A stretch of DNA of 64,000 bases from Frigoribacterium sp. Leaf263. Its GTDB lineage: Bacteria > Actinomycetota > Actinomycetes > Actinomycetales > Microbacteriaceae. Shown here in pieces: positions 1 through 64,000 of the stretch. How positions within the stretch are numbered: the stretch's first letter is position 1; each line of letters begins with the position of its first letter. Both the position numbers and the translations under genes were made by a program. The notes beneath the pieces were generated by a model. The model saw only the letters and a program-made list of their open reading frames with translations. It made no database searches and was not told where the DNA came from. The stretch lies in contig NZ_LMMO01000004.1 in NCBI RefSeq assembly GCF_001422285.1, positions 374,983-438,982 of the forward strand, read 5' to 3'.

Positions 1-573
1 AATGGCGAGAACGTGCTCGACGCCCGAACGAGGTGGACTGCCCCGGCTGCGGCGACCAAGAAAAGAGCACCTAGGCCGATAGCTATGGCGACTTCCACAC
101 TCGTCGGGATGACGCCTGCGTCTGCCCCGGCGAACGAGGTGGACTGCCCCGGCTGCGGCGACCAAGAAAAGAGCACCTAGGCCGATAGCTATGGCGACTT
201 CCACACTCGTCGGGATGACGCCTGCGTCTGCCCCGGCAATCAGCAGCACCACGGGGATGGGTGACGTGACGAACAGTGCCACGGCGAGGGCTATATGGCG
301 CCAGGCGATTCGCGCCGCATCCGAGAAGCTTCTCGCCTCGGTCTCGCTCAGTGCGGACACGGCTTTTCCGTACTCGCTCTCGGGGGCTTCCATGAAGAGG
401 TCTCGCACCGGCACACCCAATGCCTTACCCAGCCGGGAGAGCGTGTCGAGGCTGACGTCGTTCCCCGCCTCGAGTCGTTGGAGAGTGCGAACGGTCACCC
501 CGCTGACCTCTGCAAGGCGCTCCTGAGTCCACCCTCGTTGAGTTCGTAGTTCAAGTATTCGTGTCTCGCTCAT
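1..573 (-). CDS. XRE-family HTH regulator with membrane tail, 3' part frameshifted by a tandem duplication (partial)
   Basis: The gene reads leftward from an ATG at 573 and stays open to the window edge, so the C-terminus is missing. Residues 1-65 form a Cro/C1-type helix-turn-helix (start MSETRILELRTQRGWTQERL, then SGVTVRTLQRLEAG and SLDTLSRLGKALGVP). Two hydrophobic segments follow (around IALAVALFVTSPIPVVLLIAG and VEVAIAIGLGALFLVAAAG), suggesting a membrane-anchored regulator. A perfect 106-bp tandem duplication at 25-236 lies in the 3' part. Because 106 is not a multiple of 3, the sequence after the second membrane helix is read in another frame and becomes Arg/Ser-rich. The HTH domain is clear; the target is unknown and the product may be altered. 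Confidence 0.75.
   Translation of the reverse strand, partial: MSETRILELRTQRGWTQERLAEVSGVTVRTLQRLEAGNDVSLDTLSRLGKALGVPVRDLFMEAPESEYGKAVSALSETEARSFSDAARIAWRHIALAVALFVTSPIPVVLLIAGADAGVIPTSVEVAIAIGLGALFLVAAAGAVHLVRRGRRRRHPDECGSRHSYRPRCSFLGRRSRGSPPRSGVEHVLAI
25..236. repeat. 106-bp perfect tandem duplication
   Basis: Bases 25-130 and 131-236 look identical, both beginning CGAACGAGGTGGACTG and ending CTGCGTCTGCCCCGG. The copies are directly abutted with no spacer. They lie inside the reading frame of the leftward HTH regulator and shift its frame. Confidence 0.93.
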
Positions 574-735
574 GCTGTCCACAGTATGAAGGGCGCTTGA
601 ACGGGTCCATGTCAGGGCCCCGACAAGCAGGCGACATCTACCCGACAGTGCCCAGTTCGCGGCTCGATGTCCCTGCCACGTTCGCCCTGAACACGATGTT
701 CCGACAGGGGATCCTGCACCGGGCGTCAGGTCGTC

Positions 736-1638
736 TCAGTCGGCGCGGATGATGCACCAGGCGCGGTCGAAGGTTCGGGTGTCGAGGTCGCTCTGACGCA
801 TCCAGACCTCGAGTGGTGAAGCGTCGCCGAACCAGCCGTCGAGGGTGGTCCAGCTCTCGATGTCGGCGACTAGCCGGTATGAGTCCCCAGGAAGGGTGAG
901 AGGGAGACATTCCGGAAGGATGTCGCTGACAGCCAGGGTGTGCTCGGCTTGGGAGTACCCGTAGAGGTGCGTCACCGGAAGGGGCAGCGCTTTCCGGTCT
1001 CGTGTGCGTTGCCATCTCCATGTCGACTCGAAAGCCCTGGTGGCCTTCTCGGCTGCGTCGAACGCTTTCTGCGTCGTCACGTCGAGATCAAGCGATGTCG
1101 GGATCGAGAACGTCGCCATCGCCGTCACCTCCTGGGCTGCGTCGGTCGGGAGGTCGAGATCGGCGGGGGAGCTGGCGAGCAGTGTCAGGTCGGGGTCGGG
1201 GATCCAGCGGACGAGCCAACCGCCGGTGTCGCCGTCCTCGGGCTCGGTGCCGTAGGTCTCGAGGTCGTGGAAGATCTGGAGGATCCCGTGGTGGGGGAGG
1301 TCTTCGCGGGTGTCGGGCCAGCCGGCGCGCATCGGCGAATCCATGACTCCGGATGCCTCGCCCAGGTGGAAGTTGGCGACGTGGGCGAGGGGTTGCCCGT
1401 CGCGGCGTCGAGGCCAGTCCTCCTGGGTGATGCCGGCGGCTGGGCCGCCCAGCCAGGACCCGCCGTACATCGCGGTCTCGAGGATCGTGTCGAGACCCGG
1501 GTCGGAGCCCTGCTCGGTGTACGCGACGCTGAACTCCACTCTCTCGTCGAGTCTCGCCTCGCGGTACCTCTTCTTCTGCAGCCAGTCCACGATCAACGAG
1601 CGGTAGCTGTGGATGGGCGGGCGGTTCTTGTCCTTCAT
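736..1638 (-). CDS. DUF1963 (YwqG-like) family protein
   Basis: A soluble protein of about 300 residues. The central stretch (ITQEDWPRRRDGQPLAHVANF near residue 70, later HGILQIFHDLETYG and GGWLVRWIPDP) resembles the DUF1963/YwqG family, where a conserved P-x-x-x-G-x-P-L-x-h-h-h-Q/N core is typical. The function of that family is not established. I favour the ATG giving MKDKNRPP; an ATG 15 bases upstream and a longer frame to 1716 also exist, none with a strong ribosome site. It has no obvious operon partner. Confidence 0.68.
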   Translation of the reverse strand: MKDKNRPPIHSYRSLIVDWLQKKRYREARLDERVEFSVAYTEQGSDPGLDTILETAMYGGSWLGGPAAGITQEDWPRRRDGQPLAHVANFHLGEASGVMDSPMRAGWPDTREDLPHHGILQIFHDLETYGTEPEDGDTGGWLVRWIPDPDLTLLASSPADLDLPTDAAQEVTAMATFSIPTSLDLDVTTQKAFDAAEKATRAFESTWRWQRTRDRKALPLPVTHLYGYSQAEHTLAVSDILPECLPLTLPGDSYRLVADIESWTTLDGWFGDASPLEVWMRQSDLDTRTFDRAWCIIRAD

Positions 1639-1906
1639 CGCTGTGGTTCTCATTTCATCGGCTGAACTCGTCCCGGGTCCACTGTCGGAGCGGGCAGCGC
1701 GCGGCCTCCACACCATTCCAGGCCAAATGGCCCATTCGCCTCAGACACCCACGGTGCGGCGGAACATGCAGACTGCGTAGGACAGCTCGCCGCACCGTTT
1801 GCGGATCCGTCCGATAGTCGATCGGCTGACGGACGCATCTTGCACGGGGGTAGATGCCGCTGGATCCGTGTTTAAGACAGTTGCCGAGATCATCTACCTG
1901 CGACGG

Positions 1907-2245
1907 ATGCCAGCGAGCGTTTCGATACCTACGTTGGCTTTCGTGATCTTGTCTCTCGCGTTTGGCCCGGCGGTGCTGACAGGTATTGCGATGGCAATCG
2001 TTCGAGGGGTCCCTCAGGGTGGCCGAAGGGCTCAACATCGGTGGAGCTTCTGGGCGATGCTCCTCTGGGTTGGCGGAGCAGCTCTTTGCGTCTTGGCCGT
2101 CTTTCTTAACTTCCGAGCCTCAGACGGCGTGATGTGGTGGGCGTTTTTCGGGTTGATTCCGATGCTGGCTGGTGCGCTCGTCGCATTCATGGGATTTGTC
2201 GTGTCTGGGCCGCCTCCTGCAATACCTAGTGAGTCAGCAGGCTAG
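1907..2245 (+). CDS. Small membrane protein, three helices
   Basis: About 112 residues from an ATG (MPASVSIPTLAFVILSLAFG). Three hydrophobic segments are visible: residues 5-28, 45-65 and 73-97. I do not recognise a family. The frame is open upstream, but the hydrophobic start at this ATG looks like the natural N-terminus. The base composition is less GC-rich than the second part of the window. Confidence 0.55.
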   Translation: MPASVSIPTLAFVILSLAFGPAVLTGIAMAIVRGVPQGGRRAQHRWSFWAMLLWVGGAALCVLAVFLNFRASDGVMWWAFFGLIPMLAGALVAFMGFVVSGPPPAIPSESAG

Positions 2246-2332
2246 GTGGCCCATGTGCCAGACCCCGGGCCGTGTATCTGATCCGCGGGACGGGGGTCGG
2301 CGCATCGGGCTTCCAGGCTGTAGCCGGCGGGG

Positions 2333-2865
2333 CTACTGCCTTCCAGCGAGGCGTTCCTGAGCGCAGAACAGCGCGGCGGGAGGCGCTGCGTCCATGTCCG
2401 TGGGGCCGACGTACGCCGGGATCATGAACGGTGCATCGGAGTTCCCCTCGGCGCTTCCCTCAAGGGCTTCAAGCGGAGCGTCGAATGTGTCCGCGGTCGG
2501 GTCCTCTGTCGAGGCCCACACAGCAAAGACGCCGTCTGAGACTCCATCCGTGGCGTCGAGGCTGCCGGTCAGTAGCCATTTGCCGAGCGCGTCGTCGTAT
2601 ACAACGGTCACCCACGGAAGTGTTTGGACACCCGCCCATCCGGGTTCGGCCGCGATGCTCGCGTTCAAGGCTGCCGGGGGAGCATCTGCACATACGACGG
2701 CATTCGCGATGGGGCGACCGCGGGAGCGCTTTCCTCAGCAGTGGTCTCGACGCTGAGGGGTTCAGCTAAGGGCGTTGACGTTGCGCCGGCGCAACCGGAC
2801 AGAACAAGGGCCATCGAACCTACGAGGGCGACCATGCCCCTGGTCATGGCTTCTGTGCGATACAT
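2333..2865 (-). pseudogene. Secreted lipoprotein split by a frameshift
   Basis: From an ATG at 2865 the frame encodes a lipoprotein signal peptide (MYRTEAMTRGMVALVG, lipobox LVLSGC) and then a Thr/Ser/Glu-rich linker, ending at a stop near 2665. A neighbouring frame carries a coherent globular continuation (IANAVVCADAPPAALNASI, then WVTVVYDDALGKWLLTGSLD) to the stop at 2333. The two parts join if one base is gained or lost near 2690-2720, around the codons for SAPAVAPS. The gene is therefore frameshifted, or there is a sequence error. No family was recognised; the intact protein would be an exported lipoprotein of about 175 residues. Confidence 0.65.
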
Positions 2866-3286
2866 CCCGACAGACGTCGTCGTTTGGTCTACGGCTGGGT
2901 TGGAAGGAGACGAACTAGCAACGGCGATAAGTGCCACGGGGGCCGCGTACGTGCTGGGGATCGAGTACAACCGTGAATACTTCGACAGCAGATCCGTCGG
3001 AGTGAACAAGGCGCCTCGCAACGATCCGCCTCCCTGCTTCGGCACGAGCGGCTACTGCCCCGGCGGGTATGGCCCGTCGCGTCAGGTGAGTGGTGCCCGT
3101 TCGTCACTCGGCTCGGTGCTCAATGTGACTCACTAGGACGCCTTCTTGGGGCAGACCTCGGCAATGCCTTTCACGCTTACGGATCGATGACCTCAACTCT
3201 GCCCCGACGACGCCTGCTCTAAGGGTGCCCGATAGGGGATCGTTTACCGGGCGCTTCTGGCCAGAGATTCCGATCGGCGGGGCTGC
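2866..3286. other. Gene-free stretch
   Basis: No convincing coding frame is seen; open frames here are short and compositionally poor. Near its right end (3228-3250) is one of the CCCGATAG-type repeats found in this part of the window. Confidence 0.5.
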
Positions 3287-4486
3287 TCAGCGCGGCGGGA
3301 AGGCTGTCCTGCGTCCGAGGGCGACGGTCAGCAAGGCGATTGCCGAGAGGGCGATCATCGCGATGGGAATTGCGGCAGGCCCGATGCCGTCGACGAGGAT
3401 GGCGCCAGCCGCTCCTCCGCCGAAGATGGCGAGGTTGAAGGCTGTGGTGAGCATGGCGTTGGCGACGTCTACGCTCTCGCCGGCGGCATTGCCCATCGCT
3501 GTCTGCAGTTGTGTTGCGGAGCCGCCGAAGGCGATACCCCACAAGGCGATCGCAGCGATCGTGGCGGGCGCAGAGGTGGGGAGGGCGAGCAGCAGTGCTC
3601 CGGCGATGATGAACATCGCCGTGCTGATGAGAGCGAGGTGCCGCAGTGATCGATCGATGAGTGCGCCGGTGATCCAGATGCCGACGAGTGCCGCCAAGCC
3701 GAAGGCGAAAAGGGCGACATCGGGGCGGATGCCGGTGCTCGTGCCGGCGAGGTAAGGGGCGATGTAGGAGTAGAGCAGGTTGTGCGCGAGCATCCAGGTG
3801 AATACGACAGTGAGGATCACGGCGATGCCGGGGATCACGAGTACTCGGCCGAGGGGGAGTCTCGAGCTCGAACGCTGACCTGGCGCGTTCGGCACGTGCG
3901 AGAGCACGAGCAGGACGACGACCACCGTGATCGCAGAGACCGCGGCGAAGGACCATCGCCAGCCGACCGTCGCACCGAGCCAGGCCCCGAGCGGGGTGCC
4001 GATGGAGAGTGCGATGGGTGTGCCGGCCATAGCGATCGCGAGGGCTTGCCCGGCGCGCTCGGGGGCGGCGATACGGCGGGCGTAGCCGGCGAGCATGCCC
4101 CAGATCAGGCCGGAGAAGGCGCCGGCGATGAAGCGCACGACGAGGGCGACCGCCAATGTCGGCGCGATCGCGGTGAGCGTGTTGGCGACCAGGAAGCCCA
4201 GTAGCCCGATGACGAGCAACGGCTTGCGCGATGTCCCCTGGGTCATCGCGATAGTGGGGATGGCCGCGACGACGGTGCCGAGTGCGTACACCGTGATCAG
4301 TTGGCCGGCGGTCCCGTCGCTGACGTCGAACGCGTGGGCGAGCTGGGGCAGGAGGCCTGCTGGAAGCGTCTCGGTCATGATGATGATGAACCCGCTGAGT
4401 GCCATGAGGACGAGTGGCAGTGCTGGGAGGGAGCGCTCGTCCTGGTGTCGCCGTCTGGCTGTCGTTTCGGTTCGGGGGTGGGGCAC
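3287..4486 (-). CDS. MFS efflux transporter, DHA1 family
   Basis: A 399-residue major facilitator with about 12 membrane helices. After a charged N-terminus (MPHPRTETTARRRHQDERSL) come the first helix (LPLVLMALSGFIIIMTETLP) and motifs typical of AraJ/NepI-like drug or sugar-efflux DHA1 carriers, such as QLITVYALGTVVAAIP and the helix-5 motif GTPIALSIGTPLGAWLG. Its substrate cannot be read from sequence. It is divergent from a TetR regulator whose start lies 95 bp away, the usual arrangement for a locally repressed exporter. Confidence 0.9.
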   Translation of the reverse strand: MPHPRTETTARRRHQDERSLPALPLVLMALSGFIIIMTETLPAGLLPQLAHAFDVSDGTAGQLITVYALGTVVAAIPTIAMTQGTSRKPLLVIGLLGFLVANTLTAIAPTLAVALVVRFIAGAFSGLIWGMLAGYARRIAAPERAGQALAIAMAGTPIALSIGTPLGAWLGATVGWRWSFAAVSAITVVVVLLVLSHVPNAPGQRSSSRLPLGRVLVIPGIAVILTVVFTWMLAHNLLYSYIAPYLAGTSTGIRPDVALFAFGLAALVGIWITGALIDRSLRHLALISTAMFIIAGALLLALPTSAPATIAAIALWGIAFGGSATQLQTAMGNAAGESVDVANAMLTTAFNLAIFGGGAAGAILVDGIGPAAIPIAMIALSAIALLTVALGRRTAFPPR

Positions 4487-4506
4487 CGATCACTCTTCTC
4501 TGTTTA

Positions 4507-4522
4507 TGGAATGGTCGCTCCA
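4507..4522. promoter_or_regulatory. Candidate TetR-type operator 1
   Basis: An imperfect inverted repeat, TGGA-8 bases-TCCA (ATGGAATGGTCGCTCCAAT in context), lies between the divergent MFS and TetR genes next to the MFS start. Its position and symmetry suit the adjacent TetR protein; this is inference. Confidence 0.4.
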
Positions 4523-4554
4523 ATACTGCTGATGGGTCCCCCGTGTGTCAAACT

Positions 4555-4568
4555 GGATCGACCGATCC
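4555..4568. promoter_or_regulatory. Candidate TetR-type operator 2
   Basis: The perfect palindrome GGATCG-AC-CGATCC lies 12 bp before the tetR start codon. It could mediate autorepression by the downstream regulator. Confidence 0.4.
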
Positions 4569-4580
4569 GAAAGGGTGAAG

Positions 4581-5192
4581 ATGTCACAGCAGGGACGACC
4601 GAGAGCCTTCATCGAGCAGGATGTGCTCGACGCAGCGATGCTGGTGTTCTGGCGCCACGGGTACGAGGCATCGTCCATCGCGCGGTTACGTGCGGCGACC
4701 GGGCTCTCGTCGGCGAGTCTCTACGGTGCTTTCGGCTCGAAGGAGGGCTTGTTCGAGCGTGCGGTGGAGCATTACACCGCTGGCCCTGGGCGAGTGAGCG
4801 AGCTCGTCGGCGACCCGAGGAGAGATCCGCTCGAGGCTCTCAGTTCGATGCTGCACGGAACGATCGACATGCAGTCGGACGCCGCCCACCCGGGCGGCTG
4901 CCTCGTCACGCTCTCCGCGACCCTCGGCGCGGACGGCGACGACGACATCGCCGCGCGGTCAGTCGTGGCCGAGCGGCGCGCCGAGGATCGAGCGCGCATC
5001 GAGGCATGCCTTCGTCGAGGGCTCACCGCAGGCGTGACCCGTGCCGACCTCGACCCCGGTGTGGAGGCGATGCTGGTTCACTCGTTCGTGCTGGGGCTAT
5101 CGACGCAGCTGCTCGATGGTGTGGAACCTGCGATGTTGCACGCTGCCGCAGACCGCATCGTCGACGGAGTGCGCCGCGATGACCAGGCGTGA
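4581..5192 (+). CDS. TetR/AcrR-family regulator
   Basis: A 203-residue repressor starting MSQQGRPRAFIEQDVLDAAM. The N-terminal HTH (residues 15-60) shows the family pattern GYEASSIARLRAATGLSSAS followed by LYGAFGSKEGLF. The C-terminal ligand domain contains GGCLVTLSA, typical of the AcrR_C group. The ATG at 4581 is preceded by a purine-rich GAAAGGGTGAAG; an earlier in-frame start at 4545 would run through the probable operator, so I reject it. It probably represses the divergent MFS pump. Confidence 0.9.
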   Translation: MSQQGRPRAFIEQDVLDAAMLVFWRHGYEASSIARLRAATGLSSASLYGAFGSKEGLFERAVEHYTAGPGRVSELVGDPRRDPLEALSSMLHGTIDMQSDAAHPGGCLVTLSATLGADGDDDIAARSVVAERRAEDRARIEACLRRGLTAGVTRADLDPGVEAMLVHSFVLGLSTQLLDGVEPAMLHAAADRIVDGVRRDDQA

Positions 5193-5426
5193 CCAGGTCG
5201 CGGCTGCGCACGATCCCACGCAGGGAGGTGCGATAGGCCATACCTCACCGAGAAACACGGTGCCAGCGAACCGAACCCCTGCTCGGAGGCGCGGATCGCC
5301 GCCCCGCACCATCGAGCAGACGGACGGCCCTACGAGGTCGACGGCAGCGGCAGCCGCTTCGCAGGCGGGGTGATCGAAGAGCCGTCGCGGCCGTGGTTCG
5401 TCGGATCCGTTGGAGCGTCCTGCGGC

Positions 5427-5846
5427 TCAGGCCGTGGCGGCCGTCGCATGCGCGCCCTCGTACGCCGGTCCGCTCTCGCGCAGCGCCGGGCAGTGCTCGG
5501 GGGTCGGATTCAGACAGATGTCGATGACGCGGGACAGCTCCTCGCGGGCCCGCTCGAGCTCGGCGATACCCGCGGCGATGCGGTCGCGCTCGGAGTGGAG
5601 CAGGGCCATCGCCTCGGGGGCGGCGACACCGGTGTCGACGCTCGGCAGCAGCTGCATGATCGTGCGGCTCGGCAGCCCCGCCGTGTACAGGCGCTGGATG
5701 AGCTGCACGCGCTCGATCGCGGACTCGGGATAGATGCGCTGGCCGCTCGTGGTGCGCTCCGCTGGCAGCAGCCCCTGCTCCTCGTAGTAGCGGAGCGCTC
5801 GCGTGCTCACGCCGGCCTTCGTCGCCACATCACCGATGCGCAGCAT
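5427..5846 (-). CDS. MerR-family transcriptional regulator
   Basis: 139 residues. The N-terminal winged helix-turn-helix is canonical (MLRIGDVATKAGVSTRALRY then YEEQGLLPAERTTSGQRIYP), followed by a dimerising coiled coil at about residues 75-110. Two cysteines (C111 and C119, in ICLNPTPEHCP) could sense redox or an electrophile, but no classic metal site is evident. It is divergent from an SDR gene whose promoter has a long spacer, as MerR activators require. Confidence 0.9.
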   Translation of the reverse strand: MLRIGDVATKAGVSTRALRYYEEQGLLPAERTTSGQRIYPESAIERVQLIQRLYTAGLPSRTIMQLLPSVDTGVAAPEAMALLHSERDRIAAGIAELERAREELSRVIDICLNPTPEHCPALRESGPAYEGAHATAATA

Positions 5847-5915
5847 GCGTCTTCCTCCCGGCCGTTCGGCCCGTCGATCACGTCGACGTCGACGTCGCCG
5901 ATCTGACGGGTGGAC

Positions 5916-5947
5916 TTGCCCTTCACGTCAACGTCAACACCTAGCGT
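5916..5947 (+). promoter_or_regulatory. MerR-type promoter with 20-bp spacer
   Basis: A -35-like TTGCCC (5916-5921) and a -10-like TAGCGT (5942-5947) are separated by 20 bp, longer than the usual 17. The spacer holds partly symmetric ACGTCAACGTCAAC. Over-long spacers with internal dyads are the hallmark of MerR-activated promoters, and this one faces the SDR gene. Confidence 0.55.
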
Positions 5948-5998
5948 AGGCCGTGCCGTACCCCGCATCCGATTCGGGCGGCAGAAGGAAGAGCACGC

Positions 5999-6712
5999 AT
6001 GGACATCCAGGATCAGGTCGCCCTCGTCACCGGCGCCAACCGCGGCATCGGCCGCACTTTCGTCGAGGAACTGCTCGCGCGCGGCGCCCGCAAGGTCTAC
6101 GCGACCGCCCGCCGACCCGAGGCCATCGACATCCCCGGGGTCGAGGTGGTGCGACTCGACCTCACCGACCCCGCATCCGTGACCGCCGCCGCCGAGATCG
6201 CACAGGACGTCACGCTCGTCGTGAACAACGCCGGCATCTCGACCGGAGCCGGTCTCCTCACGGGCGACATGACGGAGATCCGCCGCGAGATGGACACCCA
6301 TTACTTCGGCACGCTCGGTGTCATCCGGGCCTTCGCGCCGGTCCTCGCCGCGAACGGCGGCGGCGGGATCGTCAACATCCTGTCGGCGTTGTCGTGGTTC
6401 GCGGCGCCCGGCTCGGGCGGCTACGCGGCGGCCAAGGCGGCCGAGTGGAACATGACGAACGCGCTCCGGCTCGAACTCGCCGGCCAGGGCACCCTCGTGC
6501 AGGGCGTGCACCTCGGCGCGGCCGACACCGACATCATGGCCGGCTACGACGGCCCGAAGATCGACCCGCGGGACGTGGCGCGCGCCGCGCTCGACGGAGT
6601 GGCTGCCGGTGAGATCGAGGTCGTCGTCGACGACTGGAGCCGCATGGTGAAGGACTCGCTGAGCGCGGACCCGAAGGCCTTCTACCAGCAGATGCAGGCG
6701 ATCCTCGGCTGA
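5999..6712 (+). CDS. Short-chain dehydrogenase/reductase
   Basis: A 237-residue classical SDR. The NAD(P)-binding motif TGANRGIG is at residues 11-18, followed by NNAG and the catalytic Ser-Tyr-Lys set in ILSALSWFAAP and GGYAAAKAA. An AGAAGGAAGAG ribosome site precedes the ATG. The substrate is unknown. The gene is probably activated by the divergent MerR protein. Confidence 0.9.
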   Translation: MDIQDQVALVTGANRGIGRTFVEELLARGARKVYATARRPEAIDIPGVEVVRLDLTDPASVTAAAEIAQDVTLVVNNAGISTGAGLLTGDMTEIRREMDTHYFGTLGVIRAFAPVLAANGGGGIVNILSALSWFAAPGSGGYAAAKAAEWNMTNALRLELAGQGTLVQGVHLGAADTDIMAGYDGPKIDPRDVARAALDGVAAGEIEVVVDDWSRMVKDSLSADPKAFYQQMQAILG

Positions 6713-7086
6713 ATTCACCGTCGGGCATGGCGTGACGGACTTCGACGAGCAGCATGCGGAGGAGTTTGCCAACGACCTGATGGGGTCATCGCCTGGGGGA
6801 TCGTCCCCTGGTCACGGCGACATCGTTGTGGCGTCCGATAGGAAATCGATGACTGGACAGGTGCAGGCGGGACGCTGGTGACGCCAGGCGGGAACCGCCG
6901 CGGGTGGACCGAGTCGTGTCAGAGCCAGGGTGGTGGGCCGTTGATGGTCCAATCGATAGCTTCAATCCGTTCTCGAGTTCGAATGCCTGTTGAGGGATCG
7001 ATGACCGGTCAGCGGTCGTGATCTGGACGCAGATCGTCCATCACGCCTTTCGCGTCGTCGGCTGCGAACCTTATTACCCTGAGCGA
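6713..7086. other. Gene-free stretch with a CCGATAG-type repeat
   Basis: I see no credible gene. The motif TCCGATAGGAAATCGATGAC occurs at 6834-6853, and a related GGATCGATGACCGG at about 6995. Confidence 0.5.
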
Positions 7087-7269
7087 ATGACACAGCGGGG
7101 CAAGAGGAAGCGGTTCGAGCGAGCGACGATCGGCTTCGGCATGATCCTGGCCGCATTCTTCTTCGTGGTTGCGGACGGCGACAAGCTCTTCATCTTCATG
7201 GGAGTCCTCCTTGCGCTGTCTGCCTTGCTGGGGCTCCTGAGGCTTGTTTTTCGTCGCGAACCTTCGTAA
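7087..7269 (+). CDS. Small membrane protein
   Basis: 60 residues beginning MTQRGKRKRFERATIGFG. A basic N-terminus is followed by two close hydrophobic segments (MILAAFFFVVADG and LFIFMGVLLALSALLGLLRL). The frame is open upstream, but this ATG gives a normal positive-inside start. Function unknown. Confidence 0.5.
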   Translation: MTQRGKRKRFERATIGFGMILAAFFFVVADGDKLFIFMGVLLALSALLGLLRLVFRREPS

Positions 7270-7362
7270 TTGGTCGCACCACGGGACCTGTCCCGATAGG
7301 CGATCATTCACCGGATCGATCTCGCCAGCGGTGCGGTGCGGCGTGGAGTGATGAATGGCGCC

Positions 7363-7740
7363 TTATGACTTCACCGTCACGAGAAAGCGCTTATTGCGTT
7401 CGTCTACGAGCTCACCCGACCACGGTGTCTCGAGGTGTCCGTCGTCCTCGTCGTCGAAGCCGCGCAGGGCCGCCCCGCTGGGAACGCGAAGAATCGGTGT
7501 CGAGGAACCATCCTCGGCGAGCACGAGGATGTCCACAACCCGACCGCGCACACGAGTTTCGATGGGGGAGTCGTGGTGGGTTTCGATCAACCGCACTCGT
7601 CCGTCCGCGTCCCGCCGACGGAGGCAGCCCAGGTCGACCACATCGTCGCGTTCGATCGCTGAGCCGCAGCATTCGTGCTCCCAGTCGCCCACTTCGACTC
7701 TGACGAACAGACGTGTTCCTTTCGTGGCCCGTGTGTGCAC
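7363..7740 (-). CDS. DUF6578-like protein
   Basis: 125 residues. The segment VEVGDWEHECCGSAIERDD and the later IETHHDSPIETRVRGRVVDI resemble an actinobacterial family (DUF6578) with a W-x-x-E-C-C-G start and an ETHH...VRGRV core. Its function is unknown. The gene stands alone on the minus strand, 166 bp from the divergent iron operon. Confidence 0.6.
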   Translation of the reverse strand: MHTRATKGTRLFVRVEVGDWEHECCGSAIERDDVVDLGCLRRRDADGRVRLIETHHDSPIETRVRGRVVDILVLAEDGSSTPILRVPSGAALRGFDDEDDGHLETPWSGELVDERNKRFLVTVKS

Positions 7741-7887
7741 GTTAGCGGAGCCGACGCTGATGCCCCATGGACGATCCGCTACCCGATGCCTCGTGGCCTA
7801 GCGTGCCAAAACGCGACGTGCCATGCGTCGACGACGAGTCCATCGCTGGTGTCTGCGACCTCGACGTGGCACGTGGAACGCAATTTA

Positions 7888-7906
7888 TTAGGTTAGCCTT
7901 ACCTAC
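7888..7906 (+). promoter_or_regulatory. DtxR/IdeR iron box, overlapping a probable leaderless promoter
   Basis: TTAGGTTAGCCTTACCTAC closely matches the actinobacterial iron-box consensus TTAGGTTAGGCTAACCTAA. It ends exactly one base before the ATG of the siderophore-binding lipoprotein, leaving no room for a ribosome site. TAGGTT (7889-7894) within the box fits a TANNNT -10 element and would place the transcription start at or near the ATG. Iron-loaded DtxR should block this promoter. Confidence 0.85.
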
Positions 7907-8872
7907 ATGATCCGACCCGTACTGCCTCCCTTTCGTCTCATCTCCTCGGCCGTCGTTGTCGCCGCCATCGCCCTGACTGCAGGATGTGCTCCGGCGACCC
8001 CCGCGGCCACGGCAGACGGGCGGACCGTGACGACTGTCCTCGGGGATGTCACGGTCCCTGCTGAGATCGAGTCGGTCGTGGTGATCGAGGGGCGTCGCGA
8101 CCTCGACATCGTGCTGTCGCTCGGACTCCCGCTTGCCGGCTACCCCTTCGATGAGGAGGGCTCCCTCGACCTCGACGCTCCCCTCGGTGACGACCTCGCC
8201 GCGGCGGAGGCCGATGGTGCCGAGGGGATCTTCCTGGCGGACGACATCGACCTCGAGGCGATCGCTGCGGTGGCCCCGAGCGTGATCGTCAGCCGTGTCG
8301 ACGACGTCGAGCCGATCCTCGACGAGCTCCAAGCGATCGCGCCGGTGATCGCCATCGGCGAGCAGGACACCAGCACATGGCAGGACGATCTCTCCCTCGT
8401 GGCCGAGGCGACGGGAACGGAGGCGCGCGCCATTGAGTTGATCGCCGCTTACGACACCCGCGTGGCTGAGCTCGCCAGCACATATGCGGACGTCCTCGCC
8501 AGCACCACGATCGCCCCGGTGAGCATCGACGGCGAAGGATCAGAGGTGCGTCCATCGCGTCTGCTGTCGCTGGTTCTCCGTGACGTGGGGGCGACGCCCT
8601 CCACCTCGTTCGCCAAAGCGATCGACAACGGAGAAGGGGTCGAGTTCGGCCCGGAGCAGCTCGTCGCAGGGTTCGGCGACGCGGATGCGATCGTCGCTCT
8701 CGTGAACGAAGCAGACGTCTGGAAGTCGGTGCAGGAGGCACCTCTCTGGCGGCAGCTGCCCGCCGTGCGAGACGGTCACGTGGTTCGTTCCGACAAGCGG
8801 ACCCACGAGGGAGCCGCGGTGACGGCGATGTGGTCGCTCGACGTCGTCGAAGACCTCCTTCAGACTCTCTGA
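7907..8872 (+). CDS. Iron-siderophore ABC transporter, substrate-binding lipoprotein
   Basis: A 321-residue FecB/FepB-type protein. The signal peptide ends in lipobox LTAGC with Cys27 as the lipid anchor. The mature part has the TroA-like fold sequence pattern (VLGDVTVPAEIESVVVIEG, SVIVSRVDDVEPILDEL, LPAVRDGHVVRSD). It is the first gene of a four-gene operon with two permeases and an ATPase. The ATG directly abuts the iron box, so translation is probably leaderless. It probably captures a ferric siderophore at the outer face of the membrane. Confidence 0.93.
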   Translation: MIRPVLPPFRLISSAVVVAAIALTAGCAPATPAATADGRTVTTVLGDVTVPAEIESVVVIEGRRDLDIVLSLGLPLAGYPFDEEGSLDLDAPLGDDLAAAEADGAEGIFLADDIDLEAIAAVAPSVIVSRVDDVEPILDELQAIAPVIAIGEQDTSTWQDDLSLVAEATGTEARAIELIAAYDTRVAELASTYADVLASTTIAPVSIDGEGSEVRPSRLLSLVLRDVGATPSTSFAKAIDNGEGVEFGPEQLVAGFGDADAIVALVNEADVWKSVQEAPLWRQLPAVRDGHVVRSDKRTHEGAAVTAMWSLDVVEDLLQTL

Positions 8873-8902
8873 GCGACAGCTCGATCCGATCACCCTAAAG
8901 CC

Positions 8903-9979
8903 GTGTTCCTCCGCATCCCCGACCCATCCGAAGCGAGCCGCGGTCGGGCACTCCGTTCTCGGGCTTCGACATGGCACGGGGCTCTCGTTCTGCTCGGTGC
9001 TCTCGTCGTCGCAGCCGTGATCGCAGTGCTGAGTCTCGCGCTCGGATCCCGGGCTCTCGACCCGGGCGTGGTCGTGCATGCTCTGCTCTCCGGATCGATG
9101 GACGACGGCGACGAGGCCTCGGCGATCGTGCTCGGGCAACGCCTGCCTCGCACCCTCATCGGTCTGACCGGCGGTGCAGCGCTGGCCGTGGCCGGTGCGG
9201 TCATCCAGGGCCACACCCGGAACCCGCTGGCCGACCCTGGGCTCCTCGGGGTCACGAGCGGCGCCTCCCTGGCGGTCGTCCTGGCCATCTCCGTGCTCGG
9301 CGTCACCACCGCGGCTGGGTACGTCTGGTTCGCCTTCGCGGGCGCAGGCCTCGGAACCGTGGTCGTGGTCACGATCGGGCTCGCCGCGGGACGGCGACGG
9401 GATGCGAGCCCGGCCGCGCTCGTCCTCGCCGGCGCCGCCGTATCGGCGTTCCTCGGCGCGCTGACGAGCCTTCTTCTCCTCGTCGACGTCGCAGCCCTCG
9501 ACGCCTACCGGTTCTGGTCGGTCGGCTCCCTCACCGGAGGGAGGGGAGTCGACACTCTTCTCGTGGTCGCACCCGCGTTGGTCGTCGGCATGATGCTCGC
9601 TCTCATCCACGCCCGCTCCCTGGATGCCCTCGCCCTGGGTGACGACGCTGCTCGGGCATTGGGACGGCGGCTGCTGCCCACCCGTCTCCTCGGGCTCGCG
9701 ATCGTGACGATGCTGGTCGGAGCCGCGACGGCCGTCCTAGGGTCACTGGGTTTCGTCGGGCTCCTCGTGCCGCACCTCGCGCGGTGGATCAGTGGACCGG
9801 GACACCGCCTGCTGCTGCCGCTCAGCGCGGTGATCGGGGGCGGGCTGACCGTCGCAGCGGACATCGTCGGCCGGCTCGTCGTCGCTCCTGACGAACTGCC
9901 CGTCGGCATCGTCCTCGGAGCGATCGGCGCCCCCCTCTTCGTGGTCATCGTGCTGCGTTCACGACGGGGGCGCGCATGA
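8903..9979 (+). CDS. FecCD-family iron-siderophore permease 1
   Basis: 358 residues from a GTG start, about nine to ten membrane helices. Family motifs include RLPRTLIGLTGGAALAVAGA, VIQGHTRNPLADPGLLGVTS and GFVGLLVPHLARW. It follows the binding protein by 30 bp and overlaps the next permease by 4 bases. It forms half of the heterodimeric import channel. Confidence 0.95.
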   Translation: MFLRIPDPSEASRGRALRSRASTWHGALVLLGALVVAAVIAVLSLALGSRALDPGVVVHALLSGSMDDGDEASAIVLGQRLPRTLIGLTGGAALAVAGAVIQGHTRNPLADPGLLGVTSGASLAVVLAISVLGVTTAAGYVWFAFAGAGLGTVVVVTIGLAAGRRRDASPAALVLAGAAVSAFLGALTSLLLLVDVAALDAYRFWSVGSLTGGRGVDTLLVVAPALVVGMMLALIHARSLDALALGDDAARALGRRLLPTRLLGLAIVTMLVGAATAVLGSLGFVGLLVPHLARWISGPGHRLLLPLSAVIGGGLTVAADIVGRLVVAPDELPVGIVLGAIGAPLFVVIVLRSRRGRA

Positions 9980-11037
9980 CGCCGGCGTGGCAGGCAGCCG
10001 TCGCGCGAGCGAGTCGGCCCAGAAGCCCGGGGAGGCATCGTTCCGTGGTCGTCATCGCGGCGGTGATCGTCTCCATCGCCCTCCTCGCCGTCGTGAGCCT
10101 CGGGGTGGGCGAGTACCCCATCAGCCCGGGCCGAGTCGTGGCGACCCTCCTCGGAGGCGGCGACCCACGGGAGGCTCTGGTCGTTCGGAGGTTGCGCCTC
10201 CCGCGGACCAGCCTCGCCCTCGTCGCCGGCGCAGCTCTCGCCGTCGCGGGCGCGGTCACGCAGACGATGGCGCGGAACGCCCTCGCCAGCCCCGACCTTC
10301 TGGGCGTGACGGCCGGCGCCGGCGCTGGCGCGGTCGCCGCGATCGTCCTCGGAGGGGCGGGAGGAGAGGCCATCGAGGGGCTGCTCTCGCTCGGAACCCC
10401 GGTCTCCGCTCTCGCCGGCGGACTGCTCGCGGCCGCCGTCGTGGGTGTGCTGCTCCGCGCGGGAGGGGGACGTGGCTTGAGACCCGTCTTGCTCGGCGTC
10501 GCGGTCTCGGCGTTCTTCTCGAGCCTGACGAGCTGGATGCTCATCGAGGCCTCGCTGGACGACGTCGAACGTGCGACGGCGTGGCTGACGGGATCTCTCA
10601 GCGGCCGAGGCTGGACGGAGGTGCTGATCGTCTCGATCACCCTGGCTGCAGCATCAGCGATACTCGTGCCCGTCGCGAGAGGCCTGGCGGCGTTGCAGCT
10701 CGGCCCCGACATGGCCCGAGCGCTCGGCACGCCCATCCCGCTCACGATCGGAACGCTCCTGGGCGCGTCCGTACTCCTGACGTCGATCACCGTCTCGGCC
10801 GTCGGGCCCATCGGCTTCGTGGCCCTCGTGGCGCCGCACCTGGCCTCTCTCGCCAGCCGAGCACCTCGACCTCCGCTGATCGTGTCGGGCCTGTTCGGCG
10901 CGCTGATCCTCCTCGCGAGCGACCTCGCTGCGCGCACGGTCATCCCGACATTCACCGTGCCGACCGGTGCGGTCACGGCGCTCGTCGGCGCCCCGTTCCT
11001 GGTGTGGCTGCTCGTTCGATCGACAGGGACTCCCTGA
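9976..11037 (+). CDS. FecCD-family iron-siderophore permease 2
   Basis: 353 residues, paralogous to the preceding permease. It has RLRLPRTSLALVAGAALAVA, TMARNALASPDLLGVTAG and GPIGFVALVAPHLA. The ATG overlaps the previous stop (ATGA), indicating translational coupling. It should pair with permease 1 in the membrane. Confidence 0.95.
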   Translation: MTPAWQAAVARASRPRSPGRHRSVVVIAAVIVSIALLAVVSLGVGEYPISPGRVVATLLGGGDPREALVVRRLRLPRTSLALVAGAALAVAGAVTQTMARNALASPDLLGVTAGAGAGAVAAIVLGGAGGEAIEGLLSLGTPVSALAGGLLAAAVVGVLLRAGGGRGLRPVLLGVAVSAFFSSLTSWMLIEASLDDVERATAWLTGSLSGRGWTEVLIVSITLAAASAILVPVARGLAALQLGPDMARALGTPIPLTIGTLLGASVLLTSITVSAVGPIGFVALVAPHLASLASRAPRPPLIVSGLFGALILLASDLAARTVIPTFTVPTGAVTALVGAPFLVWLLVRSTGTP

Positions 11038-11038
11038 C

Positions 11039-11881
11039 ATGAACGCACTCTTCGACGTCGACGACATCTCAGTCCGCTACGGAGACCACACTGCGGTCGA
11101 TGGCGTCAGCCTGCAGCTTCGACGCGACCGCATCACCGCCATCATCGGGCCGAACGGATGCGGGAAGTCGACGCTTCTCCGCACCGTCGCGCGCCTTCAG
11201 CCCCTGAGCGTCGGCCGGGTCACACTCGACGACCAGGAGGTATCGAGCATCCCGCCCCGGGTCTACGCCCGACGCGTCGCCGTCCTGCCCCAATCCCCCG
11301 CCGCGCCCGAATCGCTGACCGTCGCCGACCTCGTCGCCCGCGGCCGCGATCCCCACCGCCGATGGTGGGACGGCTGGTCGCAAGCCGACGAGGACGCCGT
11401 CCGTGAATCGTTGGCGCAGACCGCGCTCGTGGAGCTCGCTGATCGACCGCTCGAGTCCCTGTCAGGTGGCCAGCGTCAACGCGCCTGGATCGCTCTCGCT
11501 CTCGCGCAGCGAACCGATGCGCTTCTGCTCGACGAACCGACCACGTACCTGGACATCGCCCATCAGCTCGATGTCCTCGACACGGTTCAGAGGCTGCACC
11601 ACGAGCGCGGTCTCACGGTGATCATGGTGCTCCACGACCTCAGCCTGGCAGCTCGGTACGCCGACGAGGTCGTCGCGATGCGCGACGGCCGCGTCGTCGC
11701 CGCGGGCACCGCGCATGAGGTCGTGACCCCAGACGTCCTCAGAGAGGTCTTCGATGTCGACTGCCGAGTCCTCCTCGACGACGGCACGGGCCGGCCGTTC
11801 GTGATCCCGGGAGTCTCTCTCGTCGGACGCGAGATGACCAGGCCGGACGGTTCGACTCCAGATGCGACGCCTGTCCGATAG
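11039..11881 (+). CDS. Iron-siderophore ABC transporter ATPase
   Basis: 280 residues from the ATG one base after the upstream stop. Walker A GPNGCGKST is at residues 37-45, signature LSGGQ at 141-145, Walker B LLLDEP at 162-167 and the H-loop histidine in VLHD near 199. The architecture matches FepC/FhuC. The gene ends in GTCCGATAG, so its stop codon lies inside one copy of the CCGATAG repeat. Fourth and last gene of the DtxR-controlled operon. Confidence 0.95.
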   Translation: MNALFDVDDISVRYGDHTAVDGVSLQLRRDRITAIIGPNGCGKSTLLRTVARLQPLSVGRVTLDDQEVSSIPPRVYARRVAVLPQSPAAPESLTVADLVARGRDPHRRWWDGWSQADEDAVRESLAQTALVELADRPLESLSGGQRQRAWIALALAQRTDALLLDEPTTYLDIAHQLDVLDTVQRLHHERGLTVIMVLHDLSLAARYADEVVAMRDGRVVAAGTAHEVVTPDVLREVFDVDCRVLLDDGTGRPFVIPGVSLVGREMTRPDGSTPDATPVR

Positions 11882-11907
11882 ACGACTTTCCATCGAACGC
11901 CTCAGCG

Positions 11908-12351
11908 TCATCGCGGCGGTTGCGGACCGAACCCCGGGCCCCATCTGAGCATCCACGAACCGGCGTCGGCCAGTGGCTCGAAGCCGAAGCGCTGGTAGAG
12001 GTCGTGAGCGTCCTCGGTGAAGAGGGCCGTGCGCTTGAGAGCCAGGGGCTCCAGATCGTCCAGGATGCCCGACATGAGGGTGGAGCCCACACCAGCCCCC
12101 CTGAGCTTCGGATCGACGAACACATCACAGAGCCAGGCGAAGGTGACCCCATCGGTGATCACTCGTGCGTAGCCGACCTGGGCGCCGCTCTCGATGTCGT
12201 AGGCGCCGTAGTTCCGGGACCCGGCCATCGCGGCCCGGTGAGTCTCCGCCGTCCGGCCGCGGGCCCAGTAGGACTCCTCGGAGAGCCACGACACCACCGT
12301 CGGCACGTCGATGTCAGCGGGGTCGCTCGAGAAGCGGAACGTCCGGGTCAT
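11908..12351 (-). CDS. GNAT-family N-acetyltransferase
   Basis: 147 residues from the ATG giving MTRTFRFSSDPADIDV. It shows the GNAT core: a beta strand and acetyl-CoA loop LCDVFVDPKLRGAGVGSTLM (V-x-P-x-x-R-G-x-G-x-G) and the C-terminal TEDAHDLYQRFGFEPL. Substrate unknown. It converges with the iron operon. Confidence 0.88.
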   Translation of the reverse strand: MTRTFRFSSDPADIDVPTVVSWLSEESYWARGRTAETHRAAMAGSRNYGAYDIESGAQVGYARVITDGVTFAWLCDVFVDPKLRGAGVGSTLMSGILDDLEPLALKRTALFTEDAHDLYQRFGFEPLADAGSWMLRWGPGFGPQPPR

Positions 12352-12496
12352 GCTCGGTACTGTGTCGCACGACGGCAGGTGGTGGGAAGGTCCGATCGCG
12401 AACATGTGGCCCGCACCTGTCTCTCCGGGTGCCGACTAGGAGACGCCGAGTGGAAACGGTCCTGGGCGCCGTCCCGCGGGGAGGTATGTTCTCGGC

Positions 12497-13045
12497 ATGA
12501 CCGAGCGTTCGCAGGACGGCCGTTTGATCGTGCGGGTCTTCCCTGACTTTGCCGGGACCGTGCTCTGGGCTGGCGGGGCGGTCGGTTACGAAGAGGCTCA
12601 CCTGTCGCGGGAACTCGAGGAGGACTTCCAAGCGTGGGAATCCTTCCACCGATCACGTCTCGATCCCGACCGCCCCAACCACGCGTCGCAGGATGAGCGC
12701 GACTTCGCTCTCGTGGGTCGCGCTCTCGCAGAGCGGCTGTCCCAGGAGCTCGGGCGTGGTGTCGAAGTCCACCTCATCGTCGAGGGGTGTCAGCTCTTCC
12801 GATCAGTGGATCCGCCAGTCAATCCCCGGGCAGCCAAGGCCCTCCACGGCCGGGCGGAATGGCAGGCGGCGCAGGCTCGTGCCCTCGTCGAGAAGGTCGA
12901 CGATGGCCGTTGGCATGCCTACAACCCCGTGTCTGGGAGGCGCTTCCACCCCGATCGGACGCGCTCAGACGAGAACGCTCCAGGCCTGCCGGCCGTGGGC
13001 GGCTCAACTACTGGCGAGGGTCCAGTTGCCAGGGGTGACGCATGA
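12497..13045 (+). CDS. Uncharacterised protein of the R-V/M-F...W small family
   Basis: 182 residues, soluble. The N-terminal half (RLIVRVFPDFAGTVLW, then LSRELEEDFQAWESFH and LSQELGRGVEVHLI) resembles the proteins at 13279-13563 and 44848-45135: strand R[VM]F, a W about 10 residues later, L-S/G-x-x-L with a conserved W, and a C-terminal E-L-G strand. A Gly/Arg-rich tail of about 80 residues is extra here. No function is known to me. Confidence 0.6.
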   Translation: MTERSQDGRLIVRVFPDFAGTVLWAGGAVGYEEAHLSRELEEDFQAWESFHRSRLDPDRPNHASQDERDFALVGRALAERLSQELGRGVEVHLIVEGCQLFRSVDPPVNPRAAKALHGRAEWQAAQARALVEKVDDGRWHAYNPVSGRRFHPDRTRSDENAPGLPAVGGSTTGEGPVARGDA

Positions 13046-13278
13046 TTCCGTTCGCGGGTTCTCAGCGTTCGTCGACGTGCTTCCCCGTCCTCTTCCGCAG
13101 CAGTCCTCGTCGGAAGCGCTGTTGGAGCGACGATTCTCTATTCGACACCGACGCGGAACCCTTCTACGGGGCCGTTCATCACCGTTAGTACGCGGCTACT
13201 CGCCACAGCACCTTGTCGCACGCGCTGGCTGCCGCTGTACCAGCACTGTTCCGCTAGACGATCGTGGAGCGAACGTTG

Positions 13279-13563
13279 CTATGCCCCGATGTAGAGGACA
13301 TGTGCGGTGCCCCGTAGTTCGCGATTCATGTGGTCACTGGGACGTTTCCCGTCGGCATACCACGCGGCATCTTGTTGACTCGTGACAAGCCAGTTTCGAT
13401 CTGACGTGGCGTGAGCGAGGTAGTAGTCGGTCCAGGCGCGTAGGCGCTTTGTCAGGGCGGGGGAGAGGCCCAGGGATTCGGGCGTGATCATCCCGGTCTC
13501 CCAGAGCGGCCATTCGGCACCATAGTCACAGAACATACGGATTTCGAGTGGCTGCGGGGGCAT
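13279..13563 (-). CDS. Uncharacterised small protein, R-M-F...W family
   Basis: 94 residues. MPPQPLEIRMFCDYGAEWPL opens the protein, followed by LGLSPALTKRLRAWTDYYLA. It aligns with 44848-45135 (IRMFPEIGESSVFWE..., LGLSQSLATALADWYAFW) and more distantly with 12497-13045. Function unknown. It sits alone between two rightward genes. Confidence 0.65.
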   Translation of the reverse strand: MPPQPLEIRMFCDYGAEWPLWETGMITPESLGLSPALTKRLRAWTDYYLAHATSDRNWLVTSQQDAAWYADGKRPSDHMNRELRGTAHVLYIGA

Positions 13564-13681
13564 CTTGTGACGTTAGCGCCCAAGACGCGCCGCGTCTCTC
13601 GATGACTCAGCGTCGACTGCATCTGGTGCGACGGGAACCTCCGGCTGCTCGACAGGGTCATGGGGCCACTACCGTGACCTC

Positions 13682-13966
13682 ATGACATATCGATCACGCT
13701 TCACTCTGTGGGCGATGGTCTTCGCTGGGCTGACCGTCGCTGCACTGGTCGTCTGCGCTATCGCCACCGTCAGGGCCGGATGGCTCACGCCGGTCTTCTT
13801 CTGGCCCGTGCCGGAGGGTACGGAGATCGTCCTGACGAAGCAGCAGTACGAGGATTCGCTCAACGCCCAGGAACTGGGCCGGGTAGCTGCGGTCGTCGCT
13901 GTCGTATTCGGTCTCGGCGCTGCTGTCCTCACCTACCTGAGTCGAAGAGCCCGCCGCGCCCGTTAG
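13682..13966 (+). CDS. Small membrane protein, two helices
   Basis: 94 residues (MTYRSRFTLWAMVFAGLTVA). Helices lie at about residues 8-30 and 68-86, with an extracellular-like loop containing TPVFFWPVPEGTEIVLTKQQ. Not recognised. First of a run of small membrane-protein genes. Confidence 0.6.
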   Translation: MTYRSRFTLWAMVFAGLTVAALVVCAIATVRAGWLTPVFFWPVPEGTEIVLTKQQYEDSLNAQELGRVAAVVAVVFGLGAAVLTYLSRRARRAR

Positions 13967-14055
13967 GAGCTCCGTCAGCGGTCGTCGTGGCTCTGTCATT
14001 GCCCTTGGGGCTGTTCGTCAACCCGCCGGGCTCGCCGTGCCAGCCACTTCCATCG

Positions 14056-14286
14056 CTAAGGCTTTCTGCTGAGGAAGCCCCTGAGTCCGATCGCGAACAG
14101 AATGCACGACGGCACGACTAGGAGTGCGCCGATCAGCCAAACCGGCAGGCCTCGTGTCGTGATGCTCGACCAGTCCGGGTTGAAGATGAGCCATGCCACG
14201 CCAAAGGCTCCGAGTCCCAATGCAAAGACCATGGTCCCGATGTCCTGCTTCTCGGTTCGCGGTGCTGGCGGTTTTTCCTGCGGCAT
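14056..14286 (-). CDS. Small membrane protein, two helices
   Basis: 76 residues from MPQEKPPAPRTEKQDIG. Helices: MVFALGLGAFGVAWLIF and LPVWLIGALLVVPSCILFAI. An in-frame ATG 12 bases upstream is an alternative start. Unknown function. Confidence 0.55.
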   Translation of the reverse strand: MPQEKPPAPRTEKQDIGTMVFALGLGAFGVAWLIFNPDWSSITTRGLPVWLIGALLVVPSCILFAIGLRGFLSRKP

Positions 14287-14364
14287 ACCTCGATCCAATC
14301 ATGAGGCGTGATAACGGTGTCCCAAGAGAACATCTTCGGCGGAGCTGCTCTCGATGCCACGGGT

Positions 14365-14595
14365 CTAGGGCGCGTCTGTGAGCGTGCCGGCCAGGATTGC
14401 GACCGAGATGAGCATGAATATGAGACCAATGACGAGGAGCATGACCGGGTGGCTCTCAATCCCTATGTCGAGGCCGAGTCGCTGGCGGGCCTTTGTGACT
14501 CGTTTCGAGAAGGAACCGTGACAAGCGACGAGGACGCCTCCTACGACGATCATCAGACCGGCAGTTACCAGGGCCGTCGCCTCTGAGGTGCTCAA
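14365..14595 (-). CDS. Small membrane protein, two helices
   Basis: 76 residues (MSTSEATALVTAGLMIVVGG). The helices are separated by a basic loop KRVTKARQRLGLD; the second is VMLLVIGLIFMLISVAILAG. Preceded by a GGAGGAAC-like ribosome site. Unknown function. Confidence 0.58.
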   Translation of the reverse strand: MSTSEATALVTAGLMIVVGGVLVACHGSFSKRVTKARQRLGLDIGIESHPVMLLVIGLIFMLISVAILAGTLTDAP

Positions 14596-14794
14596 AGTTC
14601 CTCCTCTCAGAATAGGTACGAGGCGCTAGCCGACGTGCTTTGCGAGGAGAATCGAACCGACCGAAACATGAACGTATTCAATCGGAGCCCCAGTCTTGTC
14701 GCGACCAACCGGGCTCAGAGGCGCCCGACAATAGGTCGGTCGCTGGTCGTTGGCCGCCGGATCTCCCCAGCACGGACGCTGGAGAAAGACCCCT

Positions 14795-15115
14795 ATGAAC
14801 AAGTACGACCCCCTGCCCGGCAAGACCGCACGGGGCATGCGAACCGCCGGCCTCGCCGCTGTCGCCACGGGCGTCCAGGGGATGTTCCTCTACCGAGCCT
14901 TCTTCGACGTCCCGACGTTCGCCTCGTGGATTCTTTGGCTAGCCGTGTTCGTCGTCCTGCTCGCGGGATTCATCTACGCCGGGCTCCGAGACAGCCGGCT
15001 CGACAGGGCGGAAGCCGCAGAGCGAGACGAGCTTCTCGCGGGTGACGCTCACAGCGGGCGGCGTCGAGCAGGACTCGAGCGGGCTCAGCGGCACGACGGC
15101 CGAGCATCCCAGTAG
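14795..15115 (+). CDS. Small membrane protein with charged tail
   Basis: 106 residues starting MNKYDPLPGKTARGMRTAGL behind a GGAGAAAGAC ribosome site. Two hydrophobic segments (LAAVATGVQGMFLYRAFF and ASWILWLAVFVVLLAGFIYA) are followed by a highly charged tail. Not recognised. Confidence 0.55.
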   Translation: MNKYDPLPGKTARGMRTAGLAAVATGVQGMFLYRAFFDVPTFASWILWLAVFVVLLAGFIYAGLRDSRLDRAEAAERDELLAGDAHSGRRRAGLERAQRHDGRASQ

Positions 15116-15195
15116 GGGCGTTTCGCACGCGACCCTGGTCAGACGCGGTTGACTGATCGTCCAAGCCCTGACGGGCTGCGAACGGGGGAGAGCGA

Positions 15196-15453
15196 ATGAG
15201 TCTGACGATTCTGGAAGATCGAAAGGTGTGGGGCTCCATCCCGCGCGAGATCACGTACGCGGGCGCGATGGGCGCAGGCTTGTCCACGGGTCTGCTCGTT
15301 CTCGCTGCGATCGTCACGGGCATGTGGATCTTCTGGCTCGGTGTCGCGTTCAGCGCCGTGACCGGATCCATGCTGCTCAAGGTCACGTTCTACCTCAAAG
15401 CCCTCCCTTACGAGGCCTATGAGGCTTCTGTGGACCGCCAAGACCTGGGCTGA
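15196..15453 (+). CDS. Small membrane protein
   Basis: 85 residues (MSLTILEDRKVWGSIPREIT). Two helices lie at about residues 20-42 and 44-68. The ATG is preceded by GGGGGAGAGCG. Unknown function; last of the run of small membrane genes between 13.7 and 15.5 kb. Confidence 0.58.
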   Translation: MSLTILEDRKVWGSIPREITYAGAMGAGLSTGLLVLAAIVTGMWIFWLGVAFSAVTGSMLLKVTFYLKALPYEAYEASVDRQDLG

Positions 15454-15468
15454 CGTGCCGCCCCTCAG

Positions 15469-15849
15469 GTGGTCGACGGGCGGACGATCTTGCGACAGGC
15501 TGACCCGGTGATCGACGAAGCTCGGCATCTGGCTCATGTCCATCGGAAGCACTACGACGCGATCGTCACTGGCCACAAGGTGGCGACCGTCCGGTGGGGC
15601 GAGTCGCTTCAGGTCGGAGCAGCGACGTTCGTGTTCGACGGCCATCCGACTGTCCTGCCACTCACCGGGCAGGTCATCGCGGTCTGGCGATACCGGCTCG
15701 ACGAGTTGACTGCGGAGCAGGCGCACGAGCCTCCGGGAACGGACATGGCACTCTTCGCAGCGCAGCTGCGCGAGAACTACTACCCGGACATGCCGGGCGA
15801 TGCGATGGTCGACGTCGCCGAGATCACCATCGTCCAGGTGTCCCGGTAG
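15469..15849 (+). CDS. ASCH-domain protein
   Basis: Up to 126 residues. HLAHVHRKHYDAIVTGHKVA followed by TVRWGE matches the ASCH start (Y-x-x-I-x-x-G-x-K-x-x-T-x-R), and the C-terminal VDVAEITIVQVSR is the typical last strand. ASCH domains bind RNA or modified nucleosides; a bacterial relative (YqfB) deacetylates N4-acetylcytidine. The start is uncertain: GTG at 15469, or a later in-frame GTG. The TAG stop at 15847 is followed in the same frame by a transmembrane-coding extension. Confidence 0.72.
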   Translation: MVDGRTILRQADPVIDEARHLAHVHRKHYDAIVTGHKVATVRWGESLQVGAATFVFDGHPTVLPLTGQVIAVWRYRLDELTAEQAHEPPGTDMALFAAQLRENYYPDMPGDAMVDVAEITIVQVSR

Positions 15850-16038
15850 GCCATTCGTGTCCGTACGCGGGCGAAAAGCCCCCTTCGAGGCCGGCGTACG
15901 ACGGGTCCGGTCTGGTTCGCGCTGGCTCTCGTCTTCCTCGCTCTGCTCATCGGGACGACGGTCAGCTCCTGGCGGAGCTACGACAAGCTCACTCGCATGC
16001 TCGACGAGCTGCGGAACAGGGAGCCGCACGCCGGGTAG
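15850..16038 (+). other. In-frame membrane-helix coding extension after the ASCH stop
   Basis: Directly after the ASCH TAG the same frame stays open for 62 codons and encodes a basic linker (RVRTRAKSPLRGRR), a clear membrane helix (VWFALALVFLALLIGTTVSS) and a short coiled tail (YDKLTRMLDELRNRE). The segment has no ATG, GTG or TTG before the helix. It may be a separate gene with a rare start, a readthrough extension, or a fusion broken by the TAG. Confidence 0.4.
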
Positions 16039-16465
16039 GGAACCTCCAGCGCTGGACTGACCGAACGAACCGTGTCGATCTACGGCCTGTAGTGGTCGCG
16101 CCTTTCCGTGTCCGTGAGGGGGCCAGGGTGAGCCTTGTCACCGCTGAGGACGCCGACGCTCGTGAGCCCCGCCGCGAGGCCGGTCGATAGCAGCTTCACC
16201 GCACGAGACAGGAATGACTTCATCATCGGCGATGCTCCTTATGATGTGGCGCTGACGTGTTTCATGAAGGCTCTCACGGCCGGGTTCCGGCCGCTAGGCC
16301 ATCCTCAGCGCATCGTGTCTCGCTTCCGGCGGTCGTCATCGTCGCCGGTCTGCTGGTCCTGGCCGCGTGGTTCGGCTACCGGCAGGGTCGGCGGCGCGAG
16401 CCTGGCGAGGCGTCTCTCTAGAGGATCGGACCCCGATCGGGGGCGGGTCTGCTTTGCTTGCAGTC
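16039..16465. other. Stretch with degenerate coding remnants
   Basis: A helix-coding fragment (LPAVVIVAGLLVLAAWFGYR, then QGRRREPGEASL) ends at a TAG near 16420 but has no start in its own frame. An ATG at about 16264 (MKALTAGFR) is in a different frame, so this looks like a decayed small membrane gene. Confidence 0.35.
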
Positions 16466-16873
16466 GTGACTGCTGAGCTGCCGATCATCGAGTTCGCGTT
16501 CCCCGGACCTCTGCGAGACAGGATCGTCGCCGCGATCGAGGCGGGGACCAAGACGGCGACGAGCTCGCTCCTGCGGGAGTACGAGGTAGCGGGCGAACAG
16601 GTGCCTCAGGTGGGTTTTCGCGGTGGCCTCGTGGATTCGACGGGTCGGCGACGCGTGGTTCTGGAGACGACGAACGTCGAGCTGGTTCGGCTCTGCGACG
16701 TGCCCTTGCAGCATGCGTTGGACGAGGGAGAGGGCTACGCGTCAGTCGACGACTGGCGGGCAGGCCATCTTCGCTTCTGGTCCTCCGCACAGATGCAGGA
16801 GGAATTGGGCGACGGCTTCACGGTTGACGATTCGAGCGTCGTCGTGCTCGAGCGATTCGAGATCGTCCGATAG
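16466..16873 (+). CDS. ASCH-domain protein, YhfF-like
   Basis: 135 residues from a GTG (VTAELPIIEFAFPGPLRDRI). LRDRIVAAIEAGTKTATSSL with GEQVPQVG and the C-terminal EGYASVDDWRAGHLRFW match the longer YhfF type of ASCH protein. It probably binds RNA or a nucleoside. It is the second ASCH gene within 1 kb. Its last codons plus stop read GTCCGATAG, the same repeat that ends the ABC ATPase gene at 11881. Confidence 0.8.
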   Translation: MTAELPIIEFAFPGPLRDRIVAAIEAGTKTATSSLLREYEVAGEQVPQVGFRGGLVDSTGRRRVVLETTNVELVRLCDVPLQHALDEGEGYASVDDWRAGHLRFWSSAQMQEELGDGFTVDDSSVVVLERFEIVR

Positions 16874-16911
16874 ACGGTCGGCGGGGGCGACTCGGGCGAT
16901 AGCCTCGCCGC

Positions 16912-17214
16912 ATGACCTTCGCGAACGTGGGCACACTCGGCACCGCACCCGGAAAGCGTGACGAACTCGTCGCCCTCCTCACCGAACGGAACGAGAGTCT
17001 CATCGAGGCCGGCTGCCTGGCCTACGAGGTCGGCGTCGATGCCGATCATCCCGACACGGTCTTCGTCGTCGAGCTCTGGGAGACGGCCGAAGCGCACCGC
17101 GCCTCCCTGGCCCTTCCCCAGGTGCAGAACGCGATCGCCCGGGCACGGCCGCTCCTCGACGGCACCTTCGGCGGGTACCGCTTCGAGGTCGCCGGGTCAC
17201 CTCTCCGAGACTGA
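16912..17214 (+). CDS. Antibiotic biosynthesis monooxygenase (ABM) domain protein
   Basis: 100 residues with the single-domain ABM/YgiN pattern: GTAPGKRDELVALLTER, CLAYEVGVDADHPDTVFVVE, LWETAEAHRASLALPQVQ. Members form dimeric ferredoxin-like barrels that oxidise quinol-like or other small molecules. It stands alone. Confidence 0.88.
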   Translation: MTFANVGTLGTAPGKRDELVALLTERNESLIEAGCLAYEVGVDADHPDTVFVVELWETAEAHRASLALPQVQNAIARARPLLDGTFGGYRFEVAGSPLRD

Positions 17215-17330
17215 CCCGACGCCCGCCGCGGGTCGGTGGGCGTGGGCGAGTCACCGCCCGGAGGCCATGGCGCTCGGGCCTGCGCCCGTGACGGCCGCAG
17301 CGCTCCCTCCGCTCGCCGTAGTCTCGCGGT

Positions 17331-17831
17331 GTGCTCTCGACCCTGCTCGCCCTGGCGCCGTGGCTCGCGTTCTCCGTCCTGATCGCCGCCATCGTCGTCG
17401 GCCCGGTCGTCGGGGTGCGGCTCGTCGATCGGCCGCGGCCCACCGCCGCTCTCCTCGTCATGGTGCTGATCGCCGTCCTGGCGCTGACGCTGTATCCCGA
17501 TGGGGACCCCTACCCGACGATCGCCTGCTCGGCGGGGCTGCCTTATCTCGCCCCGACCGCGGTGGAGTCGACGGCGAACATCCTGCTGTTCGTGCCGATC
17601 GCTCTCCTCGCGGGCGTGCTCTGGCGGCGACCGGTGGCGGCGGTGCTCGGTGCGTCGGCGCTCTCGATCGTCATCGAGGTCGTGCAGGCCGTCGTGCTCG
17701 TGATCGGACGCGCCTGCGACACGAGCGACTGGGTCACGAACACCCTCGGCGCCGTCATCGGCGGCATCCTCGCGGCGGCTGCGCTGGCCTGGAGACGGCT
17801 CCGGTCGCGAGGCCCGAGACTGTCGTCATGA
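17331..17831 (+). CDS. VanZ-like membrane protein
   Basis: 166 residues from a GTG start with five hydrophobic helices. STANILLFVPIALLAGVLWR, SIVIEVVQAVV and RACDTSDWVTNTLGAVIGG match the VanZ/teicoplanin-resistance-like family (N-I-x-x-F-x-P-x-G, R-x-x-D-x-x-D-x-x-x-N). Cellular role in actinobacteria is not established. The stop overlaps the downstream cupin start (ATGA). Confidence 0.85.
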   Translation: MLSTLLALAPWLAFSVLIAAIVVGPVVGVRLVDRPRPTAALLVMVLIAVLALTLYPDGDPYPTIACSAGLPYLAPTAVESTANILLFVPIALLAGVLWRRPVAAVLGASALSIVIEVVQAVVLVIGRACDTSDWVTNTLGAVIGGILAAAALAWRRLRSRGPRLSS

Positions 17832-18211
17832 CCGTTCTGCACGGAATCGACGTCGCTGCCGAGCTGCGCCTCGTCGAGAAGCACTGGACCCCTCGAGTCG
17901 TGGGGCGGGTGAACGACCAGTACGTCAAGGTCGCGAAGCTGCTCGGCGAGCTGGTGTGGCACGCCCACGACGCCGAGGACGAGATGTTCCTCGTCGTCTC
18001 CGGCACGCTCCGCATCCAGCTCCCCGACGATCAGGAGGTGGTGCTCACGCCGGGGCAGTTCCACATCGTCCCTCGAGGGGTGCAGCACAACCCCGTCGCC
18101 GACGAGGAGGTCGAGATCGTCCTCATCGAGACCGTCACCACCGCGCACACCGGCGACGTCGTGGTCGAGGGGACCGTCCCGGTCGAGAAGCAGGTCGGCG
18201 ACTTCCGCTGA
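17828..18211 (+). CDS. Cupin-domain protein
   Basis: 127 residues with one cupin barrel. The two motifs are VWHAHDAEDEMFLVVSGTLR (H-x-H, E) and PGQFHIVPRGVQHNP (second histidine), so a metal site is likely. It resembles mannose-6-phosphate-isomerase-like small cupins. It is translationally coupled to the VanZ gene. Confidence 0.85.
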   Translation: MTVLHGIDVAAELRLVEKHWTPRVVGRVNDQYVKVAKLLGELVWHAHDAEDEMFLVVSGTLRIQLPDDQEVVLTPGQFHIVPRGVQHNPVADEEVEIVLIETVTTAHTGDVVVEGTVPVEKQVGDFR

Positions 18212-18250
18212 CCTCGGCCCGCCGATCGGGTCGCACCCGAGGCCGGGTCG

Positions 18251-18311
18251 GTGGGGGCGCCTCCTGGGCGGTGGTCGCGCCTCCTGGGCGGTGGTCGCGC
18301 TTCCCCGGGCG
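18251..18311. repeat. Three 20-bp tandem repeats between convergent genes
   Basis: Units GTGGTCGCGCCTCCTGGGCG start at 18251, 18271 and 18291, the third imperfect. They contain the CGCCTCC core of the dispersed 10-mer. A possible stem CCTCGG/CCGAGG (18212-18217/18237-18242) just upstream may end transcription of the cupin gene. Confidence 0.8.
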
Positions 18312-18327
18312 GTGGCCCCGCTCTCGG

Positions 18328-18714
18328 TCAGCGGCCGTCGCGCCCGAACGTCGCCGGGTCGACCGGTCGCCTCGCGCGGGGCAGACCCGCCACGACCAGC
18401 AGGTACGACTCGGTGACCAGGTCATCGACGAGCTGATCCGGCAGGTCGGCGTCGGGGCGCAGGGTCAGCCAGTGCCGCTTGTTCATGTGGTAGCCGGCGG
18501 TGATCCCCTCGTGCTGCTGCCGCAGCGCGACGCCGTCCTCCGGCGCCGCCTTGAGGGTGACGATCGGCTCGCCCGTCGTCGCCGTCATGAGCAGGAAGAC
18601 CTTGCCGCGGACCTTGAACACCTCCCACTCGGGCCCGAACGGGAACCCGAGCTCGGCGCCCGGGAGCTCGCCGGCGCGGTCGCGGGCCCGCTGCTGCAGT
18701 GCGTCAGACGGCAC
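18328..18714 (-). CDS. MmcQ/YjbR family protein
   Basis: 128 residues from a GTG. GFPFGPEWEVFKVRGKVFLL, IVTLKAAPEDGVALRQQHEG and the invariant-type HMNKRHWLTL (N-K-x-H-W) identify the MmcQ/YjbR (DUF419) family, a CyaY-like fold thought to bind DNA. Physiological function unknown. Confidence 0.88.
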   Translation of the reverse strand: MPSDALQQRARDRAGELPGAELGFPFGPEWEVFKVRGKVFLLMTATTGEPIVTLKAAPEDGVALRQQHEGITAGYHMNKRHWLTLRPDADLPDQLVDDLVTESYLLVVAGLPRARRPVDPATFGRDGR

Positions 18715-18783
18715 GTGGTCCTCCGTGATCGCCGGCGACGTCCGCCGACCGCGTGCCGAGCGCGACGACGTGGATCGTCGACT

Positions 18784-19095
18784 TTACCAAGCCCCGGGAG
18801 GCGCTTCGGCGGAGACCGTGGCCCGGATCGCCGGCAGCGTCGCCAGCGCGACGATCGTCAGGCCGACGCCGAGGATGACGTATCCCGGGTCGCCGGGTGC
18901 CCTGCGAGGCGTCGCGTCGAGGTCGTCGGCCGGAGGCGCGGGTGCGGCGAACACGATGTAGGCCGTCGCCACGGGGCCGATGAGCAGAGATCCGAGGAAC
19001 CATCCGAGACGGGTGCGGTTCTTCTGCTCGGCGAGCCCTGCGTTGATGAGAGCGAGTGCGACCCACCCCCAGGAGCTGATCCAGGATCGATCCAT
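18784..19095 (-). CDS. Small membrane protein
   Basis: 103 residues starting MDRSWISSWGWVALALINAG. Three hydrophobic stretches: about residues 9-20, 29-48 and 67-87, with a Pro/Asp-rich loop between the last two. The frame extends upstream to 19377, but this ATG gives a sensible N-terminus. Not recognised. Confidence 0.55.
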   Translation of the reverse strand: MDRSWISSWGWVALALINAGLAEQKNRTRLGWFLGSLLIGPVATAYIVFAAPAPPADDLDATPRRAPGDPGYVILGVGLTIVALATLPAIRATVSAEAPPGAW

Positions 19096-19232
19096 GCGAC
19101 GACCGTAGATCATGGTGCGCCGGGAGGTGCCCGTCTCACCCGCAGGCTCGCGGTGCGATATGTGGATGCCCGCGACAAATCCCTTGCGTCGGTGACGGGC
19201 GTCGGTTAGCGTCGCTTTCCGAAGAGGTCGTC

Positions 19233-19242
19233 GAAGCGCTTC
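19233..19242. promoter_or_regulatory. LacI-type operator half palindrome (site 1)
   Basis: GAAGCGCTTC is the perfect central palindrome of LacI/GalR-family operators. It lies 180 bp before the GH42 beta-galactosidase. No LacI-family gene is in the window. Confidence 0.5.
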
Positions 19243-19294
19243 CCTGCCCCGTGAACCCGTCGGGGCTCGTCCGCCGGCGCGATCTCCGTTAATC

Positions 19295-19310
19295 GTCGAA
19301 GCGTTTCGAC
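19295..19310. promoter_or_regulatory. LacI-type operator (site 2)
   Basis: GTCGAAGCGTTTCGAC is a 16-bp palindrome with one mismatch and matches the LacI-family pattern TCGAAGCGCTTCGA. With site 1 (spacing about 65 bp) it probably controls the GH42/ABC sugar operon. Confidence 0.65.
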
Positions 19311-19420
19311 ACACGGTTCGACCCGATCGACCCGACCCCGACCGACCCCGACCGAGAGTCCCTGTCAATGACGACATCAGCCCCGATCAGCCGCACCCTC
19401 CGCCGAGAGCCCGTGCTCCG

Positions 19421-21478
19421 ATGAGCGTGGTCCGCGGCGTCGACCGCGTCCTCTTCGGCGGCGACTACAACCCCGAGCAGTGGCCCGAGCACGTCTGGCA
19501 CGACGACGCCCGGCTGATGGCGATCGCCGGCGTCAACACCGTGACCCTCGGCGTCTTCTCGTGGTCGTCGATCGAACCCCGCGAGGGCGAGTACGACTTC
19601 GGCTGGCTCGACCGCGTCATCGATCTGATGCACGCCCACGGCATCGGCGTGGTGCTGGCCACGCCGACGGCCTCGCCGCCGCCGTGGTTCACGAAGGCGC
19701 ACCCGGAGGCGCTGAACCGGACCGCGGACGGCGTCCAGCTCGTCCACGGCAGCCGCGACGTCTACGACCCCTCCGCCGACGCGTACCGCGCGGCGGCGAG
19801 GCGGGTCGCCACGGCACTCGGCGAGCGCTACGGCCGGCACGAGGCCGTCGTCGCCTGGCACGTGCACAACGAGTACGGCAGCGTCAGCTACGGACCGGCG
19901 ACCGACCGCCGGTTCCGCGAGTGGCTGCGCGCCCGCTACGGCGACCTCGGTCGCCTCAACGAGGCGTGGTGGTCGGCGTTCTGGTCGCAGCGCTACGCCG
20001 AGTGGGACGAGATCCTCGCGCCGCAGGCCACCCAGTACCTGCCGAACCCGACGCAGATGCTCGACTTCCGCCGCTTCTCGGCCGAGGTGCTGCTCGAGTG
20101 CTACCGCGAGCAGGCCGAGATCCTCCGCGCCCTCAGCCCCGACGTGCCGCTCACGACGAACTTCATGCTGCCGACCTGGCTGCACTTCGACCACTGGGAC
20201 TTCGGGGCCGAGGTCGACTTCGTCTCGATCGACCACTACTCCGACTCGCCCGGGGTCGAGGGCGCCGCCCACGCGGCGTTCGGGGCCGACCAGGCCCGCT
20301 CGTTCGCCCGCGGTCGGCCGTGGCTGCTCATGGAGCAGGGCGCGAACGTCACGCAGGTCCCCGGCCGCATGCTCGTCAAGGAGCCCGGCGAGGTGATCCG
20401 CACGAGTCTGCAGCACGTGGCCCGCGGCTCCGACGGGGCCCTGTTCTTCCAGTGGCGCGCGCCCCTGGCCGGCGCCGAGGTGTTCCACTCGTCGATGGTC
20501 CCGCACAGCGGCCCCGACAGCCGCGCGTTCCGCGAGATGACCGAGCTCGGTCGGGTGCTGGGGCGACTGACCGACGTGGTCGCGCCTCCCGAGGGGTCCG
20601 ACGCCCGCGTCGTGACGCCCCGCGTCGCCATCGCCTGGGAGCCCGACTCGTGGTGGGCGCTCGAGTCGGCGTCGCTGCCGTCCGACCACTTCTCGCTGCT
20701 CGCCTCGGTCCGTCGCGCGCACCGCGAGCTGTGGTTCGCGGGCGTCTCGGCCGATCTCGTGCGCCTCGACGACGACCCGGCCGCGCTCGACGCCTACGAC
20801 CTCCTGCTCGTGCCGAGCCAGCTGCTGGCGACCGACGAGCAGGCCGCCGGTCTCGACGCCTGGGTGCGTCGCGGCGGCCACGCCGTCGTCTGGTGCTTCA
20901 GCGGCACCGTCGACGCCGACCTGCACGTGCGCCCCGGCGGCTACTCGGGCGCGTTCGCCGAGACCCTCGGCATCCGCGTCGAGGAGCCCCACCCCCTGCC
21001 GAAGGGGGTCGCCATCGCGATCGAGGGCGGCGGCAGCGCGCACGACTGGACCGAGCACGTCGAGCTGCGGGGCGCCTCCGTCGTCACGCGCTACGCCGAG
21101 GGGGTGCTGAGCGGCGAGCCCGCGATCACCGAGAACCGGCGGGGCGACGGCGTCGCGACCTACGTCTCGGCCGAGCTCGACGACGCGACCTTCACGACGG
21201 TCGTCACGTCGGCCCTCGCCGCCGCCGGCGTCCGCGCCGAGGCGCCCGGAGCAGGAGGCGGGGTGGAGGTGGTCCGACGGCATGCGGGCTCGGGCGTCGT
21301 CGTCGCCGCCATCAACCACACCGCCGAGACCCGCACCGTGACGCTCCGCGGGACGCCGATCGACCTCGAGGGCGGAGCCGACGGCGCCGACGGAGCCGAC
21401 GGCCCGGTCGTCGACGGTCCGGTCGACCTCGCCCCCGGCGCGTTCGTGTTCCTCCACGAGGCGCCGAGCCCCGCCTGA
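19421..21478 (+). CDS. Beta-galactosidase, glycoside hydrolase family 42
   Basis: 685 residues, the usual GH42 length. The TIM-barrel domain begins LFGGDYNPEQWPEHVWHDD. The acid/base Glu151 is in WHVHNEYG and the nucleophile Glu305 in WLLMEQGANV. The trimerisation domain (residues about 400-620) and the small C-terminal beta domain follow. No signal peptide is present, so it is cytoplasmic, hydrolysing beta-galactosides probably imported by the ABC transporter encoded just downstream. A Gly/Ala/Asp repeat (GGADGADGADG) near the C-terminus is unusual. Confidence 0.95.
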   Translation: MSVVRGVDRVLFGGDYNPEQWPEHVWHDDARLMAIAGVNTVTLGVFSWSSIEPREGEYDFGWLDRVIDLMHAHGIGVVLATPTASPPPWFTKAHPEALNRTADGVQLVHGSRDVYDPSADAYRAAARRVATALGERYGRHEAVVAWHVHNEYGSVSYGPATDRRFREWLRARYGDLGRLNEAWWSAFWSQRYAEWDEILAPQATQYLPNPTQMLDFRRFSAEVLLECYREQAEILRALSPDVPLTTNFMLPTWLHFDHWDFGAEVDFVSIDHYSDSPGVEGAAHAAFGADQARSFARGRPWLLMEQGANVTQVPGRMLVKEPGEVIRTSLQHVARGSDGALFFQWRAPLAGAEVFHSSMVPHSGPDSRAFREMTELGRVLGRLTDVVAPPEGSDARVVTPRVAIAWEPDSWWALESASLPSDHFSLLASVRRAHRELWFAGVSADLVRLDDDPAALDAYDLLLVPSQLLATDEQAAGLDAWVRRGGHAVVWCFSGTVDADLHVRPGGYSGAFAETLGIRVEEPHPLPKGVAIAIEGGGSAHDWTEHVELRGASVVTRYAEGVLSGEPAITENRRGDGVATYVSAELDDATFTTVVTSALAAAGVRAEAPGAGGGVEVVRRHAGSGVVVAAINHTAETRTVTLRGTPIDLEGGADGADGADGPVVDGPVDLAPGAFVFLHEAPSPA

Positions 21479-21567
21479 CCAGCCGGCCCGCGCCTCCTGA
21501 CCCATCGGCCCGGCCGGTCTCCTGACCAGCCGGCCCGCGCCTCCTGACCCATCGGCCCGGCCGGCCT
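21474..21567. repeat. Two 47-bp tandem repeats starting at the GH42 stop codon
   Basis: Unit 1 (21474-21520) begins CCTGACCAGCC, where TGA is the GH42 stop. Unit 2 (21521-21567) repeats the same 47 bp, including the TGA. Each unit contains one CCGCGCCTCC. Confidence 0.85.
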
Positions 21568-21613
21568 CCCGGCCCGCCGGCCACCGCATCGCACACGCAT
21601 CGAAGGGGATGCC

Positions 21614-22915
21614 ATGAGACATCGGAAGAGAACGACCCGCGTCGCCGCCCTGGCGACCCTCCTGCTCGGGGGAGCCGCCCTCAGCGGCTGCTCGGCCGCG
21701 GGAGGGGGCGACGACGTCGTCCAGCTCGAGTACTGGGGGTGGGGCGTCGGCCAGTCCGAACAGGTGGCCCTGTGGAACGCCGCGAACCCGGACGTGCAGG
21801 TGCGGCACACCGACGCCGGAGGCGGAACGGACTCCGCGGCGAAGCTCCTGACCTCGAGCCGGGCGGGCAACGCCCCCGACGTCGCGCTGGCCGAGTACAC
21901 GACCATCCCGTCGCTCGTGATCGCGGACGTGCCCCGCGACATCACCGATCTCGTGGCCGACGTCGACGACGCGTTCACCGAGGGCACCTGGGCGCAGACC
22001 ACGTTCGGCGGGCAGGTCTACGCGCTGCCGCAGGACGCCGGGCCCATGGTGCTCACCTACCGCGCCGACCTGCTGGCCGAGACGGGGCAGGCCGTGCCGA
22101 CGACCTGGCAGGAGTTCGGCGACGTCGCCCGTGCCGTGCACGAGCAGCGCCCCGACACCGTGCTCGCGGCGGTCCCGGCCGGCGAGCTCGGCTTCTGGGC
22201 CGGGGTCTCGGCCCAGGCCGGCGCCGACTGGTGGACGGTCGACGAGAGCGGCTGGACGGTCGGCATCGCCGACGAGCGCATGCTCGAGGTCGCCGACTTC
22301 TTCGAGGGGCTCGCGGCCGACGGGGCGATCGACACCGACCCCGTGCTGTCGCCCGAGTACAACAAGCGGGTCAACGACGGCACGATCGGCGGCTGGGCGG
22401 CCGGCATCTGGGCGCCGAGCGTGCTGGGCGGCGTGGCCCCCGACACGTCGGGGCTGTGGGAGATCAGCCCGCTGCCCGAGTGGATCCCGGGCGAGGCCGC
22501 CGTGCCGTTCCAGGGCGGCTCGGCGCTGATCGTCACGAAGAACAGCGAGCACCCCGAGGAGGCCGCGGCGTTCGCCGAGTGGATGAACGCCAGCACCGAG
22601 GGCAACCAGTCGCTGCTCGACGTCCGCGGCGTCTACCCGGCGTCGATCGAGGGTCAGGCGCTGGCCGTGGGCAACCCCCCGCCGTCGCTGATGCCGCAGC
22701 AGACCGAGTTCTACGACGTCGCCGCCGACGTCTCGGAGGACGTCCTCCCCACCACGTGGGGCCCCAACGTCGCGCTGGCGACGACCACGCTCACCGACGA
22801 GCTCAACGCCGCGATCTCGGCCGGCACCCCGTGGCGCGACGCCTTCGTCGCGACGCAGGCCGCGGTCGTCGCCGACATGGAACAGGTGGGATACCAGGTG
22901 ACCGCGAATGACTGA
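21614..22915 (+). CDS. Sugar ABC transporter, extracellular solute-binding lipoprotein (family 1)
   Basis: 433 residues. Signal peptide with lipobox ALSGC near residue 26, then the family-1 binding protein pattern: VVQLEYWGWGVGQSEQVALW, APDVALAEYTTIP, YALPQDAGPMVLTYRADLL. It is followed by two permeases with 8-base and 4-base overlaps. Expected ligand: a galactoside or other oligosaccharide, inferred from the adjacent GH42 enzyme. No ATPase gene is present, so a shared MsiK-like ATPase elsewhere is likely. Confidence 0.93.
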   Translation: MRHRKRTTRVAALATLLLGGAALSGCSAAGGGDDVVQLEYWGWGVGQSEQVALWNAANPDVQVRHTDAGGGTDSAAKLLTSSRAGNAPDVALAEYTTIPSLVIADVPRDITDLVADVDDAFTEGTWAQTTFGGQVYALPQDAGPMVLTYRADLLAETGQAVPTTWQEFGDVARAVHEQRPDTVLAAVPAGELGFWAGVSAQAGADWWTVDESGWTVGIADERMLEVADFFEGLAADGAIDTDPVLSPEYNKRVNDGTIGGWAAGIWAPSVLGGVAPDTSGLWEISPLPEWIPGEAAVPFQGGSALIVTKNSEHPEEAAAFAEWMNASTEGNQSLLDVRGVYPASIEGQALAVGNPPPSLMPQQTEFYDVAADVSEDVLPTTWGPNVALATTTLTDELNAAISAGTPWRDAFVATQAAVVADMEQVGYQVTAND

Positions 22916-23879
22916 CACCGCGCTGCGCCCCGAGATGACGCACCCCGTGACCGCGAGCCCGGCGCCACGCCCGGCCCGTCGTCGACGGAGCCCCCTGGCC
23001 CCCTACCTGTTCGTGGCGCCGGCCGTCGTGCTGTTCGTCGCGTTCATGCTCATCCCGCTCGTCTACACGATCTGGTCGAGCCTCAGGGCGTACCGGATCG
23101 AGGAGGGCGCCTCGGTGCTCGGCGTCCGCGTCGACCGCTTCGTCGGGTTCGACAACTACGTCGCCGTGCTGCAGGACGCCGAGCTGCTGGCGAGCTTCGG
23201 CCGCCTCGGCGTGTACGGGCTCATCGCCGTTCCGCTGACGCTCGGGCTCGCCCTGCTCTTCGCGCTGCTGCTCGACGTGCCGGCGGTCCGCGCCCGGCGG
23301 TTCTCGCGCACCGCGATCGTCATCCCGTACGCGGTGCCGGGCATCACCGCCGCGCTGCTCTGGGGCTTCATGTACCTGCCGAGCACGAGCCCCTTCTCGT
23401 ACGTGACGACCGCCCTGGGCTGGGGGCCCGTGCCGTTCCTCGAGGCGGGCGGTCTCTTCGGGTCGCTCGCCAACATCGCCATCTGGGGCGGCGTCGGCTT
23501 CAACATGATCATCATCTACACGTCGCTGCGGGGCATCCCGGCCGAGATCTACGAGTCGGCCCGCCTCGACGGGGCGAGCGAGCTGCAGGTCGCGCTCCGC
23601 ATCAAGGTGCCGCTCGTCGTGCCCGCGCTCGTGCTCACCGGGGTCTTCGCCCTGATCGGCACGCTCCAGCTCTACGGCGAGCCGAACACCCTCCGTCCCC
23701 TGACCACCGAGATCACACAGAGCTGGGCCCCGCTGATGACCATCTACCGCGACGCGTTCCTGACCGACGACCTGCCCGCGGCTGCCGCCTCGTCGACCAT
23801 CCTCGCCCTGGGCACCGTGCTGCTCTCGGGCGTCGTGCTCGCGATCGCGAACCGCCGCCGCGCGGAGGCGGCCTCGTGA
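22908..23879 (+). CDS. Sugar ABC transporter permease, MalF type
   Basis: 323 residues with six main helices after a basic N-terminus. The EAA loop is YESARLDGASELQVALRIKVPL. The start overlaps the end of the binding-protein gene. Confidence 0.93.
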   Translation: MTDTALRPEMTHPVTASPAPRPARRRRSPLAPYLFVAPAVVLFVAFMLIPLVYTIWSSLRAYRIEEGASVLGVRVDRFVGFDNYVAVLQDAELLASFGRLGVYGLIAVPLTLGLALLFALLLDVPAVRARRFSRTAIVIPYAVPGITAALLWGFMYLPSTSPFSYVTTALGWGPVPFLEAGGLFGSLANIAIWGGVGFNMIIIYTSLRGIPAEIYESARLDGASELQVALRIKVPLVVPALVLTGVFALIGTLQLYGEPNTLRPLTTEITQSWAPLMTIYRDAFLTDDLPAAAASSTILALGTVLLSGVVLAIANRRRAEAAS

Positions 23880-24808
23880 CCGCCGTCCAGACGCCCCGCG
23901 GGGCGCGGACCGGGAGCCGAGGAGGCGCGGGTGACGTCGGCGGGACGCCCCGCCCCGGCGGCCGGTCGCCCCGCCCGAGCAGCAAGGGCAAGGTGCTGCC
24001 GACGATCGTGCTGCTCATCGGGGCCTTCTACTGCCTCGTGCCGGTCGGCTGGGTGTTCATCGCCTCGTCGAAGTCGCCGGCTGAGCTGTTCACGTCGTTC
24101 TCGTTCGCCCCGGGCACCGGCCTGGCCGGCAACCTGAGAGACCTGTTCGCCTACGAGGGCGGGCAGTACGGGCTGTGGGCCGCGAACTCGCTGCTCTACG
24201 CCGGCGTCGGCGGCGTGCTCTCGACGCTCGTCTCGACGATGGCGGGCTACGCCCTGGCGAAGTACACCTTCCGCGGGCGGAACCTCATCTTCTTCACGAT
24301 CCTCGCCGGCGTGCTCATCCCGGGCATCACCCTGGCGATCCCGCAGTACATCCTGCTGAGCGAGATCGGGCTGGCGGGCGGGCCGATCTCGGTCCTGCTG
24401 CCGATCATCATCAGCCCGTTCGGCATCTACCTCTCGCGCGTGTTCGCCCAGTCGGCGGTCCCGCACGAGATCCTCGAGGCGTCGCGCATCGACGGCGCGG
24501 GCGAGTGGCGCATCTTCCGCCACATCGTGCTGCCGATCATGGTGCCCGGCATGGTGACGGTCTTCCTGCTGCAGTTCGTCGGCATCTGGAACAACTTCCT
24601 CCTGCCGTTCGTCATGCTCAGCGACCAGGCGGACTACCCGCTGACCGTGGGGCTCTACACGCTGCTGTCGAAGGGATCGGGCGCCCCCGCGCTGTACTCG
24701 CTGGCCATCACCGGGGCGGCCGTGTCGATCATCCCGCTGACTCTGCTGGTGCTGTTCCTGCAGCGCTTCTGGCGGCTCGACCTCATCTCGGGAGGGCTCA
24801 AGGGCTGA
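23876..24808 (+). CDS. Sugar ABC transporter permease, MalG type
   Basis: 310 residues from a GTG overlapping the previous stop. The EAA loop LEASRIDGAGEWRIFRHIVL and the short C-terminal tail DLISGGLKG are typical of MalG-type subunits. The first 45 residues are a Gly/Arg-rich cytoplasmic extension that includes one copy of the dispersed 10-mer at 23921. Confidence 0.93.
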   Translation: MTAVQTPRGARTGSRGGAGDVGGTPRPGGRSPRPSSKGKVLPTIVLLIGAFYCLVPVGWVFIASSKSPAELFTSFSFAPGTGLAGNLRDLFAYEGGQYGLWAANSLLYAGVGGVLSTLVSTMAGYALAKYTFRGRNLIFFTILAGVLIPGITLAIPQYILLSEIGLAGGPISVLLPIIISPFGIYLSRVFAQSAVPHEILEASRIDGAGEWRIFRHIVLPIMVPGMVTVFLLQFVGIWNNFLLPFVMLSDQADYPLTVGLYTLLSKGSGAPALYSLAITGAAVSIIPLTLLVLFLQRFWRLDLISGGLKG

Positions 24809-24873
24809 CCCGCTCCGGGCCCGGATGGCGAACGGAGGAGGCGGCGGAGCCGGAGATCGGCGACCATGGAGGA

Positions 24874-26748
24874 ATGGCTACGACGACTCCGCACTCCACC
24901 GGGCCCGGCGATCACCCCGCATCGCTGACCGAACCCGTCACGACGACACCGCAGCTGCGGCGATGGGTCTTCTGGCCCGCGGCGATCGTCGTGCTCGGCT
25001 TCGTCGCCTTCACCCTGATCGCGCCCGACTCGGCCGAGGCGCTGTTCCTCGGCCTGCAGAGCGGCATCGTCCGCAACTTCAGCTGGTACTACGTGCTGAT
25101 CGCCGCGTTCTTCGTCGGCTTCAGCCTCTTCGTGGGCTTCAGCCGCTTCGGCAGCATCAAGCTCGGGAAGGACAAGGACGAGCCCGAGTTCTCGACCGGG
25201 TCGTGGTTCGCCCTGCTCTTCGCGGCGGGCATGGGCATCGGCCTCGTCTTCTACGGCGTCTCGGAGCCCCTCAGCCACTTCGCCTCGCCGCGCCCCGGCG
25301 TGACGGGCACCGAGGATCAGCTCGCGCAGCAGGCCCTCACGCAGACCTTCCTCCACTGGGGGCTCCACGCCTGGGCGATCTACGTCGTGCTGGGTCTCGC
25401 CCTCGCGTACGCCATCCACCGGCGCGGGCGTCCCGTCTCGATCCGCTGGGCCCTCGAGCCCCTGCTCGGCGACCGGGTGCGCGGCGGCTGGGGCAACCTC
25501 ATCGACGTCATCGCGCTCGTCGGGACCCTCTTCGGCGTCGCGACCTCCCTCGGTCTCGGCGTCATCCAGATCGGCGCCGGCCTCGAGGCCGCGGGCATCG
25601 CCGAGAGCAGCATCGTCAGCCAGATCGCGATCATCGCCGTCATCACGGCCGTGACCCTCGTCTCGCTCATCACGGGCGTCACCAAGGGCATGAAGATCCT
25701 GTCGAACTTCAACCTGATCCTCGCGGCCGCCCTGCTGCTGTTCATCCTCATCGTCGGCCCGACCCAGTTCCTCCTGCGCGACTTCGTGCAGTCCATCGGC
25801 GCCTACCTGCAGAACGTCGTCGGCCTCTCATTCAACGTCACCGCCCAGCAGGGCGCCGCCGGCGAGGAGTGGCAGGGCGCGTGGACGACCTTCTACTGGG
25901 GCTGGTGGATGTCGTGGGCGCCGTTCGTCGGCATCTTCATCGCCCGCATCTCGCGCGGCCGCACCGTCCGCCAATTCGTCTTCGGGGTGCTGCTCGTGCC
26001 GACGGCCCTCACCTTCCTCTGGTTCGCCGTCCTCGGCGGCGCGGCGATCCACCAGCAGACCGACGGCTCGGGCGGCCTGATCGGCGCCGACGGCTCCGTC
26101 GACGTCGAGGGCTCGCTGTTCGCCCTGCTCGGCGGGCTGCCCGCCGGCGCCGTCCTCACCTTCGGCGCCATCCTGCTGATCGGCGTCTTCTTCGTGACCT
26201 CGTCCGACTCCGGGTCGCTGGTCATGGCGATGATCGCCTCGGGCGGCGACATCGAGCCGAAGAACTGGCTGCGGGTGTTCTTCGCGCTGGTGGCCGCCCT
26301 GCTGGCCGTCGCGCTCCTCCTGACGGGTGGACTCGACGCCCTCAAGACGGCCGCGATCACCACGGCGCTGCCGTTCAGCATCGTGCTGCTGCTGACCTGC
26401 TGGTCGACGGTGATCGCGTTCACCCGCGAGCGACGCGCGTACGACAAGGCCGAGCGCGACGTGCTGCTCGAGCACGTCGGGGCCTACTACGGCCTCGAGG
26501 TCGACGCTCCGGCCCAGTCGGGCGGTCGCGGGCTCAGCCGCTCGTGGCAGGCCGTGAAGCGCCGGGTCAGAGGCGCGTCGACCGAGACGTCGGCGGGCGG
26601 CGGGGCCTCGTCGGCCGTGTCGCCGTCGGCGGTCACCGGCGAGCCGCCTCTGCGGGTCGACGTCGTCTCGCCCGACCCGGCCGTCGACGGCCGTCTCGAC
26701 GAGACCGCGCCCTCGGCCGATGAGCAGGGCGACCGCCCGCAGCGCTGA
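24874..26748 (+). CDS. BCCT-family betaine/choline/carnitine transporter
   Basis: 624 residues, about 12 helices. Diagnostic segments: GSWFALLFAAGMGIGLVFYG, the Trp-rich FYWGWWMSWAPFVGIFIARI, and FVTSSDSGSLVM. The cytoplasmic C-terminus (about 110 residues, acidic and Ala/Ser-rich) is longer than in minimal members. Such carriers import compatible solutes with Na+ or H+. A GGAGGA lies directly against the ATG, an unusually short spacing. Followed by a strong hairpin. Confidence 0.93.
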   Translation: MATTTPHSTGPGDHPASLTEPVTTTPQLRRWVFWPAAIVVLGFVAFTLIAPDSAEALFLGLQSGIVRNFSWYYVLIAAFFVGFSLFVGFSRFGSIKLGKDKDEPEFSTGSWFALLFAAGMGIGLVFYGVSEPLSHFASPRPGVTGTEDQLAQQALTQTFLHWGLHAWAIYVVLGLALAYAIHRRGRPVSIRWALEPLLGDRVRGGWGNLIDVIALVGTLFGVATSLGLGVIQIGAGLEAAGIAESSIVSQIAIIAVITAVTLVSLITGVTKGMKILSNFNLILAAALLLFILIVGPTQFLLRDFVQSIGAYLQNVVGLSFNVTAQQGAAGEEWQGAWTTFYWGWWMSWAPFVGIFIARISRGRTVRQFVFGVLLVPTALTFLWFAVLGGAAIHQQTDGSGGLIGADGSVDVEGSLFALLGGLPAGAVLTFGAILLIGVFFVTSSDSGSLVMAMIASGGDIEPKNWLRVFFALVAALLAVALLLTGGLDALKTAAITTALPFSIVLLLTCWSTVIAFTRERRAYDKAERDVLLEHVGAYYGLEVDAPAQSGGRGLSRSWQAVKRRVRGASTETSAGGGASSAVSPSAVTGEPPLRVDVVSPDPAVDGRLDETAPSADEQGDRPQR

Positions 26749-26770
26749 CGGGCGCACCACCGGAGGAGAT

Positions 26771-26799
26771 GGCGGGGCCGGGTCCGACCCGGCCCCGCC
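26771..26799 (+). terminator. Strong GC hairpin after the BCCT gene
   Basis: Perfect 14-bp arms (GGCGGGGCCGGGTC and its complement) around a single central base, 22 bp after the stop. There is no T-run, as is common for actinobacterial terminators. Confidence 0.75.
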
Positions 26800-26970
26800 G
26801 ACGTGGCGGCCGTTTCACGACGCCGTCACCCGGATGCCCGTGACCTCATGGGAGGCGCGGCGGGCATCGGCATCACCGTACGATCGACCACCGACATCGG
26901 CTCCTGCGGGGTCTAGGGTCGCATCAGGCGGGCGGTCGCTGACGACCGCCCCGGACCGGAGGGACCGCTC

Positions 26971-27423
26971 ATGACCGCACCCGCTTCGGAGGGCGTCGAG
27001 ATCGTCCGCGACCTCGCCGCGCCTCCTGCCGACGTGTTCGAGGCGTGGACCACCGCCGAGCGCTTCTCGCGCTGGTTCGGGGGCCCCGCGGTCGACGTGC
27101 CGCTCGACCGCCTCGCCTACGAGCCCGTCGAGGGCGCCGGCTGGGCCGCCACGATGATCCTGCCCGACGGGAACGCGATGGACTGGGCTGGCGACTTCGT
27201 CGAGGTCCAGGCCCCGGTCCGCCTCGTGCTCACCATCACCGATGCGCCGGACGCCCCCGAGCGGGCCACCATCACCGTCGATCTGAGCCCCGCCCCGATC
27301 GGGACGACCATGCGCTTCACGCAGGAGACCCCCGGCTTCTCGGCCGAGCAGCAGCAGGGTCTCGTCGCCGGGTGGCAGGGATTCTTCGACGAGCTCGCCG
27401 CCGGACTGCCCGCGCGGGGCTAG
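26971..27423 (+). CDS. SRPBCC/AHSA1-like domain protein
   Basis: 150 residues. VEIVRDLAAPPADVFEAWTT and AERFSRWFGGP are the START-like AHSA1 opening; the end FSAEQQQGLVAGWQGFFDEL is the long C-terminal helix. It probably binds a hydrophobic ligand. It stands alone. Confidence 0.88.
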   Translation: MTAPASEGVEIVRDLAAPPADVFEAWTTAERFSRWFGGPAVDVPLDRLAYEPVEGAGWAATMILPDGNAMDWAGDFVEVQAPVRLVLTITDAPDAPERATITVDLSPAPIGTTMRFTQETPGFSAEQQQGLVAGWQGFFDELAAGLPARG

Positions 27424-27454
27424 ACAGCCCGGCGGCCGGTCGTCCCCCGACGTC

Positions 27455-28213
27455 TCAGAACCGGCGGGCGGCGACGTCGGCCCGCTGCGACGCCGACAGC
27501 AGCTGCCGGAGGCGCGCGACGGTGACCGGCGCGGCGACCGCGGTCAGATGGTCGGCCGCGAGGGCCTCGGGGTCGGCGGCGTAGATCGGCGTGTACGCGC
27601 CCGACTCGGGCTCGGTGCGCCACGACTCGGCGAGCGTGCCCGCGTCGAGGGGCTCGAAGCCGAGATCGTCGACGATCGCCGAGACAGCGGCCGTGGCCCG
27701 CTCGTCGTCGCCGAAGACCGGCAGGGCGGTGCGCGGGGTCGAGTCGGCCAGGGCGGGGATGTGGTGGAACAGGATGTTGTTGAACGCCTTGGTGATCACG
27801 GCGCCGGGCAGCAGCTCCTGCTCGAGCTCGGCCGTGGTCACCTCGAGCGAGTCGAGGCGCGCGATGCGCCCGTCGCGGTGCGGGTAGTAGTTGCCCGTCG
27901 AGAGCACGGCGCGGCCCGCGAAGGCGTCTCGCGGCAGCGACTCGTAGGCGCCGAGCGGCACGGCGAGGACGGGCGTCGGCCCGAACTCGACGGCGTCGCG
28001 GGCGTCTCCGGCCCGCGCCCGCGGACCGAGCTCCGCCACGAGGTCGGCGAGCGACTCGGGCCCCCGCGAGTTCGCGATGACGACCTCGTACCCGGCGGCG
28101 ATCGCGAGCCGGGCGATGCCGCTCCCGATGTCGCCGCTGCCGATGACGCCGAGGCGCTTCGGGGTCGTGTCTGCCGAAGTCGTGTCGGCCGTGGTCGTGT
28201 CGATGTCGTTCAT
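27455..28213 (-). CDS. NADP-dependent reductase, F420-dependent NADP reductase-like
   Basis: 252 residues. After a Thr/Asp-rich N-terminus, LGVIGSGDIGSGIARLAI is a Rossmann GxGxxG motif, followed by GYEVVIANSRGPESLADL. Later VLAVPLGAYESLP and ITKAFNNILFHHIP fit the NADP-oxidoreductase (F420-dependent type) family. The electron partner is uncertain. It lies 65 bp downstream of a TetR gene on the same strand and is probably co-transcribed and controlled by it. Confidence 0.82.
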   Translation of the reverse strand: MNDIDTTTADTTSADTTPKRLGVIGSGDIGSGIARLAIAAGYEVVIANSRGPESLADLVAELGPRARAGDARDAVEFGPTPVLAVPLGAYESLPRDAFAGRAVLSTGNYYPHRDGRIARLDSLEVTTAELEQELLPGAVITKAFNNILFHHIPALADSTPRTALPVFGDDERATAAVSAIVDDLGFEPLDAGTLAESWRTEPESGAYTPIYAADPEALAADHLTAVAAPVTVARLRQLLSASQRADVAARRF

Positions 28214-28278
28214 GGTCGTCTTCTTCTCGATTCTCGTGTCGTTCGGTGATCGGCGCTCGCCGGGCGAGGCCGCGGGGG

Positions 28279-28887
28279 TCAGTCGGCGCGGCTCGCGAGG
28301 GGTGCGGAGGTCGCCCACCCCGCCCGCACCAGCGACGAGAGGGCCGTGGTGGTCGCGTCGTCGGCCAGGGCCGCCCCGCCGACCCAACTCGTCGCCAGCG
28401 CCGCGAGGAACAGGTCGCGGGCGCGGACGTCGCTCCGGGCCAGGCCGTCGCGCTGGGCCGCCGTCAGGAACTCCGCGGTCGTCGTGACGAACCCCTCGCA
28501 GGTCGTCGCGAGGGGCGACGCGCTCGTCGTCGTGGCCGCCCGGAGGGGCTCGGGGAGTCCCTCGAAGGCCGCGGCCCAGTCGACGACGGCGCGCAGCCAG
28601 CCGTCGAGCGCCGCGGCCGTGTCGGCGGACTCGACGCGGAGCCGCTCGCGCCGGGCGACGAGCTCGTCGTCGCGATCGGACAGGAGCGCCGCGAGCAGGG
28701 CGTCGCGCGTCGGGAAGTGCCGGTACAGGGTGCCGGGGCCCACACCGGCCCGCTTGGCGATGGCGTCGAGCGAACCGCCGACGCCGTGCTCGGCGAAGTA
28801 CTCGTCGGCGGTCCCGAGGATGAGCTCGCGATTGCGCCGGGCGTCGGCCCGCGAACTCCGTGCCGCCGGGGTGATGACTTCGGCCAT
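28279..28887 (-). CDS. TetR-family regulator
   Basis: 202 residues. HTH at about 20-65: ARRNRELILGTADEYFAEHG, LDAIAKRAGVGPGTLYRHFP. The C-terminal domain is of the SbtR-like type (FVTTTAEFLTAA). Two palindromes precede its start, so autoregulation of the tetR-reductase operon is likely. Confidence 0.92.
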   Translation of the reverse strand: MAEVITPAARSSRADARRNRELILGTADEYFAEHGVGGSLDAIAKRAGVGPGTLYRHFPTRDALLAALLSDRDDELVARRERLRVESADTAAALDGWLRAVVDWAAAFEGLPEPLRAATTTSASPLATTCEGFVTTTAEFLTAAQRDGLARSDVRARDLFLAALATSWVGGAALADDATTTALSSLVRAGWATSAPLASRAD

Positions 28888-28905
28888 CGTGCTGCTCCGA
28901 TCTCA

Positions 28906-28941
28906 GCGGAGACCGTCTCCGCATAAGAGGAGACTATCTCC
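28906..28941. promoter_or_regulatory. Two TetR-type operators in tandem
   Basis: GCGGAGACCGTCTCCGC (28906-28922) is a perfect 17-bp palindrome. GGAGACTATCTCC (28929-28941) repeats the same half-sites. Both lie directly upstream of the tetR start. Confidence 0.8.
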
Positions 28942-28983
28942 GTCTTCTGAGAGCGCAACCCCGCGAGGTCGCGGCGCGGGCGA

Positions 28984-29268
28984 TCAGCCGAGTCGCTCGG
29001 CGAGGTGCACGGTGACCTCGTCGCCGTCCGTCTTGCCGATCCGCCGACGGATCGCCGCCGCGACGGGCAGCTTGTGGGTGCCGTCGCCCAGGGCCATGAA
29101 CGAGCTCCGGAACGGCTCCCCGTCGATGGTCCCGGCGACCTTGACGAGGCCCCGGGTTCCGAAGATCGTCGCCGAGTCGGGCAGCTGCACGCAGGTCCAG
29201 AGATCGCCCTCGCGAACCCTGCCGAGGGTCGCCGTGAAGGTGAGGTCGAGCGGGCCGCGGGTGGTCAT
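28984..29268 (-). CDS. DUF1905 domain protein
   Basis: 94 residues starting [60 protein letters not shown] and [20 protein letters not shown] are the DUF1905 pattern, a small beta-barrel of unknown function. The frame extends to 29412, but the ATG at 29268 matches the family start. Confidence 0.88.
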
Positions 29269-29377
29269 GCCGCCCAGTCTCGTGACCGCGGCTGCCCGAG
29301 GCAAGAGCCCGTCGTCGCCGGGGCGTCGAGGCTGGCGCCCCGTCGACCTCCTCGCCCGACCCGTGGCGAGCGCTGAT

Positions 29378-29437
29378 ACCCCGCGAAACCGCTGAGACCC
29401 CCGTGCGCGCACGAGGGTCTCAGCGGTTTTCTGGGGT
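29378..29437. repeat. 60-bp hairpin, family copy A
   Basis: Left arm 29378-29400 and right arm 29415-29437 pair over 23 bp with a small internal mismatch. The arms begin ACCCCGCGAAACCGCTGAG and end TCTGGGGT. It lies just after the zwf-like stop and probably ends that transcript. Confidence 0.85.
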
Positions 29438-29459
29438 CAGGCGGCGCGGAGCGCTCGCG

Positions 29460-30905
29460 CTACTCGGGCCGCTGAGCCGCCGGGACGGTCTTCTCGGCGC
29501 GCACGGCCGGCTCGTCCTGCCGGGCCCCCGCCGGCCACGACTCGGGCCCCGCCGACCCGGCCGGGTACGTGTCGAGCTCGACCGCGCCGTCGTTCCATGC
29601 GGCGACCACGGGGTCGACGATGCGCCAGCACTGCTCGGCCGTGTCACCGCGCACCGAGAGGGTCGGGTCGTCGTCGAGGATCCCGCTGAGCACCTCGCCG
29701 TAGGCCGTCAGGTCCGAGCTGCCGAACTCCGCGTGCAGCGCCGCCCGACCGAGGTCGTACGCGTCGCCGGGCCCGTTGACGTTCAGCTCGAGCGACATCT
29801 CGTCGGGCGAGATCGCGATGCGCAGGCGGTCGGGCGTGCCGCCTCCCTCGAACTCCGCCGGCACGTGCGCGGGCGGGCGGAACGTGATCACGATCTCGCG
29901 CCTCCTCGAGGCCAGCGCCTTGCCCGAGCGCAGCAGGATCGGCACACCGGCCCACCGCCAGTTCGCCACCTCGACCACGACCTCGGCCAGCGTCTCGGTC
30001 TCGAGCGCCGGGTCGACGCCGTCCTCGTCGGCGTACGCCGGCAGCTCGCGGCCGTCGACCGTGCCGGCCTCGTAGCGCGCCCGGCGGCTGTTGGCGACGG
30101 GGTCGTTCTGCCACAGCCGCGTCGCACGCAGCACGAGCCCCTTCTCGTCGCGCAGATCGGCGGCCGTCAGCGTCGCCGGGGCGTTCATCGTCAGCACCGC
30201 CATCACCTGCAGCAGGTGACTCTGGATCATGTCGACCAGGGCCCCCGCGTGGTCGTAGTAGCGCGCCCGGTTCTCGAGCCCGAGCTCCTCGTCGTAGACG
30301 ATCTCGATGCTCTCGACGTGCGCGTTGTTCAGCATCGGCTCGATCAGCCGGTTCGCGAACCGCAGCCCGAGCAGGTTCAGCACGGTCGACCGGCCGAGGA
30401 AGTGGTCGACCCGGTGCACCTGGTCCTCGGGCACCAGCGCCAGCACCTCGCCGTTCAGCTTCCGGGCGCTCGCGAGATCGGTGCCGAACGGCTTCTCGAG
30501 CGCCAGCGCCGTGCCCTCGGGCAGATCGAGCTCGGCCAGCGCGGCGCAGCACTTCGCCGTGATCGCGGGCGGCAGGGCGAAGTAGATCGAGGGAGGCGCG
30601 GTGCACTCCTCGAGGAGCCCCCGCATCTGCTCGACGTCGGTCACGTCGACGGTGCGGTAGACGGTCGACTCGAGCAGCGCGTCGACCGCCGGCCCCGACG
30701 CGTCGACGCGCGCGAACGCGTCGGTCACGTGCTCGCGCCACGCCTCGGGCTCGAACTCCTCGGTGCCGGCGCCCACCAGCTGCACCCGCCGCTCGGACTC
30801 GTGCGTCAGCAGCCCGCCGAGACCGGGCATCAGGAGGCGCGCGGCGAGATCACCGCTCGCGCCGAGCATCAGGAGGGTCGCGGACTCGGTCGGCGCGTTC
30901 GTCAT
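29460..30905 (-). CDS. zwf: Glucose-6-phosphate dehydrogenase
   Basis: 481 residues. The NADP-binding site LLMLGASGDLAARLLMP is at 11-27, the catalytic region RVDHFLGR at 165-172 (His168; usual RIDHYLGK, with Lys changed to Arg), and the C-terminal domain contains LRIAISPDEMSLELNVNGPG. It oxidises glucose-6-phosphate to the lactone, the first step of the pentose phosphate pathway. The Lys-to-Arg change and the lack of opcA, tal or pgl neighbours suggest a secondary paralogue rather than the housekeeping copy. Confidence 0.88.
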   Translation of the reverse strand: MTNAPTESATLLMLGASGDLAARLLMPGLGGLLTHESERRVQLVGAGTEEFEPEAWREHVTDAFARVDASGPAVDALLESTVYRTVDVTDVEQMRGLLEECTAPPSIYFALPPAITAKCCAALAELDLPEGTALALEKPFGTDLASARKLNGEVLALVPEDQVHRVDHFLGRSTVLNLLGLRFANRLIEPMLNNAHVESIEIVYDEELGLENRARYYDHAGALVDMIQSHLLQVMAVLTMNAPATLTAADLRDEKGLVLRATRLWQNDPVANSRRARYEAGTVDGRELPAYADEDGVDPALETETLAEVVVEVANWRWAGVPILLRSGKALASRRREIVITFRPPAHVPAEFEGGGTPDRLRIAISPDEMSLELNVNGPGDAYDLGRAALHAEFGSSDLTAYGEVLSGILDDDPTLSVRGDTAEQCWRIVDPVVAAWNDGAVELDTYPAGSAGPESWPAGARQDEPAVRAEKTVPAAQRPE

Positions 30906-30964
30906 GCCTGCACGCTAGTCGGGAGGCGCTCCCGGTGCCCTCGCGCGCCTCCTCGTGCAGCCTG

Positions 30965-31424
30965 GCACCCCGTTTTCGGCGCTGCACCCGCATCTATCGG
31001 GGTGTTGCGCGGGGAAGGGGGTGTTCGGCGGGGAGCGCGCGGGGCGCGCGCGGCCGCCGGTGCGGGCCGACCGCGCTGCACCCCGTTTTCGGCGCTGCAC
31101 CCGCATCTGTCCGGGTGTTGCGCGGGGAAGGGGGTGTTCGGCGGGGAGCGCGCGTCAGCGCGGGGCGCGGGGAGCGCGCGGGGCGCGGCGCGCGGGGCGC
31201 GGGGAGCGCGCGGGGCGCGGGGCGCGCGCGGCCGCCGGCGCGGGCCGACCGCGCTGCACCCCGTTTTCGGCGCTGCACCCGCATCTCTCGGGGTGTTGCG
31301 CGGGAAAGGGGGTGTCAGGCGGGAAGCGCGCGGCCGCCGGCGCGGGCCGACCGCGCTCCACCCCGTTTTCGGCGCTGCACCCGCATCTATCGGGGTGTTG
31401 CGCGGGGAACGGGGTGTTCGGCGG
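30965..31424. repeat. Array of four 60-bp hairpins (family copies B1-B4) in GC-only spacer
   Basis: Near-identical units begin at 30965, 31078, 31256 and 31358, each with CACCCCGTTTTCGGCGCTGC, then CACCCGCATCTATC, then GGGGTGTTGCGC. Spacers of 40-120 bp are almost pure G and C with GCGCGGGGCGCGG slippage runs. It lies between the zwf start and the end of the leftward SDR gene. Confidence 0.88.
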
Positions 31425-31470
31425 GGAGCGCGCGTCAGCGCGGGGCGCGGCGCGCGGGGCGCAGCGCGCG

Positions 31471-32172
31471 TCAGGGCTTGCGCGTGGGGCGGAGCGAGAG
31501 CGACTCGACGGTCGCCCCGTGCGGCAGATCGACGACGAGTCGGACCGCGTCGGCCACCGACCGCGGCTCCAGGTAGAGCGCGGCGTCGTACTCGCCGCCC
31601 TCCTTCTCGACGAGCTCGTGCTGCATGTCGGTGTCGACCCGCCCGGGGTGGATCGAGCTGACCCGCAAGCCGTGCGGACGCTCCTCCTCGCGCAGCGAGT
31701 CGGTCAGCGCCCGCAGGGCGAACTTGCTCGCCGCGTACGTGCTGCCGCCGGGGCCGGCGGTGAGACCCGAGCCGCTGTTGATCGTGACGACCGTTCCGCG
31801 GGCGGCGCGCAGCGCGGGCAGCAGCTGACGGGTCGCCTCGGCCACGGCGAAGACGTTGACCTCGAAGACGCGGCGCCAGTCGTCGAGGGCGGTGCGCTCG
31901 ACCTCGGCACCGCCGATGACGCCCGCGGCGTGCACGACGACGTCGAGCGAGTCGAGCCGCGGCACCTTGAACGACCCGGAGCCGAGGTCGGCGACCCAGG
32001 CCGTGGCCGACGGGAGCGACGCGGCCACCGCCTCCACCGCCTCCTGCGAGCGTCCGTGCACGATCACGTGGTGGTCGCGACCGAGCTCGCGCGCGATCAC
32101 GAGGCCGATGCCCCGGGTCGACCCGGTGACGAGCGCGATCCTGGCGGGGGAGCCGCCCTCGAGTCCGCTCAC
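31471..32172 (-). CDS. Short-chain dehydrogenase/reductase
   Basis: 233 residues from a GTG. ALVTGSTRGIGLVIARELG binds the cofactor; Ser in INSGSGL and YAASKFALRAL supply the catalytic triad. Substrate unknown. The start overlaps the upstream gene's stop (GTGA), so the two genes are coupled. Confidence 0.9.
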   Translation of the reverse strand: MSGLEGGSPARIALVTGSTRGIGLVIARELGRDHHVIVHGRSQEAVEAVAASLPSATAWVADLGSGSFKVPRLDSLDVVVHAAGVIGGAEVERTALDDWRRVFEVNVFAVAEATRQLLPALRAARGTVVTINSGSGLTAGPGGSTYAASKFALRALTDSLREEERPHGLRVSSIHPGRVDTDMQHELVEKEGGEYDAALYLEPRSVADAVRLVVDLPHGATVESLSLRPTRKP

Positions 32173-32615
32173 GCGCGGATGATGGGGATCTGGCCGGTCA
32201 GCACCGGCATCTCGCGGTCGCTCAGCAGCCAGTGCTCGTCGGTCGCGGTCACGAGGAACGCCAGCGGACCGGGGCGGCACACGACGATCGCGCCGTTGTC
32301 CTGGTGCTGCAGGACCTGGTCGAGCGCGCCTCCCAGGTCGCGGTCGTCTTCGGAGCCCCGGGCGGTCACGACGGCGCAGCGGCTCTCGGCGCCCATCGCC
32401 TGCAGCAGGCGGCGCATGCCCTCGGGGTCGCTGCGATCGGGGCCGACCGGGTGCTTGGCGTTCATGTCGACCCAGTCGGCGGACTCGAGCACCGCGACGA
32501 GCCGCGCCTCGGCCTCGTCGGGGGCGACCTGCGCCAGGTCGTGCACGGTGCCGCGCTGGTCGGGCGCGGCGAAGGTCTCGAGTGCTTCGACCACGGTCGG
32601 GGGGAGCGACGCCAC
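32169..32615 (-). CDS. Conserved hypothetical protein
   Basis: 148 residues, soluble. MASLPPTVVEALETFAAPDQ opens the protein; later stretches are QVAPDEAEARLVAVLESADW, a middle ESRCAVVTARG, and IVVCRPGPLAFLVTATDEHW. I do not recognise a family. It is the first gene of a two-gene operon with the SDR. Confidence 0.6.
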   Translation of the reverse strand: MASLPPTVVEALETFAAPDQRGTVHDLAQVAPDEAEARLVAVLESADWVDMNAKHPVGPDRSDPEGMRRLLQAMGAESRCAVVTARGSEDDRDLGGALDQVLQHQDNGAIVVCRPGPLAFLVTATDEHWLLSDREMPVLTGQIPIIRA

Positions 32616-32710
32616 AGGAGTCTCCTTAGATTCAGGTGGTCCATCATCCCATCCACAGCCTCGGGACGTTTCAGCCGACAGGAGGAGGTCCCGGCTGCGA
32701 AGATGACGGA

Positions 32711-33607
32711 GTGAACTCAGCCGCCACCACGCCCCCGGCCCTCGGGCTGCTCCTCGACGTCGACGGGCCCATCGCCAGCCCGGTCACGCGCAGCATCGCG
32801 ATCCCGGCCATCACGCGCGATCTCGTCGCCCTGGCGTCGGCGGGCATCCCCCTGGTCTTCAACACGGGCCGCTCCGACGCGTTCATCCGCGACGAGGTCG
32901 TCGTGCCGCTGATGGCCGCCGGCCTGCCGCGCGGCGCTCGCGTGCACGGCGTCTGCGAGAAGGGCGCGTCGTGGTTCTCGATCGGCCCCGAGCACGGCCC
33001 CGGCGGCATGAGCGAGGTCGTCGTCGACGAGTCGCTCGCGATGCCCGCCGACTTCTCCGCCGAGATGGACGCCCTGGTCACGAGCGATTTCGCCGACCTG
33101 GTCTTCTTCGACCACACCAAGCGCGCCATGGTCTCGATCGAGCAGCTGACCTCGGTCTCGTCGGCCGACTACCTCGCCCGCCAGGCGGACCTCGATCACC
33201 GGGCGATGGAGGCGCTGGTCGCCCGGGGGTTCGGGGTGCGCCGTCTCGACGACGTGCGTCCCGACGGCTCCGGCGCCGTCCAGTGGCGCATCGACCCCAC
33301 GATCATCTCGACCGACATCGAATCGGTGCTGCTCGGCAAGGACCGCGGCGCCGAGCGGGCCCTCGAGCTGCTCGCCCTCGACGGTCCGCTGCCCACGAGC
33401 TGGCGCACCGTCGGCGACTCGCGCAGCGACTACGCCATGGCCGACTGGCTGCACGCGCACGGCCACGATGTCGCGCACGTCGACGTCCGCCCCGCCGACG
33501 GGGTGCCCGTCACGCCGTATCCGGTGCTCACGAGCGCGACCGACCTCATCCACGACGAGGCCGGCGCGGAGTTCCTGGCCGGCTGGGTCGGCGACCTGCG
33601 CGTCTGA
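32711..33607 (+). CDS. HAD-superfamily hydrolase, Cof/SPP-like
   Basis: 298 residues from a GTG with GACGGAGT upstream. Motif I LLLDVDGPI has nucleophile Asp16 and acid/base Asp18; motif II is FNTGR; motif IV is TVGDSRSDYAMADWL. It probably hydrolyses a phosphorylated sugar or similar metabolite. Its last codons (GDLRV-stop) form the first unit of an 18-bp tandem array. Confidence 0.85.
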   Translation: MNSAATTPPALGLLLDVDGPIASPVTRSIAIPAITRDLVALASAGIPLVFNTGRSDAFIRDEVVVPLMAAGLPRGARVHGVCEKGASWFSIGPEHGPGGMSEVVVDESLAMPADFSAEMDALVTSDFADLVFFDHTKRAMVSIEQLTSVSSADYLARQADLDHRAMEALVARGFGVRRLDDVRPDGSGAVQWRIDPTIISTDIESVLLGKDRGAERALELLALDGPLPTSWRTVGDSRSDYAMADWLHAHGHDVAHVDVRPADGVPVTPYPVLTSATDLIHDEAGAEFLAGWVGDLRV

Positions 33608-33698
33608 GGCGACCTGCGCGCCCGAGACGACCTGCGCGCCCGAGACGACCTGCGCGCCTGAGGCGACCTGCGCGTTTGAAGCGACCCGCGCCTCCTCG
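33591..33698. repeat. 18-bp tandem array starting inside the HAD gene
   Basis: Units of GCGACCTGCGCGTCTGAG type at 33591, 33609, 33627, 33645 and 33663, plus a degenerate sixth ending in CCGCGCCTCC. The first unit contains the HAD stop TGA; in units 2 and 3 the same position is CGA. The 18-bp period keeps reading frame. Confidence 0.9.
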
Positions 33699-33760
33699 AG
33701 GCACCCTCTTGCACGTGCTCCCGCGTCGGCGCAACCCCCTCTCTCCTCTGACCCGTGAAC

Positions 33761-33810
33761 GGGTGACATCGGCGGGTCCGCGGGTGACCGCGAGAGGGGT
33801 GACGGGTGAC
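33761..33810 (+). promoter_or_regulatory. Four direct GGGTGAC repeats
   Basis: GGGTGAC starts at 33761, 33782, 33797 and 33804. They lie upstream of the proposed promoter of the GT2 operon and could be activator or repressor sites. Confidence 0.4.
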
Positions 33811-33882
33811 GCGACCCGCATGTTTCCGGGCTTCTCGGCCCGGTCGAATCGGTTCGCCCCCGGTGACCCCCGAACGGGGGGA

Positions 33883-33910
33883 GTGACGCCGTCGGGGCCG
33901 CCGCTACTGT
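33883..33910 (+). promoter_or_regulatory. Candidate promoter of the GT2 operon
   Basis: GTGACG (33883-33888) and TACTGT (33905-33910) with a 16-bp spacer. If used, the mRNA would have a leader of about 255 nt before the GT2 start. The leader contains complementary segments such as GGGATC/GATCCC around 34015-34060. Confidence 0.4.
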
Positions 33911-34170
33911 TCTGACCAAGTCGCCGTGAGGTCCCCCGAAAGGCCCACACGTCGATCCGGTCACGAGGCGTCGCACCACCCCGACGCAGACGCTCTCACG
34001 ACCACCGCCGATCCGGGATCACCCCTCCCGGACGGGGCTGGGACCGCTTACCCCGATCCCCTCCCCGACCCGTCGCCGCCGGTGTCGACGCCCTCACAGG
34101 TCGTCTCGTGGTGTGCCCTCACCCGTGTCGACCGCGAATCTCCGCAACCCGATGCAGGAGAAGAACACGC

Positions 34171-36264
34171 ATGTCCCGAACCATGCGCGTCCGCGTGAGC
34201 GGCGCCACCACCAGTGAGACACCACCACCCGCCGCGGCCGCCCTGCGCGACCGCCTCGACGACCCGACCGTCGCTCCGCCCCCTCGATCGCCCGGCGCCC
34301 CCCTCTCGCCCCGCGGTCTGAGACACCTAGCACCCGCGAGCGACGGTCGGGTCGAGCCCCGCCACCCCCTGGGGCCCGACCACCCCGTCGGGCCCGACGA
34401 CCCCGTCGAGCCCGAGCACCCCACCGAGCCCGCCCGGGCCGGCCGCGGCACAGAGCCCGACCTCGCCGCCCGGGCCGAGCCGCCGCACCCGGCGAAGCGG
34501 CTGACCTCCGACCACCACGCGTCGGTCGTCTCGCGCACCGAGGGCCGGGCGCACTCGCCGTTCATGGTGCTGCTCGTGCTGGCCTGCACGATGGGGATCC
34601 TGCTCTACGGGCAGTTCCTGCTGAACCCCGCGAATCGAGGCGACCTGCTGCCGTACGCGGCGGTGATCGTCGCCGAGGCGGTGCTCGTGCTGCAGGCGCT
34701 GCTGTCGATGTGGACGATCCTCTCGGGCGGTCAGAACCCACGCGACTTCGACTTCCACTCGACGCAGGACGGCCTCTACGACCAGCAGGCGATCGGCCGC
34801 CTCGGGGTCCGCGACCAGCCGCACCTGTGGCCGATGGCGATCGGCGGACGACCCGTCGTCGTCGACGTGCTGATCACGGTCTACGGCGAGGATCTCGCGA
34901 AGATCGCCCTCACCGTGCAGGCGGCCCTGTCGATGCAGGGCGCGCACCGCACCTGGGTCCTCGACGACGGCCGCAGCGACGAGGTCCGCGAACTCGCGGC
35001 GACCCTCGGCGCCCGGTACGTGAGGCGGCTGAGCGGCAACGGAGCGAAGGCCGGCAACGTCAACCACGCGCTGACCGTCGCGAAGGGCGACTACTTCGCG
35101 ATCTTCGACGCGGACTTCGTGCCGAAGCCCCTCTTCCTGCACGAGACGGTGCCGTTCTTCGTCGACGACAAGGTCGCCTTCGTGCAGACCCCGCAGTCGT
35201 ACGGCAACCTCGTCAGCCTGGTCAGTCGCGGCGCCGGCTACATGCAGGCGGTCTTCTACCGGTTCATCCAGCCGGGTCGCAACCGCTTCAACGCCGCGTT
35301 CTGCGTGGGCACGAACGTGGTCTTCCGCCGGACTGCCGTCGACAGCGTCGGCGGGATCGACACCGACTCCAAGTCGGAGGACGTCTGGACGAGCCTCCAC
35401 CTGCACGAGGCCGGCTGGCGCTCGATCTACATCCCGCTGACCCTCGCGATCGGCGACGCCCCCGAGACCATCGAGGCGTACAGCAAGCAGCAGCTGCGCT
35501 GGGCGACCGGCGGCTTCGAGATCCTGCTGCGCCACAACCCGCTCAGCCCGCGCCGGAACCTCACGATGGATCAGCGGTTCCAGTACACGCTGACCGCCAC
35601 GCACTACCTCACGGGCATCGCCCCGCTGCTGCTGATCATGGTGCCGCCGATGGAGATCTTCTTCGATCTGCGCCCGATGAACCTCCACATCTCGGTGCTG
35701 CAGTGGCTGCTGTTCTACTGCGGCTTCTACCTGCTGCAGATCGCGTTGGCGTTCTTCACCCTCGGCTCGTTCCGCTGGGAGGTGCTGATGCTCGCGTCGG
35801 TGTCGTTCCCGATCTACGTCAAGGCGCTCTGGAACGTGCTCTGCGGCAAGGACACCGCCTGGCACGCGACGGGCGGTCGGACGGCGTCGAGTCCGTTCGA
35901 CTTCCTGATCCCGCAGGTGCTGTTCTGGGTGTTCCTGTCGCTGACGTCGCTCGTCGCGATCTGGCGCGACTACGACAACCGGGTGCTGACCCTGGCCACC
36001 GTGTGGAACCTCATCAACACGGCCGTCCTGACGGCGTTCCTGATCGCGGCCCTCAAGGAGGCGCGGGTCATCAGGCGGGCCGCCCGCCGAGGTGTGCCCG
36101 CGAGACCGTCGCCGAACGACCCCGTCCCCTCCGCCCCCGTGGTCGCGCCCCCGCTCCGCACCACCGTGGCCCGGCCCGCGCCCCGCACGCAGGAGGAGAT
36201 CCTCGTGGTGATGTCGGAGGAGTCCGCGGCGCGCGCCTCCGGACGTCGGGCGGTGCTCTCATGA
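34171..36264 (+). CDS. GT2 processive glycosyltransferase, cellulose/curdlan synthase-like
   Basis: 697 residues. A 130-residue Pro-rich cytoplasmic N-terminus with GPDHPVGPDDP repeats precedes two helices (131-181). The GT-A domain has DDG 265-267, DAD 313-315, QTPQ 340-343, FCVGTN 377-382, SED 402-404 and Q-x-x-R-W (QQLRW, 440-444), the set of BcsA-type beta-glycan synthases. Several C-terminal helices form the channel. No PilZ domain is seen. GGAG lies 10 bp before the ATG. Next genes: an adaptor protein and a GH81 beta-1,3-glucanase, so a beta-1,3-glucan or mixed glucan product is plausible. Confidence 0.92.
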   Translation: MSRTMRVRVSGATTSETPPPAAAALRDRLDDPTVAPPPRSPGAPLSPRGLRHLAPASDGRVEPRHPLGPDHPVGPDDPVEPEHPTEPARAGRGTEPDLAARAEPPHPAKRLTSDHHASVVSRTEGRAHSPFMVLLVLACTMGILLYGQFLLNPANRGDLLPYAAVIVAEAVLVLQALLSMWTILSGGQNPRDFDFHSTQDGLYDQQAIGRLGVRDQPHLWPMAIGGRPVVVDVLITVYGEDLAKIALTVQAALSMQGAHRTWVLDDGRSDEVRELAATLGARYVRRLSGNGAKAGNVNHALTVAKGDYFAIFDADFVPKPLFLHETVPFFVDDKVAFVQTPQSYGNLVSLVSRGAGYMQAVFYRFIQPGRNRFNAAFCVGTNVVFRRTAVDSVGGIDTDSKSEDVWTSLHLHEAGWRSIYIPLTLAIGDAPETIEAYSKQQLRWATGGFEILLRHNPLSPRRNLTMDQRFQYTLTATHYLTGIAPLLLIMVPPMEIFFDLRPMNLHISVLQWLLFYCGFYLLQIALAFFTLGSFRWEVLMLASVSFPIYVKALWNVLCGKDTAWHATGGRTASSPFDFLIPQVLFWVFLSLTSLVAIWRDYDNRVLTLATVWNLINTAVLTAFLIAALKEARVIRRAARRGVPARPSPNDPVPSAPVVAPPLRTTVARPAPRTQEEILVVMSEESAARASGRRAVLS

Positions 36265-36992
36265 CATGGGCGAACCGCCTCCGGATGACCGTCGGCATCC
36301 TCGTCGTCATCCTGCTCGTCGGCGTCTTCACGCTGATCTTCACGCAGCGCCAGGCGCAGGTGGTCAGCACGAGCGCCGCGATCGCAAGTCAGGACTTCAC
36401 GGTCGGCGCCGACTACAGCGGCACGGTCACGAGCACCGAGGTCGAGGTCGGCGACGTGGTGGCGAAGGGCGACGAGCTGTTCGCGCTGCAGAGCCTCCAG
36501 CTGCAGAAGGACCTCGACGACGACATCATGGTGCCCGACACCGACGCGTACACGATCTCGGGCGACGGCACGATGACGTTCACGTCGACGGTCGACGGGA
36601 CGGTCTCGCAGCTCGACGTCCGCGAGGGCGGGTTCGTCGGCTCGGGCACCGCCGTGGCCACGATCGAGCGGTCGGGCACCCTGTTCGTCGCCGCTGAGTT
36701 CACGCTCACCCCGCGCGACTACGAGCGGATCCAGGACGGCGCCGACGTCGACCTCATGCTGCCGAACCAGGTGGTCGTGCCGGGCAGCGTCGACCTCGTC
36801 AGCGTCGAGACGAAGGACGGCGCGGCCGCCGCGACCGTGCGCGTCGTCAGCTCGCAGCTGACCGAGGGCGCCTACAACGGCCTCGTCGCGAGCGGCACGC
36901 CGGTCGAGGCGACGATGCACCTGCGCGACGACGGGATCCTCGCCGGTCCGGTCGACACGGTGCAGGACTTCCTGCGTCAGATCGGGGTCTGA
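36261..36992 (+). CDS. HlyD-like membrane-fusion / biotinyl-lipoyl-like protein
   Basis: 243 residues. One N-terminal helix (VGILVVILLVGVFTLIFTQR) anchors an extracellular domain with a split lipoyl-like fold: DYSGTVTSTEVEVGDVVAKG and FTSTVDGTVSQLDVREGGFV, then a barrel domain. It resembles the adaptor domain of Alg44/HlyD proteins. It overlaps the GT2 stop (ATGA), so the two should work together, probably guiding the nascent glycan through the wall. Confidence 0.82.
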   Translation: MTWANRLRMTVGILVVILLVGVFTLIFTQRQAQVVSTSAAIASQDFTVGADYSGTVTSTEVEVGDVVAKGDELFALQSLQLQKDLDDDIMVPDTDAYTISGDGTMTFTSTVDGTVSQLDVREGGFVGSGTAVATIERSGTLFVAAEFTLTPRDYERIQDGADVDLMLPNQVVVPGSVDLVSVETKDGAAAATVRVVSSQLTEGAYNGLVASGTPVEATMHLRDDGILAGPVDTVQDFLRQIGV

Positions 36993-39289
36993 GCATCGCC
37001 CGGGCGGGCGGCGCCCGCGGGCTCGGCCGCTCCCTCGCCTCGGCGGCGGCCGTGGCGGCGGGGGCCCTCCTGATCGCGGCCTGCACCGCGGGCGACGTCC
37101 GCCCGGACGAGCGCGACGCCGACGCCGAGGTCTACCCCGCGGCGCAGGTCGCCCCCCTGATCGCGGGAGTGCCGTCGGAGGAGGTCGCCGCGCCTCCTCG
37201 GATGCGTCTGGCCGACGGCCTCGTGCCCCCGACGAACACGTGGTTCGCGGGTCTGGTCTTCGGCGAGACGCCCCAGCCGGTGTTCCCGTTCCCGATCTCG
37301 TTCGCCCTGACCGACACGGGCGTGACCGCCGGTCTGCCCCGCCCGGCCGTCTCGGCGACGTCGATCGTCGCGCCCGCCGTGACGGGGGCGACCCTCGACG
37401 TCGGCTCCGAGGAGGCGCGGGTCGCGTCGTACGACGAGGTCGCCGTCACCATCGAGCACCTCTCCGGCGGGGCCGTGCTCGGACGGACGACCGTCGCGCA
37501 GGGGTCGCCGATGGTGTCGTACACGGCCGCGGTCGCTCAGACGGACCGGCTCGGGACGGCGGTGTCGGGCCTGGAGGGCGCTGCCGCTGCCGCCGACGCC
37601 GGCGCTGCCGCCGACGCCGACGCCGACGCCGACGCGGGTTCGGGCACCGGCGCGGGCGCCGGGAGCCGCGGCACGTTCGAGGCCGGCGGCAGCTCGTGGG
37701 GGGTCGTCGTCGTGGGCGGCCGCATCGACGGCGCATCCGTCGAGCTCGACGCCGACGGGTCCATCGATCTCGTCGCCCTGCCCGACGGGGCGACGGCCGA
37801 TCAGATCGCGATGCTGCTCGACACGGCCGCCTCGCCTCTGGTCGGGGTGCGGACGGCCTTCGGGACGTCCCCTGCCGATGGGGCGGGCGGCGGCGGCGAC
37901 CCGACCCGCGCCTCCTCGGCCGTCTCGACGACCACGCTCGGCTACGAGACCGCGGCCGGCGGCGACACGCTCGTCGTCCCGGCGCCGCATCAGCTCGGAT
38001 CGGGCCTCGAGGCGGCCGGGCTGACGAGCACCGGGCTGACCTACGAGACGATCCACGGCGCCGTGCCGCTGACCACGGGTTCGTCGCTGACCTTCGGGGC
38101 GCCGGCGCTCGAGGCGTCGGCCGAGCTCGACCTCGACTCGCTCGACGAGTCCGATCGCGACGAGCTGCGGCGGCGGCTGCGGGTCGACACGGCGCTGACG
38201 GGGGAGTTCCCGACCGACACCTACTACGGGGGCAAGGCCCTCTACCGCGCCGCGATGCTCTGGCGGCTCGCCGTCCAGCTGGGCGACGACGAATCGGCCG
38301 CGACCCTCGAACGCCTGGTCGTCGATCAGCTCGACCTGTGGACCGACCCCGACGGCTGCACCGTCCGCGCCCAGCAGTGCTTCGTCTACGACCCGACGGT
38401 GAAGGGGCTGGTCGGCCGCGTGCCGTCCTTCGGCTCCGAGCTGTTCAACGATCATCACTTCCACTACGGGTACCTGCTCACCGCGGCGGGCGTGCTGGGC
38501 CGCGACCGGCCCGACCTCGTCGCGCGCTGGGCGCCGGTGATGGATCTCGTCGCCGCCGACATCGGCTCGGGCTCGGCCAGCGGGGCGTTCCCCGACCACC
38601 GGGCCTTCGACGCGTACTGGTCGCACAGCTGGGCCAGCGGCTACTCGCCCTTCGCCGACGGCAACAACCAGGAGTCGTCGTCGGAGGCCGTCTCCGCCTC
38701 GTCGGGGCTCGCGCTCTGGGCCGCGGCCCGCGGCGACGACGCCCTCGGAGCCCAGGCGACCTGGATGCTCAGCGGCGAGGCCGCCGCGGCCCTCGCCTAC
38801 TTCGTCGCCCCCGACCTGTCCGACCCCGCGCTCGCCGCCTACGACCACGAGATCGTCTCGCTGAACTGGGGAGCCAAGCGCGACTACGCCACCTGGTTCT
38901 CGGCCCAGCCGTCGGCGATCGCCGGCATCCAGCTGATCCCGCTCGACCCGACGTCGGTCTCGTACCTGTCGTCGGATGCGGCAGGAGGCGCGGAGCGGGT
39001 CCGCGCGATCGTCGCCGAGGCGCAGGAGCCCGGACCCGTGGCGCCGGGGGAGGCCGCGCCCGGTGGCGGTGACGCTGCCGGGGGTGCCGCCGCCGGGGGT
39101 GCTGATGCGCCGGGTGCTGCCGCGCCGCTGGGGGACTACGTGCTGATGTACTCGGCGCTCGCGGGCCCCGACGAGGCCGAGGAGGCGCGGGCCGCGCTCG
39201 CCGACCTGCCCGCGTCCGCCATCGACGACGGCAACTCGCGGACGTACGCCCTGGCCTACGTGATGAGCGCCGCCGCCCGCGCCCGCTGA
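36989..39289 (+). CDS. Endo-1,3-beta-glucanase, glycoside hydrolase family 81, lipoprotein
   Basis: About 766 residues. GH81 signatures: HFHYGYLLTAAGVLG near residue 490 and HSWASGYSPFADGNNQESSS near 550-565 containing the catalytic glutamates. I place the start at a CTG (36989) overlapping the upstream stop as CTGA. This gives a proper n-region (SIARAGGARGLGRSLASAAA) before lipobox LLIAAC; the GTG at 37052 would leave only ten residues before the Cys. Ala/Asp-Ala repeats (about residues 195-220) and an Ala/Gly linker near 700 are inserted relative to typical members. It probably trims the glucan made by the operon. Confidence 0.88.
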   Translation: MSIARAGGARGLGRSLASAAAVAAGALLIAACTAGDVRPDERDADAEVYPAAQVAPLIAGVPSEEVAAPPRMRLADGLVPPTNTWFAGLVFGETPQPVFPFPISFALTDTGVTAGLPRPAVSATSIVAPAVTGATLDVGSEEARVASYDEVAVTIEHLSGGAVLGRTTVAQGSPMVSYTAAVAQTDRLGTAVSGLEGAAAAADAGAAADADADADAGSGTGAGAGSRGTFEAGGSSWGVVVVGGRIDGASVELDADGSIDLVALPDGATADQIAMLLDTAASPLVGVRTAFGTSPADGAGGGGDPTRASSAVSTTTLGYETAAGGDTLVVPAPHQLGSGLEAAGLTSTGLTYETIHGAVPLTTGSSLTFGAPALEASAELDLDSLDESDRDELRRRLRVDTALTGEFPTDTYYGGKALYRAAMLWRLAVQLGDDESAATLERLVVDQLDLWTDPDGCTVRAQQCFVYDPTVKGLVGRVPSFGSELFNDHHFHYGYLLTAAGVLGRDRPDLVARWAPVMDLVAADIGSGSASGAFPDHRAFDAYWSHSWASGYSPFADGNNQESSSEAVSASSGLALWAAARGDDALGAQATWMLSGEAAAALAYFVAPDLSDPALAAYDHEIVSLNWGAKRDYATWFSAQPSAIAGIQLIPLDPTSVSYLSSDAAGGAERVRAIVAEAQEPGPVAPGEAAPGGGDAAGGAAAGGADAPGAAAPLGDYVLMYSALAGPDEAEEARAALADLPASAIDDGNSRTYALAYVMSAAARAR

Positions 39290-39337
39290 CGCGCGCCGCA
39301 CCTCCTCGGCTCCGGCGACTCGCGCCGCGGCGGCCGC

Positions 39338-40918
39338 TCAGCCGGCGACGCGCACGTCGTCGATCAGGCGGCGGATCGAGCCGTCGGGCGCGATCTCGAC
39401 GAGCGCACCGCCCCAGAACTGCAGGTCGGCGTCCGAGTCGAGGCGCCAGAGCGTGCGTCCGTCGGCGAGGTCGACGCCGACCACGGTCGAGAAGACGCGG
39501 TGCCCGGCGATGGCGTCCGAGGTGTCGCTGCCGGCGACGTAGGCGACCGAGCGCGACATCGCGACCACCGACGAGTCCGGCGGCACGTACGCCCGGACCC
39601 GCTCGGCTCCCGTCTCGGCGTCGAGCAGCAGCAGCGCGCGGTCGTCGGCCGGGTCGCCGAGCCCCGAGCGGGCGCTGAAGGTCTGGACGACCACGTCGTC
39701 GTCCCACCGGCCGGGACGCGGGTCGCTGACGACCGGGATGCCGCGGCTCTCCCCCGAGCGCTCGACCTCCCAGCGGTCGACGCCGGTCTCGAGGTCGGCG
39801 CAGTGCACGCCGCCGCGGTCCGAGAACGTGACGCAGTCGCCGGTGACGACCGGGAGGCGATCCTGGTCGAAGGGGCGCCGCCAGCGCTCCGTGCCGTCGG
39901 ACGACCAGGCGGACACCTCGGCGCGCGATTCCATGCCCCGCCCGAAGTCGACCAGGAACACCGTGTCGCCGACCCCGTACGCCTGAGCCGAGGGCGACAG
40001 GCCGTCGGCCCACGGGCGCTCGTCGCCGGTCTCGCCGTCGATGACGGTGCCCGTGCCGGCGCTCACCACGAGCAGCCCGTCGTCGAGCAGCACGGACGAG
40101 CTGATGCCGCCCGTCTGCTCGTCCGACCAGATCGGGGTGCGGAGGTCGTCGCGGCTGTAGAGGAGGGTGCGCGGGCCGTCCTGCCCGCCGGCGAGGGCCT
40201 CGGCCGCGGCGCCGGCCAGGGGGTCGTCCGCGAAACCGTAGACGGGCGCGGGTGAGACGGAGACCAGCACGAGCCCGTCATCGGCGGCGTCGACGATCGG
40301 CATGGTGTCGTCGGACGTCGTGACGTCGGCGAGCTCGCCGGTCGCCAGATCGACGCGGGCGAAGCCGGACGCGCCCCGCCCGTAGCCGTAGAGACCCGTC
40401 GTGCTGACGATCGCATCGCCCCGGGCCTCGTCGACGAATGCGCTGAGCGTGCCGCCGCCCCCGCTGATCCCGGTGATGTCGACCGACCAGCGGACGGTGC
40501 CCGCCAGCGGGTCGAGACGCACGAGCCTCTCGGCCCGGCCGCGCTCGTCGTAGCAGCCGGTCTCGGTGTAGGCCAGCTGCGACGAGGTCGACACGAGCAC
40601 GTCGGCGCCCACCGAGGCGAGCACCGAGTAGGTGAGGCAGCCGTCGTCGACCTCGGGGAGCCCGAGCGCGGCCGTCGTCAGACGCCACGACCCCGGGGTG
40701 GGGCGGTTGCGCAGCTCGTCGACCAGGAGGCCGTCGACCGGGCCGCCGGACGCCCCGCCCGTCGGGTAGCCGGGCTGCGCGGCGAGACCGAGACCGACCA
40801 CGGCGACGGTCGCGACGACGAGCGCCGTGGCCGACACGACGAGGCGGCGCCCGAAGGAGGCGCGGTGCCAGCGGGCGCGGAGGGTCCCGTCGACGGGACG
40901 GTCGCGCTGCTCGCCCAC
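39338..40918 (-). CDS. Membrane-anchored PQQ-like beta-propeller protein 1
   Basis: 526 residues from a GTG. A short cytoplasmic part RARWHRASFGRRL precedes a helix (VVSATALVVATVAVVGLGLA), followed by repeated propeller blades (VRLDPLAGTVRWSVDITG, SAWSSDGTERWRRPF, CADLETGVDRWEVERS, VVGVDLADGRTLWRLDSD). No enzymatic site is evident; a scaffold or sensor role is possible. It is a paralogue of the protein at 41526-43070. The codons for WHRAS carry one dispersed 10-mer in both paralogues. Confidence 0.8.
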   Translation of the reverse strand: MGEQRDRPVDGTLRARWHRASFGRRLVVSATALVVATVAVVGLGLAAQPGYPTGGASGGPVDGLLVDELRNRPTPGSWRLTTAALGLPEVDDGCLTYSVLASVGADVLVSTSSQLAYTETGCYDERGRAERLVRLDPLAGTVRWSVDITGISGGGGTLSAFVDEARGDAIVSTTGLYGYGRGASGFARVDLATGELADVTTSDDTMPIVDAADDGLVLVSVSPAPVYGFADDPLAGAAAEALAGGQDGPRTLLYSRDDLRTPIWSDEQTGGISSSVLLDDGLLVVSAGTGTVIDGETGDERPWADGLSPSAQAYGVGDTVFLVDFGRGMESRAEVSAWSSDGTERWRRPFDQDRLPVVTGDCVTFSDRGGVHCADLETGVDRWEVERSGESRGIPVVSDPRPGRWDDDVVVQTFSARSGLGDPADDRALLLLDAETGAERVRAYVPPDSSVVAMSRSVAYVAGSDTSDAIAGHRVFSTVVGVDLADGRTLWRLDSDADLQFWGGALVEIAPDGSIRRLIDDVRVAG

Positions 40919-40955
40919 CCGCGCCTCCTCGGTGCCTCGTCGTCGTGCCTCGTCG

Positions 40956-41090
40956 TGCGGTGTTGTCGTGCTGTGCTGTGCTGTGCGGTCGTGCGCTGCG
41001 GCCGTGCGGTGCCGCCGCGCGGTGCGGTGCGGTGCGGTGCGGTGCGGTCGTGCGGTGCCGTGCGGTGCTGTCGTGCGGTGCCGGGTTCAG
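40956..41090. repeat. GTGCG/GGTGC microsatellite upstream of the propeller gene
   Basis: Low-complexity G/C/T runs with GTGCT repeats (40970-40990) and about 5.6 copies of GGTGC at 41021-41048. It occupies the probable promoter region of the leftward propeller gene that starts at 40918. Confidence 0.85.
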
Positions 41091-41239
41091 CGTACGGCCG
41101 GTGGTGCGGGGCTGTTCCGGTGGTGCACGCGGACCGGTGGCGACCGCGCGGAGAGGCGGTGACGGCCGCGGGTAGGCTGATCCCCGCCCGATCGCCCCGC
41201 CCCTGACCTGCCCCGCCCCTGCCCCGGAAGGCCATCCCC

Positions 41240-41446
41240 ATCGACGTCCTCATCATCTCGATCCTCGCGGTCGCCGCCGTCGCGCTCATCGTGATGCAGG
41301 CGGTCTACCGGAGGCGCGTGCTGCGTCGGCGCGAGGCCGCGGGTCAGACCGTGCTCGGCAAGGGGCCGTTCATCCTGCTCGGGGTGATGGCGCTGTTCTT
41401 CGTCTTCGCCGTCTTCGTGTTCCCGGCGCTGGTCCGCGCCGGCTGA
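41240..41446 (+). CDS. Small membrane protein with apparent ATC start
   Basis: About 68 residues, two helices (IDVLIISILAVAAVALIVMQ and FILLGVMALFFVFAVFVFP) with a basic loop YRRRVLRRREAA. No ATG, GTG or TTG exists upstream in frame. A GGAAGG ribosome site at 41226-41231 lies 8 bp before ATC GAC GTC, where homologues would be expected to begin. An in-frame CTG at 41219 is the alternative. The coherent topology argues for a real gene. Confidence 0.5.
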   Translation: MDVLIISILAVAAVALIVMQAVYRRRVLRRREAAGQTVLGKGPFILLGVMALFFVFAVFVFPALVRAG

Positions 41447-41481
41447 CGCCCGCCCGGCCTCCGCTCGCGCCGGCTGACGCC
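41435..41481. repeat. Repeated gene 3' end, 16 bp twice
   Basis: CGCGCCGGCTGACGCC at 41435-41450 contains the stop codon of the small membrane gene; an identical copy is at 41466-41481, 31 bp further. Confidence 0.8.
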
Positions 41482-41525
41482 GCGCCCGCCGCACCCGCCC
41501 GCGCCGGCACAGGGGGAGGTGCGGC

Positions 41526-43070
41526 TCAGCCGAGCGGCGGCGTCGCGTCGTCCGCGGTCGGCGGCACCACCTCGGCCCGTGTCCGCAGACCGTGGGCGAC
41601 CCCCTCGGCGTCGACCGACACGAGCGTGCCGGCCCAGAGGTCGAGCGTGCCCCGCGAGGGCGAGCGCTCCTGCCAGAGCGTCCGCCCGTCGGACAGGTCG
41701 AACGCGGTCATGATCGTCTGCGAGAAGTCCTGGCCGATGTACGACGAGGCGAACCCGACGGTCCGCGACAGGCCCGTGAGGAACGCCTGGGACGGCACCT
41801 CGGCCGAGAACGTCGTCGCCCCGGTCAGCGGCGAGAGCCCCAGGATCGTGGCCGGGTCCTCGCCTTCGAGATCGGCCGAGCCGGCTTCGCGCGAGTCGAG
41901 GTGCACGACGACCGCCGAGCCGCCGATCAGCTGCTGGTACGAGTCGATCTGCGCCGAGTAGCCCTCGTCGAGCGTCACCCGTCGCTGCCAGCGCTCGCCG
42001 CCGTCGCTCGCCTCGAGGCAGCGGAACGTCGACGGCGGGTCGGTCACCAGGACGCAGTCGTCGGTCACGGTCACCTGCCCGTCGAGCGCGAGCGGGGTCG
42101 TCCAGACGCGGTCGCCCGAGCGGTCGAGCGCCACGGCCTCGCGGTCTCCGTCTCGGGTGGTGACGGTGACGACGAGCAGGTCGTCGACCGCGCCGGCGTT
42201 CTCGAGCACACCGATGTCGCCCGGCACCGGATGCGCCTCGCCCGTCTCCGTGTCGACGACCGTCGGATCGCCCTGCGACTCCGCCTCGACCACGAGGAAC
42301 GACCCGAGCAGGAACGGGTTGCCGTAGACGCCGAGCTCGCCGCTCCAGATCGACCGGTCGGGGTCGTCGAGGTCGATCAGGCGGTACGGGGTCGCCTCGC
42401 CCGAGTCGTACTCGAGGCCCTGGCCGTCGTCGGTGACGCGCTCCGGCGGCTGCAGCGCGACGAGCAGTCGGCCGCGCGAGATGCCCACCGCCTGCTCGAT
42501 GGGCGCGGTCGGGTCGTCGGCCGGGCCGATGACGTCGCCGAGCACGGTGCCGGTGTCGAGGTCGACCCGCAGCACCCGCGACGCGAGCGAGGTCTGCCCG
42601 ATCACGGTGCCCCGTGAACCGTCGTCGTCGACGACGACGTTGAGGTACGAGCCGGCCTCGTCGAGTCGCGACGTGAGGTCGAGCACCCAGCGCACCTCGC
42701 CCGTGGTCGGGTCGATGCGGGCGAGCAGGGCGACCGGCGACTCGCACCCGTCGTACGCCGTCGCGGTGCTCGTGACGAGGGCGTCGTCGTCGATGCGACC
42801 GGCGGCGCGGAACCCCCGGCACCCGGCGGGAAGACCCGGTTCGGCGAGCGTCGCCAGGTCGGTGCTCCACAGCTCGCTCGTCGGGGCGAGGCGCAGGTCG
42901 TCGAGCAGCTCGTCGTCGTCGGACCACTCGGGGTAGACCGGCTGCGAGGCGACGCCGAGCACGGTGACGAGCGCGGTCGCGACGAGCAGCGCGACGGCGA
43001 GCCCCGTGAGCCGACGACCCGGGGAGGCGCGGTGCCAGCGGCCCCGCAGCCCACCCGTCTCGTGCTCCAT
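41526..43070 (-). CDS. Membrane-anchored PQQ-like beta-propeller protein 2
   Basis: 514 residues from an ATG. RGRWHRASPGRRLTGLAVAL parallels propeller 1, then one helix and blades such as LARIDPTTGEVRWVLDLTS, AVALDRSGDRVWTTPLALDG, CLEASDGGERWQRRVTLDEG and TAFDLSDGRTLWQERSPSRG. The frame extends upstream to 43214 but without family similarity. Function unknown. Confidence 0.8.
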   Translation of the reverse strand: MEHETGGLRGRWHRASPGRRLTGLAVALLVATALVTVLGVASQPVYPEWSDDDELLDDLRLAPTSELWSTDLATLAEPGLPAGCRGFRAAGRIDDDALVTSTATAYDGCESPVALLARIDPTTGEVRWVLDLTSRLDEAGSYLNVVVDDDGSRGTVIGQTSLASRVLRVDLDTGTVLGDVIGPADDPTAPIEQAVGISRGRLLVALQPPERVTDDGQGLEYDSGEATPYRLIDLDDPDRSIWSGELGVYGNPFLLGSFLVVEAESQGDPTVVDTETGEAHPVPGDIGVLENAGAVDDLLVVTVTTRDGDREAVALDRSGDRVWTTPLALDGQVTVTDDCVLVTDPPSTFRCLEASDGGERWQRRVTLDEGYSAQIDSYQQLIGGSAVVVHLDSREAGSADLEGEDPATILGLSPLTGATTFSAEVPSQAFLTGLSRTVGFASSYIGQDFSQTIMTAFDLSDGRTLWQERSPSRGTLDLWAGTLVSVDAEGVAHGLRTRAEVVPPTADDATPPLG

Positions 43071-43276
43071 GCCGTCATCGTACGAGGGTGGGCGGGGCGC
43101 TCGCGGCGTGCGGGGCGAGGGGTGTGGAGAACCGGCGCCGCGCCTCCTCGGCCGGTGTCCCGAGACGGCGACCCGCGCCTCCTCGGCTGCGATCGCCTCG
43201 TCACGGGGTCGCACCTGCTTGTATGCTGACGCGTCGTCCCCGGACGGGGGTCGACACCGGCGAACCAGGAGACGAC

Positions 43277-44824
43277 ATGGCGAACCCCACGCCCACCCGC
43301 GGCCCGCGAAGCCTCTGGCGCACGAAGTCGGTCGAGTCGTCGATCGCCGACTCGAACCTCGCCGAGAACGGCCTGAAGCGCACGCTCGGCACCTGGGACC
43401 TCACGCTCATGGGCGTGGCCGTCGCCGTCGGTGCGGGCATCTTCTCGGTCGGCGCGAACGCCGCCGCGAACTACGCCGGGCCCGCCGTCACCCTGTCGTT
43501 CGTCCTCGCCGCGCTCACCTGCGGCCTCGCCATCATGTGCTACGCCGAGTTCGCCTCGACCATCCCGGTCGCGGGCAGCGCGTACACGTTCACCTACGCG
43601 ACGATGGGCGAGTTCCTCGCCTGGATCATCGGGTGGGACCTCATCCTCGAGATGTTCACCGCCTCGGCCGTGCTCGCCAAGTACTGGGGCGTCTATCTCG
43701 CGTCGGCGTTCGAGACCTTCGGCATCGGCATCCCCGCGACCTTCATGCTCGGCGGCATCGAGGTCAGCTGGCCCGCGTTCCTCATCGTCGCCGTGTTCAC
43801 CGCTCTGCTCGTCGCGGGCACGCAGCTGACGGCCCGCGTCGGCGCCGTATTCACCATCATCAAGGTCGCGATCGTGCTGTTCGTGATCGTCGTCGGCTTC
43901 TTCTTCGTCCGCGCGGCGAACTACACGCCGTTCGTGCCCGCCGCCCAGCCGAGCACCACGGGCGCCGGCGCCAGCGACACGTGGTCGCAGTCGATGTTCT
44001 CGTTCATGACCGGCGCCGCCCCCGCTCAGTACGGCGTCTTCGGTCTGCTGGCCGCGGCGTCGCTGGTGTTCTTCGCGTTCATCGGGTTCGACGTCGTCGC
44101 GACGAGCGCCGAAGAGGTCAAGAACCCGCAGAAGACCCTGCCGCGCGGGATCTTCCTGGGCCTGGCCGTCGTCACCGTGCTCTACGTGCTCGTCTCGATC
44201 GTGCTGACCGGCATGGTGTCGTACCGCGACCTCGCCGGCGAGGAGGACCCGTCGCTCGCGACCGCGTTCCGTCTGGTCGGCGCCGACTGGGCCGCCGGTG
44301 TCATCTCGGTCGGTGCGCTGGCCGGTCTGACCACGGTCATCATGGTGCTGCTGCTCGGCCTGTCGCGCATCGTCTTCTCGATGAGCCGTGACGGTCTGCT
44401 GCCGCGCTGGCTCGCGAAGACGAGCCCGACCCGCAAGACCCCGGTGCGCATCCAGGTCATCGCCGGCACGGTCGTCGCGTTCGTCGCCGCCTTCACCGAC
44501 GTCGGCGTGCTCGAGGAGATGATCAACATCGGCACCCTGTCGGCCTTCGTGCTCGTGAGCATCGGCGTCATCGTGCTGCGTCGCAAGCGCCCCGATCTGC
44601 CGCGGGCGTTCCGCGTGCCCCTGTCGCCGGTTCTGCCGATCCTGTCGGCCGCGCTGTGCGTGTGGCTGATGCTGAACCTGACGACGCTGACCTGGGCGCG
44701 GTTCGCGGCCTGGCTCGTGCTCGGCGTGATCGTGTACTTCGCCTACGGACGCCGGCACTCGCGCGTCGGCCGCGGCGAGGACGCGGCTCCGGTCGAGCAG
44801 GGCGCCGAACGCGGGCGCAGCTAG
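43277..44824 (+). CDS. APC-family amino acid permease, cationic amino acid transporter-like
   Basis: 515 residues, 12 or more helices. LGTWDLTLMGVAVAVGAGIF is the substrate-binding helix 1 (G-A-G-I-F), FIGFDVVATSAEEVKNPQKT is the CAT-type helix 6 with the E-E-x-x-N-P motif, and SRDGLLPRWLAKTSPTRKTP follows. It probably imports or exchanges amino acids. An AGGAGACGAC ribosome site precedes the ATG. Confidence 0.93.
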   Translation: MANPTPTRGPRSLWRTKSVESSIADSNLAENGLKRTLGTWDLTLMGVAVAVGAGIFSVGANAAANYAGPAVTLSFVLAALTCGLAIMCYAEFASTIPVAGSAYTFTYATMGEFLAWIIGWDLILEMFTASAVLAKYWGVYLASAFETFGIGIPATFMLGGIEVSWPAFLIVAVFTALLVAGTQLTARVGAVFTIIKVAIVLFVIVVGFFFVRAANYTPFVPAAQPSTTGAGASDTWSQSMFSFMTGAAPAQYGVFGLLAAASLVFFAFIGFDVVATSAEEVKNPQKTLPRGIFLGLAVVTVLYVLVSIVLTGMVSYRDLAGEEDPSLATAFRLVGADWAAGVISVGALAGLTTVIMVLLLGLSRIVFSMSRDGLLPRWLAKTSPTRKTPVRIQVIAGTVVAFVAAFTDVGVLEEMINIGTLSAFVLVSIGVIVLRRKRPDLPRAFRVPLSPVLPILSAALCVWLMLNLTTLTWARFAAWLVLGVIVYFAYGRRHSRVGRGEDAAPVEQGAERGRS

Positions 44825-44847
44825 CGTCGAAGCGAGAAAGAGGGAAG

Positions 44848-45135
44848 CTGCGCATACGTGAGATCCGTATGTTCCCCGAGATCGGCGAGTCGTCGGTCTT
44901 CTGGGAGGCCCGCGGGGATGACATCGATCCGTCGGCCGCCGAGCTGGGGCTCTCCCAGTCCCTCGCAACGGCGCTCGCGGATTGGTACGCCTTCTGGAGC
45001 GAACACTCCGATCCCTTCCTCGGGTGGGACTCCGCCGCGAACGCGCATGACTTCCTCCATACCGGGGAACTCCTGCGCGAAGCGGTGCAATTCGAACTGG
45101 GCGACGATTTCGCCGTCTCTCGCTTACGCGGGTGA
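44848..45135 (+). CDS. Uncharacterised small protein, R-M-F...W family
   Basis: About 95 residues. IREIRMFPEIGESSVFWEAR, LGLSQSLATALADWYAFWSE and LREAVQFELGDDFAVSRLRG align with the protein at 13279-13563. The start is uncertain: CTG at 44848 directly after AGGGAAG, or ATG at 44869, which would remove the first strand. Function unknown. It converges with the peroxiredoxin gene. Confidence 0.6.
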   Translation: MRIREIRMFPEIGESSVFWEARGDDIDPSAAELGLSQSLATALADWYAFWSEHSDPFLGWDSAANAHDFLHTGELLREAVQFELGDDFAVSRLRG

Positions 45136-45137
45136 AG

Positions 45138-45809
45138 CTAGAGGACGCCGAGCTCGAGCAAATCGAGGGTCTCGAGCACGAGGGAGACCTCGGTGCGGCT
45201 CGTGTAGTCGGTGTGGACGTCGACGAAGACCACGCGCCCGTCGCCGTCGATGACGAGCACGGTCGGGAACGGGATCTCGGCCGAGCCGCCGATGTTGCTG
45301 TCGGCCATGTCGAAGCCGAGCTCGCGGTGCGCGCCGCGGGCCTCGAAGCTCGGCTCGGTGGCGATGCCCAGCGCCCGGCTCAGCACGTTGCCCGGGTCGG
45401 ACAGCACGGTGAACTCCAGGTCGCCGGCCGCGACGGACTCCTCCGAGCCTGCGGGCGACTGCGGGCTGATGGCGACCAGCTCGACGCCGCGGGCGCGCAA
45501 CGCCGGGAGGAGGTCGTCCTGGTAGGTCTTGAGCGTGATGTTGCAGTACGGGCACCAGGCGCCGCGGTAGAAGACGACGACCGCGGGAGCCTCGCCGATC
45601 GCGTCGATGAGCGCGATGTCACGACCGGTGGGGGTGAGCAGCGAGGCGTCGACGATCTGGTCGCCCACGCGGACGGCGTCGGCCGGGATGCCGAGCGATC
45701 GCAGATGCGCCTGCTCGGCCTCGAAGACGGCCTCCAGGTCGGGGCCGATCTCGGCGTTGAAGGTCCGCTGGAAGTCGGCGACCTGCTCGGAGATGTCCTG
45801 GGACGACAT
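45138..45809 (-). CDS. Peroxiredoxin-like (AhpC/TSA) protein 1
   Basis: 223 residues. The thioredoxin-fold active site YRGAWCPYCN has Cys86 and Cys89; later IPFPTVLVIDGDGRVVFVDV is the cis-Pro and last-strand region. The N-terminal 60 residues are helical. It probably reduces peroxides or disulfides. About two thirds identical by eye to the next gene, from a local duplication. Confidence 0.88.
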   Translation of the reverse strand: MSSQDISEQVADFQRTFNAEIGPDLEAVFEAEQAHLRSLGIPADAVRVGDQIVDASLLTPTGRDIALIDAIGEAPAVVVFYRGAWCPYCNITLKTYQDDLLPALRARGVELVAISPQSPAGSEESVAAGDLEFTVLSDPGNVLSRALGIATEPSFEARGAHRELGFDMADSNIGGSAEIPFPTVLVIDGDGRVVFVDVHTDYTSRTEVSLVLETLDLLELGVL

Positions 45810-46008
45810 GGGGTCCTAACGGGTCGGCGCTCGATGAGACCCCTGATCGTAGTCGAGCGCGCGCAGCCGGGCCCGCCGGGTGGCCGCGGGGCGACTCCGC
45901 GGGAGGCGAGGCCCCGTCGAGCCGTCAGCTCTACGGCGAGCTGTCGCGTCGCGTGATGCGAGCGGATCGGGGAGGCGCGGTGTCCGGTCGACCCGCGCCT
46001 CCTGCCGG

Positions 46009-46707
46009 TCAGGCCTCGGGGGACTCGGGAGCCTCGAGCAGGTCGAGGGCGGCGATGATCTCGTCGACCTCGGTGCGGGTCGTGTAGTCCGTGTGGACGT
46101 CGGCGAAGACGACCGTGCCGTCGTGGTCGACGACGAGAACGGTGGGGAACGGGATGTCGCCCGTCGCGTCCGCGTTGCTGTCGGCGACGTCGAAGCCGAG
46201 CTCGGTGTGGACGGCGCGGGCCTCGGCGCTCGGCTCGGTGCGGATGCCGAGCGCGCGGGCCAGGACGTTGCCGGGGTCGGAGAGCACCGGGAACTCGAGG
46301 CTGCCGTTCGTCACGGACGCCTCCGAGCCGTCGGGCGTCTGCGGACTGATGGCGACGAGCGCCACCCCGCGCTCGCGCAGACGCGGCAGCAGCTCGGCCT
46401 GGTAGGTCTTGAGTGTCAGGTTGCAGTAGGGGCACCAGGATCCGCGGTAGAAGACGAGCACGGCGGGGCCCGCCCCGACCGTCTCGGCCAGCGAGACCTC
46501 GGCGCCCTGCGGGGTCAGCAGCGTCGCCTCGACGACGGTGTCGCCCGGCTGGACGGCGTCGGCGGGCACCCCGGCGGCGCGGAGGCCGCTCTGCTCGTCG
46601 TCGAAGACCTTCGAGAACTCGGGGCCGATCTGCGCCGTGAAGCCCTCGTTGAACTCGTTCACCTGATCGGCGATGCGGGGCGTGGTGGCGGATCCGGTGT
46701 TCGACAT
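46009..46707 (-). CDS. Peroxiredoxin-like (AhpC/TSA) protein 2
   Basis: 232 residues from the ATG giving MSNTGSATTPRIADQV. Active site YRGSWCPYCN with Cys92 and Cys95, and IPFPTVLVVDHDGTVVFADV. Paralogue of the preceding entry on the same strand, separated by 199 bp that include two dispersed 10-mers (45971 and 45993). Confidence 0.88.
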   Translation of the reverse strand: MSNTGSATTPRIADQVNEFNEGFTAQIGPEFSKVFDDEQSGLRAAGVPADAVQPGDTVVEATLLTPQGAEVSLAETVGAGPAVLVFYRGSWCPYCNLTLKTYQAELLPRLRERGVALVAISPQTPDGSEASVTNGSLEFPVLSDPGNVLARALGIRTEPSAEARAVHTELGFDVADSNADATGDIPFPTVLVVDHDGTVVFADVHTDYTTRTEVDEIIAALDLLEAPESPEA

Positions 46708-46842
46708 GGTCGTCCTCTCGACGGTGAGCGGCACGTCGGGTACGCGCTGTTCAGGTGCGGATGATCGTAGGCAGGCGAGCTGGGGACGGGGCTGCGGCGC
46801 GTCACGCGGCGTCACAGAGCGGTGCGCGGGGTCGGCCCGTCC

Positions 46843-46972
46843 GGAGGCGGGCCGGGTCAGCGCTCGCAGGACGCGGGCCGGGTCAGCTCCGCCTGGACGC
46901 GGGCCTGGTCAGCTCCGCCTGGACGCGGGCCGGGTCGGCTTCGGCAGGTGCGGGCCGGGTCAGCTCTGGCAG
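46843..46972. repeat. 26-bp tandem array covering the nei stop codon
   Basis: Five units of the type GGACGCGGGCCGGGTCAGCTCCGCCT start at 46843, 46869, 46895, 46921 and 46947. The unit next to the gene contains the leftward nei stop (complement at 46960-46962), and most other units repeat the same GGGTCAGC. Confidence 0.85.
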
Positions 46973-47736
46973 TGAGGGCACCAGTACGTGTCGCGCAGCT
47001 CGAGCTCGCTCTCGCCGAGCGTGCCCCGGAGGATCTTCGTGCCGCAGCGCAGGCACGGCTTGCCGGCCCGCCCGTACACCCAGTCGGTGACCCCGCGGAG
47101 GTTGCCCGTCGTCGTGCGGTCGACTCTGTCCCGGTTGGCGAGGATGAGGCGGTGGGCGAGGTCGATCAGCTTCACCCGGTTCTCGACGTCGCCGACGGGA
47201 CGGGTGGGCAGCACGCCGCGCAGGAAGCAGAGCTCGTTGCGATAGACGTTGCCGACGCCGGCGAGCACCCGCTGGTCGAGCAGGGCGAGCCCGACCTCGC
47301 GCGCGGGGTCGGCCTCGAGGTTGGCGAGGGCCGCCGCGGCGTCCCAGTCGGGGCCGAGCAGATCGGGGCCGAGGTACGAGACCACGCTGTCGTCCGCGTC
47401 GCGCGCCACGAGCTCGACGAGTCCGAGGTCGAAGCCGACCGCCACCCAGTCGGCGGTCTCGAGAACGACCCGTGCCTGGTACGCGGGGCGACGCCACTTC
47501 GTGCCGTGCCGGTAGACGTGCCAGGAGCCCTCCATCTTGAGGTGCGTGTGCAGGGTCAGATCGCCGATGTGGTGCAGCAGGTGCTTGCCCCGGGGGATGA
47601 CGCCGTCGACGACCTCGCCGGTCAGGTCGACGGTGGCGAAGGCGGGCACGCGGAAATCGGTCGCGGTCAGCGTCTGGCCGCGCAGCACCTTGTCGAGGTT
47701 CGTCGCGGCCCGGTAGACGGTGTCTCCTTCGGGCAT
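46960..47736 (-). CDS. nei: Endonuclease VIII-like DNA glycosylase (Fpg/Nei family)
   Basis: 258 residues. MPEGDTVYRAA is the Nei2-type N-terminus (catalytic Pro2, Glu3). LLDQRVLAGVGNVYRNELCF is the H2TH motif, and the C-terminal zinc finger has CLRC and CPHC. It excises oxidised bases and nicks abasic sites. It lies 3 bp downstream of the lhr stop, a common actinobacterial pairing. Confidence 0.94.
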   Translation of the reverse strand: MPEGDTVYRAATNLDKVLRGQTLTATDFRVPAFATVDLTGEVVDGVIPRGKHLLHHIGDLTLHTHLKMEGSWHVYRHGTKWRRPAYQARVVLETADWVAVGFDLGLVELVARDADDSVVSYLGPDLLGPDWDAAAALANLEADPAREVGLALLDQRVLAGVGNVYRNELCFLRGVLPTRPVGDVENRVKLIDLAHRLILANRDRVDRTTTGNLRGVTDWVYGRAGKPCLRCGTKILRGTLGESELELRDTYWCPHCQS

Positions 47737-47739
47737 CGG

Positions 47740-50700
47740 TCACGACCTCAATCGGATGCCGCTGGGGGTGGGGGCGAAGCCGGCGTCGCGCAGGGCGTCG
47801 CCGAGAGGCGTGCCGAGGACGAACTCGCCGTCGACGCGCTCGATGGCGAGCTTGCCGAGCCGCGTGCGGACCGTGCGGGCCAGCGACTCGGCGGCCAGGG
47901 CGAGTTCGCGCTCGTCGGGATCGCCGAAGGTCAGCACGGTCTTCCCGCCGCGTTCGACGTAGACGGTCAACCGGCCGTCGACGAGCACGACCAGCGAGCC
48001 GGCCTTCCGCCCGGGGCGGTGACCGGCCTTCTTCTTCGTGCCCGGAGCCGCGCCGACGGTCGGGTCGGAGCCCTGCCGGTCGCCGCCGGCCGAGGAGGCG
48101 CGGGTCGTCGTCGCAGCGCCCGCCGCGTCGCCTCGGGCCCCGGCTCCCGTCGCCGTGGTCGCCGCCGCAGCGGAGGCCGCCTCGGCCGCCGCCGCCGCGA
48201 CGCGGGCGGCCTCGTCGGCGGGGGCGCCGTCGAGCGTCTGCCCGGGCCAGGGCAGGGCGGCGCCGTAGGGGTTGGCGGGGTCGGTCGCGGCCAGGGTGAC
48301 GACCGGGATCTCGAGCTGACGACCGGCTGCGACGAGGGTGTCGTCGTCGCGTCGGTCGCCCTCGTCGCGGATGAACGAGCGGAGCCGGTCGACGGTGGGG
48401 CCGGTCGCGAACTGCGCGGCGCCGAGCCCTTCGATGAAGTAGCCGCGGCGGGCGCGCCCGGTCTCCTCGAAGCCGCTCAGCACCTTGTACGCGGTCGAGA
48501 AGCCCCCGCGGACGCCCTCGTTGACGACCGCTCCGCGCGTGACGACCCCGTGGCGCTCGAGCAGGATCTCGGCCGTCGCCGCGGCGCGGATCGTGCCGTC
48601 GGGTTCGGCGAGGGGCAGCAGCGACCAGCGGCCCCCGACCGTGGGCGGGCCGGCCTGGCGGGGCATCGCGACCCGGCCCCGGCTGCGGTACGACGACCGC
48701 GACCGCGTGGGGGTGCGCGGTCTCGGCGTCTTGCCGCCGCCGACCTGGGTGCGCAGGGGCGCGAAGGTGTCGTTGGTGATCTGACCGGCCCAGACCAGCT
48801 GCCAGATGGCGGCGACCAGCGATTCGTCGTCGGTGCTCCCGACGGCGTCGGAGAGCTGCCGGAAGAAGTACGCGCCGCCGCCGGCGAGTGCGGCGAGCAC
48901 CTCGCGCTGCAGGTCGTCGGTCTCGGCGCCCGAGGGTTCGGGCAGCGTGACCTGAGCCCCGTCGGCGAGGTGGAGGCTCACCCAGCCGTCGTTGCCGGGC
49001 AGGGTGCCGGTGCCCGACCAGATGATGTCGCCCGTGGCCGTGAGCTCGTCGAGCATGGCGGGGCTGTAGTCGGTGATGCGGGCGGGGAGGATGAGCGACT
49101 CCCAGGCGGAGGCCGGCAGCGAGACGCCGCTGAGCTGGTCGACGACCTGCAGCACGCCGTCGAGTCCGCGCAGCCCGGAGCCCTTCAGCCCGGTGGCGAC
49201 GTGCTGCCAGGCGGGAAGGAACCTCCCGAGCGTCTCGGGCGCGACGGGTTCGACCTCGTGACGGAGCGCCGCCAGCGACTTGCCGCGCAGACGTCGCAGC
49301 ACCTCGGCGTCGCACCACTCGCTGCCCTGCTGGCGGGGGCGGAACTCGCCCTCGACGACGCGACGCTGGGTGGCGAGCTTGCGGAGGGCGTCGAGGACGA
49401 CGGCTGCGCCGAGTCCGAGCCGCTCGGCGACCATCGCCGACGTGAACGGGCCGTGCGTGCGGGCGAAGCGGCCGACGAGATCGCCGAGCGGGTCGTCGAC
49501 CGGCTCGACGAAGGCGGTGGGGACGCCGATGGGCAGGGCGACCCCGAGCGCGTCCCGGAGGCGCGAGGCGTCTTCGATGCCGGCCCAGCGCACGACGCCG
49601 CCGTGGGTGAAGCGCAGCACGCGGTTCGACCAGGCGAGGTCGGTCAGCGCGGTCTCGAGGGCGCGGTGCGCGTCGTCGCGGGCGGCGACGTCACCGGCCA
49701 CGAGGGTGACGGCGAGCCAGCTGCGGTCGATGATCTCGTCGGTGGTGAGCGGGCCGAGCAGTCGCAGGAGGTCGACGACGCCCTCGATGTCGCGGGCACG
49801 GCGGTCGGGGGCGAGCCGCTGCAGCTCGAGCTCGTGCTGATCGATGACGTCGGCGTCGAGGAGCTCGCGCAGCTCGGCGCGACCGAGGAGCTCCTGCAGG
49901 AGCGTCGAGTCGAGCGAGAGCGCGGCGGCGCGGCGCTCGGCGAGGGGCGAGTCGCCTTCGTACATGAAGGCCGCGACGTAGCCGAACAGCAGCGACCGCG
50001 CGAACGGCGACGGCACCTCGGTCTCGGTCTCGACGATGCGGACGGTCCGACTGGCGAGGTCGCGGGTCAGGCTCATCAGCGCGGGCAGGTCGTAGACGTC
50101 TTGCAGCACCTCGCGGACGGCCTCGAGGACGATCGGGAACGAGGGGTACTTGCGGGCGACGTCGAGCAGCTGCGACGACCGCTGACGCTGCTGCCAGAGC
50201 GGTGAGCGCTTGCCGGGGTTGTACCGCGGCAGCAGCAGGGCGCGGGCGGCGCACTCGCGGAACCGCGACGAGAAGAGCGCCGAGCCGCCGACCTCCTCGG
50301 TGACGATGTCGTCGAGATCGTCGAGTTCGAACGAGAACAGCTCGGCCCCGGGAGGCTCGGCGTCGGTGTCGGGGATCCGCACGACGATGCCGTCGTCGGC
50401 CGCCATGGCCCCGCCGTCGACGCCGAGCTGATCGCGGATGCGCGCCGACACCGCGAGAGCCCAGGGGGCGTGGACCTGCATGCCGTAGGGGGAGTGGAGG
50501 ATGAGCCGCCAGTCGCCGAGCTCGTCACGGAACCGCTCGACGACCAGGGTCGTGTCGGTCGGCACGTACGACCCGGCGGCCTTCTGCTCTGTCAGGAACG
50601 CGATGAGGTTGCGGGCCGCCCGCTCGTCGAGCCCGCCCGCGGCGACCCGCGCCGTCGCGTCGGCCTCGTTCGAGTTCGACAGCTCGCGGATGTAGCCGCC

Positions 50701-52728
50701 GATCGCCTTGCCGAGCTCGGCCGGGCGACCGATGCCGTCGCCCTTCCAGAACGGGACCCGCCCCGGCTGCCCGTAGGCCGGCGAGACGAGCACGCGGTCG
50801 TGGGTGATGTCCTCGATGCGCCAGCTCGTGGCGCCGAGCGCGAAGACGTCGCCGACCCGCGACTCGTAGACCATCTCTTCGTCCAGCTCGCCGACGCGCG
50901 CCGCCTTCTCGCCGACCATGAAGACGCCGAAGAGACCCCGGTCGGGGATGGTGCCGCCGCTGGTGACGGCGAGACGCTGGGCGCCGGGTCGCCCGGTGAG
51001 CGTGCCGTGCACGCGATCCCAGACGATGCGGGGTCGGAGCTCGGCGAACTCGTCGGAGGGGTACTTGCCGCTCAGGAGGTCGAGCGTGGCGTCGTACGCC
51101 GACCGCGGCAGGGTGGCGAAGGGGGCGCTGCGCCGGACGGTGTCGTACCACTCGTCGGCGTCGAGCTCGTCGAGCGCCACGGCGGCGACGGTCTGCTGGG
51201 CGAGCACGTCGAGCGGGTTCGTCGGCACGCGCAGCTCTTCGATGAGACCGGCCACCATGCGCTCGGCGGCGACGGCGGAGTGGATGAGGTCGGCCCGGTG
51301 CTTCGGGAACAGCACGCCGCGCGACGTCTCGCCGACCTGGTGACCGGCGCGGCCGACGCGCTGCAGACCGCTGGCGACCGAGGGCGGCGACTCGACCTGG
51401 ATGACGAGATCGACGGCGCCCATGTCGATGCCGAGCTCGAGCGAGCTGGTCGCCACCACGCAGCGCAGCCGACCGCTCTTGAGGTCGTCTTCGATGAGAG
51501 CGCGCTGGTCTTTCGACACCGAGCCGTGGTGGGCACGGGCCAGCAGGGGGTCGGCGCCCGAGGTCTGCCCCGAGCCGCCCATCAGCTGGGCGGGTGCGCC
51601 GCCGCCGACCGATGGATTGCGGGCCGGCGGGGAGGGCGCGAAGGGGTCGACGGCGACGTCGGCACCCGCCTCGGACGTGTCGCCGGCCGCATGACCGCCG
51701 TCGGCCCCGAGCTCCGCGGCGGCCCCGCCGACCGCGACGAGCTGACCCCGTGCGTCCTCCGTCGCCCGCGCGGCGGTCTCGAGGTCGCCGCCCTGCCTCT
51801 CGATCCAGATGTCGTTGAGGCGGGCGGTCAGACGCTCGGCCAGGCGGCGCGAGTTGGAGAACACGATGGTCGACCGGTGCGCCGAGATGAGATCGACGAT
51901 GCCCTCTTCGACGTGCGGCCAGATCGACCCCTGCGGGGCGGCGCCGGCGGCGGACCCCTCGAGGGGTGCGGCGGTGCCGAGCTCGGTCATGTCGTCGACG
52001 GGGACGACGACCTTGAGGTCGAACTTCTTGTCGGCCCGCGGGTTGACGATGGTCACGGGCGCCGGGCCGGCCAGGAACCGCGCGACCTCTTCGGGCGGGC
52101 GCACGGTGGCGCTGAGCCCGATGCGCTGGGCCGGCTCGTCGAGCAGCGCGTCGAGCCGTTCGAGCGAGATGGCCAGGTGGGCGCCGCGCTTCGTCGACGC
52201 GACGGCGTGCACCTCGTCGATGATGACCGTCTGCACGCCCTTGAGCGTCTCGCGTGCCTGCGAGGTCAGCATCAGGTAGAGCGACTCGGGTGTGGTGATG
52301 AGGATGTCGGTGGGGGTGCGGGCCAGCCGACCCCGGTCGCTCGAGCTCGTGTCGCCCGAGCGGACGCCCACGGTGATGTCGGGCGCCTCGGTGCCGAGTC
52401 GCCGAGCCGTCTGCGTGATGCCGACCAGCGGCGACCGGAGGTTCCGCTCGACGTCGACGCCGAGGGCCTTGAGCGGCGAGATGTAGAGGACCCGCGTGCG
52501 GTGCAGCTTCTCGTCGGGCGGCGGAGACGACGCCAGCGAGTCGATGGACCAGAGGAACGAGGCCAGGGTCTTGCCCGAGCCGGTCGGCGCGATGACGAGA
52601 GCGTGATCGCCCTGGCTGATCGCCGTCCAGGCGCCCTCCTGCGCGCGGGTCGGCGCGGCGAAGGCCCCGCGGAACCACTCTCGGGTGGCGGGGGAGAAGC
52701 GGTCGAGCACGTCGGTCATCGGTGCCAT
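47740..52728 (-). CDS. lhr: Large helicase-related protein Lhr
   Basis: 1662 residues, full Lhr length. Walker A APTGSGKTLASFLW, DEVHA box, LSATVRPPEEV, CVVATSSLELGIDMGAVDLV and QRVGRAGHQ are the superfamily 2 motifs; winged-helix and Lhr-CTD regions follow. An Ala/Gly-rich insertion of about 90 residues (GAAAELGADGGHAAGDTSEA through GGSGQTSGADPLL) interrupts the helicase core near residue 340-420. Another Ala/Gly segment lies near 1545-1600. I choose the ATG behind CCGGAGCAAG; the open frame to 53271 is not family-like. Confidence 0.93.
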   Translation of the reverse strand: MAPMTDVLDRFSPATREWFRGAFAAPTRAQEGAWTAISQGDHALVIAPTGSGKTLASFLWSIDSLASSPPPDEKLHRTRVLYISPLKALGVDVERNLRSPLVGITQTARRLGTEAPDITVGVRSGDTSSSDRGRLARTPTDILITTPESLYLMLTSQARETLKGVQTVIIDEVHAVASTKRGAHLAISLERLDALLDEPAQRIGLSATVRPPEEVARFLAGPAPVTIVNPRADKKFDLKVVVPVDDMTELGTAAPLEGSAAGAAPQGSIWPHVEEGIVDLISAHRSTIVFSNSRRLAERLTARLNDIWIERQGGDLETAARATEDARGQLVAVGGAAAELGADGGHAAGDTSEAGADVAVDPFAPSPPARNPSVGGGAPAQLMGGSGQTSGADPLLARAHHGSVSKDQRALIEDDLKSGRLRCVVATSSLELGIDMGAVDLVIQVESPPSVASGLQRVGRAGHQVGETSRGVLFPKHRADLIHSAVAAERMVAGLIEELRVPTNPLDVLAQQTVAAVALDELDADEWYDTVRRSAPFATLPRSAYDATLDLLSGKYPSDEFAELRPRIVWDRVHGTLTGRPGAQRLAVTSGGTIPDRGLFGVFMVGEKAARVGELDEEMVYESRVGDVFALGATSWRIEDITHDRVLVSPAYGQPGRVPFWKGDGIGRPAELGKAIGGYIRELSNSNEADATARVAAGGLDERAARNLIAFLTEQKAAGSYVPTDTTLVVERFRDELGDWRLILHSPYGMQVHAPWALAVSARIRDQLGVDGGAMAADDGIVVRIPDTDAEPPGAELFSFELDDLDDIVTEEVGGSALFSSRFRECAARALLLPRYNPGKRSPLWQQRQRSSQLLDVARKYPSFPIVLEAVREVLQDVYDLPALMSLTRDLASRTVRIVETETEVPSPFARSLLFGYVAAFMYEGDSPLAERRAAALSLDSTLLQELLGRAELRELLDADVIDQHELELQRLAPDRRARDIEGVVDLLRLLGPLTTDEIIDRSWLAVTLVAGDVAARDDAHRALETALTDLAWSNRVLRFTHGGVVRWAGIEDASRLRDALGVALPIGVPTAFVEPVDDPLGDLVGRFARTHGPFTSAMVAERLGLGAAVVLDALRKLATQRRVVEGEFRPRQQGSEWCDAEVLRRLRGKSLAALRHEVEPVAPETLGRFLPAWQHVATGLKGSGLRGLDGVLQVVDQLSGVSLPASAWESLILPARITDYSPAMLDELTATGDIIWSGTGTLPGNDGWVSLHLADGAQVTLPEPSGAETDDLQREVLAALAGGGAYFFRQLSDAVGSTDDESLVAAIWQLVWAGQITNDTFAPLRTQVGGGKTPRPRTPTRSRSSYRSRGRVAMPRQAGPPTVGGRWSLLPLAEPDGTIRAAATAEILLERHGVVTRGAVVNEGVRGGFSTAYKVLSGFEETGRARRGYFIEGLGAAQFATGPTVDRLRSFIRDEGDRRDDDTLVAAGRQLEIPVVTLAATDPANPYGAALPWPGQTLDGAPADEAARVAAAAAEAASAAAATTATGAGARGDAAGAATTTRASSAGGDRQGSDPTVGAAPGTKKKAGHRPGRKAGSLVVLVDGRLTVYVERGGKTVLTFGDPDERELALAAESLARTVRTRLGKLAIERVDGEFVLGTPLGDALRDAGFAPTPSGIRLRS

Positions 52729-52806
52729 CTTGCTCCGGACCACCGACATTCCGCCTCGCGCACCTCCTCGGCCGGCCCTGTCGGTGGCCCCGGCTACGGT
52801 GGTCGC

Positions 52807-53451
52807 ATGCCTGAACTCCTGCACATCGACTCGTCCGCCGACCTCGCGACCAGTCGGTCGCGGGCCATCACCGGCGCCTTCGCCGACGCCTGGCGCGATC
52901 TCGGCGACGACCACACGATCACGCGCCGCGATCTGCACGTCGACCAGCTGCCGCATCTCAGCGACAGCGCGCTGCACTGGCCGCCGCGCCTGCGTCAGCC
53001 GGGCGACGCGCCCGACCCCGCGCACGAGGCCCTGCAGCAGACCCTCATCGCCGAGCTGATCGCCGCCGACGTCGTGCTGATCGGCGCGCCGCTCTACAAC
53101 TACTCGGTGCCCTCGACGCTCAAGGCGTGGATCGACAACATCCATCTGCCCGCCGTGACGGCGCCGTTCGACGGCGACGACCAGCAGCCCCTCGCCGGTC
53201 GCCCCGCCGTCATCGTCACGAGCCGCGGCGGCGTCTACGACGTCGGCACCGACACCGAGGGGTGGGACCACGCGACCCCCGTGCTCGACATCATCCTCGG
53301 GAAGACCCTCGGCATGTCGCTCGAGGTCATCGCCACGAACCTCACGCTGAGCGATCGCCTGCCCATGCCCGAGGGCTCGCGCGAGCGGGCCGAGCGCGAG
53401 TTCGCCGAAGCCACACGGGCAGCGGTCGAGGCCGCCCGACGTCTCGGCTGA
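52807..53451 (+). CDS. azoR: FMN-dependent NADH azoreductase
   Basis: 214 residues with a flavodoxin-like fold. LLHIDSSADLATSRSRAITG binds the FMN phosphate, IGAPLYNYSVPSTLKAWID is the flavin-ring loop, and VIVTSRGGVYDVGTDTEGWD completes the site. It reduces quinones and azo compounds with NADH. Divergent from lhr. Confidence 0.92.
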   Translation: MPELLHIDSSADLATSRSRAITGAFADAWRDLGDDHTITRRDLHVDQLPHLSDSALHWPPRLRQPGDAPDPAHEALQQTLIAELIAADVVLIGAPLYNYSVPSTLKAWIDNIHLPAVTAPFDGDDQQPLAGRPAVIVTSRGGVYDVGTDTEGWDHATPVLDIILGKTLGMSLEVIATNLTLSDRLPMPEGSRERAEREFAEATRAAVEAARRLG

Positions 53452-53468
53452 CGGCCGGTGACCCGCCC

Positions 53469-53675
53469 GTGACCCGCCGAGGAGGCGCGGCGCTCCGACG
53501 AGGGCAGCTGGCCGTCAGCAAGGTGCTCGCCTTCGTGTCGGCGCTCGCCCTGCTCGTCGGTCTCGTCCGCATCCTCCAGGCGCACGTCGTGGCGGGCGCC
53601 GCCTTCGTCATCATCGCCGTCGCCCTGATCGCGGTGGCGTTCGCGCTGGCCCGGGCGGCGACCCGGCGTCGCTGA
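53469..53675 (+). CDS. Small membrane protein, two helices
   Basis: 68 residues from a GTG, beginning TRRGGAALRRGQLAVSKVL with helices AFVSALALLVGLVRIL and AAFVIIAVALIAVAFALARA. Its first codons include the dispersed 10-mer at 53481. Possibly co-transcribed with azoR. Its end (RAATRRR-stop) is repeated downstream. Confidence 0.55.
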   Translation: MTRRGGAALRRGQLAVSKVLAFVSALALLVGLVRILQAHVVAGAAFVIIAVALIAVAFALARAATRRR

Positions 53676-53774
53676 CGCGAGCAGCGCCTCTCCGGGCGGC
53701 GACCCGGCGTCGCTGACGCGAGCCGCGCCTCCTCGGGCGGCGACCCGGTCTGGGTAGGTCGAGCCGCGCCTCCT
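53652..53774. repeat. Three 41-bp tandem units starting at a gene 3' end
   Basis: Units begin CGGGCGGCGACCCGG at 53652, 53693 and 53734. Unit 1 holds the stop codon of the small membrane gene; unit 2 repeats GTCGCTGACGCGAGC including TGA; unit 3 has diverged. Units 2 and 3 contain CCGCGCCTCC (53723, 53764). Confidence 0.88.
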
Positions 53775-53810
53775 CGGCCCGGTGTCGGCGGCACCGCCTA
53801 CGCTGGCGGC

Positions 53811-54791
53811 ATGCACAGTCGCACACTCGGCCGCACCGGCCGCGAAGTATCCGTCATCGGCCTCGGCACCTGGCAGCTCGGCGCCGACTGGGGCGACGTC
53901 AGCGAGAGCGATGCGCTCGACGTGCTCGGCGCCTCCGTCGAGTCGGGCGTCACCTTCTTCGACACCGCCGACGTCTACGGCGATGGCCGCAGCGAGCAGA
54001 TCATCGGCCGGTTCCGCGCCTCGAACCCCGACGCCGACATCACCGTCGCGACGAAGATGGGTCGCCGCCTCGACCAGCTGCCCGCCAACTACGTGCGGCA
54101 GAACTTCATCGAGTGGACCGACCGCTCACGGCGCAACCTCGGCGTCGACACCCTCGACCTCGTGCAGCTGCACTGCCCGCCCACCCCGGTCTTCGAGAGC
54201 GACGCGGTCTACGACGCCCTCGACGAGCTCGTGGCGAACGGGGCGATCGCCGCGTACGGCGTCAGCGTCGAAGAGACCGCTCAGGCCCTCACCGCCATCG
54301 CGCGTCCGAATCTCGCGACGGTGCAGATCATCCTCAACGCGTTCCGGCTGAAGCCCCTCGACGAGGTGCTGCCTCGCGCGCAGGAGGCCGGGGTCGGCAT
54401 CATCGCGCGGGTCCCGCTCGCCAGCGGTCTGCTCTCGGGCAAGTACACGACCGCGACGACCTTCGCCGAGAACGACCACCGCAGCTACAACCGCAACGGC
54501 GAGGCCTTCGACCAGGGCGAGACCTTCAGCGGCGTCGACTTCGAGCAGGGCGTCGCGGCCGCGCAGGAGTTCGCCGAGGCGGTCCCCGACGGCGTGACGG
54601 TTCCGCAGGCGGCGCTCGCCTGGGTCGTCGACCAGCCCGGCGTCAGCACCGTGATCCCGGGGGCCCGCAACGTCGAGCAGGCTCGCGCGAACGCCGCGGC
54701 CGGTGATGTCGTGCTCGACGAGGGGCTCGACTCCGAGGTCGTCCGCATCTACGAGAAGTACTTCCGCGAGGCCGTCCACCCGCGCTGGTAG
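53811..54791 (+). CDS. Aldo/keto reductase
   Basis: 326 residues, TIM-barrel AKR. The catalytic tetrad is Asp51, Tyr56 (FDTADVYGDG), Lys82 (ATKMG) and His121 (LVQLHCP). The C-terminal NADPH site is PGVSTVIPGARNVEQARANA. Similar to MSMEG/YajO-type stand-alone oxidoreductases; substrate unknown. Confidence 0.93.
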   Translation: MHSRTLGRTGREVSVIGLGTWQLGADWGDVSESDALDVLGASVESGVTFFDTADVYGDGRSEQIIGRFRASNPDADITVATKMGRRLDQLPANYVRQNFIEWTDRSRRNLGVDTLDLVQLHCPPTPVFESDAVYDALDELVANGAIAAYGVSVEETAQALTAIARPNLATVQIILNAFRLKPLDEVLPRAQEAGVGIIARVPLASGLLSGKYTTATTFAENDHRSYNRNGEAFDQGETFSGVDFEQGVAAAQEFAEAVPDGVTVPQAALAWVVDQPGVSTVIPGARNVEQARANAAAGDVVLDEGLDSEVVRIYEKYFREAVHPRW

Positions 54792-54880
54792 CGCCGCTGG
54801 GCCGTACGCCGCTGAGCGCCCGGGCGGCGCCGGGTCGCACTTCAGTCGCGGAGCCCTGCCGCGCCGGGGGCGAGCCGCCC

Positions 54881-55582
54881 CACACCTCGTATTCGGCGTG
54901 ACACCCCGAGATCGCGGGGTGTGACGCGGGTTCCGGGGTGTGGGGCCGCGATTCGGCCGCGGGGGCGGTACACGCGCAACGTGCGGGTGCCACCGGGTCA
55001 TGCGGCGGCGCCGGGCGCTCTGCTGTGCCGCAGCTGCCAGGCGTGCTGCTGGCAGGCACGTCACACCTCGTATTCGGCGTGACACCCCGAGATCGCGGGG
55101 TGTGACGCGGGTTCCGGGGTGGTGGGTCGTGGATCAGCCGCGGGGGCGGTACACGCGCAACGCCCGGGGCAGCAGGCGAACCTCGTAGCGGTACCCCTCG
55201 ACGACGGGGGACCGGCGGCCTCGGCGCCGCAGCTGCCAGGCGTGCTGCTGGCAGGCACGTCACACCTCGTATTCGGCGTGACACCCCGAGATCGCGGGGT
55301 GTGACGCGGGTTCCGGGGTGGTGGGTCGTGGATCAGCCGCGGGGGCGGTACACGCGCAACGTGCGGGTGCCACCGGGTCATGCGGCGGCGCCGGGCGCTC
55401 TGCGGCGCCGCAGCTGCCAGGCGTGCTGCTGGCAGGCACGTCACACCTCGTATTCGGCGTGACACCCCGAGATCGCGGGGTGTGACGCGGGTTCCGGGGT
55501 GGTGGGTCGTGGATCAGCCGCGGGGGCGGTACACGCGCAACGCCCGGGGCAGCAGGCGAACCTCGTAGCGGTACCCGTCGTG
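54881..55582. repeat. Array of four 60-bp hairpins (family copies C1-C4) alternating with duplicated gene 3' ends
   Basis: Hairpin units (CACACCTCGTATTCGGCGTG, then ACACCCCGAGATCGCGGGGT) start at 54881, 55062, 55261 and 55442. The spacer 55128-55202 is a near copy of 55508-55582, the last codons and stop of the leftward PAP2-DAGK gene. Spacers after units 1 and 3 share the same last about 30 bp (coding LRVYRPRG-stop) but then diverge. Periods are 181, 199 and 180 bp. Confidence 0.9.
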
Positions 55583-57247
55583 CTCGGCGGTCTCGGGCAG
55601 CGAGGTGTCGCCCTCGCCGTCGTGCGCGATCGCGGGTCGGGGCGCCCCCGCGACGGTGACCGCGAACCGCGACGTCACCTCGGTCGAGAACGCCTCCTTC
55701 TCAGGCAGGAGACCGAGGAGGCGCAGGGTCGCCGTGCTCCTCGGGCCGAACGCGAGCGATGACAGCGCCCCGATCCGGCCGAGTCTCGAACCGGACGACA
55801 GCGTGCGCACCTCGAGCGAGCCGTCGTCGAGGGCCCGGCGCCGCATCGGCGAGACGACGTCGTCGTCGTTGCGCCCGACCCCGACGAACACAGACCACGC
55901 CGTACGCGCAGCCCCCTGGCGCACAGAGCCACCGCGGCCCTCCACGTCACCGCCACCGCGGCCCACCGCACCGACGCCGGCCGCATCACCGCCATCGCGG
56001 CCCACCGCATCGCGGCCCGTCGCACCGGCATCCGACGCACCAGCGTCACCGCGGCTCGCCGCATCGTCGTCTCGCTCGATGGTCACCGTGCGCCCCCGTC
56101 GCAGGATCTGCACCCCGGACACGAGCCCGGCCACGCGCTTGCCCAGGCGCCCCTCGAGACGGTCGCGCTCGGCGAGGTAGTCGGCGTAGACGCCCAGGGC
56201 CGTGGCGTTGATCGCGAGGTGGTGCGGCTCGCCGTCGACGTCGACGGCGGCGACGTCCACGCGGGCTCCCGAGCCGGCGGACAGGGCGGCGACCGCCGCG
56301 TCGACCGAGTCGGTGCCGACCGCACGGGAGAAGTGATCGAAGGTGCCGCCGGGCACGACGAGCAGCGGCAGATCGTGTTCGAGCGCGACCCTCGCGGCGG
56401 TCTCGACCGTGCCGTCGCCGCCGACGACCGCGAGCACCCGCGGGGGGTTCCGCCGCCGCAGTTCGGCGGCGACCATCTCGCCGAGGTCGGTGTCACCGAG
56501 CGACCGGTAGCGCGCCTCCGGAAGCCGTCTGCGCAGCAGTGCGACGGGGTCTCGTCGACGAGCAGCCCCCGACGCCCCGTTCGAGACCACGAGGACGCCC
56601 TCGCCGCGCGACGACGCGGGCAGCTCGATCGGTTCGCCGGCCAGAGCGGCCGGGCCGGCCGGATGCGCGGGCACGGGCAGCACGAGGCGCCCTGCGACGG
56701 CGACGCCGGCGCCGAGCAGCGCCCCGCCCACGACGTCCGAGAGCCAGTGCGCCCCGACCTTCAGTCGCGAGTACGAGACGGCGGCCGCCAGCGGGGCGAG
56801 GACGAGACCGGTCCGGGGCGACTCGAGCGCCACCCCGGTGACGAACGCCACGGCGCTGGCCGTGTGACCCGACGGGAACGAGGCGCTTCGCGGCTGACGA
56901 CGCAGCTGACGAGCGATGGGCACGTCGTCGAGCAGAGGGCGCGGACCGCCGATCAGGTTCTTGCCGACGGCGTTGGCGATGAGGCTCGCCATGCCGAGTG
57001 AGAGGGCGCCGCGCGACCCGGCCCGCCGGTCGCCGACGAGCAGCAGCACAGCGGCGGTCGTCAGCCAGAGGGTGCCGTGGTCGGCGGAGTGCGAGAGGCG
57101 CTTCCAGGCCCGGTCCGACCGCGGGTGCCGCTCGCGACCGTTCATCAGGTGCGCGGCGGCGCGATCGACACGGCGGACCCCCATCGGCAGCGTCAGGAGA
57201 GGGAAGAGCCGTCGCCGAGCGGCAGGGACGTCATGGTCGGGGAGCAC
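55514..57247 (-). CDS. PAP2 phosphatase - diacylglycerol kinase fusion
   Basis: 577 residues from a GTG. Residues about 90-200 form a PAP2 domain with all three motifs: KNLIGGPRP, PSGHT and SRLKVGAHWLSD. Residues about 215-575 are a diacylglycerol/sphingosine-kinase-like domain with VVGGDGTVETAA and VVPGGTFDHFSRAVG. A Gly/Asp/Arg-rich insertion with loose repeats (GRDAVGRDGGDAAGVGAVGR) splits the kinase domain around residue 400. It probably recycles or remodels lipid or undecaprenyl phosphates at the membrane. Confidence 0.9.
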   Translation of the reverse strand: MLPDHDVPAARRRLFPLLTLPMGVRRVDRAAAHLMNGRERHPRSDRAWKRLSHSADHGTLWLTTAAVLLLVGDRRAGSRGALSLGMASLIANAVGKNLIGGPRPLLDDVPIARQLRRQPRSASFPSGHTASAVAFVTGVALESPRTGLVLAPLAAAVSYSRLKVGAHWLSDVVGGALLGAGVAVAGRLVLPVPAHPAGPAALAGEPIELPASSRGEGVLVVSNGASGAARRRDPVALLRRRLPEARYRSLGDTDLGEMVAAELRRRNPPRVLAVVGGDGTVETAARVALEHDLPLLVVPGGTFDHFSRAVGTDSVDAAVAALSAGSGARVDVAAVDVDGEPHHLAINATALGVYADYLAERDRLEGRLGKRVAGLVSGVQILRRGRTVTIERDDDAASRGDAGASDAGATGRDAVGRDGGDAAGVGAVGRGGGDVEGRGGSVRQGAARTAWSVFVGVGRNDDDVVSPMRRRALDDGSLEVRTLSSGSRLGRIGALSSLAFGPRSTATLRLLGLLPEKEAFSTEVTSRFAVTVAGAPRPAIAHDGEGDTSLPETAEHDGYRYEVRLLPRALRVYRPRG

Positions 57248-57314
57248 GCGTCCACCGTACCCGGGCGCGCCTGGCCCCCCGGCGAACCGTCATCGCGGCC
57301 GTGCGCGACGCCGA

Positions 57315-57500
57315 GGAGGCGCGGCGGGGGAGGGAGCACCGCAGCGGCTCTGTGCGCGGCGCCTTCCGCGCCCGCGGCCCTGTGCACGACACCCTCAGCG
57401 TCACGCCCGCCGCCCGCCGCCCGCCGCCCGCCGCCCGCGCGCGCGCCCGCGGCCCTATGCGCGACACCCTCAGCGCCACGCCTCCGCGCACACACCCTCA
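57315..57500. repeat. Intergenic low-complexity with repeated gene 3' ends and a CCGCCCG microsatellite
   Basis: Two about 38-bp units (CGCCCGCGGCCCTGTGCACG type, near 57369 and 57444) each contain GACACCCTCAGCG, matching the CACCCTCA that holds the stop codon of the leftward gene at 57498. Between them CCGCCCG is repeated four to five times (57407-57437). Confidence 0.75.
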
Positions 57501-58352
57501 GGCGTGCCGCGTCCCCTCGCCGCCGAGCACGGCGCGATACCCCTCACGGAACGTCGGGTAGGCGAACGCGAACCCCGTCGACCGCAGTCGGGCGTTCGAG
57601 AGCCGCTTGTCGCCGCCCGCCTGCCGACCCGTCGGGGGAGCCATCGCCGGCGCCGTGACGCCCAGCTCGGCGGCCAGGAAGAGCAGGACCTCGTCGAGCC
57701 GGGCCGGCTCGTCGTCGACCCCGAGGTAGACGGCCTCGGGCTCCGAGACCACCGTCGTGAGGTGCACGATCGCGGCCGCGGCGTCGTCGCGGTGGATGCG
57801 GTTGGTGTGAGGCGAGCCGTCGCGCCGTTCGGATCGCGTGGCGCTCCCGTCGCGCACCTGCTCGATCAGTCGCTCGCGACCCGGCCCGTAGACGCCGCCG
57901 AGGCGCAGCGTCACCGCCTCGGGCGCACGCTCGCGCAGCAGCTGCTCGGCCTCGAGCAGCACGTCGGCGGTGGGGGTGCCGCCGTGCGCGGGGGTCTCCT
58001 CCGTGACGAGGCTGCCGTCGGTCACGTCGTACACGGCGGTCGACGAGACGACGAGGAGGCGCGGGTCGGCAGCCGACGCCGCGATCCCGTCGAGCACGTT
58101 GCGCAGGCCCTCCACGTAGGTGGCGCGGTACTCGCCCGGCGTGCGCGAGCCGGCCGCGAGGGCCACGACGACGACCTCGGTGTCGTCGTCGACGACGGGC
58201 ACCTCGCGGCGCAGGTCGACCGACCGGCCCTCGATGCGGGACGGCAGCAGGTCGGCGCGACGCCGGAGCCCGACGACGCGGTGCCCGTCGGTCGCGAACC
58301 GCAGCCCCGTCTCGGTGCCCAGGTCGCCGCAGCCCGCGATCAGAACGCTCAT
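57498..58352 (-). CDS. NAD-dependent epimerase/dehydratase-like protein (atypical SDR, YeeZ-like)
   Basis: 284 residues. MSVLIAGCGDLGTETGLRFA carries the atypical GxGxxG of the YeeZ group; LLVVSSTAVYDVTDGS and LRLGGVYGPGRERLI follow. Substrate unknown. A KRLSNARLRSTGFAFAYPTF segment near the end is family-typical. Confidence 0.9.
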   Translation of the reverse strand: MSVLIAGCGDLGTETGLRFATDGHRVVGLRRRADLLPSRIEGRSVDLRREVPVVDDDTEVVVVALAAGSRTPGEYRATYVEGLRNVLDGIAASAADPRLLVVSSTAVYDVTDGSLVTEETPAHGGTPTADVLLEAEQLLRERAPEAVTLRLGGVYGPGRERLIEQVRDGSATRSERRDGSPHTNRIHRDDAAAAIVHLTTVVSEPEAVYLGVDDEPARLDEVLLFLAAELGVTAPAMAPPTGRQAGGDKRLSNARLRSTGFAFAYPTFREGYRAVLGGEGTRHA

Positions 58353-58392
58353 GCTCCGACCCTAGTGGGCCGCGCCTCCCCGGCCGCCGGCC

Positions 58393-58842
58393 TCAGAGCC
58401 GGTCGAGCGTCGCCCGATCGAGCTCGCCGCCGAAGTACTTCGCCAACGCCTGCGAGAACCTCCGCTCGGCCGGCGCCGCCTGGGCGAACAGCGTCAGCGA
58501 CGAGCGCGCCTTCATCGCGTCGACGCCCCCGAAGACCTGCTCCGGGTCGTCCGTCGGCAGGTCGAGCAGGGCGTCGACGCAGTCGAGCAGCCGCGGTCCG
58601 AGCAGCGGATGCGCCAGGTACGCCCGGGCCTCGCCGATCGTCGCGATGGCGTACCGCTCGGCGGTCGCACTGCGACCCAGCCCCGCGACCTGCGGGAACA
58701 CGAACCACATCCAGTGGCTCGTCTTGCGGCCGTCGCGCAGCTCGGCGAGGGCCCGGTCGTAGGTGCCGTGCGCCTCCTGGGCGGTGACGAAGCGCTCGAG
58801 GTCGTGCCGGTCGAGCAGGTCGGAGTCGGTCGGATCGCTCAT
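58393..58842 (-). CDS. DUF1810 family protein
   Basis: 149 residues. DLERFVTAQEAHGTYDRALA, KTSHWMWFVFPQVAGLGRS and MKARSSLTLFA match DUF1810 (calpastatin-like annotation in some genomes), function unknown. Confidence 0.92.
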   Translation of the reverse strand: MSDPTDSDLLDRHDLERFVTAQEAHGTYDRALAELRDGRKTSHWMWFVFPQVAGLGRSATAERYAIATIGEARAYLAHPLLGPRLLDCVDALLDLPTDDPEQVFGGVDAMKARSSLTLFAQAAPAERRFSQALAKYFGGELDRATLDRL

Positions 58843-58939
58843 GATGCCGTTCTACGCCGCACCGGACCCGCTAGTCTGGTCGGCTGCCCGCGGGGCGGCG
58901 AGCGTGAGACCGCACGCTCCTGCGGCTGAAAGGCACGAC

Positions 58940-60061
58940 ATGACCCCCATCGACCGAGCACCGATCGTCATCGAGCGGATCGCCGTCCCCGCGACCCTCG
59001 ACGGCCCCGACGCCGCCGACTTCGTCGAGGCGGTCGCCGTCGAGAATGTGACGCGGGCGCATGCGCTCGGCTCGGACGAGATGGCCTGGCTGCCCGACGA
59101 GCAACTGCCGAACTGGCTCGACGCCTACAAGGACATGCGCTGGTTCGTCGTCCGCGACGCCGGTCGCATCGTCGCCACCGGCTCGTACGAGAGCCGTCTC
59201 GACGGCGACGCCGCGACCACGGCCCACGTCGACGTCACGGTGCTGCCCTCGCACCGACGCCGCGGCATCGGGTCGGCGCTGCTCGCCCACGTCGAGGAGG
59301 TCGCGCGCCGCGAGGGTCGCACCCAGGTGATCGCGTACGTGCGCTCCCTCGGTGATGCCGGACCGCGCCTCCTGCCCCCGACCGGCGCCGGCTCGGTCGG
59401 CGCCGACGACCCCGCGGTGCGCCTGCTGCTCGGGCGCGACTGGGTGCTCGGGCAGGTGATGCGCTGCAGCCGCCTCGCCCTGCCCGTGGACGAGGAGGCG
59501 CTGGCCGGCATCCGAGACCGCGCCCGGGCCGCCGCGGGCGACGACTACCGATTGCGCACCTGGATCGGCCGATCGCCCGACGAGTGGCTGGCCGACCTCG
59601 CCGACCTCGAGACCCGGATGAGCACGGACGCACCGTCGGGCGGGGTCGACGAGCCCGAGGACATCTGGACCGCCGAGCGGTTCCGTGACGCCGAGGACCA
59701 GGCGCTCGCCGGCCCGCGCACGCGCTTCACGGCCGTCGTCGAGCACGTGCCGACGGGTCGACTCGCCGGATTCAGTCAGCTGGAGGCACCGGCCGAGCGG
59801 TCGCGCCCCGCCTTCCAGCAGGACACCCTCGTGCTGCGCGAGCACCGCGGGCACCGGCTCGGCTGGCTGCTCAAGATCGCCACGACCGATCTGCTCACCG
59901 CCGAACGCCCCGGCCACCCCGGCGTCTTCACGTTCAACGCGGAGGAGAACCGGCCCATGCTCGACGTGAACGAGGCCGTCGGCTTCGTCCCGTTCGAGTA
60001 CGAAGGGGTGTGGAGCAAGCAGGTCCGAGCAGACGGGGCGGGTGTGCGCCTCAGGCCGTGA
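58940..60061 (+). CDS. Double GNAT-domain acetyltransferase
   Basis: 373 residues. The first GNAT domain has VDVTVLPSHRRRGIGSALLA (acetyl-CoA loop) and the second HVPTGRLAGFSQLEAP with TLVLREHRGHRLGWLLK. Such tandem proteins include mycothiol synthase-like and antibiotic-modifying enzymes; substrate not predictable. It overlaps the convergent SIMPL gene by 11 bp. Confidence 0.88.
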   Translation: MTPIDRAPIVIERIAVPATLDGPDAADFVEAVAVENVTRAHALGSDEMAWLPDEQLPNWLDAYKDMRWFVVRDAGRIVATGSYESRLDGDAATTAHVDVTVLPSHRRRGIGSALLAHVEEVARREGRTQVIAYVRSLGDAGPRLLPPTGAGSVGADDPAVRLLLGRDWVLGQVMRCSRLALPVDEEALAGIRDRARAAAGDDYRLRTWIGRSPDEWLADLADLETRMSTDAPSGGVDEPEDIWTAERFRDAEDQALAGPRTRFTAVVEHVPTGRLAGFSQLEAPAERSRPAFQQDTLVLREHRGHRLGWLLKIATTDLLTAERPGHPGVFTFNAEENRPMLDVNEAVGFVPFEYEGVWSKQVRADGAGVRLRP

Positions 60062-60722
60062 AGTCCGCGCTGATGGTCGCCGTGACCTCGATGTCGTCGG
60101 GCTGCAGGTCGAACACGACCGAGCCCGAGGCGTCGACGGACGAGCCGGCCATCATCGACCGTGAGGCCATGAACGGGACGCCACCCGCGCCTCCTTCGCC
60201 CGGCCGCAGCCCCGGCTCGTAGACGGCCTGCAGCTCGGGTGCGCCCAGCCCGAGGGCGTCGGCGTAGTCCGAGGCGCGCGCGACGGCGTCCGCCACGGCG
60301 GCGAGTCGGGCGTCCTGCTCGACCTCGGCCCGGCGCGCGTGCCCGAGCGACCACTCGACGCCCTCGATCGTGACGCCCTCGACGTGCGCGAGCTCGCCCA
60401 CCCAGTCGGCCAGCGCGGTGAAGTCCTGGAACCTCACCTCGATCGTCGACCGCGTCCGGTACCGCACCGAGGAGGCGCGGGTCCCGTCGATCGCGACCGG
60501 CTCCGTCACGGGACCCACCGACACGGATCGGGCCGTCCACCACGTCGCCGCCCCCTGGCGACGCAGGGTCGTCGCCTGCTCGGTGACGCGGTTGTGGACG
60601 GTGACGCCGTCGTCCACGACGCTCGACCGGTCGTCGCCCTCGAGCTCGACCGCCAGCCGCAGCAGACCGCGCTCGGCGCGATACCGGTGCGTGACGCTGC
60701 CGGTGACGGCGATGACGGCCAC
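60051..60722 (-). CDS. SIMPL (DUF541) domain protein
   Basis: 223 residues. VTGSVTHRYRAERGLLRLAV, RYRTRSTIEVRFQDFTALAD and the last strand DDIEVTATISADFTA are the SIMPL pattern. Unlike most family members no signal peptide is present, so it appears cytoplasmic. Confidence 0.86.
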   Translation of the reverse strand: MAVIAVTGSVTHRYRAERGLLRLAVELEGDDRSSVVDDGVTVHNRVTEQATTLRRQGAATWWTARSVSVGPVTEPVAIDGTRASSVRYRTRSTIEVRFQDFTALADWVGELAHVEGVTIEGVEWSLGHARRAEVEQDARLAAVADAVARASDYADALGLGAPELQAVYEPGLRPGEGGAGGVPFMASRSMMAGSSVDASGSVVFDLQPDDIEVTATISADFTA

Positions 60723-60732
60723 GACCCGACCC

Positions 60733-61419
60733 CTAGAGGACGACGTCGGAGCTGTCGGGCGCCTGCGTCGTGTCGGCGGTGACCGGGTTCGTCACGCGCG
60801 AGATGAAGGCGTTGAGGTCGTCGAGCTCGTCCTGCGAGACTCCGTGCGCGAGGTCGGCGTAGACCTCGACGTCGACGTCGGCGTGCTCGGTCAGCCAGTC
60901 GGTCGTGCGCGTGACGGCATCGATCGGGATGACCTGGTCGGCGTCGCCACGACCGTAGAAGACGGCGGGTCGGACGCGCGCGAGGGCCGCGTCGGCGTCG
61001 GCGGAGGCCGGGTCGTCGACGACGAAGCCGGCTAGCACGGCCGTGAACGTGAAGCGCTCGGGCGCACGCCGGAGCAGCTGCAGCGACAGCGAGCCTCCCT
61101 GCGAGAAGCCGAGCAGGCTCACGCTCGGGTGCGACTCGGCGAGCGAGTCGAGCCAGGTCAGCACGGCCGTCGCGGCCTCGTCGACCGGTGCGGGGTCCGG
61201 CGAGCCCGGAGTGGTCAGCGGATACCACGAGAAACCGTCGCCGTGGGCGAGCGGCGCCCGCAGCGAGGCGATCGCGAACGCCTGCGGGAGGTACGGTGCC
61301 AGCCCGATCAGATCGCCCTCGTGCGAGCCCACCCCGTGCAGCAGGACGAGCAGCGGCCGACCGTCGCGCTCGGACTCGTCGACGGACCACTGGATGACGG
61401 AGGGATCGATCTGCACCAT
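60733..61419 (-). CDS. Phospholipase/carboxylesterase, alpha/beta hydrolase
   Basis: 228 residues. PLLVLLHGVGSHEGDLIGLA supplies the oxyanion region, GFSQGG the nucleophile Ser106, and the acid Asp161 (DADQVIP) and His192 (AHGVS) complete the triad. YpfH/LysoPL-like; hydrolyses short acyl esters. Same strand as the SIMPL gene, 10 bp upstream, likely one transcript. Confidence 0.92.
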   Translation of the reverse strand: MVQIDPSVIQWSVDESERDGRPLLVLLHGVGSHEGDLIGLAPYLPQAFAIASLRAPLAHGDGFSWYPLTTPGSPDPAPVDEAATAVLTWLDSLAESHPSVSLLGFSQGGSLSLQLLRRAPERFTFTAVLAGFVVDDPASADADAALARVRPAVFYGRGDADQVIPIDAVTRTTDWLTEHADVDVEVYADLAHGVSQDELDDLNAFISRVTNPVTADTTQAPDSSDVVL

Positions 61420-61508
61420 GGGCCGAGCCTATCCAGGGCCGTGGTCGCCGTGTTCGCCTGTAGCGTTTTCGTCACCCGACCGTCACACGGGGTTGGTAGA
61501 CATGCCCC

Positions 61509-62051
61509 ATGAGCTCCGTGCAGACCCCCGACCCGAATCCCGGCTGGCTCTCCGAAGAGGAGCTCTTCCAGATACGTCAGCGTCTGCCGATCCTCTACGT
61601 CGAGGCGGTGCCGGTGCGCGTCGACGGCATGGGCGTCGTGACCGAGGTCGGCGTGCTGCTGCGGGCGTCGTCGGAGGGGTCGATGTCGCGCATGCTCGTC
61701 TCCGGTCGCGTCATGTACGGCGAGAGCCTGCGCACCGCTCTGTTCCGCCACCTCGAGAAGGACCTCGGGCCGATGGCGTTCCCGCAGCTGCCGCCGTCGC
61801 CGGTGCCGTTCCAGGTCGCCGAGTACTTCCCGCTGCCGGGCTCGTCGGTCTACACCGACGCCCGTCAGCACGCCGTGTCGCTCGCCTACGTCGTGCCGGT
61901 CACGGGCACCTGCGACCCCCGCCAGGACGCCCTCGAGCTCACGTGGCTGACCCCGCATCAGGCCGCGAGCGACGACGTCGCCGCCGAGATGGAGGGCGGG
62001 CGCGGCGCCCTGCTGCGGGCCGCGCTGGCCTCCGTCGGCGCGCTCCACTAG
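61509..62051 (+). CDS. NUDIX-fold DUF4916 protein
   Basis: 180 residues. GWLSEEELFQIRQRLPILYV and RMLVSGRVMYGESLRTALFR with HLEKDLGPMAFPQLPPSPVP match actinobacterial DUF4916. The Nudix box is degenerate (no REUXEE), so catalysis is doubtful. Confidence 0.85.
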   Translation: MSSVQTPDPNPGWLSEEELFQIRQRLPILYVEAVPVRVDGMGVVTEVGVLLRASSEGSMSRMLVSGRVMYGESLRTALFRHLEKDLGPMAFPQLPPSPVPFQVAEYFPLPGSSVYTDARQHAVSLAYVVPVTGTCDPRQDALELTWLTPHQAASDDVAAEMEGGRGALLRAALASVGALH

Positions 62052-62097
62052 CCGCCGCCGCGCCGCCGCGCCGGCGCGCCGGCGCTCGTTCGCTGCG

Positions 62098-62156
62098 ACA
62101 CCTCGAAAGCCGCGCTACACCCGCATTGATCGGGGTGTAGCGCGGCTTTCGGGGTG
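62098..62156. repeat. 59-60-bp hairpin, family copy D
   Basis: Arms CACCTCGAAAGCCGCGCTAC... and its complement pair over 23 bp, with the only irregularity being a T-G wobble. The centre is CGCATTGATCG. It follows the DUF4916 gene by 46 bp and probably acts as a terminator. Confidence 0.88.
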
Positions 62157-62208
62157 CTGGGCCGATCATCCACAGCCGAGGAGGCGCGGGTGGCGTCGTG
62201 CGGATCAC

Positions 62209-63141
62209 ATGCGTCATGCTCGACCCGTGCTCGAAATGCTGATCCGCCGTGCCTCCGTCATCCGAGCGGGCGGCGGCAGCTCGGCGATCGAGCGCGACGC
62301 CCGGCGAGGGCTCCTGCAGCGGGTCGCACCCGGCGCCTACGTGCCCGCTCCTGTCTGGCAGGCGCTCACGGCCGTCGAACGCCATGTGATCCGGGTGCAT
62401 GCCGTCGTGCCGCGGTTCGGCGACGAGGTCGTCGTCTCGCACGAGTCGGCGCTGGCGCTCCGCGGCTTCCCGCTGCTGGGGGACTGGCCCGAGCGCGTGC
62501 ACGTCATCGACCCCCGGCGTGATCGCGACAAGGTCGGCCCCTGGGCGCATCAGCACGCGGGGCCGTTCGTCGTCGATGAGGTCGATGTCGTCGACGGTCT
62601 GCGCGTCGCGGTGTCTCGTCAGGCCGCCGTCGACGCTGTGAGGCGACACGATCTCGCGGGCGGGGCCGTGATCCTCGACCACGGTCTGCGCACCGGTGCT
62701 TTCTCGCGGTCGGAGCTCGAGGCGGTGGCGGCGCTGCGTCCCGGCGTTCCGGGCAGTCGACGCGCCACGGCCGCGATCGCCTTCGCCGACGCTCGCGCCG
62801 ACTCGCCGGGCGAGTCCCTGAGTCGCGCTGTCATCCACCTCGCGGGGCTCTCGAGGCCCGAGCTGCAGATCCGGTTCCCGCGCGAGGGATCGCTCGTGGG
62901 GATCGTCGACTTCTGGTGGCCCGAATGCGGAGTCATCGGCGAGTTCGACGGCGAGGTGAAGTACCGCGATGCGGGTCCGAGGCGGGGACGCACGCCCGAG
63001 CAGGTCGTCATCGACGAGAAGCGCCGAGAGGACGCCCTGCGCTCGCTGCCCGGCGTGAAGGCCGTCGTGAGGTGGAGCTGGGCCGACGCCCTCCGGGGCG
63101 ACCCGCTCGTCTCTGCGCTCCGCCGCGCCGGCGTGCGCTGA
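62209..63141 (+). CDS. AbiEi-antitoxin-like / DUF559-type nuclease-fold protein
   Basis: 310 residues. The N-terminus (RRASVIRAGGGSSAIERDAR, LLQRVAPGAYVPAPVW) resembles the winged helix of AbiEi-type regulators. The C-terminus has a Vsr/DUF559-like PD-(D/E)xK-type core: VDFWWPECGVIGEFDGEVKY, with ARG-rich VVRWSWADAL at the end. No cognate AbiEii-type toxin is adjacent, so it is probably a stand-alone member of this abundant actinobacterial family. An alternative start is the ATG giving MLIRRAS. Confidence 0.72.
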   Translation: MRHARPVLEMLIRRASVIRAGGGSSAIERDARRGLLQRVAPGAYVPAPVWQALTAVERHVIRVHAVVPRFGDEVVVSHESALALRGFPLLGDWPERVHVIDPRRDRDKVGPWAHQHAGPFVVDEVDVVDGLRVAVSRQAAVDAVRRHDLAGGAVILDHGLRTGAFSRSELEAVAALRPGVPGSRRATAAIAFADARADSPGESLSRAVIHLAGLSRPELQIRFPREGSLVGIVDFWWPECGVIGEFDGEVKYRDAGPRRGRTPEQVVIDEKRREDALRSLPGVKAVVRWSWADALRGDPLVSALRRAGVR

Positions 63142-63167
63142 CGCGCTGCGCGGCGGTGCAACGCGCA

Positions 63168-63227
63168 ACACCCCGTTCTCGGCGCGACACCCCGATGAAT
63201 GCGGGTGTTGCGCTGAGAACGGGGTGT
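63168..63227. repeat. 60-bp hairpin, family copy E (opposite orientation)
   Basis: Outer arms ACACCCCGTTCTC/GAGAACGGGGTGT are perfect; inner arms CGCGACACCC/GGGTGTTGCG pair with one mismatch. It lies between two convergent genes and is probably a bidirectional terminator. Confidence 0.88.
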
Positions 63228-63256
63228 CAGGCGGGTCGCGGCGTCAGGCGCGGGGG

Positions 63257-64000
63257 TCAGCGACCGCTGCGCTGGCCGCCGCCGGTGCGGGCCTTGCCGC
63301 CGACGAGGCCGCCGACCTTGAGCGAGCCGGGGCGACCGCCCTCCGAGGAGGCGCGGCGTCCGCCGGAGCGCTGCCCGCCTTCGCGGGGGCCGCCCTGCGA
63401 TGCGGCGAAGTCGGCCTGGTCGTTGCGCACGGCGTTGGTGCGGCTCTGACCGCCGTCGCTCTGGGCACGGCGACCGGTCTGGCGGGTGCCACGCGTCTCG
63501 TCACGGCCGGCGTCGCGCCCGGCGTCACGGCCGCCCTCGCGGACGGGCGTCACCGCGCCGCGCCCGGACTCCGTCGAGTAGAACGTCGAGGCTCCGCCAC
63601 GGGGGGCGGCGTCGCGGCGCGCACCGCCGTCGCGGCCGGCACCCTGGCGTCCGCCGTCACGCGAGCCACCCGAGCGAGCGGCACCGTCGCGACCGCGACC
63701 GGCGTCGGATGAGCGACCCGCGCCTCCTTGGCGTCCGTCGCGCGAGCCGCCGGCCGAGGCCGCGGGGCGACCCGAGCGGTCCTGGCGGGCGATGGGGTTG
63801 CCCTGCGAGTCCTGACGGGCGGCGCGCTTGCGCTGCGCGTTGGCGCCCTGCGAGCGACCGCCGCCGCCCTGCTGCTGCTGGACGGCCGCGCGGGGGGCCG
63901 GCTTCACGTAGGCGGCGACCTCGCCGACCAGCGCGGCGACCTCGGGCGAGGACGGCACGACGGCGGTGATGGTCGGACGGATGTCGGCCTTCTTCATCAG
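63257..64000 (-). CDS. C-terminal part of a DEAD-box RNA helicase (partial)
   Basis: The frame enters from the right edge. LMKKADIRPTITAVVPSSPE is like the segment after the last helicase motif in Microbacteriaceae DEAD-box (RhlE-like) helicases. The remaining about 200 residues are a disordered Arg/Gly/Gln/Ser-rich tail with repeats such as GGSRDGRQGG, RDAGRDAGRDE and GGQRSGGRR, expected to bind RNA. The catalytic core lies outside the window. Confidence 0.75.
   Translation of the reverse strand: MMKKADIRPTITAVVPSSPEVAALVGEVAAYVKPAPRAAVQQQQGGGGRSQGANAQRKRAARQDSQGNPIARQDRSGRPAASAGGSRDGRQGGAGRSSDAGRGRDGAARSGGSRDGGRQGAGRDGGARRDAAPRGGASTFYSTESGRGAVTPVREGGRDAGRDAGRDETRGTRQTGRRAQSDGGQSRTNAVRNDQADFAASQGGPREGGQRSGGRRASSEGGRPGSLKVGGLVGGKARTGGGQRSGR

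What the first reader, a model, noticed from the sequence alone, without database searches (positions are those of the whole stretch)
21488..63727. Highly iterated, non-palindromic 10-mer (C)CGAGGAGGCGCGG(G) restricted to one part of the window
I count about 33 exact GGAGGCGCGG/CCGCGCCTCC sites in 43 kb, about equally on both strands, versus one in the first 21 kb. At this GC content I would expect one or two. Many copies extend to CCGAGGAGGCGCGGGT. They occur inside genes in several reading frames (giving EEAR, PRLL, RASS, APP) and between genes, so protein selection alone does not explain them. It recalls HIP1 of cyanobacteria or DNA-uptake, Chi or KOPS signals, but is not one that I know.
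Basis: seen in the sequence. Interest (0 to 1): 0.75.

Follow-up and report, generated by a model that had tools for sequence, protein, structure and literature searches.

The report
Genome-wide DNA tag in Frigoribacterium
A leaf-associated bacterium carries a short, non-palindromic DNA word hundreds of times across its genome on both strands, and related genera carry different repeated words; the pattern looks most like the self-DNA tags some bacteria use when taking up DNA, which my searches did not find described for this branch of bacteria.

Summary
Observation confirmed and larger than stated. GGAGGCGCGG occurs 36 times in the window; the 16-mer CCGAGGAGGCGCGGGT occurs 220 times in the 3.24 Mb genome (reversed control 0). 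The host is Frigoribacterium (Microbacteriaceae). The motif is iterated in all 16 Frigoribacterium genomes searched and occurs 0 to 2 times in each of 244 other family genomes. It uses all six reading frames and lies between genes too, so codon or protein bias does not explain it. It is strand-balanced, without replication polarity in the one closed genome tested, more conserved than its flanks, and sometimes paired as terminator-like hairpins. Two unexpected findings: (1) same-orientation copies avoid each other within about 1 kb, opposite copies do not; (2) other genera carry their own iterated words, above all CGGATGCCG (up to about 3,000 copies), near baseline in Frigoribacterium. Best reading: a DNA-uptake-sequence-like self-tag with genus dialects, working with ComEA/ComEC and a Tad pilus, possibly directionally (confidence 0.45). 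Rivals: a Chi-like signal for an AdnAB-type helicase-nuclease, or a HIP-like chromosomal word. Function is untested. Restriction to one part of the window is weak: 3 copies where 8.6 are expected, P about 0.03.

The parts
5285..5294 (+). core GGAGGCGCGG
17097..17106 (-). core
18932..18941 (+). core
21488..21497 (-). core, in a direct repeat of 47-bp period with the next
21535..21544 (-). core
23917..23932 (+). full 16-mer CCGAGGAGGCGCGGGT
26851..26860 (+). core
27017..27026 (-). core
30592..30601 (+). core
33686..33698 (-). 13-mer CGAGGAGGCGCGG
36057..36066 (+). core
37188..37200 (-). 13-mer
37407..37422 (+). full 16-mer
37904..37919 (-). full 16-mer
38984..38993 (+). core
39178..39190 (+). 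13-mer
40856..40865 (+). core, facing the next copy 63 bp away
40917..40932 (-). full 16-mer
43023..43032 (+). core
43138..43150 (-). 13-mer
43171..43186 (-). full 16-mer
45971..46002 (.). inverted pair of cores (45971 + and 45993 -), terminator-like hairpin between genes
48090..48105 (+). full 16-mer inside the lhr-like helicase gene
53478..53490 (+). 13-mer
53723..53735 (-). 13-mer
53764..53776 (-). 13-mer
57312..57324 (+). 13-mer
58052..58064 (+). 13-mer
58370..58379 (-). core
59363..59372 (-). core
60185..60194 (-). core
60467..60482 (+). full 16-mer
62176..62191 (+). full 16-mer
63344..63356 (+). 13-mer
63718..63727 (-). core

Best explanation
AGGAGGCGCGG(GTC) is a DNA-uptake-sequence-like self-recognition tag of Frigoribacterium, one dialect of a set of iterated words in Microbacteriaceae. 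Proposed mechanism: a DNA-binding component of the competence apparatus (a Tad/Flp minor pilin or the ComEA-type receptor) preferentially binds DNA carrying the tag; ComEC imports one strand; RecA-dependent recombination then spreads and maintains the tags (molecular drive). Because same-orientation copies exclude each other within about 1 kb while opposite copies do not, I infer that use of the tag is directional: DNA on one side or one strand of a tag is processed over roughly 1 kb. SHOWN: over-representation, symmetry, frame independence, genus restriction with different words in other genera, conservation above flanks, hairpin pairs, orientation-specific exclusion, presence of comEA-comEC and tad genes. 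INFERRED: uptake function, receptor, directionality, drive.
For: Counts and controls. Genus restriction: of 249 family genomes the 5 Frigoribacterium hold 56 to 274 copies of the 15-mer, the other 244 hold 0 to 2 each; 14-mer 58 to 511 copies in 16 of 16 Frigoribacterium, control 0. All six frames exceed a synonymous-codon shuffle, 256 CDS copies vs 24.0. Intergenic 125 of 384 vs 48.1 expected by length. Hairpins: 9 facing (FR) neighbour pairs start 20-39 bp apart vs 3 RF and 4 same-strand; of the 9, 6 are wholly intergenic, 1 runs over a gene end, 2 are inside genes. No leading-strand bias in G110 (51 to 55%). Conservation: core 0.969 vs flank 0.847 identity within G000/G259/G250, near the 97% vs about 85% reported for Neisseria DUS (PMC2397512, passages); over 11 non-independent comparisons 56 of 83 aligned sites intact vs 223 of 890 same-composition 10-mers; 57 of 140 sites did not align and were dropped. 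Different iterated words in five of ten other genera sampled and genome-wide counts of one of them. comEA-comEC and tad genes; Tad pili plus ComEA/EC carry transformation in the actinobacterium Micrococcus luteus (PMC4322843, passages). Density falls from 0.54 to 0.12 per kb from the least to the most codon-optimised fifth of genes while a composition control falls about two-fold, as expected for tags in permissive places.
Against: No uptake or transformation data exist here. ComEC and a T2SSE ATPase are near-universal in relatives with and without iterated words (39 of 40; 249 of 249 at E 0.001, 248 over the cut-off), so the machinery does not discriminate. A PilB/GspE-type ATPase (type IV pilus) is missing in exactly the three Frigoribacterium with most 14-mers (G000, G250, G259), so a pilin of such a pilus is an unlikely reader there. 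For known uptake sequences the passages I saw report no effect of orientation on uptake (PMC1939737), whereas here the exclusion is orientation-specific; I could not run a DUS control. Low-GC3 genes are not depleted (6 sites in 30 genes, 0.327 vs 0.341 per kb), and the window's poor region is only P = 0.03. In one comparison (G035 to G249) 0 of 4 aligned sites were intact. The exclusion was clear in one of four sister-genus samples (G025), not in G240, G215 or G026. With the word CGAGGAGGCG neighbours as a whole do not alternate (129 of 274 same), though pairs at 50-500 bp are 8 same vs 24 opposite.
Confidence: 0.45

Rival explanations
1. Chi-like signal: read in one orientation by an AdnAB-type helicase-nuclease unwinding DNA from a broken end, switching it to recombination. 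Sites of opposite orientation serve breaks from opposite sides, so only same-orientation neighbours are redundant.
For: Orientation-specific exclusion below about 1 kb. Two PDDEXK_1 matches about 3.5 kb apart in long open frames (1071 and 1145 aa) at G000:C1:316426 and 319920; PDDEXK_1 found in 29 of 30 relatives. The motif is G-rich.
Against: No leading-strand polarity in G110, whereas Chi is described as polarised (PMC8022716, passages). Information spans more than 12 bp, longer than the 8-bp E. coli Chi. Intergenic preference and hairpin pairs are not expected. That no Chi is known for AdnAB is recalled, from no call.
Confidence: 0.2
2. HIP-like chromosomal word: maintained by an orphan methyltransferase, mismatch repair or a nucleoid or segregation protein, unrelated to uptake.
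For: Another genus of the family (G034) carries an iterated palindrome GGATCC, 222 CDS copies vs 41.4 under codon shuffle plus 25 intergenic in 120 kb, resembling HIP1 (PMC4390886, passages). Copies of the Frigoribacterium word are spread without periodicity (gap CV 1.0).
Against: The Frigoribacterium word is not palindromic and is long with graded flanks. A mutational or repair bias would not by itself produce orientation-specific exclusion at 1 kb.
Confidence: 0.2
3. Binding or polar translocation site (KOPS-like, Noc/MatP-like or SMC loading).
For: Hundreds of genome-wide copies; lower density in the 1.4-2.1 Mb part of G110, which lies around the presumed terminus.
Against: Strand balance and no replichore polarity.
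Confidence: 0.08
4. Ordinary sequence: codon-pair bias, transcription terminators or a dispersed mobile repeat.
For: Some copies form hairpins between genes.
Against: All six frames far exceed codon shuffle; 256 of 384 copies lie inside called genes; flanks diverge while cores stay; logo information is low beyond about 17 bp and near zero beyond about 23 bp, so no larger repeat unit.
Confidence: 0.03

Closest known systems
Neisseriaceae DNA uptake sequence (DUS) dialects
   Same: 10-12 bp non-palindromic word in hundreds to thousands of copies, closely spaced inverted repeats, high conservation, variants within one family (PMC3630211 and PMC2397512, passages)
   Different: Monoderm actinobacterium; no PilB-type pilus in the richest species; orientation-specific exclusion; uptake not shown; shared core between dialects (GGA.GC) only suggestive
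Pasteurellaceae uptake signal sequence (USS)
   Same: Abundant; opposite pairs at gene ends that form hairpins (PMC7811141, passages); [quoted passage not shown]
   Different: Different word; uptake reported independent of USS orientation (PMC1939737, passages)
Chi (GCTGGTGG and relatives)
   Same: Over-represented, G-rich, used in one orientation
   Different: Chi is 8 bp in E. coli and polarised with replication (PMC8022716, passages); this word is longer and unpolarised
HIP1 of cyanobacteria
   Same: Highly iterated, function unsettled
   Different: HIP1 is the palindrome GCGATCGC (PMC4390886, passages); this is not palindromic
Micrococcus luteus Tad/Flp-dependent competence
   Same: comEA-comEC plus tad genes in an actinobacterium (PMC4322843, passages)
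   Different: The terms 'uptake sequence' and 'sequence-specific' do not occur in that paper's text

Membership tests
DNA uptake sequence (DUS/USS) | Strong genome-wide over-representation on both strands equally | tested here: met
DNA uptake sequence (DUS/USS) | No polarity relative to replication | tested here: met
   G110, 480 kb of 3.33 Mb: 66 leading / 55 lagging for the 10-mer, 210 / 199 for AGGAGGCG; dnaA located, terminus assumed opposite
DNA uptake sequence (DUS/USS) | Inverted pairs forming terminator-like hairpins | tested here: met
   9 FR pairs starting 20-39 bp apart, 6 wholly intergenic; termination itself not tested
DNA uptake sequence (DUS/USS) | Cores conserved above their flanks, in permissive places | tested here: met
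   contrary comparison G035-G249 0 of 4
DNA uptake sequence (DUS/USS) | Lineage dialects with a shared core | tested here: inconclusive
   Different iterated words in other genera; shared GGA.GC could be coincidence
DNA uptake sequence (DUS/USS) | Depleted in recently acquired DNA | tested here: inconclusive
   3 vs 8.6 expected in window 1-19,300 (P 0.029); no depletion in 30 low-GC3 genes
DNA uptake sequence (DUS/USS) | Competence machinery present | tested here: met
   comEA-comEC (L274:8452-11663), tad genes (L275:8623-11866); not discriminating
DNA uptake sequence (DUS/USS) | Use independent of orientation | tested here: inconclusive
   Indirect only: same-orientation exclusion suggests orientation matters; no DUS/USS control could be run
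DNA uptake sequence (DUS/USS) | Motif raises DNA uptake or transformation | not testable with these tools
   needs experiment
Chi | Polarised on the leading strand | tested here: not met
   one genome
Chi | Cognate helicase-nuclease present | tested here: inconclusive
   PDDEXK_1 pair; identity as AdnAB inferred from size and adjacency, not tested further
Chi | Motif attenuates the nuclease | not testable with these tools
   needs experiment
KOPS | Polarity from origin to terminus | tested here: not met
   one genome
HIP1 | Palindromic | tested here: not met
   sequence itself
HIP1 | Associated methylation | not testable with these tools
   needs long-read signal data

The most novel reading that the evidence does not exclude
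Microbacteriaceae use genome-wide DNA self-tags with genus-specific dialects (CGGATGCCG-type in many genera, CGGATGCG and GGATCC in others, AGGAGGCGCGG in Frigoribacterium) as a mate-recognition system for transformation in monoderm bacteria through Tad pili, and the tag is read directionally so that each orientation covers its own strand or side over about 1 kb.
Probability: 0.33. Interest if true: 0.9.

Novelty: new variant of a known kind. Interest (0 to 1): 0.75.

Why it matters
In the papers I saw, genomically abundant uptake tags are described for two Gram-negative families, Neisseriaceae and Pasteurellaceae. If the Microbacteriaceae words are uptake tags, self-DNA preference evolved again in a distant monoderm phylum, with dialects that could act as barriers to recombination between genera. 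The orientation-specific exclusion would be a new handle on whether such tags are read directionally, testable at once on Neisseria, Haemophilus and Chi-bearing genomes. If instead the words are Chi-like, they would supply a recombination signal for actinobacterial helicase-nucleases. Either way the genomes point to a directional, kb-scale process acting on hundreds of sites.

Tried and rejected
Codon or protein bias: rejected by synonymous shuffle in all six frames. Dispersed mobile repeat: logo information is low beyond about 17 bp and near zero beyond about 23 bp. Pure terminator: 256 of 384 copies lie in called genes. Replication-polar signal: not seen in G110. A pilin of a PilB-type pilus as reader: ATPase absent in the three richest species. 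Depletion in low-GC3 genes: not found. A megablast of window 19,421-31,421 against plasmids gave 5 records with short matches at 73-80% identity.

Literature: in the held open-access library, searches returned no paper; one search listed 9 papers with Frigoribacterium and competence, whose titles and abstract starts do not concern DNA uptake; the 20 papers listed of 132 all show 0 occurrences of Microbacteriaceae. Searches covered neighbouring topics. Subscription papers and preprints are mostly not held, so absence from print is not shown. Cited papers were seen as found passages only; PMC2346458 was seen as part 1 of 3 of its text and is not relied on.

Limits of the computations: one permutation control reached 219 copies, probably because some permutations overlap the extended motif, so only its mean (14.3 against 384) is useful. 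The gene caller is my own codon-score script, trained on this genome and used unchanged on other genera. In one search, unaligned sites (42, 125, 114 in the three clades) and gapped sites (9, 14, 19) were left out of the identities.
Full report
What is there. GGAGGCGCGG occurs 36 times in the window (19 +, 17 -); 33 lie from 21,488 on and three before. The window is G000:C4:374983-438982 of a 3.24 Mb genome. In the whole genome the 16-mer CCGAGGAGGCGCGGGT occurs 105 + / 115 - and the 14-mer 222 / 233, with 0 for the reversed pattern. In 864 kb (window plus 800 kb of stretches) the 10-mer occurs 384 times vs 15.8 (order 3) and 35.4 (order 5, itself inflated by the motif), and the 16-mer 72 vs 0.06. 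The logo is AGGAGGCGCGG with weaker flanks, CC before and GTC after.

Chance, codons and repeats. Genes were called with my own codon-score script (793 genes, 87.5% coding). 125 of 384 copies are intergenic (48.1 expected by length) and 3 straddle a boundary; the rest use all six frames. Shuffling synonymous codons gives 24.0 CDS copies against 256 observed, each frame in excess. Gaps between copies have CV 1.0, as for random placement. The window's poor first 19.3 kb (lower GC, FecCD transporter genes) has 3 copies vs 8.6 expected (P = 0.029), and its 11.8 kb gap is not exceptional; low-GC3 genes are not depleted. I therefore do not claim an island effect.

Where it is found. Of 249 family genomes, the five Frigoribacterium hold 56 to 274 exact 15-mers; 28 of the other 244 hold one or two, the rest none. 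All 16 Frigoribacterium hold 58 to 511 14-mers, control 0. Sampled species vary the right end: AGGAGGCGGT is also enriched in G110 and G218 and GGAGGCGG in G167.

A family-wide phenomenon. Unguided k-mer counts in one genome of each of ten other genera showed other iterated words in five: CGGATGCC/GGATGCCG (G240, G215, G025), CGGATGCG (G026) and the palindrome CGGATCCG/GGATCC (G034). At 120 kb each, CDS copies exceed the codon shuffle (for example G240 CGGATGCC 73 vs 14.3, G026 CGGATGCG 70 vs 9.5, G034 GGATCC 222 vs 41.4), though the excess is uneven among frames and intergenic preference is absent in some. Among the top words no comparably strong one was evident in G087, G017, G224 or G159, and G055 had a weaker TGGAGGCG (23 vs 4.4 in 40 kb). 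In 249 family genomes CGGATGCCG reaches 3084 copies (G142; reversed control 162), 2929 (G102; 109), 2703 (G212; 128) and 2536 (G063; 72), but is near control in the five Frigoribacterium (121 to 162 vs 105 to 133) and in several genera with small genomes (for example g11, g14, g31, g59, g81), while a few small genomes keep a mild excess. In 297 genomes of the order, of which 23 are of this family, the 274 others stayed low; the highest ratios I read off were about 4.5 (G324 103 vs 23, G378 138 vs 31). The simplest reading is that Frigoribacterium uses its own word in place of the common family word; which is ancestral was not tested.

Behaviour of the sites. Aligned over the syntenic lhr region of 16 genomes, cores keep 0.969 identity vs 0.847 in flanks within G000/G259/G250, 0.979 vs 0.893 in a second clade and 0.905 vs 0.869 in a third; between clades 0.890 vs 0.821 and 0.899 vs 0.825; unaligned and gapped sites were left out. 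Over 11 non-independent comparisons 56 of 83 aligned sites were intact vs 223 of 890 same-composition 10-mers; 57 of 140 sites did not align, and G035-G249 gave 0 of 4. Neisseria DUS are reported at about 97% vs about 85% (PMC2397512, passages). Copies are rarest in codon-optimised genes (0.115 vs 0.539 per kb; composition control 0.0104 vs 0.0211).

Orientation. In G000, pairs 50-500 bp apart number 13 in the same orientation (38.3 expected for uniform placement) but 52 in opposite orientation (39.7 expected); 0 of 500 label shuffles reach the low value in the 50-200 and in the 200-500 bin; the effect fades by about 1.5 kb. Within one called gene, 38 opposite vs 7 same at 50-1000 bp. Five other Frigoribacterium (800 kb) show it more weakly: 29 vs 44.3, 65 vs 87.1, 119 vs 143.3 in bins to 1 kb. 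With the word CGAGGAGGCG, neighbours as a whole do not alternate (129 of 274 same), though pairs at 50-500 bp are 8 same, 24 opposite. Facing and back-to-back pairs are similar beyond 50 bp. In sister genera the exclusion is clear in G025 (8 vs 24 at 50-500 bp) and not in G240, G215 or G026. There is no replication polarity in G110: 54.5% leading for the 10-mer, P 0.36, terminus assumed opposite dnaA.

Machinery. G000 has comEA (SLBB plus HHH) next to comEC (L274) and tad genes: a T2SSE ATPase, a T2SSF protein, a DUF4244 protein and a weak TadE/G-like match just under Pfam's cut-off (L275). ComEC is in 39 of 40 relatives and a T2SSE match in 249 of 249 family genomes, 248 over the cut-off, so presence does not discriminate. 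A strong PilB/GspE-type match is in 13 of 16 Frigoribacterium and absent from G000, G250 and G259, the three with most 14-mers; some genomes rich in CGGATGCCG lack it too (for example G106, G215, G057). Two adjacent PDDEXK_1 matches in open frames of AdnAB size are present.

Interpretation. Symmetry, length, graded flanks, hairpin pairs, permissive placement, conservation and different words in related genera match uptake sequences better than Chi, KOPS or HIP1. In Micrococcus luteus, Tad pili with ComEA/EC carry transformation (PMC4322843, passages), so a pilus-based reader is plausible without a PilB-type pilus. The orientation-specific exclusion is not a property of uptake sequences in the passages I read and would fit Chi as well; I read it as directional use of the tag. 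Function remains inference.

Noticed in passing
G034 (other genus of the family), L182-L183, L230-L233: Palindrome GGATCC is highly iterated: 222 CDS copies vs 41.4 under codon shuffle plus 25 intergenic in 120 kb, a HIP1-like word in an actinobacterium.
   Followed up: partly
Microbacteriaceae genomes (e.g. G142, G102, G063): CGGATGCCG occurs up to about 3,000 times per genome, strand-balanced; in 274 sampled genomes of other families of the order it stays within about 4.5 times its reversed control.
   Followed up: partly
G000, G250, G259 vs the other 13 Frigoribacterium: A PilB/GspE-type ATPase (and a neighbouring second T2SSE-family match) is missing from the three species with most 14-mer copies.
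   Followed up: partly
G110 stretches (L172-L175, L206-L225): A second 12-mer TCGAGGGCGGGT occurs 29 times in 480 kb vs 0.96 expected; not examined.
   Followed up: no
G110 about 1.4-2.1 Mb: AGGAGGCG/GGAGGCGCGG density is lower around the presumed terminus than elsewhere in the sampled stretches.
   Followed up: no
window 21488-21544: Two copies lie in a direct repeat of 47-bp period just downstream of a GH42 beta-galactosidase gene.
   Followed up: no
window 1-19300: Lower GC and GC3, FecCD-type transporter genes; probably accessory DNA.
   Followed up: partly
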